Assembly (NCBI RefSeq): GCF_000003855.2
Contig: NW_003101674.1
Location: forward strand, 263,149-327,148
Direction of reading: 5' to 3'
Length of the DNA: 64,000 nt
Source of the DNA: Blastomyces gilchristii SLH14081
Taxonomy: Eukaryota; Ascomycota; Eurotiomycetes; Onygenales; Ajellomycetaceae
The position numbers and the translations under genes are program-made. Under the pieces are notes generated by a model. It saw only the letters and a program-made list of their open reading frames with translations, did no database searches and was not told the DNA's origin. Positions 1-64,000 of this stretch are shown here, in pieces. The first letter of the stretch is position 1, and every line of letters begins with the position of its first letter.

Positions 1-3000
1 GTGATATCTCTTATAGATATCAGAGAATTATCTGATTTAACTGTGAATTCTGAGAAGTTCAGTGTATTCTATACTAAAAAGATAGATATTCTCACAGAGA
101 TATCATAGTTAATTCATCAATTATTAGTGAGTATGAGAAATAATGAACACTCAGATCAGATTTTCTTATCAATGAACAGATCATCTATTAATTAATCAGA
201 AATCATTATAATCTCTTAACAGACTGCAGTGAGTAGATCTGATATCACTGAAGAAATCACTGCAGTCACTTTATGAATTACATTGAGTAGAATCTTCAGA
301 TTGTGTGTTATCAGTATCAATGAATTAGCAAGATGAAGATTCTTCTGAAAGATGATGTCTTTTAATATATATAAACACCTATTGAAGAGGTTCATTAATC
401 TATAATTAATAAAATCATTATAACTCATAAAAATCAACTCTTTGAAACAGAAAGCCATCTTATTGATGAGCTTAGAGACTATTTTCAAGAATGCTTTACA
501 ATCTCATCAGTGAATGCTGTATACAGAAGATAGAGCTTCAAGTCAGATCTTATACAGTGTAATCAGCTTTGTATTTTCAGAGCTCTCATACAATATCATT
601 GAGATTGATATAAGATTAAACAGCTCTGTGACTGTAGTAACTGTCTCACTTCACATCTTTTTCAGAGCTGAAGAGTCTATTAATAGTGATCAGAACTTCT
701 CAATAATTAAATCAATTAATTATTCAAATACTTCATCTTACTATGAAGTATGAGAGAGAGTCAGCTCTCATTTTATATCTTCACTGAGTATATATACTGT
801 GACTGTATTTGAATTCAATTCTTCATAATCTGAGTGAATAATTGCAATGTCATATCTCAGCAGATTCTTGATGAATTGATTGAAGATCTGTAGATATCTC
901 AACATCTTATTCTTGCATTTTAATAGAAATATTCATCTCATACAGATGATATCATCTGTTATCATCATTGCAAGCTTCTTATCAGTGTAAGATAATATAT
1001 CATTCTCAGTTTCAAGAGTCTCATCATCACTGAAGATATTCACTCAAATCTTCAAGGTCTTATAAGTGATATAATGTGATGTGAAATTCTTGTAGAAAGC
1101 ATGTTTCTGTTTAGACTTAACATATGTAACACAGAATAATAATTTCTTTAGACTGATAATAATAATACTAAATTGCAGGTCTCTGATCATTTTTAATATA
1201 CTATTTTCACTGATATGATTAAGTCAATAATGTCACTCATCTATCAAAAGCTGTTTCAGAAGAACTGCAGATAATCAAGATGAAGATGAGATAATAAAGA
1301 AATCAGTATCTGAATTCTTAGAGTTAATTAACTGTTCAATCTTCTCACAGCTGAAAGGTCTTAAAGACTCTGTATTTGAATCATAATCTATTGAGATTGT
1401 CTTTGATTTCAGAACAGTTACATATATCACTGCTTCATACATTGAGTCATTCATTATCTCATGAAATGTCAGTGAGCTGTTGAATAGAATATAAATATTA
1501 TTATAAGACAGATTGATATAGAAGATATTACTATTGATAGATAATAAAAACTTAAAGTAGTTCTCAGTATTTACTTATATATCACAGTGAATATAGCTCT
1601 GATATTTCATAATCTCAGCAGAGATCAGATTTACAGATAGTTCTGATATATAATATATATAATTGAATTCTATCAATCTTTCACTTATTAAAATGAATAC
1701 AGTGTCAACACTCTGAACCTTTATAATAACCTTATTAATCACTTGAACAGTTGAATCATTGATTACTATAAGTTCTGAAAATTGTAATCTATCACTCACT
1801 ATGTGACATTCAGTGTCACTATTTCATATAGTGAGAAGATTCTTATGAGATTTTATAAAACAGACTGATACATTGATAATCTCTGTGAGATTTGTTATCT
1901 GATAGATCTCTGATTCATCTGTAATAAATAGTTGAGTTCTACTCTCACTATTATTCTTTTTCTTCTTTTCTTTGAATTTCTTTATTCTTATAGTATTATT
2001 TATTCTTCAATTATTCAGAGCACTGTCTGAATTAATCAATCAACAGATATCAAAGTAAGATCTCTTATATTTAGAATATATAGATGAATTTTCTGATCTC
2101 TGATGATTTCAGAAGCTCTCTTATATACTGTTTCAATCACATTCAGTACAGTCTTCACAGACTGAATTCAATGTATTGTTGCTAGTAGTCAGTGTGGCTG
2201 TTATAGCTGTTATAGCTATTGTAGCTATTATAGCTGAGTTAACTGTAGAATCTATATTCTGCAGATTCTTTTTATCTTTTGAAGAATTAAGCTATGAACA
2301 GATTTTCTTTATAAGAAGATTAACATTCAATATCACAGCTGTGAATTTAAAATCCTGTATTTTCTCTATCTTCTTCTGAACATAATTTCTTCAATTATTG
2401 AGTAGAACTGAGTAGAAGATATCAAATATTCACACATCTGAGAGAGAAGTATTCAACATCTTCAATTTTATAATGATGAATCAGAACTTATCAAAGAATA
2501 TATATAGATTAATAATCTGTATGTTATTAAGAGACATGAATTTCAGAACTGTCTCACAGTGTAACTGTGTTTTAAGAACAGAGTATTTCTGTTCAATTGT
2601 ATTTTATAGAGTATAAGTAATCTGATTTTCATCATACTTGAAGAAACATGATCTGACACCTGCATTCAAGAAGTTTGAGATGAATGTGTAGAGTCACTGA
2701 TTTCTGACATCTCAGAATGATGCTTATTTATCATCTCTTTATAGAGAGTTCTGAGTCTGTCATTTCTCTATTATATATTAACACTGTGCATCAACCAGTT
2801 TCAATTTCATGAAGATACTTTATATAATGTAATTGAATGTATTAGTTAGACTGTTTGATCTCACAGTATTCTTAACATCTTTCTTAAATTAAGAGATTGC
2901 CTTGTCAATATAACTATTCAGTTTATAAAGATTAAATTTCAATCTTTCACTGAGATTGGAGTTTCATGTGACTATACAGACTGTGAATATAATGATAGAA

Positions 3001-3785
3001 TAATTATTAACATTCTATAATTAATCTGTAGAAAATCTCTGTTAACAGAGTTTTTTCAGTTATAGTTCAAGTTCTAGAACTCTTTACTTTCTCTTATTCA
3101 TCTCAAGTATTATCTTGAGATGCTTTATCTGTTGATCTGATATTGTCTCATCTGAATAGTAGACTTCATAAGAATCAGTATCAAACTGTTAAGTAGATTG
3201 AGAGACTGATCTGACTGTATCAGAAGCTGTATTCAAACCAGCTTTAAATTAAGAGAGTGTTTCAGAGTATTTATCAATAAAGCTTTCAAAGGCTTCAGAA
3301 GAATGTTCACTGACAGAGTATAAGTATAAAGAATTATCATCATCAACTGTAACTAATTCAGTGAAAAGAATATAAGATTATGAATATATATATAAGTGAA
3401 ATTATATTGAATTCATTATCTTGATATTCATTTATTAAATCCTTATCAATATCATTCTCTTTTCTTATTTTTTTACAAATGTGATGTGTTTTCTGCAAGC
3501 CTTCTTTTTTTTTTTTTTAAGTGAGCAGTAGTATTATTAATCATCAAGATCTCAAACACATCAATACTGATAGAATAAGATGATTTTAACTTCTGATGAG
3601 TGTATCAAATGAAGCAGTAGTTCAAATAATGAGTATATTGACAAGAAATCCCGAATTGGCAGTGATTTTGCACAAAACAGGTCTCATAACCTGTGGAAGG
3701 TGTAAAGCTTGTGTGATTGAAAGGTTGCTAGCTTGTGGAAAGTTATAGGTGAAAGGATTAGTAAGCCAGATCACGTGACCTGACA
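1..3785 (-). mobile_element. Copia-1 LTR retrotransposon, partial, heavily mutated
   Basis: This is the right-hand part of a Ty1/Copia retrotransposon that begins outside the window. It is the counterpart of about 44698-50077 (Copia-2), but without the MITEs found there. The coding strand is minus. Fragments recognisable only by comparison are the integrase C-terminus near 200-490, the protease-to-integrase region near 1575-1800 and gag toward 3400. Stops and shifts occur throughout and composition is strongly AT-rich, so no protein can be made. The outer LTR is at 3692-3785. It is followed by aattt, which should be the 5-bp target duplication, but the left partner is off-window. Confidence 0.8.
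3692..3785 (-). repeat. LTR of Copia-1
   Basis: A 94-bp repeat starting TGTGGAAGG and ending CACGTGACCTGACA. It matches the two 96-bp LTRs of Copia-2 at 42777-42872 and 49982-50077, so it is the outer LTR of the truncated copy. It starts with TG and ends with CA as LTRs do. It keeps more CpG and GG than the Copia-2 LTRs and so looks less mutated. Confidence 0.8.
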
Positions 3786-4121
3786 AATTTAGTATGAGAA
3801 GGTACCTTATGGCTGTGAACCAGGTAACTAACTTCCTTTAAGTTAGCCCCAGATCTCCGTGATTAGGTAAGCTGTCTCGAAGCTCCCTTCTCACTACACT
3901 AACCTGATTTGTGATAGCGTAATATCAAACAACCTACCTACCCGTGATTTCGCTCTCTCCGCCGTTCCAAGCAACTATACCGTCAATGTCCAATGCCACT
4001 CTTATCATAATCATCCGGCCCGCCCTAGAGCTGGGTCAGACTCATTGCAGCCATATCAGCTTTTAGCTTTTCTTCTGTGTATACCCCATTACTCTCGCTA
4101 TAGAAGAGGAACACACCCAAC
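3786..4121. other. Boundary between AT-rich block and gene block; TAF5 upstream region
   Basis: Base composition changes abruptly from AT-rich to normal at the end of the Copia LTR. The 336 bp to the TAF5 start must hold its promoter and 5' leader. I see no clear TATA box and no other gene. Confidence 0.6.
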
Positions 4122-7100
4122 ATGTCCGGTCCGGGAGCTCCTAGCCCGGGGCCGAGGAGCGGCAGCATGGGCCCAGGGGGCGGGATGCCAATGTCCCAGC
4201 AACAGCAGGTCAATGGCGGGCCTCCTTCAGCGGGGAGCCCGGCAACCTCTGGGCCGCCGTCGGGGGTCATGTCCCAGCAGAACTTGAATCAGATTGTAGG
4301 TCAAAACTTGTCTTATGTCTTATCTGGGGCAGTTCTTTGCCGTTTCTATGTATTTGTTATTACTGATTTCTTTGTCTCCCACCACCTTTCATTTTTCTAA
4401 ATTCTCTGTTTCTTCCCATGCAACAAACAACAAGAGCTTGTTTCTAAGCTTTGTGTGAGTTATCTCTTTGCCGGCATTCATTATGTTTGCTAAGCTAGAG
4501 ATATCATTGTGAGGAATGCAGAGCAGAGCCAATTCTGTGGTGAGACTGAGTGTCGCTTTACATTCCTATAAAAGCTGTTCTTCATCTTTCTGCGTTGAAA
4601 ATGGGTTCATTTGGGGTATGAGTTTCCCCAATTTTGTGCTTTTGCTCTACTTCCCGCCCAAACCCCTTCGTGGTTGCTTTTATTTTTGCTGGAACAAAGA
4701 AGTCGTTTCGTGCTTTACAACAAGCTAGCTAGGCTATACAATAGACTCAAAATATGGGACCTCCAAGTCCTGGACATTCTCCGTATGGAGACCCTTCTGT
4801 TGGAGGTGACCAGGGCCTTGTAGGAGCAGTAGGTTCTGTGTGGCTGCTGCGGCCTTGTTTCTAGTGGTTGCGGTTTCATTTTCATTACAGTAGTTTAGGT
4901 TGCTATTTTGCATGCGCTGTTTCGTGTTTTTTTGGATTCCTAACCATTCATGTCACGAGTAATAACTAATATGTCTTTGCTTTAGGTTATCGATTACTTG
5001 GCGAAAAAAGGATACAGCAGAACCGAAGCAATGCTTCGAATGGAGTCCGCGAACCAAGAAATCGATGGACGTCCGCTTCCTCCTGCCAGCGAGGACTCAC
5101 GCCCAAAGTTCAAGTTAGCATTTGGTAAGTGTATTTATATCCACAGTTACCCAATCAATCTTGCTAACTTAACTTGGCAGATGTGACCAGAAAATGGGTC
5201 GAGGACAATTTGGATATCTATAAGGTATTGTCCTCTTGACATGTAGATTTATTCAGTCTTTTAACATAATGTGCAGCCGGAGCTCCGACGTGTCCTATGG
5301 CCTCTGTTCGTCTACTCATATCTTAATCTCATCACGTCCTTAGTGCCACTGGAGGGTCGTCAGTTTTTCGAGGCAAACAAGAGCTTGTTTCTTCCCGAAC
5401 ATAGCGAGGATATCCGCGCTTTGGAGCCAATAAGCCTCCCTGAACATGTACAGGAGAATAGCGTTGCAAAGCTATACCGTAACAATAAATATCGCCTTAC
5501 CTTGAGCAATCCAGCATTTTCAAACCTTATGCAGTTCCTTGAAAGCAAGCAAAAGGAGGGAGGAACTGTGATGTCGGCTATTCTTAGCAGCTATTGCACA
5601 ATAATTACTAAAGATCGAGCCGCGGATGATCGCTTCAGCTTTGCTGCGATGCTTGGAAGAGCGAACAATTCTTCCGGGATGCCTGCGGAGGACGAAGGAA
5701 TACCAGGCCACCACCCGGGATCTGCATATACCGGTGATAACCCTGCAATGGCAGGAACGCTTCCCAGGCTCAAGCTTGGAAAACTACCGATGGAGCCACT
5801 CCTTGAAGGAGATGTAAGGGCTGAACTTGAGGAGGCAGACGTGAAAGACCCTCCAACCGGAGGTCGCCCATCTCTTGTTCAACACTTTGAACAAATGATC
5901 AAACGAGAAGAAGATGAAGAAGCTCCAACACGCGCTGAAATACCATATCCGCCCTCAATGGCCCGTGATGTCGCCATGGAAGTGCAAAAGGTTAAAGAAA
6001 ACCGTGATAGATTCAAAATCGAAGGGCGAACTGGAGGTGTTGGCCCTGCCATCAGTGTTTGCATGTTCACTTTTCACAATACTTACGATAGGTACGCTAA
6101 CAGCAACTTATGACGTCCCCCTCTTCTGACTGTCTGTGCTCTAACCGGCCTCTAGCATCAACTGCATAGATTTCTCTGGCGATAGTATGTTGGTTGCCGC
6201 TGGGACACAAGATTCTTATATTCGTGTTTGGAGTCTTGATGGTTTACCCATTCCACCAACCTACCCAGACTCAGAAGATTCTGCCCCTACAAACTCCCAC
6301 CGTCTCTTTGGCCATTCCGGACCGGTCTATGCAGTGGCATTTGCCCCCTCTATCGCCAGTCCGGAGGATGAAGAAGTCAAGACGAATACGCGCTGGCTTC
6401 TGTCATCATCGGCTGATAAAACCATCCGTTTATGGTCTCTTGATCTCTGGCAATGTATGGTCGTCTACAAGGGCCACGCACAGCCGGTGTGGGATATCGC
6501 TTGGGGTCCTTATGGCCATTATTTTGTCTCTGGCAGCCACGACAAAACTGCACGCTTGTGGGTGACAGATAGAATACGACAGCAGCGGATCTTCGCCGGA
6601 CATGATCAAGACGTGGACTGTGTATGCTTCCACCCAAATTCAGCTTATGTTTTCACTGGTAGCTCCGATCATACTGTGCGGATGTGGGCCGTAACCACTG
6701 GAAACGCCGTTCGCATGTTTACTGGCCACACTGGTAACATCACCGCATTGGCATGCAGCAACAATGGCAAAATTCTTGCGTCGGCTGATGATCATGGCTC
6801 CATCTTCCTGTGGGATCTAGCTCCTGGTAGACTCTTAAAGCGTATGCGTGGCCACGGGAAGGGTGGTATTTGGTCTCTCACGTGGAGTGCTGAGTCGACA
6901 GTCCTGGTCTCCGGTGGTGCGGACGGTACTGTTCGTGTTTGGGATGTGGCAGGGCCGGCTCAGGATCCGTCCACTGGCCAAGGGCGTGTTATAAGCGAGG
7001 GCGGCGCTGGGACAAAGATTGATGCTGGAAACCCTGCCGCTTCATCAAGCGCTCAGGCCTCGGCTGCAGGTGTTCCCAGTGTTGGCACAGGCACGACGAA

Positions 7101-7230
7101 GAAGAAAAGCAAGGAGGTTGTCGTAACCCCTGACCAGATCAGTGCGTTCCCCACCAAAAAGAGCCCTGTTTACAAAACGCGATTTACAGGAATGAACCTG
7201 GTCGTTGCGGGCGGCGCATATATGCCATGA
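4122..7230 (+). CDS. TAF5: TFIID/SAGA subunit TAF5 (LisH + NTD2 + WD40)
   Basis: WD40-repeat subunit shared by TFIID and SAGA, acting in RNA polymerase II initiation in the nucleus. Exons from splice signals: 4122-4295, 4986-5124, 5181-5224, 5277-6091 and 6156-7230, giving 748 aa. All junctions keep frame and rebuild family-typical sequence, for example QNLNQI|VIDYLAKKGY and FHNTYD|SINCIDF. The order is a Gly/Pro/Gln-rich N-terminus (about 1-50), LisH (about 59-90), the TAF5 NTD2 alpha-helical domain (about 105-250), a linker, and WD40 repeats from about residue 391 with WD-type ends such as RVWSLD, RLWSLD, RMWAV, FLWDL and RVWDV. A Ser/Ala/Gly-rich insert precedes the last blade. The ATG at 4122 opens the conserved MSGPGAPSPGP start. 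The 690-bp first intron contains a possible in-frame cassette exon at 4745-4819. The gene converges with PPE1. Confidence 0.93.
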
Positions 7231-7894
7231 ATAAAGGCGGCAGATCTCATAGCATTTAACGCATGTACGACCGCTTTTCCCTTTTTGTTTCCCTACCATT
7301 TCTTATTTGCGATGTTTAGATCTCCTCTTGACTTTTACATTTTAATTTGGAATTTTCCCGCAAAAATGATCAGCTACCTTGTTTATACATGTTTTCTCCA
7401 TCTTTGGCGTAAAGGCAGAGATCAAACCTTGGGCACTTTACTATTTATGGGAAGGGCGAAGAAGGGGGGGGGGGCGGTAATTTTGTTTTTATGAGATTTC
7501 TTTAGGCTTTTCATTCCCGTGGGTATGGTCGCTTCCTTTCAAAATGATTTTTTCCCTTCTTTTCCTAGCCTCCGCCCCATGGAAGTTTTTAGCAACGTAT
7601 CTTTATTTTATCTCAACGCGACAACAATTGGTTCTATAATATAGTCGCGCGAGTCGCTCACAAAGTAAACTGACAATAGAATGAGGGTCCTTCCTGCCGT
7701 CATCCCTTCCGCGCGCGGATGTTGGCGCGTCCATAGTTCTTTCAAATTTTCTGGTATGAAGCAGAGGCCACAGGCAGCTTTCGGTAATACGATGCCGCCT
7801 ATGTCAATATTCATGCAGAAATGCGCTTCACTAAAAGGAGTTAAAAATGCATTCATGCTTTCGCCCGCAAAACAACTCCCTGAATTAGGTACAG
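7231..7894. other. Intergenic, convergent 3' ends of TAF5 and PPE1
   Basis: Shared 3' region of two converging genes. It contains a run of ten G near 7466-7475 and T-rich stretches. The small ORFs here have no recognisable product. Confidence 0.6.
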
Positions 7895-9691
7895 TTAATC
7901 AGGGGTCTGACTTTGTCCAGTTGCTTGGTGGGAATCCGCCCCCATGCCCCCATGCCCGCCGGCCCCAACTCCTTTCGCCATAGCCTGTGCCGCCAACACA
8001 TCACCGACTTTGGGCGGAAGGACGAGAGCGCTTCTGTCATTTCGCTTATAGAAGTCGACGAGGATCTGTGCTGTCTTTGCGGGCTGGTCTTCCTGGATAA
8101 AGTGGCCTGATTCGGGGAACACTTGGAGTTGATATTTGCCTTGATTGTTTTTTGAGAAGATTTGGGGAAGCATGATTTAGTATGGTAAAATAGTTGTTGG
8201 GAGTCTAGAAGTTTCAAAAGGACTTTTTATAAAAAGAAAAAGAGAAGAAAAAAAACCTACCCTGCATTTGCCCGATCATAAGCTCTTTGTCAAGACGGTC
8301 CGTTCCAGCAAGCAGCAGCAGTTTGCCCCCGCGGGCTTGGAGAAACTTCTTGCTAAGGCCTATGAACCAATTCTCCCAAAATGGTTTCGTAGCGGCTAGG
8401 TCTGTGCGCCACTTCCACGGTCTAGACGTATCGGAAGGATCTTCACGGAGGAGGGATGGTACAGACACTCGTGCAGACAAGGTATTGCGGATAGTTCGTG
8501 ATCGGGTGCTATACAACGTTATTTAGTTTCAATTAAATTAATGGAACCGGTCGCTCTGGAAACTACGAGCGAAGGGGAAGAAACTTATATGTGCAACATA
8601 CTACCAACTAATCCCGGAAGCCAAGGAGGGAAAGCTAGACGGCCGGGTAGAAAGGTATGTTTCCATACTTTGAAGCCCATCCATCGCGGAACCTGAAGTT
8701 CATCAGCAATATTCCGATGATATAAAAATTCTGAATCTTCGCTACCTTCAACGACGTCTAAAACGGCATAAGCCAGGAGCTTCGATCCAAGTTCACCTTT
8801 CTTCGCAGCTTCGGTGACCACAGCTCCGCCCAAGCTGTGGCCAACGAAAACGACGTCCGGGAGCGATTCCCAGTTCATCTTTATTCGGGTTTGGTCGATC
8901 ACGAAGAGTAAATCACGAGATAACGTCTCGAGGCTTAGATCTATCTCTACCTGTGAATTGTCTTCCGCACCTTGACTCTTTCTTCTGACGGAGGTACTTC
9001 CATGGTTTCGCGCATCTAGAGATAATACGCCAGCAGTAGGGAGGATCTTCTTAATTTCCGCTGCACAGGCAGCAAATGAAAGGCCGGACGATCCAGCACC
9101 GTGGTGGGTGACGAACAAAGGGCCGGACTCTGAAGGGGCACTGATGTACGCATGGTGGGAGATGTGTAAACCCTCGATATCCTCTTCTAGGAAAAGCTCC
9201 TGGTCAAAGAAGTCTATCCATGGTAATGGAGTAGCTTCTGATCTTGCGGATGCCGACCTGTTAGCAGAATGTAGAAATTAGGATGTGTTCATATGGAAAT
9301 TAAAAACGGAAGGGTTAGGAGGCACACCTAAAACCCTGATTAATAAAAAGCATGGAATAGCTTATTTCAAACACCAAAGGCAAAAAATAAATTAAATACT
9401 GACAAACAAATATAAAAAAGCCAAATTCACAGAAGAGGACCCTAAAAAGAGACGACCAACCTACCTGGGTGGACGTGCAAATAAGTTTTGGCTTGCGGAT
9501 GGTATCACTGTTCCCGTGGAGGATACGGATGAAGCTGAGGACGAATCATCATCTTGACGTTCGTGATGTATGGAGGTGGTACTACCATCATGATCATTCT
9601 CTCTATCCTCACCTAGTCCATCAAATACCAGTACCTCCGGAGGTAATCTAGTCAATCGAGATTTTGCAAAGTTTTTCTGAAGATCGCTCAT
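7895..9691 (-). CDS. PPE1: Protein phosphatase methylesterase 1 (PP2A demethylase)
   Basis: Alpha/beta-hydrolase that removes the methyl ester from the C-terminal leucine of the PP2A catalytic subunit. Minus-strand exons: 9691-9465, 9257-8746, 8692-8605, 8508-8261 and 8139-7895, giving 439 aa. The ATG at 9691 gives MSDLQKNF, the usual start. The oxyanion segment is HHGAGSSG, the nucleophile elbow is VGHSLGG (Ser about 217), the acid lies in LAGTDRLD and the His in [11 protein letters not shown]. The C-terminal block [15 protein letters not shown] is typical. The 88-nt third exon ([15 protein letters not shown]) is easily missed because the frame before it reads through its intron to a stop near 8585. 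The junction into the fourth exon ([12 protein letters not shown]) is one residue short of the usual family sequence, so that donor at 8604 is the least certain. Fungal symbols vary (PPE1/PPME1). Confidence 0.92.
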
Positions 9692-10914
9692 ATCTGGAGT
9701 GATGGCGACAGGATGAAATAAGTGGTGGTATAAAATTCGAGAATACGGAGCTGTGTAGAAATCAGCACATCGATGTGATGTGCCTCCTGATTACAGACCA
9801 CACAGCCTTCAGATTCTGTTCTATCGTGCAAGTGAGGAAGAGCTGCCGCAGTTGAAGCAGATAAATGAAGTAAATAGTTCTGAGCTGTTGTTTGCCAGGC
9901 GCAAGTTTGCAGATGAGTCGCAGTAACTTCATCATACACATCCATGGCCATGGATTCCCTGTAGAGTTATCACGTTACCGTACCGTATCTATCGTTTCTT
10001 AAATACAACATCGGGTAATTTCCGACCAACAAACTTTCCATCCCAACAACAACAAATATCAGACGGCCAGAAAAATTGAGTAAAACGTGAACTCCAAACT
10101 TTGTTGCTAGTTTGTTGTACTGTTTCATACACGGACTCTTCAAAAGTTGCATTTATTGGCTCCGATCATTGCAAGTATCTACTACCCATTAAGCTATGGA
10201 CAATTCCAACGTTATTGTCATTATTATATGTGAACAAAACCGATGATGGAAACGTACGTGACGGTCCACGAAATTATCCATATGGGGTCATATCCCAATG
10301 ATGGGATGACAGGAAGCCTTTCAAGTTGGACCCTTAAGGTAAAAAGCATTATCATATCACAGTTTATTTATGTTGCTATTTTAATTGGTCGAATAGCCCG
10401 GATACTGTTGTGTAAAGCTCAATTTTGAGGCAGGAGAGAGAAACATAGGCTCTGGATTGAGGGGGAACGTGTGGAACAGATATATTTTCCTGGTAGCAAC
10501 ATTGTTTCAAAGATGAAAAAAAGCATGGAAAGGAAGCTGTATAGAGTATATTATTGTTATGCTTTGATGCGGCGGTTGGAGATAGAAAATAAAAATGATA
10601 TCACGGGAGCAACCTTATTTAAAGCTTAGAACTCCTCGATGACATCACATCATCCTGCCAATGACGATATCAGCAACTCTCTCGAAGACCGGGTCTGGTA
10701 GAAGAAGGTCTCTTCGCCACGGCAAAAAACAAATTATGAATCAAATCACCTTTGTATTGCATTCCTTAATATCTAAATTTTGGTTTTATGGACTCCGTTT
10801 GCTCTCTAGGTCGTCTACTTACGAAAGGGCTTACCAGCGCCCTGTGATATCTCTTGTTGACAACTTCGATAACTCTTTATTTCTAGTGAGCTAGGGGGAC
10901 TTTTTTCTCACACA
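9692..10914. other. Divergent intergenic region between PPE1 and the DUF2417 gene
   Basis: A 1.2-kb shared upstream region for two genes pointing apart. Only short ORFs without recognisable domains occur. No sharp promoter element was identified. Confidence 0.5.
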
Positions 10915-12595
10915 ATGTCTCCGCTATGGGGTTTGAGAACGCGCGAGGAGCACAGCGAGGGAGAAGAACATGGTGAAGATGAAGGCGCAGGAAGAGGGCA
11001 TCGGAGAGAGGAGCCAACAGAACGATCTCGCCTGCTACCACGGGGTGGATATTTAGATCCTGACGACCCAGCAGTAAGTCTTCAATTTCTTCTCTCTTAA
11101 CCTTCCCAGAATAATCCTCCATGGACGTTTATTGCCCAAAAGAGGAAAAAGAAAAGAAAAGGCTGATCACAAACAGGTCTCTCCATACAACCTCTGGAGC
11201 GTCCGGGCGCTGCGAAGCTTCACCATCCTCTTCCTGGTAGTAAACCTGATCTGGTGGATTCTACTGCTCGCATCGACTTTCGTCAGTCCACCGGGTATGA
11301 ACAGCCGCGGCTCCGGTTTCCTCGATTTCTCCTTCACCACCCTGACCATGGCCAACCTGTTAATTGCCCTAATATTTTTTTCCGTCCCTTCGAGGCCCAT
11401 GACCATATGGGGCGCGGTCCTCTCCCTCTTCCTAGCAGTAAACTTGTTCATCATAGTCGGCGTGCCCCGTCTCCGCGTCGAGGAGGGATGGGTAGGTATT
11501 GCCTCCGCCGCATGGGCGACGATGATCAGCCTGTACCTATTAGCCCAAACCCGTTTCGTCGCATGGGGCAAGCGTGAGGAGGAGGAGCGCTTGACGGGAA
11601 GACAAGAAACGCGGCGAACGCTGCGAGAGTGGTTTGCCGTCCTGGTCGAGACTATAGTTACCACCGTAACGGTTCTCGTGGCCATTTTGCTCATGGCCAC
11701 TTTGATCCTGCGCGCCAAGGATGCCGGCCTCCCTGCTCCCGGGAAGAAATATTACGTCGACAACGACAAATACCAAATCCACCTAGATTGCGTTGGTACG
11801 ATCCCCTCCTCAAAAGCGGGTAATCGCAGCGCAACTGTCCTACTGGAAGCCGGCGAAATGCCCGTCGAAGACAGTTTTCGAAGCTGGGTACATGAGGCGT
11901 ATCGCAATGGCTCAATTGATCGATACTGCTACTGGGACAGACCCGGCATGGGGTGGTCGGACAATGCCCCATCTCCACACTCTGCAGGCATGTCCGCCGA
12001 CGTCCTCTCTGAAACTCTAGCTCTAGCAGATGAGGAAGGTCCATGGGTCGTCGTATCCGCTGGCGTCGGGGGGATATACAGCCGCATTTTCGCCAGTCGA
12101 CATGCCGGCGACATCACGGGTCTGATGCTAATTGACGCCTTGCACGAGGACCTGTTGCCGGAGATAGGCAAACCAGGTCGTGGCTTCAAGCTCTGGCTGC
12201 GCGGGATATTCTCCCCGCTTGGACTGGATAGGTTGGCTGGGGCGATATTCAAGCGCCGCACGAGGGAAGACCGCGTGTACGGTAAAGTGGCGTACCAGAA
12301 TGGAAGATTCATCAAAGCGAAGTTGCAGGAGAACCTTGTTGCGGATTCGACGACGAAAAGCGAGATTGCCAGCGCGAAGCACATTCAGTCTCCGTCCATG
12401 CGGTTGGTTGTTGTTAGTTCTGGTATTGAAGTTAGGAGGAGCCAGAGGTGGGCAGATAAGCAGAAGGATCTGACCAATATAACTAATAATTTGGTAGCGT
12501 GGGATGTGGTCAAAGGTGCGCCACATGAGGTTTGGCGAACGGATAAGGGCAAGGCTTTGCTAGGAGACAGGCTGAAGAAGTTGGCCAAGCTGTGA
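10915..12595 (+). CDS. Multi-pass membrane alpha/beta-hydrolase-like protein (DUF2417 family)
   Basis: Exons 10915-11073 and 11177-12595 join in frame as DDPA|VSPYNLW to give 525 aa. The acidic hydrophilic N-terminus is followed by five hydrophobic segments at about 68-88, 104-123, 128-150, 157-179 and 206-230; this is the DUF2417 region (PF10329) of fungal proteins. A soluble alpha/beta-hydrolase-like domain follows from about 240. It has DRPGMGWS, a nucleophile-like VVSAGVGG (Ser about 347), LMLIDALHED (possible acid) and KGAPHEVW near the end (possible His). The elbow is SxG but lacks the first glycine of GxSxG, so activity is unproven. Substrate and organelle are unknown. The gene ends 110 bp before a long pyrimidine tract and converges with NPL4. 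Confidence 0.85.
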
Positions 12596-12709
12596 GTTGA
12601 GGTTTATGAAAAGCAGATTCAGCCTCTTCCTGAGGGAAAATTGTACTCCTGTGGCTTCCATTTCGCTCTTTCGGCTATTAATTTGTTCTATCCGAAGGCG
12701 CAATTTTCT

Positions 12710-12853
12710 GTTTTCTTTTCTTTTCTTTTCTTTTCTTTTTTTCTTTTTTTTCTTTTTTTCCTTTTTTTCCTTTTTTTCCTTTTTTTCCTTTTTTTCCTTT
12801 TTTTCCTTTTTTTCCTTTTTTTTCTTTTTTTCCTTTTTTTCCTTTTCTATTTT
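12710..12853 (+). repeat. Polypyrimidine tandem repeat (TTTTC, then T7CC)
   Basis: About 140 bp of almost pure T/C. It starts as TTTTC units and continues as roughly ten units of seven T plus CC. It lies just after the stop of the DUF2417 gene, probably in its 3' UTR or downstream. Apparent Phe/Ser-rich ORFs here are artefacts of the repeat. Confidence 0.9.
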
Positions 12854-13457
12854 TTATTCAATTGCGTAACCCGAGCAAGGCGCATGTTTGGGCAAGTGGA
12901 TCTAAACTGTAAATATTAAAGTCTTGAGCTAATTGGTGTAAATAAATGTCATCCTGCTCGATCTCTAAAATACCATGATAAATGATAAATGATAAATCCA
13001 AGAGGGAAAGGGGTAATCGGAGATAAAATTCACGGAAGCTCCAAATTCTCATCAGCATTACATTGATCATTTACTATTATTCAATGATGCTCAAGCTGAC
13101 TATGTTCGGTTTATCTTTTTTAATAAAAACCACAGAAGTTCCGAGTGCATAGCTTCAGGCTATTCTAACCCCCAATCTCCTTGCGCTTCCATTCATCGCT
13201 ATCAGGACAAGGCGCGGTTTTAGTTGGGTTTGAAAGGAATGACTGTAAAGAGAAAGCTATGCCAGTAGTAAGAGATAGAGGTGCAGGTAGACGCGGTGCT
13301 AGCGAAGCATCTCGAAGTAGGATGGTAAATAGAAAGATGGGTTGGCAAAGGTTCGTGAACGTATATGCACCATATTGTATTTAAACTGCAAATCCGATTT
13401 TCGTAACGAGAGCAAGGAAATTCTATCACGAGAGGGTGGATATGGTTTGGGAAAATG
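12854..13457. other. Intergenic between convergent DUF2417 gene and NPL4
   Basis: No gene recognised. A small triple direct repeat of GATAAAT lies near 12976-12996. Confidence 0.5.
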
Positions 13458-15638
13458 CTATCCTAAGCTAGCCCCCTTAAACCTCTTAGCAAGTTGTTCA
13501 CCATCCGATTGGGGATGTTCCGACTTAAGGGTTTTTGTATGGCTTGAGAGTTGATGGGAAGAGATGGATGTTTTTGGCTGGAAGGGCCAAGGGCGCTTGG
13601 GGGGCCGCTCACCGCTCTCCTGAAGTATTGTAACCAAGGTGGCCCAGCCGGGTGTGTTGACTAATTGCATGCCATCCGCGGGATCATGGGTCCGGGCAAC
13701 GGTACATAAAAGAGATTCTTCGTCCTATAGCCGGAGGAACGTGAAGGTTAATAAACATGACAAATATAACTCTAGACAATATTGAAGACAACTCTACCTT
13801 ATTTAAGATTCCAAGCCCATGGAGGAAGCAAAGGAGATGGAAGTCCGATACAGCACATATCGCCTTGTTAGGGTCACCGTGCGACACCAGCTTATTAGCG
13901 AGCGTTCTCAAATCCTGGCTCTCTCCAATGACCTCGCGGTTTTCGATTGGGAAAGTCGAATCGTTGAACATAACGTCAGGGTCAGTTGGGAACCCATGGG
14001 TTAGAGTGACAAGGAGGTATTCAACAGGGAAACTCGGTTTCGCATTTTCCTGGACATTGGCGCCATACTCGTTGACTCTGCGGTAAAATACCTCGGGAAT
14101 ATACCGAGCTTTGCTCAGATCATCATCAGGTTCGTTTTCTTGTTGTACAAGCATAACCCCGGGATCTGCAGAGGGCTCAATTATATCGGCTTTCACCATT
14201 TCAACTGCGGAGTTAGATGCTTGGTATGCGCTAATCGAAATTGCACCGTCCTCATCTCCGCTAAGCACACAAGTGACAAAATTCGATCCAAACTGGCCCG
14301 TTTCACTCCATTTTGTTGCTTTTGGGTATCTGGCTTGCAGTTGTGCTGCAAAAATAATTTCCAGAGAAGAGAGATAGTAAGAGTCAATATGCCGTTTGCA
14401 AATAACTGTACCATCCCCAGCTCTGGCGTCCATGAGGTCTGTGAATATGACACCAATTTTCTCCAATCCACATAATTTGGCAACTTCGTCAACATCCTTT
14501 TCGTTACTCCATTCGTGAAGCGTCACACCATCTATTTCACCGAGTTGTGGTGGTTCATAGATTGCTTGGACGACAGCCTTTATCCCAAGAGGAACTTCGG
14601 TATACTCCTCATAAGTTCCGTATAAAAAGCCAAGTCGTTGAGCTCCAGATTTTCGCCAAAAGTCCAATAAACAATTAATCAGGTCAGGAGAAGAAAACTC
14701 AACGTGATCAACCATACGAAATGGTTGGGGCTGCAGCGTGATCGCACTTGGTTGGCACTTGGTGCAGATCCCCTCTGGCCAAGCGGGATGGCCGGATGGA
14801 CAGTCTCTTTTCACCCTGTAGTCGGGTTCTGTGAGAGGGGGAATATAGGAACTCTTTAACTCCGGCTTATTTGTAGATGAATTTATTTTCCTGAGATATG
14901 AGTGAAATGAGAGGTGTTTTATCTTCTTCTCCACAAGATACTCAGGTGCATATGGCTCCAAGGGCATACAATAATCGCACATGCCTTTTGGTCCATGCCT
15001 GCACATTTTGTAATCTAGGCCACGACTTATTTTTCCATCCTTTCCATCCAATCGATCATCGAGGGGTGACTGCTTAACAACCTCCCACGGGGTCTTAATA
15101 AGCGTCGTAGATGTTATCGCCTGGGCAGGAGGAGGAACTGGTTCTTGTTGCCTCACCGCAACGCCGTCCAGGCGACGTGATCCGTTCTGTGGTCGGGAGG
15201 TAGAGGATGGATGGTCACCCGAGCTGCCATTTACCACAGCGGTCTCTTCTTCATAACCAACGAAAAGTTTGTCTCCGTGACTGGATTTATGAGCCTTCAT
15301 GACAGGAGTAAACAGGTATATCGAGATGGTTGACTCACGATAGTCCAACCCGCTGGATAGTAAGCCCCTTCAGAGTTGAGATATTTCTTTCCTGGCCTCC
15401 AGTCCCTATCGGTTTGTTCGAAAGTACAACAGATGGAGGAGCAGTATTCTTGGGAAGGTTATCCAGCACCTATTTTAATAAAAGTTGAACATTAGCTCTA
15501 CGCCAACACAACAAACCTCTAATATGCGAGCCTAACCTTTGGCAGAAGGGATGGGAATTCGTCTGTCGGGTTCACCGTTAACCTGAACTGGCCGTTCCGG
15601 CTCTCGAACCGTAGCAGTATAGGTCTTGCCGGCGCCAT
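13458..15638 (-). CDS. NPL4: NPL4, Cdc48/p97 cofactor
   Basis: NPL4 works with Ufd1 and Cdc48 to extract ubiquitinated proteins in ERAD and nuclear quality control. Minus-strand exons: 15638-15537, 15469-15339, 15280-13798 and 13724-13458, giving 660 aa with all phases matching. The N-terminal ubiquitin-like domain starts [18 protein letters not shown]. The zf-NPL4 cysteines are in [12 protein letters not shown] and [16 protein letters not shown], and the long MPN-like NPL4 domain follows. The last exon encodes [18 protein letters not shown] and ends [14 protein letters not shown], as in fungal orthologues. Reading through the last intron instead gives a false stop at 13684. Neighbours are unrelated housekeeping and stress genes. 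Confidence 0.93.
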
Positions 15639-16226
15639 GATTGTGATGCGTGGGTGAGGGGAGGTAAGGGCCGGGAGTGCACCGGAGGATCAAAGATAAT
15701 ATTCAATCAAAAATGGAATACTCAGGCCATGGTGAGGATACAAAAATATTCAGCAGTGGAGGTGAAGTCGGGGCCTGCCAGTGGGAAGTTGCCTGGAGGT
15801 TGCAATAAGAGAAGAAGCTGATCGAACTCAAAGGGCCACTCAATGTCACGTGGTTGGTCTGACTTTTTCCGACTCCTGTGGTCGCGGATTGTATGACATT
15901 CAGTGGAATCAGCAGGGCTACGGATTACATATAACGATATAAAGCGTTTTGCTCATGATTTCTTTCATTTCCCATAGCCAACTAAGTCAGTGCTATCATA
16001 GAGGCGCTCCTCAAGAATTAAACAGAATATCAAAACTACTTTGGAAAGAAAAAAAAAAATCCCGTCGCCTGAGCTCCTTTCAGCTGACAACACATTTCGG
16101 CAGCCCACATGGCCCAGATTTCTCACCCTGCCTAGCTGTTTCAGTAGGTTTTTGCTTCGGTACGGCTGTTGACTGTGGTTGGCTGGCCGTGGGTTCATTC
16201 CCGGAGGTATTGGTGACAGAGGATAG
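15639..16226. other. Intergenic upstream of NPL4
   Basis: Promoter region of NPL4 and 3' flank of the quinone reductase gene. No gene or strong motif was recognised. Confidence 0.5.
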
Positions 16227-17110
16227 TCATTCAAACTTGACCTTGGAGACTGTCTTGTAGAACTGCGTGCCCTGCTCTTCGGCAAGTTGAATCTCAAGAG
16301 CAGATGGTTGACGCGAGCCATCAATACCCTAAAAGTCAAAAATTCATACGTTAGTTTCCCTTCCGAACACTTTCCCTAGCAAAGTACGCCAAAGAGGAGC
16401 AAACGGGCGATTTACAGCAAAAGTCCCAGCTCCCCACGCACTACCACCCCTCACTTCACTGAGGTTCGCCAAGATGGGCATCACAGTCTTGTATCCCAGA
16501 GGGACATAGATGAATCCGTGATGGGCCAGCGTGCTCATCGCAGCGATGTTGGTAGACTCCTGTCCACCACCTGGAGTTCCAGTCGAGACGAACAGGCCAA
16601 CATATTTGCCCCAATAGCCGCCAGAAGCCCAGATACCGCCGGTTTTATCCCAGAACGCCTTCCACTGAGCGGGGAAGTTCCCGTAACGGGTTGGGATGCC
16701 CAACAGGACAGCATCGTAGTCCAGAAGGGTACTTGGTTCAGCAATTGGGTAGGACGATTTCGCCGGAGCCCGCATTTTATCGAGGACATCCTGTGTGAGG
16801 GTTTCGGCGATTCTATAAGGTGCGCAAAAACATGTTAGCTATCATTGGAGAGGAGCTAGCTCATTTACTGCTTTGTCCAGTTTGCGGTTTTCCTGAGCTG
16901 CTTTATCGCATGGGGCTCATACTGGTAAACATCTGCTGTACCTCCAGCAGCCTCAATGCCTCTTTTCTCAGCTTCTGCTAGCTGCTGGATATGTCCATAC
17001 ATGGAGTACTAAGCGTATACATGATCTCGTTAGCGTCGAAGAGGGTAAGAAACATATATGCTGGGTGGGAAGAGCAGACATACGAAAACAATAGCGATCT
17101 TGGGCGCCAT
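16227..17110 (-). CDS. NAD(P)H:quinone oxidoreductase, WrbA/Pst2 flavodoxin-like
   Basis: FMN-dependent enzyme that reduces quinones by two electrons, protecting against redox cycling; relatives include yeast Pst2/Ycp4 and the fungal Alt a 7/Cla h 7 proteins. Minus-strand exons: 17110-17084 (only 9 codons), 17008-16869, 16812-16416 and 16328-16227, giving 221 aa. The FMN phosphate loop is split by the first intron ([16 protein letters not shown]). Later marks are [22 protein letters not shown], shown here only to FWD as the conserved core, then [10 protein letters not shown] for FMN binding and SAWGAGTFA. The C-terminal helix reads [18 protein letters not shown]. There is no signal peptide, so it should be cytosolic or eisosome-linked. 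Confidence 0.92.
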
Positions 17111-19010
17111 ATTGATTTTGGATGTTGAATGAAGAGATCTAGATATCAATTGAGAGTGATAATGTCACTTGTATACAATGCGCTCGGATTTTTGCAGTCA
17201 GCCGTGGGATTGTGTACTGGGGGAAGTGAGGGGAAGGGAAGGAGACGTGTATTAAATAGCAACCCCGATCTAAACCGTAAGTTGATCTACTTCCGCACGG
17301 TATGACGTGATCTTTTCCCTCTTAACCTTGGAAATCCTTCTGTGCCTCCCTTCTCGTTAACAGTGCTGTCTATTCGTTCTCCCATCTAATAATCTCCGTA
17401 ATTCCAAGCCATTATTGCTGCAGATAAACACATTTTCCGCAGTCCTTCCCCAAATTACCTAATCCAGCGGATCTCTGTCTCCCGCTTCCCGGTGTCCACG
17501 GGCGCTAACACATTTGGTGGCAAGCGCTAGCGGGCGCCACTCCACTGTCACCAAGCAGCCTGATTAGTGATCAATAAATGTTGCTCTGCTGGGGGATTAC
17601 AGCGACTTACTAATCCCGGTTTCACCAGATTAATTGTTCGGTCTCTCACTTGTACCACCACCGGCGACCCGTGCAACCTCATCCCTGCTCCCAGTTAAAT
17701 CGCGGAAAAATAATACTGACCCCTCGCCGTCCATGCAATATACGCGTATTTCGAGGGGGCTGAAGAATTCTCAGTGTCATTAAGACCAACTGATTGGCCA
17801 TTGATCAAGATCACGCATAGCCAGGCCCGATTCGGCGCACCATTCTCGGCGCACCAAGCACTAAAAAAATCATACAACGAGGGAACAGAACTAGACCGCG
17901 CCGGAACCAAGTTGCTGGGCACTTGGTTGAAGTTTAAAATTCAGTGAACATCCATCAGCAAGATGCGGAAGCATCCCACAATTATTAAATAAGTTACTGC
18001 CCGCGTGGCGAGTATCTACATAATAACAGAGAATAATTATATATCACAACATACTTTGGATCCGTGAGATCTCCCTGTGATGTTTGAGAGATGTCTATGG
18101 GCAGAAATGGTTGATCGAAAAGATTGAAACCGGAAAAGAGGACGAAAGATTTAGAAATATACATTATTGATTGCCCTGGCCCAAATTTGAGGAACAAAAC
18201 TCTTCTTCTGAAGCAAGATTTCCTCTTCTAAGATGGATATTTTAACCTAATTTCCCTCCTCAACCTCTGACCCTTCCTAATTAACAGTTCAATGGATGCA
18301 CATTGCGTGAAACAAAAGAAGTAACAAGATATCAATCGCATAGTCAGCCCACTCGATAGGAAAGAGGACGTCAAGGGCAAGAAACAATCTCGAAAGGTCT
18401 TCAGTAATACAATTGCCCGTTCCGCTGGAACCAAATACAGGTGGGAGCAGTTTTGCTTGCTGGCTACAGAATTTTAATCAGGAACTGGCGATCTAATTCA
18501 AGCTCACTACACTACGATATATGAACCTTCCACCGCGTTGTCGGGCCCCTCTACTGTAGGTAGATTAAATTGCTCATGAGTCGTTGTGTCAGGCGCTTAT
18601 AAGTCTTGCACAAGCCAGGCTCGTTTGACATAAAGGTATTTGTTTTTGCTTGTTCTTTTGTTGTGGAGGATAAACATGTATGGATGACGACATCGATTAA
18701 ATATATGTCAGTCAAATTGAGCCGACATTGCTAAAGGCACAGACGGTTATAACAAAACAAATTCGAATTTGCCTAATATGCAAGTAGAATTACCAAATAG
18801 CCTGCAACAAAATTGCTACTTTGTATGTATGTACATACATATATGTACATCCCTTCTCCCATTTACACTTTGGCTGTTGGCGTGCGATTACCTCTTACAG
18901 TAACCACTGTCGCCACCCTGGAATCATGGATATTGGGACAGTGAATCAACAAACATCTCGAATACATAGAAACGACTTATCCAGGTATACGTACAATATT
19001 GCTCAATATC
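17111..19010. other. Long intergenic region, no gene recognised
   Basis: About 1.9 kb separates the quinone reductase and the SDR, which point apart. Short ORFs on both strands (for example 17695-17922 and 17994-18197, minus) show no domain or splice pattern. A short alternation of GTATGTACATACATATATGTAC occurs near 18823-18850. The region probably holds the promoters of both genes. Confidence 0.5.
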
Positions 19011-19997
19011 ATGGATTTCACAATGACGGTTCTATCTGTATTTACCGCTTTCGGTGCCCTCGCGATCTTATACGTCTTTATCAAAGTTTGCCACGTCCTC
19101 TACATATTCTGCCACCCTTCCACCCTTCCAAAATACCTAGATAAAACTAAAGGCTCGTATGCGCTAGTCACGGGCTCCACGGAAGGGATAGGGACTGCCT
19201 TTGCCAGAGAGCTCTGCAAATATGGCTTCAACATCGTTCTTCACGGCAGAAACCCGGAGAAACTATCGCGTATCGAGAATAATCTCAAGCATGAATTCCC
19301 GCACACCAAATTCCGACAATTCATCTTCGACGCCTCCCAGCCCACCGAATCTCTCGAAAAAGTTGTTGACAGAATGTTCAATGATATCCCCCTCACAGTC
19401 CTCGTGAACAACGTAGGTGGAACAGCTGGTCAGACACGTTCGCAGTTCATGACTTTGAAGGACCATACGAATGAAGAGGTAGACCGCGTCATTAACGTAA
19501 ACATGCGCTTCATGACGCAGTTGACGCGTGTGCTCCTTCCACATCTCGAGCGCAACTCGCCAGCACTCATCATAAACATCTCATCCGTATCCTCTATCGG
19601 CATGCCGTATTTGACCATCTATGCCGCCACTAAGGCGTACATCCAGTCGTTCACTAACGGGTTGAATATGGAAATGAAGGCTGAGGGCAAACACATCGAC
19701 GTGATGTCCATGGTCGTCGCGAGCACGCAGACGGCTGGAAACCCTCGGAGGCTCAGTTTCTTCGTTCCGACGGCGGATAAAATTGCGAGGTCCTCTCTAG
19801 CGCGAGTTGGCTGTGGGGGGGTGTCAGTAACCCCATACTGGCGACACTGGCTCCAGAAATTGACGGTTGATATTCTCCCTGAGAAAATGGTGCAGTGGTT
19901 GGTCGTTTACAATATTGAGCCTCTCAAGGGGGAGTCTGATCAAGAACTCGAGTGGAGTAAAGGAACAGCACAGAAACCACCCAAGGGAGGTGGCTAA
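19011..19997 (+). CDS. Membrane-anchored short-chain dehydrogenase/reductase (17-beta-HSD/3-ketoacyl reductase-like)
   Basis: Single-exon SDR of 328 aa. An upstream in-frame TTG at 18999 is not used; the ATG at 19011 opens MDFTMTVLSV. A hydrophobic N-terminal anchor (about 8-35) is followed by the classical SDR fold. Its marks are TGSTEGIG (about 54-61) for NAD(P) binding, NNVGG (about 133) in place of NNAG, NISSVSS with the catalytic Ser, and YAATK with Tyr about 204 and Lys about 208. Architecture resembles HSD17B12/Let-767-type ER enzymes that reduce 3-ketoacyl-CoA or steroids, but the substrate is not set by the sequence. It is the last intact gene before the AT-rich block; a pogo transposon begins 190 bp after its stop. 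Confidence 0.88.
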   Translation: MDFTMTVLSVFTAFGALAILYVFIKVCHVLYIFCHPSTLPKYLDKTKGSYALVTGSTEGIGTAFARELCKYGFNIVLHGRNPEKLSRIENNLKHEFPHTKFRQFIFDASQPTESLEKVVDRMFNDIPLTVLVNNVGGTAGQTRSQFMTLKDHTNEEVDRVINVNMRFMTQLTRVLLPHLERNSPALIINISSVSSIGMPYLTIYAATKAYIQSFTNGLNMEMKAEGKHIDVMSMVVASTQTAGNPRRLSFFVPTADKIARSSLARVGCGGVSVTPYWRHWLQKLTVDILPEKMVQWLVVYNIEPLKGESDQELEWSKGTAQKPPKGGG

Positions 19998-20186
19998 TTT
20001 CTTTTCCCAAAGAAATTTCTCTGGGGTAGCTTGAGCACACAATACGATTAGTGTAGCAACTAAGCTATTAACTAGTGCAGAGATATCAACCAATAATTTC
20101 TCATACTAAATTCTATGCAATCTGATTTGTTGATACATATTCACGATCTCATGTTTTCTGCTCTAATAAGTGTAAGTTACGCAGTA

Positions 20187-20269
20187 ACCGTGCCATGCTT
20201 ACTCACTCTCTGTAGTGAGTGCGCCACAGTGTACAGAAAATCACACTGTACAGAAAATATTTTCAATAT
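20187..20269 (+). repeat. Left terminal inverted repeat of the pogo element
   Basis: 83 bp matching the reverse complement of 40095-40177 at about nine positions in ten. It contains an internal hairpin (ACTCACT, loop CTCTGT, AGTGAGT) that is present at both ends. TA at 20185-20186 is the target duplication. Confidence 0.85.
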
Positions 20270-20278
20270 CTTCATTCT

Positions 20279-20784
20279 TAGACTGGCCGCCGGGACCATG
20301 AATTTCATGTTTGGTCCCATTTGGTCTGGTCCCATACATTTCTTGGCGTGAATCCTGCTGGGACTGGCTATTAAAAAAACATGTAAAGTGACTATATATC
20401 AGATCTTAAAATGAAATCATGACTTGAAAAAAATGAGAAAGTGGTTTCATTTGATCTCATTTAGTCTTATTCTTGGTATAAAGTTACTATTTTTAGACAT
20501 TTTAAGATTTTTTTTAGACTATTTTTAATTTTTTAAAAAGTAATGCTTTTTGATAACACTTAAATAAGATTTAAAATCATTTAAAGTAATAAAAATAATT
20601 TAAATTGAGAAGTGAAAATCATAATCTTATTTGAAAAATGTGATAAGAGTAGATAGTAAGTCTCACTGAGATAGTATAAGACTACTATCTAATGTTAAAA
20701 CCATGTAATAAGATCAGTTAAATTAATAATGAGACTATTAAAAAATCTGATTCTAATCTCAGATACAGTTACACAGTCAGTCTA
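20279..20784 (+). mobile_element. MITE copy 1 (506 bp, hAT-like)
   Basis: Starts TAGACTGGCC and ends GTCAGTCTA. It is flanked by the perfect 8-bp duplication ttcattct (20271-20278 and 20785-20792). It is inserted just inside the left inverted repeat of the pogo element. It has no coding capacity. Confidence 0.9.
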
Positions 20785-21130
20785 TTCATTCTTCATCTTC
20801 AAATAATTATTATTAATTATAACCATGTCTAAATCTTCTAATTACACTGAGAAGCAGTTGTAAAGAGCTGTTAACATGTATAAAAGTAATTTAAAATTAA
20901 AAATCATGTCTCTGTTATGAGAATTCAAAGTCTTATATATTATCTTATATGAGAGAATTAATAGAAAGAAATCAAGAACTATAAGAGTTTCACTGAATCA
21001 AGTATTGAATAACAGTTAGAAAGAGATAATTAAGATATGAATTTATCAGTTAAACATTAATTTTTACTTATTCATCATTGAGTATATCAAAGCTGCTGTA
21101 AACTGTATATTAAAACAGTATTATATAGAT

Positions 21131-21663
21131 TGTCACGCTCCCGGCCGTGTCAAGACCCTGTTACGGTTTCACACGGCTCATTACTTCTATGCAGATGATT
21201 TCTTCTCATCTGAACTGGTTTTCAATCACTTTATGACATCATTCAGATATATCATAGAAAGATCTGATTGATAAATATAAGAACCTCACTTCTATACAAG
21301 ATCAGCAGATTACTCTTTCTTGACAATGAAATACTACTGAGATATCACTTCAACTATTCTTACTCATGAAATAAGAGAAGAGTATTCACTTATTATCTAT
21401 ATAGAATAGCTAGATACTGACTTCTTATTAAAGAAGTCAGTGATTTGTTTTTCTTCTACTGAAATATATACAAGAGTTACTGTGTATCTTATATAATCTT
21501 CTTAGTATACTAAGTATTATATCTATGATATTCTCATAATAACTCTGTAGTCTACAAGCTCACTATTCAAGCAAGATAGTCAAGCTCACTTATACAGCTT
21601 CTTAAATAACTATTCTTATATAATATCACTGACTAGTTATCACTTCAGTTCTGTCATGTTATA
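21131..21663 (+). repeat. 5' LTR of Gypsy-1
   Basis: 533 bp beginning TGTCACGCTCCCGGCCG and ending TGTTATA, where the 3' LTR has CATTACA. The left end keeps CpG-rich sequence that is mutated in the 3' LTR, while the right end of the 3' LTR keeps CpG lost here. Confidence 0.9.
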
Positions 21664-24600
21664 ATTTAAATCACTTAATCTAATTATATATTTGAATCAG
21701 TCAAGCTTTAACAGACTGATATAATCTTATACACTCATACTGAGACTGATCTGATCTCACTCTCTAAGAGAAATACTATATTATTCTCTAGAGTGTATAT
21801 ATCTCTATCTCAGCAGAAATTCAAGATTTCTGAAATCACTGTATATTTTGACATAAGCTCTTTAATTACTCTGTCACTGCTGTGACCTCTACACATCTAC
21901 ATCTATTATAAAGATAGAGAGATTAAGATCAGAGATTTACTGAGATATAAGAGAAATATCTTGTCTGAATTTCACAGCTTTATCTGTATTCTTGAACAGA
22001 AATTCCACCTTAATCTGAGTCAGTATAATACTTATAAAATATAAGTAATATATATCATCAACCTTCTTGAAGGCATCTCTATAACTACTTAAGCTATTAA
22101 GAAGAGAGAGCTTGAGTATATTAATACTATTATAACTTAAAAAGAATTCAAGAACTTTCTACTGAATTAAATTAAAGATTACTGTAACTACAGCTTTATA
22201 GCAGTATAGTAATTTAACTTATTATATTAATAAGATAATGAGAATTCTTTCAATTTCAATATAAGATTTGAAGAATATTAAGAGAAATTAATTAATAATT
22301 TAAATCAATTAAAAACACAGCTTTATCTTATGAAGCTGACTTATAAGATACAGATAATAATATTATAATATCAGAGTTTATTAACTAATTATACTGAGCT
22401 TGTCAATCTGGCTTTTCAGATCTATTTGAATAATCAATTCTTTAAGAAAAAGATTAATAAGATCTCTTCTAAGTAATTAATAATAAGATCTAAACAGTAC
22501 TGTGACAGCTTCAGTGTAGAGAAAGTAAAGAAGAATTTCAAGTATTCTGATTCTTCACTTACTGTGAAGAAATGTTAAAAAAGATTTGATAAAGATTTCT
22601 ATTTCAACTGTGAAGCTGATAAATACTATATTAGTAATTATAAGAAGCTGAAGAAGAGAAGAAACTGAGAAGATATTTTCTCAAAGTTAACTTCTCTTCT
22701 GATAAATGTATTCATGAAAGATAATAAAGAGAAAGAAATAAAGAATTGATAATTCTTATATCTCTGAGTTCATATTATAATCACAATGCATACTCTGAAT
22801 AGAGAGATATTAGTAAGATGTCTACTTAACTTTAAGATAAATATTAACTTCATATTCTATTTCTTTTCTTTGATGAAGAGTTGAAAGAAGATAGATTTAT
22901 CAGATCATATAAAATTTACAGATGAAATAAAATATCACTGTTTTAACATAATTTAAGCAAAGTGTGTAATCACAGATTTAGAAGAAATCTTTAAGAAGAG
23001 CAGTCTGCTTCTTCACACAGTTAATATCATAGATAAGAACATTATTCTAGATCTCTTATAATTAAGAGAAAACAATCCTCTTATTAACTGAGTTACTCAG
23101 ATATAATGATATTATCTCACTAATGAAAAGACAGTGATAGAGAAATCTGAAGAGTTTCATCAGAAGAATCTTGAGAAAAAGATTGAGTCAATATACTATG
23201 TAACAGGTGATTGAGACTTGAGAATAGATGAAGAAGTTATTACTCTCACTATAAAATTAGCAGCAGTATCTGTTATTGAAGACAGATGTATATAACATCT
23301 CTTTACAGATTTTAAGAATGTCTTTTCAGAAAGAAAAGCAGTGAAGTTTCCTGATATCAAGATATAATATAAGATTTATCTTGAAGACAGTGTAACAGTA
23401 CTGTACAGATCTCTTTATAACTTATCTATAAAGAAATTAAATATTCTGTGTAAATATCTTGAAGAAGTGCAATTAAAGAACTGAATATATTCATCAAAGA
23501 GTCTGACAGAGACATCTATACTCTTTATACTTAAAATAAATGATAGACTATGTCTATGTATAGACTACAGAGATCTCAATAAGATGATAATTAAGAATTA
23601 CTATTCATTACTATTAATTAATAAGATGATTGATTGATTATCTGAAGCAAAGATGTTCTTAAAGATTGATATACAGAATATCTATCATAGAATCAGAGTT
23701 AACAAAGATAATGTTTGAAAAACAGCTTTTTGTATCAAGTACAGTAATTTTGAATATCTTGTTTTATCTTTTAGTCTTTATAATGCTTCAGTCATCTTCT
23801 AGATCTATATAAATAAGATGCTGTAGAGTCTTGTTAATGTCTTCTGCATAGTATATCTGAACAATATTTTAATCTTCTTGAAATCAGAGAAAGAATATGA
23901 TATTCATGTTTAAGAAGTATTAAGTCACTTGAGACAGTATTAACTCTATACAAACACTGAAAAATACTTATTCTATATGCAGAAGATTGATTTCTTAGAT
24001 TATATTATTAAGATGAATAGCATTTCAATGAATAGAAGCCAGGTCTCTGTCATTAAAAACTGACTGACACTGTAGATATACTGTGAGATGCAGATGTTTC
24101 TAGAATTTATGAATTTCTACAGATGATTCATCTATACATATTCATGAATTACTGTTCTTCTTACAGATCTGTTAAAGAGAAGTGTGAAAGACAGAAAAAT
24201 AAAACTATTTATTCTCACTCAAGACACTGTGTAGATGTTTGTGAAATTGAAACAAGCTTTCACAGATGTTATGATGCTGAATCACTTTAACTCTGATTTA
24301 TTCAGTCAGTGTGAGACTGATGTATTCAGAAATGAAATCTATGAAATCTTTTCACAGTTAACACTGAAGACCTTTCAATATTGAAAGAATCAGAAAATAA
24401 TCACTTCTGAGAAAACAGATAATGAATTATCTGTAAGAGAAGACTTTTTCACAGAGTTTATAAGATACTGTAAATGAAGATCAGTGACTTTCTTCTTCAA
24501 GAAGTTATTACTCATGCAGAGAAGATATAATACTTATAATTAGAAGATGTTAGTAATTGTCAAATTCTTTAAGATCTGATAACATTATCTTCAGAGTAGT

Positions 24601-27409
24601 AAGTACTCAGTATAAGTTCTCACTGATTATATAAATCTGCATTACTTCTTGATAACAAAGAGCTTGACAGAATGTCAAGTCAGGTGAGTAAAGCTGCTTT
24701 CAAAGTATGATTTCTATATCTGATACTGTTCAGATCAGCTTAATCCTGTCAATATACTGTTTAAACAGCCTGATTATAATATTATTAATGCAGAGAAGAA
24801 TTCTATAAAAGAATCTCTGTTATCACTGTAGAAGAAGCTGGCTGCAGAGAGTTAAAGTTCTCTAAAGCTTGAAAACAGTGCTGAAGAGGCAGCTGTGTGA
24901 CCTAGTATAGAAGATGAAAGAGAACTCAGATCTCTGCAGAGAACTGATACTGAAGATTATAAGCTTCTTATATTATATCTTACAATCATTGAATTAGCAA
25001 AGAATGAAATGATCTACAATCTTTTAACTTAACTACTTTTGAAATTCATTGATAAGTTACAGAAGAAGAACATCTCTACTGCAGCTTGAATTCAAAAGTT
25101 GAAGAAGAAAGAATTCAGTTTAAACTTGAAAGAGACAGACTCTGAGCAGAGCAGTACTGCTAAGAAATTAAGTCACTGATAACTAGAAGAATGTGAACTT
25201 CTACTGCTGAATGATTCAGTCTTTGTCTCTCATAGCAGAGTGATGTATCAGAAGTTATTAAGAATTCATCATAATAATTCTCATACAGAGCACTTCAGGT
25301 TAGAGAAGACTGAGAAGCTTCTAAAATATAAATATACTTAAGACAAGCTCTGAACAGATGTCAAAGAGTATATTAAGACTTATAATATTTATCAAAGAAT
25401 AAAGATTCTGCAGTATAAGTAATATAATGAGTTAATATCACTGTCTGTTTTAAAGAACTTATAATAGAATCTATTAATGAATTTCATAGTTGATCTATCA
25501 AAGTCAACAAGAGTCAAAGAATATGACTTAATTTTAGTCATTATTAACTGCTTTACAAAGATGACTAGATATATTTCTATCTATAAAAAGATTAAAGCCT
25601 CTGAATTAACTGATCTGTTTTTAAATATCATTATTCATGATCACAGTGCTCTGAAATTATTAATAACAGATTGAGAATCTCTCTTCATCAGTAAATACTG
25701 ATCAGCTTTTTACTATCATCTTATAATAAGATGTCTTCTCAGTATCACATTTCATCTGCAGACTGATGATCAGACTGAATATCAGAATCAGATACTAGAA
25801 CAGCATCTTTAAGCATTCTGTTTATATTATCAGAATAATTGACTCAAACATCTTTTAATCATCAAATTCATATATAATAATACAAAGAATACAATCTTAA
25901 AGATATCTTCTTTCTATGCTTGTTATGAATATAATTCTTTGTTATTTAGTGACATTGTGAATGATATTTCAAAGAGAGAAATAGACAGTCAGAATGTCAG
26001 ACAGGTACAGAGAACAGAGTATTTCTCAGTGTTAGAAGTAAAAGTGAGATTGAAACTTTTGAATAAAATTCATGAGAAGATGATGAAAAGCATTCACTGT
26101 GTCTAGAAGCAGTAGATGAAATACTATAATTGAAAACATCTTTTAATGAAGTTCTTAATAGAGAATCAAGTACTACTTTCAGCAAAGAATATCAAGATAA
26201 TAAGATTATATAAGAAGCTCAGTGAGTGATGACTAAAATCTTTCTCAGTAACAAGAGTAATGAGTAAGCAGATATATGAGTTGAAATTATTCACAGAATT
26301 GAAATCAATTTATTCTGTTTTTCATATTTTCTATTTGAAGCTCTATAAGTAATATCTCAGAGTGAAGCTGCCTCAGCTGAATAATATTGAGATTAAGAGT
26401 GATACTAAATATCTTATAAAGAAAATATTAAATAAGTAAACACATTACAGCAAGCTTCAATATCTTATTAAATAAGAAGAATATTCATTATCAGAGAATT
26501 CATGAGAATTACTTGAGTATTTGAAAAATGCTGAGAAAGAGATTGCAAACTATAAGACAGTTAGTAGAGACTGCTCTATTACACATCAGAGACATTGAGT
26601 AAGAAATACTGCTTAAGACTTCTCATTTTTCTCAAAGAGTTTTTTAGAGATGATCTTGTAGTGATGAGCTGATATCTTGTAGACTCTGTAGCACTCTTCT
26701 TCTATTTTCTCTCAAAGGGTTTTTAGAAGTTTAATAAGACTACACAAGTGTAACATTCCTGAAGTAGTTAAAAGAAAAGAGATATTTGAAATTAATAAAA
26801 AGATTAATATTATTGATCTGTGAGCTGCTGCTATTCTAATGAGACTGCAGCTCACTGAAAAAGTAAAAAGAGAGAATCTCAGAGTCTACTCATCAATAAT
26901 TATACTCTTATTAAACTCATTCTTCACTGTTGAAGTCTTCAGCACTGATATCTTTGTCTGCTGAGAAGTTAGTGCTGTAATACTGCAGAGAAGCATGCTA
27001 CAGAAGAATATGAGAGATGCTGAAAGTATTAACTTATCAACTTACAAAGTATCTCAGTTATCTGCTTCAACTGAAGTGAGATTCTCTTCAATCAGTGATT
27101 GATCTCTGCAGCACTTTCAACAGCAGCATCAGTTGATTTCTTCTTGAGATCAGTCATTCTGAGATGTTTTTTCATCTCAAAGACTCATGCTTTCATCTTC
27201 TTTTACAGATAAGTAAGAGAGATCTTCTCAGTCTTGATAAAATCTGTCAATACTTGAAGCTCTGAGACTCTCACTCTGTACTGTTTAAACACCTGAGCTT
27301 CTTGTCAGAGCTGACACAATGTCTTCTTGTAGAGTAGATAATACTTACAGAGAGACAGAAGTTGTTATTACAGATATAACAGAAATAACAGAAGTAAGAG
27401 AAGAGATAG

Positions 27410-27873
27410 ATGCATAAAATCCCCCTCTTCTTCAGCTGCTTGACACAGTGCAGACAAGTAGTAGTGCTGATCAGAGGCTGCACTGAAGCCTTCTCACAGA
27501 GAGAAGATGAAGAAATCACAGGATTCTGCAAACTCAACTCAGCAGCAGCTCAAGCAGGGCTCAGATATACTGCAGAAGAGAAACTACAGATTGAGCTTCT
27601 CAGAGTCACTGTCTCTGAAATCAAGCTCTTCTCAGATTCCTCTCTGAATGACCACACAGGGTCATATACCACTGTATTAGCTGAGAGAGAAGGTGATGTT
27701 ACAATGACAGTGAGAGAGATAGAGAAAGAACTGGACACAGACAAACTGACTGGCAGAAGAGATGACATCTCACTGCAAGGCACAGTGACTACTGCTGCAG
27801 TCACAAGAGAAGCAGAAGAAGAAGAAGAAGATATGAAAATGAGAGTGATACTTTTATAACTCAGTGATGCCAC
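27410..27873. other. GC-richer, CpG-free island inside Gypsy-1 with open frames on both strands
   Basis: Between the chromodomain and the 3' LTR a stretch of about 450 bp is clearly less AT-rich than its surroundings. It is open for 149 codons on the plus strand (27410-27859; starts MHKIPLFFSC, ends in Glu-rich sequence). It is also open on the minus strand (27873-27550 and, in another frame, 27537-27271, with a CLHCVKQLKKRGILC cysteine cluster). I cannot tell which strand, if either, was coding. An accessory 3' ORF of the retrotransposon, possibly antisense, is the simplest idea. Confidence 0.5.
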
Positions 27874-28407
27874 TGTCTCTGTCTTTAACTAAGCTTTCTT
27901 AACAGTCACAGAGATCATCACTGCATCATGAAGATGTTTATTCACTAGAAAACATCAGAATAAGTTCTTTATTATTCTTTAAAAATGATACTCTCATACA
28001 CTCACTGTTACAATTGAGAAAGAGAGAGAAAGAAAAATGTTTCATAGAGAAGAGAATCTTTTCAAAAAATCCTGCTACTACTGTTAGCTTTGTCTCTAAA
28101 ACACACTACTTTTGCAGAGAATTTCATATATAGAATGAAATATAATGAAAGATCTGTAAGTCACTTATTAACTACATTTTTCATATTTCAAATTAATATA
28201 TAAGAAACTCACTTATCATGTGTTTGATTTGAATGAAGATGAGTAAAGAAAGATCTATACAGTCAGCAGAAAAACTCATCTATTTCTTTGTATCACATGC
28301 AGTACATGCACTGTCAATCAGTTAGTAATTATTGCTATATAATAAAGATAATTTCTAATTCAGTAATCTTGAGAGTATAGAAACTATGCTCTTAAAGAGA
28401 AGAGTAT

Positions 28408-28940
28408 TATCACACTCTCAGTCATATCAAGACTCTGATACAGTTTCACATAACTCATTGCTTTCATATAGATGATTTCTTCCTGTCTGAACTGGTTTTC
28501 AATCACTCTATAATATTATTCAGATATATCATAGAAAGATCTGATTGATAAATATAAAAATCTCACTTCTATATAAGATTAGCAGATTACTCTTTCTTGA
28601 CAATGAGATACTACTGAGATATTACTGCAGCTATTCTTACTTATGAAATGAGAGAAGAGTATTCACTCATTGTCTATATAGAATAGCTAGATGCTGGCTT
28701 CTCATCAAAGAAGTCAGTGATTCATTTTTCTTCTACTGAAATATATATAAGAGTTACTGTGTGTTTCATACAATCTTCTTAGTATACTAAGTATTATATC
28801 TGTGATATTCTCACAATAACTCTGTAGCCTATGAGCTTGCTATTCAAGCAAGATAGTTAAGCTCACTTATACAGCTTCTCAAACAACTATTCTTATATAA
28901 CACCGCCGACTAGCCACCGCTTCGGTTCCGCCACATTACA
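28408..28940 (+). repeat. 3' LTR of Gypsy-1
   Basis: 533 bp, the same length as the 5' LTR. It begins TATCACACTC (TG changed to TA) and ends CGCCACATTACA, directly followed by the duplication tagat. Confidence 0.9.
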
Positions 28941-29274
28941 TAGATTCAGAGACTGTATCTCTCATAGTAAGTAAGATATAAATATATTAATTCATCAAAC
29001 ATCTGTCAGTTTATAAATGAGTTAAGTAAAAACTCATGAATTTAAAACAAGTGTCTTATGAGAATATAAGCTTTATTATTAACTGATTTAATTGATATGA
29101 AGCTATCTTTAATTAATATTAATTTTTTCACTATAATATCTATAACTTTAATGAGATTGAATTTCAAGAAGAAGAAGAATACAGACAGTGAGTTATAATT
29201 ATCTTTAAAGATATAAATTTCATTATATAGTTATTATACTCTCACAGATTAATAACAGTGATGAAGTGTGTTAG

Positions 29275-29532
29275 TGTAAGAAATCCCGCTTCTCACGAAT
29301 TCTTTACCTCTATTTCTATCTCTCATATAATTAATAGAGTTAGCAGCCCTTGACTATACACAACTATATAGACTGAAGTTCATGAATACTATTTATAACT
29401 CAGCTTGAATACTATTATATATTTAATCTCTACATTTTATCTTTCTACTGTGAATACTTCTAGTAGTTAATAGTATATATTATATTAAGCTGCAAACATC
29501 TGAATAATCATCTATAAGCACTTATTCTTATA
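29275..29532 (+). repeat. 5' LTR of Gypsy-2
   Basis: 258 bp starting TGTAAGAAATCCCGC and ending TTCTTATA, preceded by gttag. It aligns along its whole length with 38185-38442. Confidence 0.9.
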
Positions 29533-31884
29533 TTTCAAGCTCAGTTAGTTAGCAATCACTTATTATAACTGAAAGAACTAGAAACTTATATACTTCAATC
29601 TCTATGAACTCTACTGCAGACACTCAGAAGCAGTTATCTGAATTATGAATAACTCTTATAAAAGAAGTCTCAGAGAACTTATTAATTAGTTACAGAATAT
29701 TATTCTCTATATCTATAATAGAGAAACTCTCTGAACTTATAAATAAATTAATCTTAGTAAAGAATATTCTTGAGTATCTTTCACAGAATTAAGTTATTTT
29801 TCTACAAGAAATACTTACTATCTATAAACACTCTTGAACTGAGTTTTTAAATATAATCTTCAGAGATATCTACAAACTGAAAAGAAACTTTATTAAGCTA
29901 TAATTACTTAAGACTAACTATTGAATCACAATCTATAAAAGCTTTTATAAGTTTGTATTTGAAATTGACTTACAAGCTCAGCTGTATAATATAAAAGATG
30001 AAGAAGCTGTTATTTATATAATAACAGATCTCTACTACACTGAAGTCAAGAACTGACTGAATTATTTAGAGAATAATTATAAGAGATTTCACTAGTCTGT
30101 TCTCAAGATCTATCTAAAGAATAAGTTAAAAGACTCTGTAAGCTGAACAGAGAATATCTGAGCTGTAATTATTAATATTAGAAAAAGAGATAAGAAATCT
30201 GATAAAGACTACTTATAATACTTTATAAAATTATGATATGAATTAAAACTCATAAAAATAGAGCTCTGAAACAAGATCTGAATAATAATATTTATAAAGA
30301 GACTGAATAAAGATATACAGAATAAGCTTATTAAGTAAGACTCTAAGTTCTTAACTCTGAAGAAACTGATAACTCTTATTCACTGTTTATAGATTACTGT
30401 AAGAGTTACAGATTTATAGAGAGTGAATTATTAATCAGCTTCATAAGAGTCAGAATAATAGAGAATAGATTTATTAGAGAAAGATAATAAGATATAGAGA
30501 GATTCATATCTAACTACTAAGTAGAGAGAGAGAGCTTTATAAGCTTCTATAAATAGAGTATATAATAGAGAGATTAAGAAAAAGAGTCTCTATTTCATCT
30601 ATTCTAAATCAGAATATCTCTGTACAAACTGTTCAGATAAATTAAAATAGAAATTTAAAAAGTTATAAACAGAGTTAGTAACAGTCTTCTTAAGAGTCTT
30701 GAAGTTAATATCTGAATCTGTTACTTCTTTAATAAAAATATATACTTACAGAGAGAGACTGTACTACAGTACTACTATTTTATAAGTATAAGAAGTATTA
30801 ATAAACTCAGAATCTCAGATCACTATAGTGTCTTTAAAGCTTATAAAGTGAATAAGCTGAATAATGAAAACTGAGAATCTGCTTTTATAATAAGCAGAGT
30901 ATGAGAACTCAGATCTGAGAGCTGAGAGACTTACAAGAGTTATCTTTGAATTACAAGATCTCTCTAACATCTGAAGAAGATTTATAAAAACTATAATTAT
31001 TACAGACATTACAGATAATATATACTTAAGACTTATATAACTTCAAAGACATAATTCATACATAGCTGTCTATAAGTCAGGTTTATACTTTTAATCAGTG
31101 TTAATAGACTCACTTACAGAGATAGAATTAGTTAATACTATAGAGTTAATTAGAGAAGATAAGCTTATCTATATAATAACTTTATAAATGTCTGAGAACT
31201 TTGCAGTTATGAAAACTGAGCTTCAGATATTAGAGAAATACTGAGATCTTATAGAGATATTCAGCTTAGTAAAAGCAGCTAAGCTTTCTTCTTACTGTAA
31301 GAAGAATCTGATAATAAATTTAATAGAAGAGTAGAAACTCTTCTAAGAATTAATCTATAAACTCTTTTATTATAAGATAGAGATTTTACAGATCTATATA
31401 AAGAAGAATCTGAAGAATAATTTTATCTAATCTTCACAGATCTCTGTAAGAGTCTCTGTGATATTTATAAAGAAGAAGAATGAAGATTTCAGATTATATA
31501 TAAACTACTGTAATCTGAACTTTAAAATAATAAAGAGTCATTATTCTCTGTCTCTAATTAAGAATATAATCAACTGTCTTACAGAAGCTGTTATATTTAT
31601 ATAACTGAATATAATCAATATATATACACAGCTGTGAATATAGTTTAAGAATGAATAAAAGACTGTCTTTAGAACTGCACTGAGATTATTTAAATATCTA
31701 GTAATATCTTTTGATTTGACTAATATCTCTACAGCATTTCAGTCTTTTATTAATAAAATACTTTGTATATATCTGAATATCTTTATAGTAATATATCTGA
31801 ATAATGTGATAATGTACTCTATGAAGAAGAAAGAACACACTGAGTATATATAAAGTGTATTAAAGATCTTAAATGAGACAGAAC

Positions 31885-32390
31885 TAGACTGGCCGCCAGA
31901 ATCATGAATTTCATGTTTGGTTTCATTTGGTCTGATCTCATACATTTCTTGGCATGAATCCCGCTGGGACTGGCTATCAAAAAAACATGTAAAGTGACTA
32001 TATATCAGATCTTAAAATGAAATCATGACTTGAAAAAAATGAGAAAGTGATCTTATTTAATCTCATTTAGTCTCATTCTTGATATAAAGTTACTATTTTT
32101 AGACATTTTAAGGTTTTCTTTAGACTATTTTTAATTTTTTAAAAAGTAACACTTTTTGATAATGCTTAAATGAGATTTAAAGTCATTTAAAGCAATAAAA
32201 ATAATTTAAATTGAGAAGTGAAAATCATGATCTCATTTGAAAAATGTGATAAGAGTAGACAGTAAGTTTCACTGAGACAGTATGAAACTACTATCTAATG
32301 TTAAAATCATGTAATGAAATCAGTCAAATTGATAATGAGACTATCAAAAAATCTGGTTCTGGTCTCAGACATGGTTACACGGTCAGTCTA
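31885..32390 (+). mobile_element. MITE copy 2 (506 bp)
   Basis: TAGACTGGCCGCC to GGTCAGTCTA, flanked by the perfect 8-bp duplication gacagaac (31877-31884 and 32391-32398). It is inserted in the reverse transcriptase region of Gypsy-2 and so is younger than Gypsy-2. Confidence 0.92.
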
Positions 32391-33535
32391 GACAGAACTG
32401 TATATTAAGCTTATGAAGTATAACTTCAGTACTTATTAGATTAATTTTCTAGAATATATAATTACTACAGATAATATTCAGATGAAATCTTTATAAGTTA
32501 AAACTATTCTATTATAATCAGAGTTAACTAGTATTTATAAGATTCAGATCTTTCTGAGCTTTATAAATTTCTATAGATAATTTATCTTCATATTTATAAG
32601 AATCTTCTTAACTCTTACAGACATGATGAAGAGTGAAAATAAGAAGTTATTCTGTAAATAAAGAATGAAAAGATTATTAAGAAGAGAGAGCTGTAAGAAC
32701 TTTCTTATCTTAGAAGTTTACAGAGTCTTTATAAGATTAAAACAGATATTTATAGATATAGTAATACTATTTCACTTTAATCTCTTACTCTTAATCAGAT
32801 TAAAGATAGATATCTTCTTCTTTATAATTTCAGAAATAGTCTTATAACTACAGTTAAATAAGAACTGAGTTTCAGTAATCTTTTTCTCACAGAAGATGCA
32901 ATCTGCAGAGATTAATTATGACATTTATAATCAGAAGCTTCTTATAATAGTGAAATTCTTCGATTACTAATATCTAGACTAACCGTGTGACCGTGTCTGA
33001 GACCAGGATCAGATTTTTTGATAGTCTCATCATCAATTCAACTGATCTCATTACACAGTTTTAACATTAGATAGTAGTCTTATACTGTCTCAGTGAGACT
33101 TACTGTCTACTCTTATTATATTTTTCAAATGAGTAGACTGACCGTGTGACCGTGTCTGGAACCAGGACCAGATTTTTTGATAGTCTCATTACCAATTCGA
33201 CTGATCTCATTACACAGTTTTAACATTAGATAGTAGTTTCATACTGTCTCAGTGAGACTTACTGTCTACTCTTGTCACATTTTTCAAATGAGACCATGAT
33301 TTTCACTTCTCAATTTAAATTATTTTTATTGCTTTAAATGACTTTAAATCTCATTTGAGTGTTATCAAAAGATGTTACTTTTTAAAAAATTAAAATAGTC
33401 TAAAAAAACCTAAAATGTCTAAAAATAGTACTTTATGCCAAGATGAAACTAATGAATCAAATGAATCACTTTCTCATTTTTTTCAGGCATGGTTTCATTA
33501 AGATCTGGATATATAGCACTTTTACATGTTTTTTT

Positions 33536-33784
33536 NNNNNNNNNNNNNNNNNNNNNNNNNNNNNNNNNNNNNNNNNNNNNNNNNNNNNNNNNNNNNNNNN
33601 NNNNNNNNNNNNNNNNNNNNNNNNNNNNNNNNNNNNNNNNNNNNNNNNNNNNNNNNNNNNNNNNNNNNNNNNNNNNNNNNNNNNNNNNNNNNNNNNNNNN
33701 NNNNNNNNNNNNNNNNNNNNNNNNNNNNNNNNNNNNNNNNNNNNNNNNNNNNNNNNNNNNNNNNNNNNNNNNNNNNNNNNNNNN
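33536..33784. other. Assembly gap (249 N)
   Basis: Undetermined bases. From the nested MITE structure the true missing sequence should be close to 389 bp (22 bp of copy B plus 367 bp of copy C), so 249 is probably an estimate. Confidence 0.95.
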
Positions 33785-33923
33785 GAGTAGACAGTAAGTC
33801 TCACTGAGACAGTATGAGACTACTATCTAATCGTTAAAACCATGTAATAGGATCAGTTGAATTGATAATAAGACTATCAAAAAATCTGGTCCTGGTCTCA
33901 GACACAGTCACACGGTCAGTCTA
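33785..33923 (+). mobile_element. MITE copy C (plus), right end only, nested in B
   Basis: The last 139 bp of a plus-oriented copy ends GGTCAGTCTA at 33923 and is followed by gtcagtcc (33924-33931), the expected target duplication in B. The left end lies in the run of N. An extra base near 33831 also points to low sequence quality. Confidence 0.8.
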
Positions 33924-36900
33924 GTCAGTCCCAGCAGAATTCACGCCAAGAAATGTATGGGACCAGATCAAATGAGATTAAATGTGAAATTCATGATCCC
34001 AGCGGCCAGTCTACAAATGAGATCATGATTTCCACTTCTCAATTTAAATTATTTTTATTGCTTTAAATGACTTTAAATCTCATTTGAGTGTTATCAAAAA
34101 GTGTTACTTTTTAAAAAATTAAAAATAAGCTAAAAAAAACCTTAAAATGTCTAAAAATAGTAACTTTATGCTAAGAATGAGACTAAATGAGATCAAATGA
34201 GATCACTTTCTCATTTTTTTCAAGTCATGATTTCATTTTAAGATCTCATATGTAGTCACTTTGCATGTTTTTTTAATGACTAGTCCCAGCGGGATTCATG
34301 CTAAGAAATGTATGAGATCAGATCAAATGGAATCAAACATGAAATTCATAGTTCCGGCGGCCAGTCTACTAATATCACTATTTTAAGAGTCTTATAATAG
34401 TGATTACTATTAAAACTGATTATAACAGCTTATAACAGTTTACTTCAATTAAAAAACTCTTATAATAACAGATTTACTGAGCTCAGAGACTGAGTGAATT
34501 CTGGTTCAAGATAGAATATATTAAGAAAACTAAGAACTCAGTGAATAAACTCTCTCACAGGTCTGACTATGTTAAGAAGGCCAGAGTGACAGATATAGAG
34601 AGATTAGAGAAGATAGAAAAGCTTCACAGAATACTTGAACTAAGTGTTATAAAGAGATTGACTGAAGAGTCTCTTAATTCTCTATAAGAGAAGAGAAGAG
34701 AGAGAGAGAAGAAGTCTATATAACTACTCTTTATAACACTGAGAGTTAACACTCTGAGAATCTCTGTAAGAATTCTTGAAGAGAGTATCTATAATCTGAA
34801 GAGTTTGCAGACTTTGAAAAGCACTGTGAAAGATCTAATATAAGAAGAAATAGAGTATAAGTCTTTATAAGATCTTCTGTTCAGATTGTTTGAACTATAA
34901 CTGAAGAATAAATATACTCAGTATATTCAGAAACTGCTTATAACAGAGATTATCTCTGCAGAAATAAAAAATTGAAGAGACTTAAATAATTTCTTATAAA
35001 GAGAGAACTGAATTTATATATCTATAAATGAGTTTCTATGTATAGAACTTATTAAAAGGTATTATGACTCTTCTCTAGTGAGTCATTTTATAAATACTAG
35101 AACTTAATAGTTACTTATAAGAAAATACTTCTAATCAAAGATATGAGAACTTGTGAAAAAGATAGTGAATTCTTATACTATTTATCAGAGTTCATGAGTA
35201 GTGTGATTCAGATTATATAAAGAACTTACTTCTCTACTCATCTTACAGAAATCTTGAGAATAGCTAGAAATAAATACTCTTGTAAGTCTCTCTAAAAGTA
35301 AGAACATATATAATACCTGCTTTGACAGTGTGCTGATAATAGTAGATCACTTTATCAAGATAATACACTTTATACTCACTTATAAGAACTTAAAGTCAAA
35401 GAATTTAACTTATATCTTTGTTCATAATATAATTCAGTTATATAAATTATCTGTGAATATTATCTCAGACAGAGAATTAATCTTTATAAGAGAGTTCTGA
35501 TCTGATCTGATAATTATACTGAAGATCTCATAAGATCTTAGTACAGCTTTTCATTAATAAACAGATAATTAAATAGAGTATCTGATAAGTATATTGCAAT
35601 AGTATCTGTAGTGCTTTATCAATTATAATTAGAATAACTAAATATATTAATTATCACTTACAGAGTTCATGTACAACAACTCAAAGTATATCAGTATAGA
35701 TAAAATTCTCTTTAAGATACTTACTGAGACTTATCTGTAGATAATTTTAATAAACCTGTGAGAGTACACTATAGAGTGTGATAATATCTGTGAATAGACT
35801 GAGAGAATTCAGAATATTCAGAAGAAAGTCTGTGAATTCTTGAGAAAGACTTAAGAGTATCAGAAGAGATACTATAACTTCAAGTATATTATAAAGAGTT
35901 TCAAGAAAGATGATAAAGTCTGACTGAGTTTAAAAAATATTATTATATAGAGATCTAGTAAGAAGCTGAATCTCTTACAGACAGAGTCTTATAAGATTAT
36001 AAAGAAAGTTAGTTTATAATTCTACAGATTGAAACTATTATCTGAGTTATAGATATACAATGTTTTTTATATCTCTTTACTCTGTGAATATAAGAAATTC
36101 TTAGAAGAGAATTCTGTGACTCATCACTCTGTTTATAAAGTACTAGAGAGTGAAAGAGAATATCAGATTAAAGAAATTATTAACTCAGAGAAGTAAGATT
36201 ATAAGCTCTGATTCAAGATTCAGTGATAAGAGTATTCTGATAAGATAAATAAGTTCACTTAAGAATTATCTGAACAGATAAGATATCTGTAAAAACTGAG
36301 ATATAACTTTTATACTGTGAATTCTGATAAGTTAGAATAACACAGTCTTCACTAAGAATCTAATTATAATAAAGATATTAACACTGTTATTTATAAATTC
36401 TAGTCTATAAGATGATAAGTTTCTACTGAGATGAACAGTTCACAGTGTATAAAAAGAAAAGAAGAAATCATATTCTTATTAAAAAGCTAAAAAATAAAGA
36501 AAATAAACAGAGCTATGAATATAATTTAGAGATTAATAAAGAAAAAATAAAGAAAACTCACTCTTATATTCTTAATATCTGTGATACTTAATCTCTTTAT
36601 AACTATTAATTCTCTTCTTTAAAGAAGCAGAGAGTATCATGTCTGTGATATAGATAATTATTGTATTTAACATGAAGACTGTTAGAAATGCACAGACTTC
36701 AGACAAGCTGAATATCAGAATATATACAGTTATAACAGAGTCTTGAGAGCTGATTATCTGTGTATATAATTAAATATTTCTTACAAAGCTGTGTTCACTC
36801 TCTTAGTTATACTGAAGTATTCAGTCTGAAAATAATTGAGATATAAAGAGAGAGCTCATCTGTTCAGATTAACTTCTGTCACAAATTCATGATATTCACA

Positions 36901-37012
36901 TTGTCTTAATTACCTGAATTTTATGAGTACTCAGAGACTTATCTCTTATTAATAATAAGATTGCAGAAATGTACTGTAGTATAAGAACTGTTAATAGAGA
37001 ATCTAGATATAT

Positions 37013-37315
37013 TTGCATATATCTGATCAGAGATTGTACAGACAGAGAAGAGATAATCATAGATCTGTGAGACTGCAGAAAGCACTGACAGTATCAGAAG
37101 CTTTACAGAAACTGTTAGTTAGAATCTGTAAGAAATCACTTATAGAAAGACTTATAATAAAGAGTGAGACTGCACTACTTAAAGTCAGAAGCTGGTCTGA
37201 AGAAGATATAGAGTTGACTACTAGTCTGAAGATTGAATACAGTGATAGAGCTGAGAGAGATGAAGACACTATTATGAGTAATAATATTTCTACTTCATCA
37301 GCTGATAAAAAGTGA
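37013..37315 (+). pseudogene. Residual open frame in the 3' part of Gypsy-2
   Basis: A 100-codon stretch free of stops in otherwise closed AT-rich sequence. It lies between the chromodomain-like segment and the 3' LTR, the same relative place as the island in Gypsy-1. The content is charged and helix-prone (SEALQKLLVR, WSEEDIELTT), with no recognised domain. The first codon may not be an ATG. Probably a remnant of the element's 3' coding region. Confidence 0.35.
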
Positions 37316-38184
37316 TTAGAGAAGTTACAGAAATACTTATAAGAAGCTCAGCAGTGATCAGACATTATTTATAAAGATATTAAAATTGAAAAAAATTTTT
37401 ATTCTTGAGAAGTTCTTGAATTAATATACAGATATTGTTAGAAACACTCTCTCTCTATTATCTGAGTGAAAATACTTTATAAATAAATAAGAATACTCAT
37501 AGTTTATAAGAATAAGAGCTGTTACAGAAAAAGGAAAAAGAAGATGAGATTTTATAGACAGACTGAGATATTTATACTACTCTAGAGAGATTTTTTTATA
37601 CTATAAGTGATTTTACAGAACAGTCAGATTACTCTAGTAAATAAAGAGTAATTATGAATTACAGATCTGAATCTTTCTATGTGATTATAAAGAGTGATTA
37701 CAGACTATAAATATCTTGATTCTATAATTCTACAGAGTTGATGAAAGAATGAAAAATTTCTTACAATTCTACAGTATTAAAGAATGATGATTTATAAGAA
37801 TAAGTGAAAGATTAACTTATAAATACTTCTCTTTGATGAGAATAATCTTACAGAGAGTAATTCATCTGTGAAATGAATCTGTGTAATAGTTATATAAGAA
37901 TCTTATAAAAATGATTAAGAGCTAACTGAAACTCTTCTGTATGAAAGATATGAGATGAATCTGTGTAGTAGTTAGAGAAGAATCTGTAGATTATAAAGAA
38001 TCTTACAGAATAAGAAACTGAGTGACAGACTCTTTTCTCTTTATAATAATAAGAGATTTTTCCTCACTGAGATTTTTTTATAGATATAAAGAGTTTTTAG
38101 TGAGTATCACTGTAGTACTGAGCTGATTCTATAAAGTCACTCAGTGAAAGACTTCATAAACAAAGCCTTAAAGAGAAGAGAATA

Positions 38185-38442
38185 TGTAAGAAATCTCACT
38201 TCTCACAGATTCTTTATCTCTATTTCTATCTCTTATATAATCAGTAGAGTTAGCAGCTCTTGACTATATATAATTATATAGACTGAAGTTTATGAATACT
38301 ATTTATAACTCAGCTTGAATACTATTATATATTTAATCTCTACATTTTATTTTTCTGCTGTGAATACTTCTAGTAGTTAACAGTACATATCACATCAAGC
38401 TGCAAACACCCGAATAATCGCCTGTGAGTACTTATTCTTACA
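38185..38442 (+). repeat. 3' LTR of Gypsy-2
   Basis: 258 bp starting TGTAAGAAATCTCAC and ending TTCTTACA, followed by gttag. It keeps CACCCGAATAATCGCC where the 5' LTR has the C-to-T changed form. Confidence 0.9.
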
Positions 38443-38918
38443 GTTAGTGCAGATAACACAGTATTGAATTCATTAATTGTAATGAAATTGAAGATTTATC
38501 TGAAGAATTAATATACATACTTTAACTTATCTGATAACTACATCATCACTGTATCTGAGTCTGACTTTATAAATGATGAGATTGAATTTGAATAGATTAA
38601 GCAGTTTAATAAGATGATAAAAAAGTGTCAAATAAGCAGTTATCAACTGCTATTAATAAATAATCATAATTCTCATCTTATAGAAGAATTTATTCAATAC
38701 TGTAATCTTTACAAGATTATTCTGTTCAGATTCTTATCTTATATAAGTTATATTCTATAATCTCTTGATGATGTATCTTTTCAGCAGTATAAGTATTATT
38801 ATATAAAGACAGTTAATAAGACTGTCTGCTACAGATATAAGCAGTATAATAACAGATAATTTCTTGCTAATCTGAAGAGTATCTGACTGTAAGTATTCAA
38901 ACCTGATACTGTGAGAGC

Positions 38919-39424
38919 TAGACTGACCGTGTGACCGTGTCTGGGACCAGGACCAGATTTTTTGATAGTCTCATTACCAATTCGACTGATCCCATTACAC
39001 AGTTTTAACATTAGATAGTGGTCTTATACTATCTCAGTGAGACTTACTGTCTACTCTTATCACATTTTTCAAATGAGATCATGATTTCCACTTCTCAATT
39101 TAAATTATTTTTATTGCTTTAAATGACTTTAAATCTTATTTAAGCATTATCAAAAAGTGTTACTTTTTAAAAAATTAAAAATAGTCTAAAAAAAACCTTA
39201 AAATGTCTAAAAATAGTAACTTTATGCCAAGAATGGAACTAAATGAGATTAAATGAGATCACTTTCTCATTTTTTTCAAGTCATGGTTTCATTTTAAGAT
39301 CTGATATATAGTCACTTTACATGTTTTTTTGATAGCCAGTCCCAGCAGGATTCACGCCAAGAAATGTATGAGATCAGACCAAATAGAATCAAATGTGAAA
39401 TTCATGATTCTGATGACTAGTCTA
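38919..39424 (-). mobile_element. MITE copy 3 (506 bp, minus)
   Basis: Inserted in the pogo transposase near its DDE/C-terminal part, with the perfect duplication gtgagagc (38911-38918 and 39425-39432). The left end TAGACTGACCGTGTGACC keeps the CpG sites well. Confidence 0.92.
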
Positions 39425-40094
39425 GTGAGAGCTGGCTTTACTGACTGCAGAATGTATTCAGTTAATTATAATATAATTCTCAATTGATTAAGATCTCTTA
39501 TCATTGATGATGCTCTGAATCTCAACATATATAATGATGATGATAATATACACAATCACTTTATCTCATCATCTGCAGATTAACTGTTAACTGTCTTCTT
39601 ATAATTAATCTTCTCAGAGACAGTTATAAAACTACATCATCAAATTAATACAGCAGTCAAGACCTTAGAAGATGTGAAGAATACTCTTACATCTGATTTG
39701 ATAAGATGATTGAATAAAATCTTCAAGAGTAGTATAATTCAGACAGAATTGAATACACACTGTGAGAGTAAACTTGCAGATTATTATTAAGTAAATAGAT
39801 GTTGAGTCATTAAATTCTTTCACAGATAGATACAAGTAGATGAAGTTCTCACTATTAAGAATGTTAATTGCAAGATCACAATCTGTAGAGCAGATGAGAT
39901 GAAAATGACATTCAATAAAACTCTTCAATTAATTGAAATCAAATCTATAAAATCTACAGTCACTCAATCACAATAAGATAATTCTATAGAATCTCAACTT
40001 ACAGTGGATTCTACATCTTCTAATGAGTATATAGATAATCTTTATGTTATAGATAGATATGATGATGATTATTAATTAATTTTTGAAGATTACT

Positions 40095-40177
40095 ATATTC
40101 AAAATATTTTCTTTATAGTGTGGTTTTCTGTATACTGTGGTGCACTCACTACAGAGAGTGAGTAAGTATGGCACGGT
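40095..40177 (-). repeat. Right terminal inverted repeat of the pogo element
   Basis: Reverse complement of the left end, with the duplicated TA at 40178-40179. Differences from the left copy are mostly transitions such as GCGCC/GCACC. Confidence 0.85.
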
Positions 40178-40204
40178 TATGCATGTAATGCCAGATATCA
40201 ACCG

Positions 40205-40252
40205 AGGCCTAACCCAGGCCTAACTCAGGCCTAATCCTAGTGTATTCAGGCC
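40205..40252 (+). repeat. Short interspersed direct repeats AGGCCTA
   Basis: Four AGGCCTA units within about 48 bp just outside the pogo element; the first three carry variants of AGGCCTAAYYC. Too short to assign. Confidence 0.6.
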
Positions 40253-40558
40253 TATATTAAGGTTTACACTTAAGCAAATCACACACGTCTATAAATTAGC
40301 ACTGAAGAAGTCTGAGAGAAATACTTCTCTTCTCTTTACTTCTTCAGTGATTAGCCTCAGCCTCATATCTAAAAGTTAGGCAATAGAGTATTGAACATCA
40401 CAAAGCCACTGCTTCTTAACACATCGAATCAGACTTGGCGCACTAGTGACTCTGCTAGAAGCAATCTCTGCTAAAATGAATGTTCTTCTTTAAAATCTTA
40501 GCTGTCAGAGAGATACATTGATTGTCTAGAAAAGAAGAGTCTAGAGAATTATATACAA

Positions 40559-42062
40559 TTAAGATACAGGCAAAGGGTTCACTCAGCCACTAAGTCATAA
40601 ACTAATAATATGCCTCAACTTTGTTAAGTCATCTGCTCTCACATCATCAACCTTCTTGAAGTCTTGAAGAATTGTGTCTATATATTCGCCTGCACTGCTA
40701 AGTTTCATAATCTTTGCAATAGCTTGATAGACATCAAGAAGCCGAGCCGATGGTGAATCAATGATATGATTGAGACTAAGAGTGAGTGTGCGAGTAATGA
40801 GAAACAGCAGATCACATAGAAAGAGGCTTTACTTCATTGAATAAATTCTGTACTCATATGATTTACTTATTAATTCAAAATATATCTGGAATTCACCAAA
40901 TAATCAATGATGATTATGTGTCAAGGTAAGAGCATTCAACAGACTGTCAAGCTTCAGGCCATCAATGAGATGAATAATGCCAGAGTCAAACATATTTAAA
41001 ATCTGAGATACATTCTTCTTTGAGTCACTCTAGAGCCTTGCATCAGTTATTCTAGTCAGTCAGAGACATGAGATACATTCACAGCAGACATATCAGATCA
41101 GTGTTCTGGGAAGAAAGTATAGTTAGACAATGTAGCAGAATGTGAGCAATCTTCAGATATTGAAATTGATCACTTGATTCATTTTTCAATGAATTTTCAT
41201 CATCATCCTTGCAATCTTCTCTGTCCTGCTTTCACCGCTTGCTGGCTTCATTTTTATCAAACTTCTGAGAAACCACAGACCGGTGATTATCACACATGAG
41301 ACAACTTTGTCATAGAATAGATACACATTGTGTCATTTCAGTAGATGTGAATGCCTGTATTGAGAACAATGACTTTGGCATTGCTTGCGGGGTCTTCACA
41401 GAGGAAGCTCTGACTAAATTATTCATATTAACATATGATTCTGGTGGTGGGGAAGTATCTTGATTGCATATGTGAAAGAAGAAAGTTCTTAACAATGTAC
41501 TCAGCAAAACTTTCAATAATGCTATCAGCATTCTGCTTTTGATTCTGATCCCAGCTAGAGAAATCATTGAACAAGGACAAGATGACTGCAATGTCAGAGT
41601 CAATTGAATTTACTACTTCTGAGCATAGGTTTTCATAGATGTGTGAGAAAAAGAACAAGAGAAATGCATCTTTAGAAGTAACATGCTCAAATATGATCTG
41701 AATAAGTACTGTAGATTTGTAACTAGGCTGTATAGTCTGCTTCAAGTCATAATGCTGAATTAGGTATCTGAAAAGAGTTATTGCTGCTTGATGTTGTTGA
41801 GAAGTTAGTGAAGACTGTTACAAGAAGTCCAATACCTTTTCTAAAGATGACTGATGTTGATGCAAAGCCATGATTGATAAAATCGATAAAGAGAGTGTGG
41901 TAGGCTCTGTGTGAAGTTGGTTCGCGAGTTAAATATTTAAGAGGCTGAGAACGACTTAAATATTTATTTAGGTAAGCGAAACTCTCTTGCAAGCTGTAGT
42001 AGAGCACTTTCAAAACTCAGCTCTTCATATCTCAAATGGCTAATGATATTTCTCTTACTAGA
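40559..42062 (-). pseudogene. HNH_2-type nuclease-domain protein, pseudogene
   Basis: A long minus-strand remnant read mainly in two frames with several stops. From its N-terminal end it carries LRYEELSFESALLQLAREF, QHYDLKQTI, YLIQHYDL and NADSIIESFAEYIVKNF. The nuclease-like part has KTPQAMPKS, SVVSQKFDKNEASKR, CKDDDENSLKNESSDQFQ, KIAHILLHCLT, HLIDGLKLDSLLNALTLT and LFGEFQIYF. The C-terminus has SARLLDVYQAIAKIMKL and AGEYIDTILQDFKKVDD. This matches the HNH_2 (PF13391) proteins common as multicopy genes in Eurotiomycetes; the paired His of AHI...H and the Asn/His region are visible. Its role in fungi is unclear. Stops such as the TGA in NHH*LFGEF mean it is dead. The start is approximate. Confidence 0.75.
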
Positions 42063-42776
42063 ACAATCGTTCGAAGCCTTCTACAGCATACAGTCCTCAT
42101 TTCAGAGTGAAGACAATAAGCACCTATGAGTTCTTGAAATCTCCGTTGACCCTGGTAAACCGCTGCTGACAGTGCTGAGGACATGAGATCAATCACAAAA
42201 TATGAGAAGCCACTCTGTTATTTCATTCACGCAAATCCCAGTATGAGCTCTGAGAGAATGCTGAATGAAGAGAGCTGAAGAGAGGGAGTCAAACAATTAC
42301 AGTACTGAATTCAAATGTTCAGGTGAAGAATCGCCTTCTCATCCTCAACATGAATACTGATTATTATGAAATACCCGACCCTTACAGCAAATCAAATGAA
42401 TATTACAAAATCACTACATCTGTGTATTTATCAGAAACTATGAAAGAGAAGATTGTCAGAGATTTAAGTATGAGATCATTTACTTGAAATCAATCTTTTA
42501 TATTTGTATATAGAACATTCATCTGTATATAAAGTTTTTCTCTTAATATACAGAGTAAGTATCAATCAGATGCTCTTTCACTCATCACTCTTTAATATAC
42601 TTTTACTCTAGAGTGTGTGTAGAATCACTCTAGTATAATAACTACAAATTACTTTATAAACAGAATTATCATATCTCTGAGAAGCTTGCACTTCTCACTA
42701 GTTTTTAAATATACTATTAGATGTGATTCAAAGATGTCTGAGTTAGTGTAATAATAATATGAGTGTATACTGATTC
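42063..42776. other. Region between HNH pseudogene and Copia-2
   Basis: The first 350 bp is close to normal composition; the last 350 bp grades into AT-rich sequence. No gene or element was recognised. Confidence 0.4.
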
Positions 42777-42872
42777 TGTGAAAGATGTAAAGCTTGTGTG
42801 ATTGAAAAAGTTGCTAGCTTGTGAAAAGTTATATGATGAAAGAATTAGTAAGCCAGATCATGTGACCTGACA
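42777..42872 (-). repeat. LTR of Copia-2 (left, element 3' end)
   Basis: 96 bp, TGTGAAAGATG to CATGTGACCTGACA, preceded by gattc. It differs from the right LTR mainly by transitions. Confidence 0.9.
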
Positions 42873-45800
42873 CCCTCACTCACCAGAGTAACTATACACA
42901 ATGCTATATACAAAATTCACCTTTAAATCAAGTACAGGTACAAAAAATAACTGGAAAATGTGAAGTAATGAAAAACCAGTTATAATATACATCATTTTTT
43001 ATCCCTCTATTCTCTCATCTTCATATTCTCCTTTCAATATGTATATTTCAATGTTTTAAGTGATTTAGTAAGCTCATCTGCTATGTTCTCAGCAGATGAG
43101 ATATATCAGATAGATATCTCATTCTTATAGATAAGATTCTGAAGAATGTGAAAATAAATCTCTATATACTTTGAGCAGTGTGAAATTGCTTCAGAAGAGA
43201 ATAGCTCTATGATAGACTTATTATCAGCATGAATTGTATAAGCCAGATCATTGACTGTGATGAGAATGAGATGATCATCAGCATTCAGATTGTTAAGACA
43301 GAATGAGATGAATTCAGTGTCTTCTAGAAGCTCGCGGAGATAGACAAGCTTATATGCAGTCTCAGAGAATGCAATATATTCAGTCTCTGTTAATGACTTA
43401 AAGACCTCTGTCTGCCGGCAGCTCTGTCATGCAACAGGGCCACCTGTCATGTAGATGATGTAATCAGTGATTGAACAGAATTCTGAATCTCTATCAGCTC
43501 AATTGGCATCTGTATATACTACAGATTCAATTTTGACATCTCTGTGATAGGTTATACTCTCATTGATTGAATCCTGTAGATATCAGAGTGTATACTTGTA
43601 TACAGCTCAGTTCTTTGATATAGACTGAGAGCTAAATCATTCAAGAAATTCTGCAGTGAAGCTCATATCAGAATATATATTAAATATCAGATATTACAGA
43701 GATCTGATACTAGATTAATAGAACTGTAGAATAAATTCTGCTATGTATATAATCAGTTTCTTATCATTATTTATAAAATCAATATTCTTCTTTATAGAAG
43801 TGAATGTAGAATGATAGTCATTCATTGAGAACTTCTTCAGAAGATTTCTTACAAAGAAAAGTTGAGATAATATTAATACAGTTAAATCTTTATCAATTTT
43901 CATTCTCAGATAGCAGTTGAAATTCTCTATATTCTTAATCTTATAATTAGCAGCAATTTTAACTTTGACTCAGTTCAGATCTTCAATTTTCAGACTGTAG
44001 AGATAAATATTATTTATATAAATAATTATATAGATCTATCTTTCATCATGAATAAATAGTTCAGTATTATAGAGACTGACACAGAATTCTGAGTGTAATA
44101 GCATTTTTCACAGCTTCTTATATTATAAGAGTACTGCTTGCTTAAGATTGTAGAGTTTCTATATCAACTTATATATAAGATTATCACAGTCTTTACAGAA
44201 TTCTGTGAATTAATTCATATATATCTGTTCATCAGCAGATAGCTGAGTGTTTAAAAAAGTGATCATTATATCAATCTGTAGAATATATCATTCTCAGAAT
44301 GCTGAGATTATTATGAAAGCTTAAGAGATAAATACAGAGATAACAGATATAAAGATTCTTAAGTAATTAATTTTCTTCTATTAATGATTTCTGCAGACAA
44401 CTCAGCAGGTCTTATAGTAAATAATCTCACTCATATTATTGAACTTTTTATCAAATACTCATTGACTGTGAAGAACACTCATTTATGATATTCTCTCTAT
44501 CAGTTATCAGATCTCTATCTGTTTTAAACAGTTGATCTCTTTAATACAGATCTTATAATAATACTTTCATTTCATGAAAGCTTTGACATGTGTGAGGTTT
44601 TTCAGGATTGAAAGTGCAGTGATCTCAGAATCAGTGAGTAGATCTTTAAGACTATCTCTCACTAAAGATTTCCTCACTGTAGATTCTCTCACTATAGTGA
44701 TATCTCTTATTAATATTGAAGAGTCATCAGATTCAACTGTGAATTCTGAGAAGTTCAGTGTATTCTGCACTAAAAAGATAGATATTCTTATGAAGATATC
44801 ATAGTCAATTCATCAATTATTAGTGAGTATGAGAAATAATGAACACTCAGGTTGAATTTCCTTCTCAATGAACAGATTATTAATTGATGAATCAGAAATC
44901 ACTGCAGTCTCTTGACAGGCTGCAGTGAATAGATCTAGTGTCACTGAAGAAATTATCACAGCTGCTTTACAGATAACATTGAGTAGAATCTTCAGATTAT
45001 GTGTAGTAGTTGATATCAATGAATTAGTAAGATGAAGGTTCTTCTGAAAGATGATGTCTTTTAATATGTATAAATATCTGTTGAAGTGGTTCATCAATCT
45101 ATAATTGATAAAATCATTATATCTTACAAAAATCAACTCTTTGAAACAGAAAGCCATCTTATTGATGAGCTTGGAAACTATTTTCAAGAATGCTTTGCAA
45201 CCTCATCAGTGAATGCCATGTGCAGAGAGTAGAGCTTCAAGCCAGGCCTCATACAGTGTAATTGACTTTGTATTTTCAGAGCTCTTATACAATATCATTG
45301 AGATTGATATAAGGTTAAGCAGCTCTGTGACTGCAATAACTGCCTCATTTCACATCTTTTTCAGAGCTGAAGAGTCTATTAAAAGTGATCAGAACTTCTT
45401 AATAATTAAACTGATTGATTATTCAGATACTTCATCTTACTGTAAAGTATAAGAAGAAGTCAGCTCTTATTTTATATCTTCACTGAGTATATATGCTGTG
45501 ACTGTGTTTGAATTCAATTCTTCACAATCTGAGTGAATAATTACAATGCTATGTCTCAGCAGATTCTCGATAAATTGATTGAAAATCTGTAGATATCTCA
45601 ATATCTCATTCTTGTATTTCAATAGAAATATTCATCTTATATAAGTGACATCATCTGTTATCATCATTGCAAGCTTCTTACTGATATAAGATAATATATT
45701 ATTCTCAGTTTCAAGAGTCTCACTATCACTGAATATATTCACTCAAATCTTCAAGGCCTTGCAGATGGCATGATGTGATGTGAAATTCTTGTAGAAAGCA

Positions 45801-46468
45801 TGTTTCTGTTTAGTCTTAATATATGTAGCACAGAATGATAATTTCTTCAGACTGATAATAATAATATCACATCACAGATTTCTGATCATTTTTAATATAC
45901 TATTTTCACTGATATGACTAAGTTGATGATGTTACTCATCTATCAGAAGCTGTTTCAGAAGAACTGCAGATAATTAAGATGAAGATGAGATAATAAAGAA
46001 ATCAGTATCTGAATTCTTAGAGTTAACTAACTGTTCAATCTTCTCACAGCTGAATAATCTCAAAGACTCTGCATTCAGATTATAATCTGTTGAGATTGTC
46101 TTTGATTTCAGAATAATCACATATATCACTGCTTCATATATTGAGTCATTTATTACTTCATGAAATGTCAGTGAGCTGTTGAATAGAATATAAATATTAT
46201 TGTGAGACAGATTGACATAGAAGATATCACTGTTAATAGATGATAGAAACTCAAAGTAGTTCTCAGTATTAACTTATATATCACAGTGAATATAGCTCTG
46301 ATGCTTTATAAGTTCAGTGAAGATTAGATTTACAGATAGTTCTGACATGTAGTATATATAATTGAATTCTATCAATCTTTCACTCACTGAAATGAATGCA
46401 GTGCTGATACTTTGAACCTTCAGAATAATATTATTAATCACTTGAACTGTTAAATTATTAATTACTAT

Positions 46469-46975
46469 TAGACTGGCCGCTGAGATCATGAATTTCACAT
46501 TTGATCTCATTTGATCTGGTCTTATACATTTCTTGGCGTGAATCCCGCTGGGACTGGCTATCAAAAAAACATGTAAAGTGACTATATATCAGATCTTAAA
46601 ATGAAATCATGACTTGAAAAAAAATGAGAAAGTGGTCTCATTTGATCTCATTTAGTCTCATTCTTGATATAAAGTTACTATTTTTAGACATTTTAAGGTT
46701 TTTTTTAGACTATTTTTAATTTTTTAAAAAGTAACACTTTTTGATAACACTCAAATGAGATTTAAAGTCATTTAAAGCAATAAAAATAATTTAAATTGAG
46801 AAGTGAAAATCATAATCTCATTTGAAAAATGTGATAAGAGTAGACAGTAAGTCTCACTGAGACAGTATGAAACTACTATCTAATGTTAAAACTGTGTAAT
46901 GAGATCAGTCGAATTGGTAATGAAACTATTAAAAAATCTAGTCCTGGTCTCAGACACGGTCACACGGTCAGTCTA
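46469..46975 (+). mobile_element. MITE copy 4 (507 bp)
   Basis: TAGACTGGCCGC to GGTCAGTCTA with the perfect duplication attactat (46461-46468 and 46976-46983). The same place in Copia-1 near 1762-1772 has attactat only once, a natural empty site. Confidence 0.95.
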
Positions 46976-47662
46976 ATTACTATAAGTTTTGAAAATCATG
47001 ATCTATTACTCACTATGTGGCATTCAGTGTCACTATCTCATATAGTGAGAGAATTCTTGTAAGATTTCATGAAACAGACTGATACATTGATTATCTCTGT
47101 GAGATTTGCTATCTGATAGGTCTCTGATTCATCTGTAATGAATAGTTGAGTTCTACTCTTACTATTGTTCTTTTTCTTCTTTTTCTTGAATTTCTTTATT
47201 CTTGCAGTATTATTTATTCTTCAATTATTCAGAGCACTGTCTGAATTGATCAATCAACAGATATTAAAGTGAGATCTCTCACATTCAGAATATGTAGATG
47301 AATTTTCTGATCTCTGATAATTTTAAAAGTCTTCTTAAGTACTATTATAATCACATTCAGTACAGTCTTCATAGGCTGAATTTGATGTATTATTATTAGA
47401 ATTGATAGATGTAGTGATTGTTATAGCTGTAGTTGTTATAGCAGAGTTAATTACAGAATCTGTATTCTATAGATTCTTTTTATCTTTTAAAGAATCAAGT
47501 CATGAATAAATCTTCTCTATGAGAAATCAACATTCAATATCACAGCTGTGAATTTAAAATTCTGTATCTTCTCTATCTTCTTCTGAACATAATCTCTTCA
47601 ATTATTAAGTAGAACTGAGTAGAAGATATCAAATATTCATGCATCTGAGAGAGAAGTATTCA

Positions 47663-48682
47663 TAGACTGGCCGCCGGGATCATGAATTTCACATTTGATC
47701 TCATTTGATCTGGTCCCATACATTTCTTGGCGTGAATTCCGCTGGGACTGACTAGACTGACTGTGTGACCGTGTCTGAGACCAGGACCAGATTTTTTGAT
47801 AGTCTCATTATCAATTTGACTGATTCTATTACATGGTTTTAACATTAGATAGTAGTCTCATACTGTCTCAGTGAGACTTACTGTCTACTCTTGTCACATT
47901 TTTCAAATGAGATCATGATTTTCACTTCTTAATTTAAATTATTTTTATTGCTTTAAATAACTTTAAATCTCATTTGAGTGTTATCAAAAGGTGTTACTTT
48001 TTAAAAAATTAAAAATAGTCTAAAAAAAACCTTAAAATGTCTAAAAATAGTAACTTTATGCTAAGAATGAGACTAAATGAGATTAAATGAGATCACTTTC
48101 TCATTTTTTTCAAGTCATGGTTTCATTTTAAGATCTGATATATAGTCACTTTACATGTTTTTTTAATAGTCAGTTCTAGACTGATTGCTGAGATCATGAA
48201 TTTCACATTTGATCTCATTTAATCTGATCTCATACATTTCTTGGCATGAATCCTGCTGGGACTGACTATCAAAAAAACATGTAAAGTGACTATATATCAG
48301 ATCTTAAAATGAAACCATGACTTGAAAAAAATGAGAAAGTGATTTCATTTGGTTTCATTTAGTTTTATTCTTGGCATAAAGTTACTATTTTTAGACATTT
48401 TAAGGTTTTTTTTAGACTATTTTTAATTTTTTAAAAAGTAACACCTTTTGATAACACTCAAATGAGATTTAAAGTCATTTAAAGCAATAAAAATAATTTA
48501 AATTGAGAAGTGAAAATCATGGTCTCATTTGAAAAATGTGACAAGAGTAGACAGTAAGTCTCACTGAGACAGTATGAGACTACTATCTAATGTTAAAACT
48601 GTGTAATGGGATCAGTCAAATTGATAATGAGACTATTAAAAAATCTGGTCCTGGTCTCAGACACAGTCACACGGTCAGTCTA
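47663..48682 (+). mobile_element. Composite of MITE copies D, E and F
   Basis: 47663-47752 is the first 90 bp of a plus copy (D). 47753-48176 is a minus copy (E) lacking its last 82 bp plus the duplicated site. 48177-48682 is a full-length plus copy (F). The outer 8-bp duplication is agtattca (47655-47662) and agtattta (48683-48690), and Copia-1 near 2452 shows the empty site. Internal joints fall at ggactgac and its reverse complement gtcagttc. Confidence 0.9.
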
Positions 48683-49981
48683 AGTATTTATCATCTTCAA
48701 TTTTATAATGATGAACTGAAACTTATTAAAGAATGTATGTAAATTGATGATCTGTGTATTATCAAGAGACATGAATTTCAGAACTGTTTCATGATATAAC
48801 TATGTTTTAAGAACAGAGTATTTCTGTTTAATTGCATTTCATAGAGTATAAGTAATCTGATTTTCATCATATTTGAAGAAATATAATCTGACACCTGCAT
48901 TCAAGAAGTTTGAGATGAATGTATAGAGTCACTGATTTCTGATATCTTAGAATAATACTCATTCATCATCTCTTTGTAGAGAGTTCTAAGTCTGTTATTT
49001 CTCTATTATATATCAACACTGTGTATCAACCAGTTTTGATTTCATGAAGATACTTCATGTGATGTAATTAAATGTATCAGTTAGACTGTTTAATCTCACA
49101 GTATTCTTGACATCTTTCTTGAATTGAGAGATTGTCTTATCAACACAGCTATCTGATTTATAAAGATTGAATTTCAACCTTTCACTGAGATTAGAATTTC
49201 ATGTGACTGTACAGACTGTTGAGATAATAACAGAATAATTGTTGACATTCTGTAATCAATCTGTAGAGAATCTCTGTTAACAGAGTTTTTCCAGTTATAG
49301 TTTAAGTTTTAGAACTCTTTACTTCTTCTTCTTCATCTTAAATATTATCTTGAGATGCTTCATCTGTTAATCTGATATTACCTTGTTTAAACAGTAGATA
49401 TCTGAGTGTTCATTATTCTTATCAAGAGAATCAGTATTAAGCTGTTAAGTAGATCAAAGAGCCGGCCTGACTGTGTCAGAAGCTGTATTTAAACCAGCTT
49501 TGAATCAAGAGAGTGTTTCAGAGTGTTTATCAATGAAGCTTTTAAAGACTTCAGAAGAATGTTCACTGACAGAGTGAGAGTATGAAGAATTATTATCATC
49601 TGTAACTGATTCAGTGAAAAGAACATAAGATTGCAAATGTATATATAAGTGAGATTGTATTGAATCTGTCATCTTAATATTCATTTATTGAATTCTCAAT
49701 ATTTGTTTATTGAATTCTTATCAATATTCATTTATTGAATTCTTGTTAATATCACTCTCTTTTCTTGCTTTTTTGCAAATGTGATGTGTTTTCTGCAAGC
49801 CTCTTTTTTAAGTGAGTAGTAGTATTATTGATTATCAAGATCTCAAACACATCAATACTGATAGAATAAGACAATTTTAACTCCTGATGAGTGTATTAAA
49901 TGAAGCAGTAGTTAAATAATAATTATATTGACAAGAAATCCTGAATTGGCAGCAATTTTATGCAAAACAGATCTCATAACC

Positions 49982-50077
49982 TGTGAAAGATATAAAGCTT
50001 GTGTGATTGAAAAGGTTGCTAGCTTGTGGAAAGTTATATGGTGAAAGGATTAGTAAGCCAGATCACGTGACCTGACA
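49982..50077 (-). repeat. LTR of Copia-2 (right, element 5' end)
   Basis: 96 bp, TGTGAAAGATA to CACGTGACCTGACA, followed by gattc. Unusually short LTRs for a Copia element. Confidence 0.9.
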
Positions 50078-50082
50078 GATTC

Positions 50083-51244
50083 TTTATAAGAAAATAATTA
50101 GTGAAGCACTGAAGCTACATTTATAAGTGTATTTAGAAGCAGCTATATTATTAATCAGTGACTGAATATTCTTTCAAATCACTCTCAAGCTGTAATAAGA
50201 AATTGACTTGATTCAAAGTTAATTGAAGATGAAGAGATAAAAGAAATTGAAATAGTGTCTGTTTAAACAGCTATTAATACTGGTTTTAAGTTTTTCTTTA
50301 TTAGTTTATAATTGAAGAAGAGAAGAATATAACTTCTCACTATTCAGTTTAATTACACTTTTGAAGATTAATACTCTGTAAATAAGAAAAAAAAAAGAGA
50401 TATTAGAATGACAGACTGAATATAAGATCTTCCTGTGCAGATAATATTGAATAGAGTGAGTAAATGAGTCTTTTAAACAAGATTATACAGACTTGTATGT
50501 GCAATCAAACACACCCTGATCTGCAGGTTACAAACAGCAGAAGTTCACACAGTAAGACTTGGAGTGTATCACTACTTTGTGATTTATGATTTTGTAACAA
50601 AGAGGCTTGAAGATGGGTGAACAAAAAAAGGAAATTTCCTTTTCTCAGGGATTGATTTAGCCCAGGCGGGTGAGTTTAGGCACAACAGACTCTGAAAACG
50701 GCCCCTGGAACATCATATGGCAACATTCCCAACACTCGTCAAATGAGCTGTTGCACGTATCCTGTATGGGGGGAATTTGTGTCCCTCAGCGCGGAAAATG
50801 AAGCAACGGCAGAGCTGAATCGTAGAGACGAATGGAAAGGCTTCTAGAGATTGTAATCTTAATTCGCTTGTGGTACCCAACCAACAGACTTGTTCTATAT
50901 GTATGTGTTATGAATATTTCTTTTCTTTCTTGAGAAGCCAAAGCTCAATGACCGAATAGAAGGAAGTAGAAGTACAAAAAATCCATGAAAAAATAAATGG
51001 GAGGTATATACACCAGTCGAGCTTTTTTAGATCTATCAGTCTCTTTAGGGAATGATGTCAACATTGGAAGGCCTTCTGCTCATCTATCCATGGATGCCCC
51101 CTAAAACAGTGAAGAAAACGCCGTGCGATTGCTATGGTTTATAGCCGTCGTGGAGCCGGCGGATGATGTATTGTCAACGCCCGCTCCAATCGAGGAAAAA
51201 TAACCCCGAGGATAGGTCTCAGAGCGTGCTCTGCGCTCGATGAT
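50083..51244. other. Right boundary of the AT-rich block
   Basis: About 400 bp after Copia-2 remains AT-rich without recognised coding, then composition becomes normal from about 50.5 kb. The remainder is the 3' flank of the membrane-protein gene. Confidence 0.5.
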
Positions 51245-52643
51245 TCAAGGGTGCTTGAAATTGTCCCGGTAACTTTGTTGCCACACCTTCCCTACGCTGG
51301 TATTGTCCTCAACATCCTCATCAACTCGCACGTCCTTCCGCACCTGAATTACCATGGCAGGTAAATCACCGTCCTTGCTGCTGTCCACAATTCTCTCCAT
51401 GCTGTCAGAGTCGACGGTGGTGAGCTTCATGTCCCTCGAGTAAAAGGATCGGCTGTTCCGTTTGTTCGATCGATCGCTCGCGAATTTTCCAGACAGTTCA
51501 ACGGAGCTCCCAGTTTCATAGCCAGAGGGTTTACTACCATTCTTGTAGCCACCGAGCCATATCTTTCTGCTAAAAAGTGGCCGAATGATGGGCGCATTTC
51601 CGATGAATACAGCCACCAGGTCTTCTCTGCATGACCAGATGGCTGCAGTTGGTCCGGTTTTTAACTGTTACGTTTTCATGTTAGGAACCCGACGAAAAAC
51701 GGCATTTTGACGACACATAATTATACGTACAGCGATCACAAAGTAAACACGAAGGCAGGCAGCAATCATGATAAAGATAGTAGCTCCGAACAGGATAAAA
51801 ATACCGATTCTCCGGCCGAGGGAGACCCGCATTTTGGCGAGAACCTAAGTCCAACAAGGAACAATTGAGTAAAACAAAGCATATAGATTAGGGGGCCACA
51901 TGGCTCAGAGGAGATGATTACCGGTAAGGGAATGGCCATGATCATCATATCGGTCAACACGTTCATTATGAGAATAGGAATTAAGAAGGCTAGACTTTGA
52001 GGTGTGCAGAGTGCTTAAGGATATAATGCTAATCAGTATGCGTTTCGTCTCCGTGTTGGATATGGGTAACTCACGACCAGGGTCCGGGTAAACTTGAAAC
52101 AGCTTGTGGAAAGGGCGGCATGTAAATCCTAATAGGAGCAGGATCGATGCGCCCGTGGCTCCTACAATGAGCTGGGCGGGGAGGATGAACCTTTCAACCC
52201 AAAGACCATTGACCACGCGCTTGTAAAAGAAAAGCATGTTCATTTTCAATGTCCAGATAAGGCCAATGTATGTGTACCAGCCCGTCATGAAACATTTTGA
52301 GCCAAGGGATCGAAGCGCTTTCTCCTCTTCAGACATTGCGGCTCTCTGCGCTGCGGGTATATTACCATTGTCTCCAGCATACCCTACAATATGAGCCATT
52401 GCTGTCATGCCAGCATAGGAGAACTATTGTAGATTCGTCAGCGAACGGCCGTTCGAATGCATCTTTAAAGCTCGAAGAATCACTGACCCAAGCAGGAATA
52501 ATCAAATAGTCGTCGGGCTTGAGGCCACGGAAGCCAACCAGCTTCAATCTGGTGAAGATACGTAGGAGGATAATACAAGAGCCTGCGGAAAATTCTGCCC
52601 AAGTTTCGATTAGCGGACTCGGGGCGCTCAGGGAGCCTCCCAT
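51245..52643 (-). CDS. Fungal rhodopsin-type integral membrane protein (SAT4/PTH11-like)
   Basis: Minus-strand exons: 52643-52488, 52423-52075, 52013-51922, 51844-51731 and 51664-51245, giving 376 aa with consistent phases. The ATG at 52643 gives MGGSLSAPSP; an upstream TTG is ignored. The family signature after the first helix is RIFTRLKLVGFRGLKPDDYL. Further hydrophobic segments are in WYTYIGLIWTLKMNMLFF, FILPAQLIVGATGASILLLLG (the first 20 residues form the helix), SLAFLIPILIMN, RIGIFILFGATIFIMIAACL and IWSCREDLVAVFIGNAP. The last gives the family's late WS..E...A...GN.P motif. The C-terminal tail of about 110 residues is hydrophilic and Ser/Asp-rich. Members are PTH11-like putative receptors or unknown membrane proteins; no ligand can be inferred. 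Confidence 0.85.
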
Positions 52644-55080
52644 GATGGGCAAAATTCACAAGGCTAGGGGATCTCAGAAAAAGTGTGATTTAAACTTGAT
52701 GATTAACAAAAAAGAGAGTAAAAAAGATTCGTAAAAGATTGTGAAGAAATGAAAAGAATGTAGAAGGCAGATGCGAATGTGAGATTCACGGCGATATATA
52801 AAATATGTTGTTTGAGGCTATTATAGAACGAGCGATGAACAGTAACGTCTGTCCTGTGTTGGATGTTCTCCCGTTTTCAGGGATGTTCAACCTTAGAAGG
52901 CAGAGAGAGCTGTGAGTCGGAATAGCAATTTCATTCCCCGGAACAAATTATATTCCTCACTAGATATTTTCTAATCGCTTTATGGACTAGGCTTCCAGAA
53001 TCAAAGGACGATGTCCAGTCAACTGGAGAATTTCTTTCCTCGCAGATCCTTCTATCAAACTGTCGAAAAGAGTACGCATACAGGTTGCAGCCGGAGGAGA
53101 GCATGGGGATGTCCAAGAACCTAGCGGCCCAGGGTAGTGGCAAGCGGGAACCGAGGCGGCCGCCAAAAAAATTATAACCTGGGCGAAGCCCAACCAAGCG
53201 CAGCGTATCACGTTTGGGAAAAGCGGAAAGTTCTCTGGCCCTTGCGGATCATCAAACTATTATTCCTGTCAGTATCGAGGAGAGAAGCGCTGGACCCCCG
53301 TTTTCGGGATTTGGTTTGCGGGAAAGTACTAAGGCGTTCATTTGCTGGACCTGAAGGCTGTGGGTTTGACCAGCGAATAGCATGATGGCCTCTTTACCCC
53401 GTTAACTTAGTTGTGACTCTTTCTAAACCCGTGCATACCAAACGTCTCGCTGCCATAAAATATTGCATGGCGCATGCCTTGGTTCTTCACAAGAACAAGA
53501 ACCCGCTTCTAGAGAGCAGGACATGACTCCAAGCTCCAACATAATCAATAACCTTTCATGTTCAGACGATTGGGCCGGAAGAGAGCACCGAACGGGGCGT
53601 GATACCCAACGCTCGGACCCTTTATCCTTTCGCCATGAACAAGCGTCTCGTGTTTCAAGAACCATCTGTCGGCTCCGAGATATGGAAAGTTCACTAGCCA
53701 AGCATGGACCGCAAGCGAACGTTTGCCCTAACGGCTGAACCTGCTTTTACGCTCTGACAGGCGAATAATGAGAAAGGAGAGGTCTCGTTCTGTTATCAGC
53801 CAACTTGTCAGGGTCTTGAAAGGGTTAGGGACAGAGGAGGACTGAGATTTCGGATCCCGCTGTTGACCGGTCATGTTCACGAGCCCCCCCAGGGGTTACT
53901 AGCCTCGGAGCTAATTTAGCTTAGTCACCAACTTTCAAACCGCCAGCTGGTTCGAGACAAATTGAAGGGCCTTGGAAACTCGAAGCTAGTGGCCAGATCA
54001 GCAGTTAGTTACCTGTCACATTCCGGCTGGAGTCTCGCGACCCACCAAGGGCGAAGCGGGAGCCAGTAGACTGCTGCTGACGATTATTTTAGGATTATTT
54101 TGGGTAAACGCGGGACCCTTGGGGAACCGGGAAAGCGGCCCGAACGGCCAGCTAAATCCGAAGCTGTGATCGGCAACGTGCCGCCATTTTTAGCGTCCGC
54201 CTTCAAAAAAAATACTCAAGCCGCGCACTATGATTCTGGTTATTGACGATGACAAGGTACTCTCCGAACCCTTGTGACGGCAGCTTGATGAAATTGCATG
54301 GGACCCCTTTGCGTTTCCGTCGTCCTTGGGGAGGACGACTCAAATGCTCATCAACTGGCCAAGGTCCCGAAGAACCGCACTGCTCATTGCACCCTGGCCC
54401 CTAGGAGGGAGCGTCCCAGACGTCCGGAGCCTTACGAACGCCCCTGAAACTTGGGGCAGTCTTAAGCTGGTGGTATTTTTTGTGCTAATCCCGCCAAGAA
54501 TGAGGTCCGAGACAAGCATTAAATTGGCTCTGGCAGCTCCTGTGCGGAGTGAGTGTACCGTTCTACTTCATCCATTCTCTTTTTGGAAGGCAACATTGAA
54601 GGAGAGAGGCGCCCACTTTTAATAATCCTAGGCATGTATTTCTGGCATGTTCCCAGAACATTCCTGGGGGGCGATATTCATGATATTTTCATGGTATCAA
54701 GAGAGAATGAGCGTTTGCAAAAGGGACCGCTGCGAGGAGGTAGCTCGTATAATTGCAGGAGCTGGCCGACTAGCACATCCTTGATGAAAAATCGAGCTTA
54801 TGGTGCAAAGACGATCCAAGATGACCACAATTTACCCCTCACCTGCGTGGATGGGCCGTTGAAACCGACCGCCGACTTGAGCGCCGAAATTCAAAGAGCG
54901 TCCAATCAAAACAGTTTCCCAAAAGAGGAGAAGAACGAAAGACCAACGTATAGGCCAGCTAACTTTCAAATAATCTCTCTACCAATCATGCGCGCTATGG
55001 CGGACCATCCATGCGGGACCAAGGATTGCGGGGTTTCTTTCCCATGACCCCAACAGATGAAATTGGTGACGATTCGAAAT
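52644..55080. other. Long intergenic region, no gene recognised
   Basis: About 2.4 kb of normal composition between genes pointing apart. ORFs such as 52931-53197 (minus) and 54553-55047 (plus) lack domains, codon structure or splice partners that I recognise. A small unrecognised gene cannot be excluded. Confidence 0.45.
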
Positions 55081-55081
55081 T

Positions 55082-55088
55082 TATAAAA
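55082..55088 (+). promoter_or_regulatory. TATA-like box of the monooxygenase gene
   Basis: TATAAAA lies about 95 bp before the ATG at 55181, followed by a pyrimidine-rich leader. This spacing is plausible for a regulated fungal gene. Confidence 0.4.
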
Positions 55089-55180
55089 GCCATCCTCCCC
55101 TCAGTTTTCAGTTTCTTCAAGGATTGTCGATTTTCAAGATTGTAATCACCTAGAATCTGCCACCACGATCTCCAAACACC

Positions 55181-56890
<1,710 letters not shown>

Positions 56891-57622
56891 GAGTCGTGCT
56901 TGCGCTCTTATACCTAGCTGCCAGGAGCTAGGTTCAACTGGAAAATAAGCTGGGTGTATCTAACAGAGGAACATCGCAAGGAGCAGGGTCCTCTCTCAAT
57001 TTTCTCTTGCAGTCAATCCTTTTGATTTTTAGCATTGTGGCCAGAATTGAGATGTTACACAACAATTGAACTGGTGTACTGAAGGTTGTTGGTCTGTGCG
57101 CCGATGGCTTGTTCCCCAGAAAGGGTTTAGTTTATTTTTTTTTTTTTTTTCAATCTATCAAACGTTCCATCCCATCGTTGTTGCTCTGAGCATTAATTAA
57201 TTTACATATTTTATTGGTTTTATGACATGCACTATTCAGTTGAAAATCATTGGTCCCCTGGTATACAGTCCCTCTTTGAGTATAGAATTGTATTTGTAAA
57301 TGCTGGTTAATAGCGGATTGAAAGTACAGATCGCGTAAAGGCATGCATTTTTCTACAAACAGTGGTATCTTCAGGGTAGATATAGGATATTTTCCCGCAA
57401 ATTTTCAACAAATATAAAATGCAGTAAACAATGTTGTGATTGTAATAGTCCCATCTTGCAATAGCAAAAGCACCGAAAGTCAACACCCAGAAAACCATGA
57501 CAAACTCCTCCATTCCAATGAGGAAGCACGAAAAGCAAATAAGCCCGCGCATACAAATGAAAAAGACACCCAGTCCAGGACAAGGAAAGCAGAAAACAAG
57601 CCTCATGGAGAAAGAGATCCAA
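56891..57622. other. Intergenic, convergent ends of monooxygenase and YTH1
   Basis: 3' flanks of two converging genes. It has a T15 run near 57133-57149 and no recognisable gene. Confidence 0.5.
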
Positions 57623-58378
57623 TCATCTCTTCCCCCGATACCGCCCTCTACCAAACCGTCCATCCCGACCACGATTCTCCCTCCTCCATTCCCTCTCCCT
57701 CTCTTCCTCCTTCTCCTGCTCCTCTCTGATCCGCGCCCTCTCCCGCTCCAAATCCGCTTCCGTCTTCGCTACCTTTACCATCGGCTTTGGCAAATTCTCC
57801 GGCCAACGCGGATGCGCACCTTCAAGACACGCTCGTCCCTCTGGGCAAAACCCGGCCAAATAAAACCGACATATCTTTTTACGCACATGTTTCTTCGCGC
57901 ACAGCGGACCTAGATGGCAGAATCCCCTCTCGTAGTGTTCGCAAGGCGGTATCTTAGCGTCTTCGGGGACGTGTTGGTACAGACATTCATCGCCATTGGG
58001 GCAGTACCCGGTCCGCGCAAAATTCTGGCACTCGGGCATTCGCCGTAGGTTATATTCATGCAGGTACTCGCACTTGATCCCTTTTTTGCACAGGCCTTTG
58101 AGAAAGTGCTTGCAGACGAGGGTGCCATGCGTTGAGGACGGGGCAATCGCGGGGGATGTGGCAGAGGAGAGTCGGGACGGGGTAGGGTGTCTGTCCGGAC
58201 ATGTTGGGCCTAGGGGGCAGTGGCCTTCTCGATACGCTTTGCACACTGGTACGTCTGAAGCGAGTCCAAAGCCGAAGGTTTTTGTGAGAAATGGGCTAAA
58301 GGAGAAATTGAAGTTAGGGTCACGAGGAGCGTCTGGCGAGACGATTCGGTCTGCGATTCCTTGTACGTCCGCAGACAT
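57623..58378 (-). CDS. YTH1: mRNA 3'-end-processing zinc-finger protein YTH1 (CPSF30)
   Basis: Subunit of the cleavage and polyadenylation factor that binds the polyadenylation signal region of pre-mRNA. Single exon, 251 aa, the usual fungal length. Five CCCH fingers begin at about Cys46, Cys89, Cys117, Cys146 and Cys170 (for example [19 protein letters not shown] and [20 protein letters not shown]). An Arg/Glu-rich coiled tail ends in [16 protein letters not shown], an RG-type nucleic-acid-binding tail. The ATG at 58378 opens [13 protein letters not shown] as in orthologues. Acts in the nucleus. Confidence 0.95.
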
Positions 58379-61141
58379 GGCGGTAAAGGTAACTAAGTTC
58401 TCTTCCGGACCGGGGAAAATATATGTGTGGTTTAGTAAAGAGAGGGCAAATCCGGTAACAGAGTAACCGCAAATCCCGGTAACAGAGTAAACCTGGACGC
58501 AGCTGTCTCGTCCTGTCTCGTGCCGTTCTCACTAACTGCAAAATCGATGTGAGGCGGCTAGAGAGGGCACAATTGGGGGGAAGACCCTAGCGGGCGAGAC
58601 GGTAGCTGTAGGGAGATGTGACGTTCGAAAATCGAGAAGCTGCTTGAGAAACCGTCAAGCCAATAAATAGCAGCAATATGAGAAGTGGTAATCCGTAGGG
58701 ATCTTGGAAAAGTATCGTCAGCGTGTCATGGGTAGAAGCCGCATGTTGACGTTGTTTGGTTGCTCTCACGCCCGGCGGTTTGTCTGGCTGCGCCAAAGCC
58801 ACACAACAAGCTTCGGCGCACAGTATTTAACTAACTAGTGGATCGGATAGTTACCACTCCCATTTCTCAACATCCCTACTGGCTATTTCCCATAGACAGT
58901 TGAATAACGATCTGTTGTTCTAATGGTCCTATGCGTGTGGACTATGGAAGAACTGGAATAGGGATATTTGCTGGCTCCAGAGGCCCGGATATTTGTGCGA
59001 CCTTTTATACTCTACAGAATACATTGCTGCTGGATAGATGCTCCACGCCGGTATATCTAGTTGCATTTCGGAACTACTCCGTATATGTCTCTGGGCTATC
59101 CCAAGGAAACCTCTTCCAGCTTGGCTGTGGCCCAGACCAAATCGATCCCGAGAACAAAGCACAACAATTCAAGGATCAACCAGAGGGGGCTAAGGTAGAT
59201 AGATGATCTTCCCCTCATGCGTGGTCCTCGATTCATTCCACCACTTTCCCACGAGGGCAGCAATTAAATACTAAAGGGACGATATCAATGCCAACTGGAG
59301 ATAAATAAAAGAACAAACAAAAAGGGCACAATCGCAACAGAATCAGACCAAGGTGCTTCGTATTGGGATATTTTCCTATCCCCAGAACAATGTTTACAGA
59401 GGGGGATCCTACCTATACCACCCTTCACTCAGAGAATCCGACACGCTCAGAATGCTAGGCTACAGGCATTCCAACATAGCAGAATACAATGATATCATTT
59501 TAGTATGGCGGCATGTATGTACATGTACATGTACGTGTTCATTTGCACCCTCTTATGGCCAGATATCAAGCTTCTGCGATCTGTATCTACATCAAATCGC
59601 AAGCCGGCCTACACTGATCCTGCCAGCGCGGGACATGTAAATAAATATGGGAATTGCTTGTTCCGTCCCCAGTCGAGTCGTCTGAAGAACTATCCTAGCG
59701 TCGATCTAGAATAGCTCTCCAGCTCGACTGCGCAGCCAGGCCAGACCACATTATCCCGCACCAAAGGCTCGCATGGATGGCGGGATCAGAGCTATGATTT
59801 TTAATACACAGTCTCTAATATCATGAAAATAGAGTTCTTCTGTGAAATCTGTTTTTATCAGAAGTCAGTGAATCTTATATTTTTCAAGGTTATCTTTATT
59901 TATTTTTATCTATGAAATTAATGAGAAAAATTATTGATTTCAATGTTCTTCTCTCAATATTATTCAAGTGATAGCTGCTCTCCCAACTATTTCGTTCTGC
60001 GTGAACTTGAGTTTGTTAAAACAAAAAGAAAATACTGCTGCTCCTGGGACGAGGCCCCTGCAGGCTAGGCAGCTAGTTAATAATTAGCAGGACTAAAAAA
60101 AGCAACAAAAAGGCTCTGGCAAAGCTCGTTAAACTCCCAAGCTTGCTCTTCAATAATATATTATTCATGTATGTTGCTTCCTATCCTTCCTGCACAGAGT
60201 AAATCGAGAAGAAAAAGAAAAAGAAAGATAGAAAACACAGACATCTGTTTGATGTCTCTCTGAGCAAACACACAGCACTCAGGAGCTTTTTAAAAGCGCC
60301 GGGTTTGTGATCACTGAGAAGAAATACTACATGTACTCTTTTTAGTATCTCAGAAAAACATTAGGCCTCACCTTCTTTGCACTCAAATGAGGCCTCTTCT
60401 TCACTAGTTTCTACCCCGGGATCTACTATTTATTCACTCTTGATCCACATAGTTTATTCATAAGGCGTCTAAAAACCCCCTCCGTCATATATATGTAATT
60501 CCATCGCTGCTGTTGGTAGAGGTTCTTGCAGAGGAAAATGGAAAGGAAAAGTTAAATAGTTAAGTTAATCCCCAGGATTTCCATGCTAGTGCGATAATCG
60601 CCACTACTACGGCAGATACCCGCTTCCCTAAAATTTTCCTACGCTGGGGTAAAATAAAAAAAAAATAACCCAAGAGGCGAATGGGAGTTGTGTCGCCGAT
60701 GCGCTGAGAGCTCGCATCGTGACTTTGAGGAAGAAAGCGGGAAGGTTTGGCCCTGCTTTCTATCTGTGTTGGGATAATTCCAAACCTCTAGCATAATGAA
60801 AACGGATTCAGCCCTTTCGGTTTTCATTCTGGTCCTTTCAACCCTCGTTTTCTTCCGCAGGGCCTGAAACTGGCTGGACTAGGTGTTCCTTGACCTCGTT
60901 CTCTGCATATATATATATTCCTATAACTATATCCAGGTATCCATACCCAGCTGCAACCGCCTAGCGATTTTCTCATTCTCGAACCTCCAGTACCAAACAG
61001 CCCAAGACTCTCTAGAACAACCCCTTTGTCTTGTCGAATCACTGCTTCCTCCTATCTTAGTGATAGAGATTTTGTTTTCTAGAACGGACTAGGCACCCAG
61101 TCAGGGCCCTGAATCGCCTTTGCTCCGCTTGATCGCTCCTG
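58379..61141. other. Long intergenic region before the chitinase gene
   Basis: About 2.8 kb without a recognisable gene. It contains a small AT-rich patch (59811-59995), an ACATGTACATGTAC run near 59519-59534 and an AT-microsatellite near 60906-60918. Much of 60.2-61.1 kb could be promoter and long 5' leader of the chitinase gene. ORFs such as 59353-59640 lack support. Confidence 0.45.
59811..59995. repeat. AT-rich relic patch
   Basis: About 185 bp whose composition and word use (tctctaatatcatg, cttctgtgaaatct) resemble the mutated transposon blocks while both flanks are normal. It may be the remains of a small repeat. No termini were recognised. Confidence 0.4.
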
Positions 61142-62742
61142 ATGTACCCCTCTATGGGACCTCCCTCCGGGGTTCTAGGTTTCAATGAACCTTCCGACCA
61201 GGACCTCATGCAGGGAGCTTCCCCTGGAATGCCGATGCACTGGAATGCGGTGTACTATGCCAATTGGCGGGCCAATAACATACCGCCTCCCTCAGCGTTG
61301 AATCTAGGTTATATATCCCATATATTCTACGCTTTTGCTTGGTATGAATGGAATAAGGGGAGAATTTACCCCCCCCCAAAACTCCTTCCCCCCTTGCTTC
61401 ACAGGCCCAAATTAAGGCAATACAAGACAGACAGCTTACTGGAATGGAGTTGGTAGGGTGAAAGAGGACGGTAGCGTCTCTGTTCGTGTTTCCCCCCCCC
61501 CCCCCGGACAACAACCCCGTGGGGTCATTGATACATGTATATCCTTGTTTTAAAAAGGCAGCCGTAACTGACGATTTCTCCAGCTTAGCAACGAATGGGT
61601 GGACGAATACCAGCCAGTCGATGGCACTCAGGGATATCTTCGGGCACTCGTCCAGCGGAAACACGACAGCCAGGTAAAAGTGCTCCTTTCGATCGGGGGC
61701 GGGGGCATAGGCAGCAAGAATTTCGCAGAGGTCGCTGGGAACCCAGCAGCAGTTGAGAGATTTCTATCAAGCACCACAGAGCTGGCGAATAAATTTAACC
61801 TTGATGGGTTTGATAGTACGGAAAACCCTTCCCGATAGGCTGCCCCAACCCCGAGGATGGTTTCAGTTCATATGGGTGACAAGCAAAGACAATATTCCGC
61901 TAACAAGTATAAAAAAAAAAAAAAACAAAACAGTAAACTGGGAACACCCCGAAACCCTCGAACAGGGCTACGACTACAACACCCTCCTGTACCGCATGCG
62001 CGAAAAATTCCCAAGCCCAACCTACCTCCTCACCACCGCCCTCTCAGCCGGCCAATGGGTCCTCAACAAAATAAACCTTGTCGAAGCCCACCTCTATGTC
62101 GACCTCATCAATCTCATGACATACGACTTCTCCGGCCCCTGGATGCCTCACAGCGGGCACCACGCTCAACTCTACGCACCACCACCGCCACCGCAACCGG
62201 CGCCATCAGGAGTGCCAGGCCCGCCTCAAACTGCGGCGGCGACGAATAGTACATGTACCATGTCGTGCTCCTCAGGGGTCGCCTATCTGTTAAGCTGGGG
62301 CGTGCCCGCCGATAAAATCCTCCTAGGCATTCCCGCGTACGGTCGTGCGTTCCCGGGGGCGTATGGGATTAATCAGCCGTACGATAGAGGGGGCGAGGAG
62401 AAGGTGTTTGATTACCGTGAGTTACCGCTGCCCGGGACAGAGGAGGTGCACGATGACGTGGTTGGTGCGGCTTATTGTGTTGATGTCGGCGGTGGGGGAG
62501 GAGGAGGTGGTGGTGGTGGAGGGGGGGGAGGGGCCGGGTTCATTTCGTACGATTCGCCGCGGACAGTAACGCAAAAGGCACATTTTGTATCGGAGTTTGG
62601 CCTGGGGGGGCTTTTCTATTGGCATATCGCGACGGATGCGGGTGTGGAGACGAGGAGGAGTCTGGTGGCCACTGGGTATTGTGCGCTGCATCCGTGGATG
62701 ATTTCTACGTCGAATGAGAGGAGGTGGGGGAGAGAAAGATGA
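61142..62742 (+). CDS. Glycoside hydrolase family 18 (chitinase-like) protein with altered catalytic motif
   Basis: Exons 61142-61341, 61457-61481 (25 nt), 61584-61815 and 61934-62742 give 421 aa with all phases fitting. GH18 marks are NAVYYANWRANN, SHIFYAFAWVKEDGS, VLLSIGGGG, MTYDFSGPW (substrate-binding Met-Tyr-Asp), ILLGIPAYGRAF and GLGGLFYWHIATD. The catalytic DxxDxDxE appears as DGFDINWE at residues 149-156. It is split by an intron; the acid Glu156 is present but the third Asp is Asn. A run of 15 glycines (338-352, 62488-62532) interrupts the domain. There is no signal peptide, so it should be intracellular, as for class V ChiB-type enzymes acting in autolysis. Introns carry a C14 run and an A-rich acceptor. 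Confidence 0.85.
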
Positions 62743-64000
62743 TGATGTTGATGATGATAGTTTCGGGCGTTTGGGTGGGATTCATAATAATGGAATGACT
62801 TTAATCAGAAGAAAGGCATACATGCATCACTCTCATTTACCCCCTTTTTCCCCTCCCTTCAATTCTATTGTTGTCTCCCCGGCGGGTTGTATTACGCCAT
62901 TTCTCATTAAAAAAAAAAAAAAAAAAAAAGAAAAAAGAAAAGAAAGACATTTTTATTATCCCCTATTTTTAATATTAACCACCACCCCCCGAGGAAAAGA
63001 GTAAATTGGAAATACCTATATAAGACGCAGCTCTTTATCATTGTTGACGATGCTCTGGCGTCGGGCAAGGTAACAACGTAAGTATCGCTCGAAATTCGAA
63101 ATAGGCGAGACAGAAGGGGCATGGTAGTAAATGTATAGCTTGCTGTCTTACTATTCCGTACTTGTTCTATGATATGCAGACAGGTAGATGCATGAATTTT
63201 TCCGGGTCAGGGGAGGGGAGGGAGGGGAGGGGGGAGGATATATATTTTTGTAAATGTCATGTGAAAAGGCAGGGGGCTTCCAGGGGGGGGGGGGGGAGGA
63301 GGAGGGGAAGAGAAGAGGGGGTTCACATATAACGACCACATCTACGTCCAACAATCATAGAAGAAGAAGAAGCAGAAAATAAATAAATTAGAAACCCCCG
63401 AATCAAAAAGAGATAAGAGATAGGTGTGTAGAAAGAATTTTTTAAGTCGAGCGAGGTGATTAATAAATCGTTCGTAGGAACCACTAAATTAATTACATAC
63501 ATAACTACGGATTATGGCGGCACATGCTCCTTGACATAATAGATAAAACAAAACAAACAAGGTATCATTTTCGGACATCGGAAATAAAATAATCGTATAT
63601 ACTAGCGGGGTGGATGATATTATAGCCACAAAGGATATATACATATATATATAGATATATATATATATGAATAATAGAGACAAAAAAGCGGCAGCGAAGC
63701 AAAAGAACATATATATACCCACAGACACGTCGCCGGCGGAAAAACGAAGACAACGACGAGTGTGCGTGTACGTATGTACAGTACATGTACGCTGGATGTA
63801 CAGTACGTTACGTCATAGTAAAGGCCGCCCGCGCCATCATTACCTCCAACCACCACATTAAAAAGAAATCGAAAAAAAAAGAAAAGAAAAGAAAATTGTA
63901 AAAAAAATTACTTCACGTCACACCCAAAACCTCTCCATCACCCTTATTTATTTCCCACCAAGCCCCAACAACGGTGCCAAATCCAACTCAATATGCAGCG
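62743..64000. other. Downstream region rich in simple repeats
   Basis: No gene recognised. It holds an A19 run near 62910, G/A-rich tracts near 63209-63240 and 63281-63320 (including a G14 run), an AT dinucleotide tract near 63639-63668 and GTACATGTAC-type palindromes near 63773-63805. The last 200 bp may belong to a gene beyond the window. Confidence 0.5.

What the first reader, a model, noticed from the sequence alone, without database searches (positions are those of the whole stretch)
20279..48682. A 506-bp non-autonomous transposon family with TAGACTGRCC ends and 8-bp target duplications
Ten insertions can be dissected by eye. Full copies are 506 or 507 bp, start TAGACTGGCC and end GGTCAGTCTA, and are bordered by 8-bp duplications: ttcattct, gacagaac, ctaatatc, caaatgag, gtgagagc, attactat and agtattca/agtattta. 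Short inverted ends plus 8-bp duplications fit the hAT superfamily; no transposase is encoded. The uniform length suggests amplification from one master deletion derivative. I know of no name for it.
Basis: partly seen in the sequence, partly recalled or inferred. Interest (0 to 1): 0.75.

Follow-up and report, generated by a model that had tools for sequence, protein, structure and literature searches.

The report
Fungal hAT miniature transposon and partner
The repeat is a genuine 506-base miniature transposon of the hAT superfamily, present in over two thousand copies in a fungus-like genome, and its ends match a longer, now broken hAT transposon that also carries a histone-H3-like gene; it is a new member of a known kind.

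Summary
The seven quoted 8-bp duplications are real. Over 58 full copies the flanks agree at 8 bp and at no other length tested (40 identical, 49 with at most one mismatch). Four of six window insertions have clean related empty sites. It is a hAT MITE: 506 bp in 52 of 58 copies, 10-of-11-base inverted ends, 2,339 core-marker matches in 74.8 Mb. The predicted coding relative exists: one copy read whole is 5,756 bp with the same ends, a perfect 8-bp duplication and a hAT dimerisation domain; its markers match 589 and 605 times. All 150 scored domains (of 259 candidates) have in-frame stops, so the family looks dead. The partner carries a reverse-strand histone-H3-like frame, a layout already published for Pyrenophora tritici-repentis (PMC3538342). 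By-product: the repeats compared are hypermutated at CpG and CpC before CpA, unlike the RIP preferences in the passages read.

The parts
20279..20784 (-). full MITE, 506 bp, duplication ttcattct (+ strand)
31885..32390 (-). full MITE, 506 bp, duplication gacagaac; related empty sites in L069, L082 and L037
32975..34368 (+). MITE A, 506 bp, interrupted after its base 159 by composite B; duplication ctaatatc; related empty sites in L037 and L069
33134..34013 (+). composite B: MITE with a shorter reversed MITE nested in it; duplication caaatgag, inserted in A; part of its interior is withheld
33833..33923 (-). readable left-end part of the MITE nested in B, next to target gtcagtcc
38919..39424 (+). 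full MITE, 506 bp, duplication gtgagagc (query copy)
46469..46975 (-). full MITE, 507 bp, duplication attactat; the paralogous repeat has the site empty at 1762-1769
47663..48682 (-). composite O: MITE with a second MITE nested in reverse at its bases 417-424; 1020 bp = 506+8+506; duplication agtattca/agtattta; the paralogous repeat has the site empty at 2448-2455
47753..48258 (+). nested MITE inside O (its last 82 bases lie inverted)
   Evidence: interpretation of the pieces is inference

Best explanation
A miniature inverted-repeat transposable element of the hAT superfamily. It encodes nothing and was moved in trans by the transposase of a longer hAT element with the same ends (a 5,756-bp copy lies at G000:C2:2593003-2598758) or of a close sister. 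The transposase recognised the shared inverted repeat and GACCA/TGGTC-rich subterminal stretches (inferred), cut the element out and inserted it with an 8-bp staggered cut, leaving 8-bp duplications (shown by flanks and empty sites). One 506-bp sequence was amplified to over two thousand copies (inferred from uniform length), some of them into its own copies and into the partner (shown). Host hypermutation of repeats then broke the transposase copies, so the family is probably immobile now (inferred from stops in every scored transposase domain).
For: 8-bp flanks: 40 of 58 unique full copies identical, 49 of 58 with at most one mismatch, 0-3 of 58 at any other length from 3 to 12. Related empty sites: of six window insertions tested, four have joined-flank matches spanning the site at 87-91% in paralogous repeats, one has only a weak gapped match (76%), one none. 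30 left ends in order along contig C1: 22 full MITEs (504-508 bp), 1 interrupted, 7 partners, 0 other; 14 of 22 flanks identical, 18 of 22 with at most one mismatch. 2,339 matches (up to 2 mismatches) to a 28-base MITE core marker, 0 for the reversed-pattern control. Partner: same ends, perfect gctatgct on both sides, 5,756 bp; dimerisation domain 36.8 bits against a cut-off of 21.4 in a read-through of L032; 29 of 29 loci L032-L060 carry a GGCC-, GGTC- (28 together) or GGCT-type AGTCTA end (1) at the same distance from the domain; 589 and 605 marker matches, controls 0. Shared termini by profile, in a set of 18 target sequences: E 2e-25 to 4e-30 on the right, 4e-7 to 1e-11 on the left. Target preference T2/A7 symmetrised 48 of 98, p 0.002. 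GACCA/TGGTC: 10 of 14 occurrences in the partner lie in its first 80 or last 150 bases, 5 of 6 in the MITE near its ends. 32 of 175 distinct element ends abut MITE (7) or partner (25) sequence. Stops in all 150 rows.
Against: The core of the MITE does not match the partner firmly, so the partner found is not proved to be the one that mobilised it. 109 of 259 candidate domains were not scored, so an intact copy is unlikely but not excluded. 9 of 58 copies have flanks with 2-7 mismatches, explained by mutation or recombination but not tested one by one. Position 5 of the inverted repeat is C, not the G of the usual hAT end rule (recalled). No movement was observed.
Confidence: 0.94

Rival explanations
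1. The MITE is the cut-down form of a different, sister hAT element whose subterminal regions include the MITE core, and the 5,756-bp element is only a cousin that could cross-mobilise it.
For: Core bases about 61-354 have no firm match in the partner; right-end similarity is 80-91% over 429/431-506 in several copies and 74-78% where the match extends to 382.
Against: No third class of left end in 30 ends in order on C1; of the 30 hAT loci fetched only L031 lacks the end, with no TAGACTG-type end in its 3.1-kb locus. The other 120 scored domains were not looked at for ends.
Confidence: 0.45
2. The MITE is a plain internal-deletion derivative of the 5,756-bp family.
For: Same ends, same duplication length, and a weak collinear match of MITE 309-354 near partner bases 221-264 (E 0.05-0.6 by profile; E 9e-5 by BLAST against one copy).
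Against: About 250-290 bp of core unexplained.
Confidence: 0.2
3. Not hAT but another superfamily with 8-bp duplications (P, Merlin, KDZ or Mutator-like; recalled).
For: Inverted repeat lacks G at position 5.
Against: hAT dimerisation domain inside the element with the same ends.
Confidence: 0.03

Closest known systems
H3L-carrying hAT element of Pyrenophora tritici-repentis (Manning et al. 2013, PMC3538342; passages and section 20 part 1 seen)
   Same: About 5.6 kb, hAT transposase with dimerisation domain, central ORF of unknown function, histone-H3-like gene, and a shorter non-autonomous form. The partner here is 5,756 bp with an H3-like frame, a central frame without Pfam match above cut-off and a hAT transposase.
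   Different: Here hundreds of copies, those examined broken by transitions; there 10 long and 16 short copies, almost identical. The short form there is 2.3 kb and chimeric, not a 506-bp MITE.
H3-carrying hAT family of Pseudocercospora fijiensis and relatives (Dhillon et al. 2019, PMC6710886; abstract, passages, sections 6 and 9 seen)
   Same: hAT, 8-bp duplications, hundreds of copies broken by transitions, H3-like cargo.
   Different: 9.5-9.9 kb, one to two H3 copies, 20-bp inverted repeat, no dimerisation domain found, CpA-to-TpA bias; here 5.8 kb, one H3-like frame seen, dimerisation domain present, CpG/CpC bias.
hAT MITEs in general, e.g. BniHAT-1/2 of Brassica nigra (PMC7385995; search listing only)
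   Same: High-copy hAT MITE families.
   Different: Other host; sequences not compared.

Membership tests
hAT superfamily | 8-bp target site duplication | tested here: met
   40 of 58 identical, 49 of 58 with at most 1 mismatch, no other length; 14 and 18 of 22 in the C1 sample; single-copy targets in empty paralogous sites
hAT superfamily | short terminal inverted repeats | tested here: met
   TAGACTGRCCG, 10 of 11 bases in the MITE, 11 of 11 in the partner copy
hAT superfamily | A at position 2 and G at position 5 of the inverted repeat (rule recalled) | tested here: inconclusive
   A2 present, position 5 is C
hAT superfamily | transposase with C-terminal dimerisation region (PF05699) in an element with the same ends | tested here: met
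   partner: 36.8 bits, cut-off 21.4, on a read-through; ends and duplication
hAT superfamily | catalytic RNase-H-like core | tested here: inconclusive
   a TTDNAANN stretch and a CxxH stretch seen by eye in the translation; no Pfam match to a hAT catalytic region in the read-through pieces
MITE | short, non-coding, uniform length, high copy number | tested here: met
   52 of 58 at 506 bp; 2,339 marker matches; none of the 21 stop-to-stop frames of 150 aa or more lies between 19998 and 51904
MITE | ends shared with a coding element in the same genome | tested here: met
internal-deletion derivative of the 5,756-bp element | all of the MITE is collinear with the longer element | tested here: not met
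   only about 1-60 and 355/382-506 match firmly
H3L hAT lineage of P. tritici-repentis | H3-like gene, central ORF, hAT transposase in about 5.6 kb | tested here: met
   layout; H3-like scores are below Pfam's cut-off, central frame by reading only; published layout
H3L hAT lineage of P. tritici-repentis | sequence homology of transposase and ends | not testable with these tools
   that genome is not held; a protein search with part of the read-through transposase found nothing at E 0.001

The most novel reading that the evidence does not exclude
The H3-like gene is a standing part of a hAT lineage rather than a fresh passenger: the same gene set and nearly the same length occur here and in P. 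tritici-repentis, so this lineage may use its own histone variant, for example to shape chromatin at its copies, and the 506-bp MITE is its miniature rider.
Probability: 0.2. Interest if true: 0.6.

Novelty: new member of a known kind. Interest (0 to 1): 0.36.

Why it matters
It gives a dissected hAT MITE with its likely coding partner in one fungus-like genome, with copy numbers, target preference, empty sites and fate, and extends the H3-carrying hAT elements to another genome with the Pyrenophora-type gene set. The mutation pattern on these families shows a repeat-directed hypermutation that prefers CpG and CpC, which makes them a convenient record for studying how such specificity varies.

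Tried and rejected
Self-insertion hot spot: three junctions in the window sit at MITE bases 417 or 424, which looked like a preferred site. A genome-wide search for that junction (up to 3 mismatches) gave 2 matches, both in the window, although 111 of 116 end-plus-site combinations from 58 copies would pass the threshold. Rejected in favour of one composite that moved or was copied locally. Triple nesting at 47663-48682: possible, but an inverted 82-bp middle piece between 424-bp inverted arms is simpler.

A shared motif near TTTTTGATAAYRCT in the MITE core and the partner was considered as a transposase site; it lies inside, not at the ends, and stays unexplained. Naming the host: genome size and the two-part base composition suggested Pseudocercospora fijiensis or Venturia inaequalis (recalled), but both are reported with CpA-to-TpA or TpA-enriched RIP, so no name is given; that it is a fungus is itself inferred from genome structure and gene reading. 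A protein-database search with residues 350-640 of a read-through partner frame found no match at E 0.001 (545 candidates). A literature text search for the end sequences gave 74 papers; of the 20 listed none is about a fungal transposon by title.

Full report
The window lies at G000:C9:263149-327148 of a 74.8-Mb assembly in 75 contigs. It alternates between gene-bearing blocks of 45-50% G+C and AT-rich blocks of 25-36% (2-kb steps). The finding covers the AT-rich block from 20 to 50 kb.

Observation. The ends are enriched over chance (15 matches with up to one mismatch, 4.9 expected, 0 of 100 shuffles as high). I assemble the pieces into nine elements: four free full copies, one copy (A) interrupted by a composite (B with a nested reversed copy), and a second composite (O with a nested reversed copy). 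O spans 1020 bp, which is 506+8+506; its parts match bases 417-506, 1-424, 425-506 and 1-424 of the copy at 31885-32390 at 83-94%, with the 82-bp middle piece inverted relative to simple nesting, as recombination between the 424-bp inverted arms would leave it (inference).

Empty sites. Joining 60 bases of each flank (one copy of the duplication) and searching the window and L001-L092: of six insertions, four have matches spanning the site, 46469-46975 and 47663-48682 in the paralogous repeat at window 1-3700 (87 and 89%, targets attactat and agtattca present once), 31885-32390 in L069, L082 and L037 (89-91%), 32975-34368 in L037 and L069 (87-90%; L051 in part); 20279-20784 has only a weak gapped match (76%), 38919-39424 none. 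So the element ends exactly at TAGACTG and the inserted unit plus 8 bp is what is missing.

Genome-wide family. The first search scored 40 of 2,885 candidates. A 25-base left-end pattern, which MITE and partner share, has 1,408 exact matches and 0 in the reversed-pattern control; a 28-base MITE core marker has 2,339 matches with up to 2 mismatches, control 0. From 120 BLAST pieces in L001-L092 and the window, 60 copies passed the filters (start within 3 bases of the left end, match reaching base 480, right end at least 7 of 10 letters, 20 bases of flank) and 58 were unique: 52 are 506 bp, the rest 504, 505, 507 or 508. Flanks are identical over 8 bp in 40 of 58; for lengths 3-7 and 9-12 only 0-3 of 58 agree. 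Many of these copies were selected for similarity to the query; the 30 loci taken in order along C1 from the left-end pattern are not selected for their interior, and give 22 full MITEs, 1 interrupted, 7 partners, 0 other, with 14 of 22 flanks identical, 4 with one mismatch, 2 with two, 1 with three and 1 with seven. The 49 duplications with at most one mismatch prefer NTTA on each side of the centre, symmetrised 48-49 of 98 per position against 34% background, p 0.001-0.002.

Coding partner. A genome search with PF05699 scored 150 of 259 candidates. Loci were fetched for 30; 29 of them (L032-L060) carry a TAGACTGGCC-type end at a fixed distance downstream of the domain, and 23 of the other 28 match L032 over nearly the whole 2.17-kb element part at 91.7-93.7%. 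One copy was read whole: 5,756 bp at G000:C2:2593003-2598758, starting TAGACTGACCGT, ending CCGGTCAGTCTA, flanked on both sides by gctatgct; a stretch of 1.27 kb beginning 2.5 kb upstream of it also occurs at window 37172-38441 (87%). Its read-through C-terminal part matches PF05699 at 36.8 bits. Two partner markers have 589 and 605 matches with up to 2 mismatches, controls 0. Of 57 right markers on C1 and C2 in the capped list of exact matches, 42 have a listed left marker on the same strand within 15 kb and 31 at 5.28-5.61 kb, against 5,456 in the copy read. All 150 listed domain matches carry at least one in-frame stop, mostly TGA; 109 candidates were not scored.

Relation of the two. A profile of 58 MITEs, searched against 18 partner sequences or fragments, matches the right end over MITE bases 354-382 to 506 (E 2e-25 to 4e-30) and the left end over the first 48-61 bases (E 4e-7 to 1e-11; two hits were extended to 94 and 254 through biased composition); the core has only marginal matches (E 0.03 and worse), apart from a 43-base BLAST match at E 9e-5 to one copy. 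GACCA or TGGTC occurs 14 times in the partner, 3 in the first 80 and 7 in the last 150 bases, and 5 of 6 times near the ends of the MITE: candidate transposase sites, not tested. Of 175 distinct ends in the loci, 32 abut MITE (7) or partner (25) sequence.

Composite. The junction of the nested copies (target GTCAGTCC at MITE 417-424) occurs twice in the genome, both in this window, and each composite has its own duplication (caaatgag; agtattca/agtattta). The simplest reading is that one nested composite moved as a unit of about 1 kb, which would mean that the outer ends suffice for movement; a second independent hit on the same site is not excluded, and the two inner copies differ in length.

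Histone-like cargo. On the reverse strand, about 0.7-0.9 kb from the left end, the partner has a histone-H3-like frame. A Pfam histone search of the genome scored 28 of 28 candidates; 16 match positions 37-40 to 96 in an 83-aa frame, all 16 below Pfam's cut-off (at most 21.8 bits against 26.4), 7 of them without a stop, and 8 of the 16 start 4.4-4.9 kb from a listed hAT domain on the other strand. Nine of eleven left-end copies examined show it; the other two do not reach that region; two (L078, L081) have no stop over 83 aa. Scores of single copies are weak: L081 against PDB, best E 0.007, the 60 sequences shown of 144 all histones, H3 by name except one; the read-through of L092 likewise, best E 0.022; Pfam 13.3 bits for L081 and no match for L078. 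Pyrenophora tritici-repentis has a 5.6-kb hAT element with H3-like gene, central ORF and transposase (PMC3538342, section 20 part 1), and Pseudocercospora fijiensis a 9.5-kb one (PMC6710886). The cargo is therefore a known phenomenon; this is a further instance.

Decay. Differences from the majority among 58 MITEs are 95% transitions (1,163 of 1,223); in the 22 full copies from C1 542 transitions and 45 transversions in 11,127 sites. The transitions depend on the next base. MITEs (columns with at least 15% C): T at 30% of C sites before C, 27% before G, 8% before A, 4% before T. Partner (24 of 30 fetched loci aligned; six dropped as partial or different; columns with at least 10% C): 54%, 82%, 15%, 3%; with columns of at least 80% C 12%, 19%, 6%, 1%, CpG ahead of CpC in both. 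A repeat pair in the window: CC 30 of 42, CG 2 of 2, CA 268 of 637, CT 85 of 550, so CpA is hit as well once CC and CG are nearly gone. Observed/expected dinucleotides in three AT-rich blocks: CC 0.17-0.37, CG 0.01-0.13, CA 1.06-1.31; in two gene blocks CC 1.10-1.16, CG 0.85, CA 1.00-1.05. The passages read give CpA>CpT>CpG>CpC for Neurospora and CpA~CpG, then CpT>CpC, for Trichoderma (PMC5496416; one sign is lost in the held text), CpG or CpG/CpA for Microbotryum and Aspergillus and CpA for Stagonospora (PMC2621366), and a shared CpA preference across fungi (PMC12543289). One search for CpC with RIP terms returned 9 papers, of which I opened passages of two; seven were not opened. The order here, CpG and CpC first, then CpA, is unlike those passages; it is a by-product that needs its own study.

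Verdict. A real, abundant and now probably immobile hAT MITE with its likely coding partner: a new member of a known kind.

Noticed in passing
window 1-3700, 21000-40000, 42000-50000; L001-L090: Repeat-directed C-to-T hypermutation hits C before G and before C first, then before A, hardly before T; CC is 0.17-0.37 of expectation in three AT-rich blocks against 1.10-1.16 in two gene blocks. This differs from the RIP preferences in the passages read.
   Followed up: partly
L092 about 3230-3400 (- strand); L078 576-824; L081 2196-2444: Histone-H3-like frame on the reverse strand of the hAT partner, open over 83 aa in two copies although every scored transposase domain has stops.
   Followed up: partly
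window 59785-59978: A lone, AT-rich fragment of about 195 bp matching only the H3-like part of the partner's left 1.5 kb (profile E 3e-40), bounded by normal-G+C sequence between genes.
   Followed up: partly
L091 233-1147: Central frame of the partner, K/E-rich, no Pfam match above cut-off; its start keeps CpG and CpC sites that are rare in the rest of the copy (by eye).
   Followed up: no
window 32153, 34087, 39143, 46738 and the partner copy in L092/L091/L032: A motif near TTTTTGATAAYRCT recurs in the MITE core (8 matches in the window) and 8 times in the partner copy, up to 1 mismatch, several in likely introns; no explanation.
   Followed up: partly
window 1-3722 and 44697-50012: A repeat pair 84-95% alike about 45 kb apart; the second copy holds two of the MITE insertions and the first shows both sites empty. 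The repeat itself was not classified.
   Followed up: partly
window 47663-48682: Composite with 424-bp inverted arms and an apparently flipped 82-bp spacer.
   Followed up: yes
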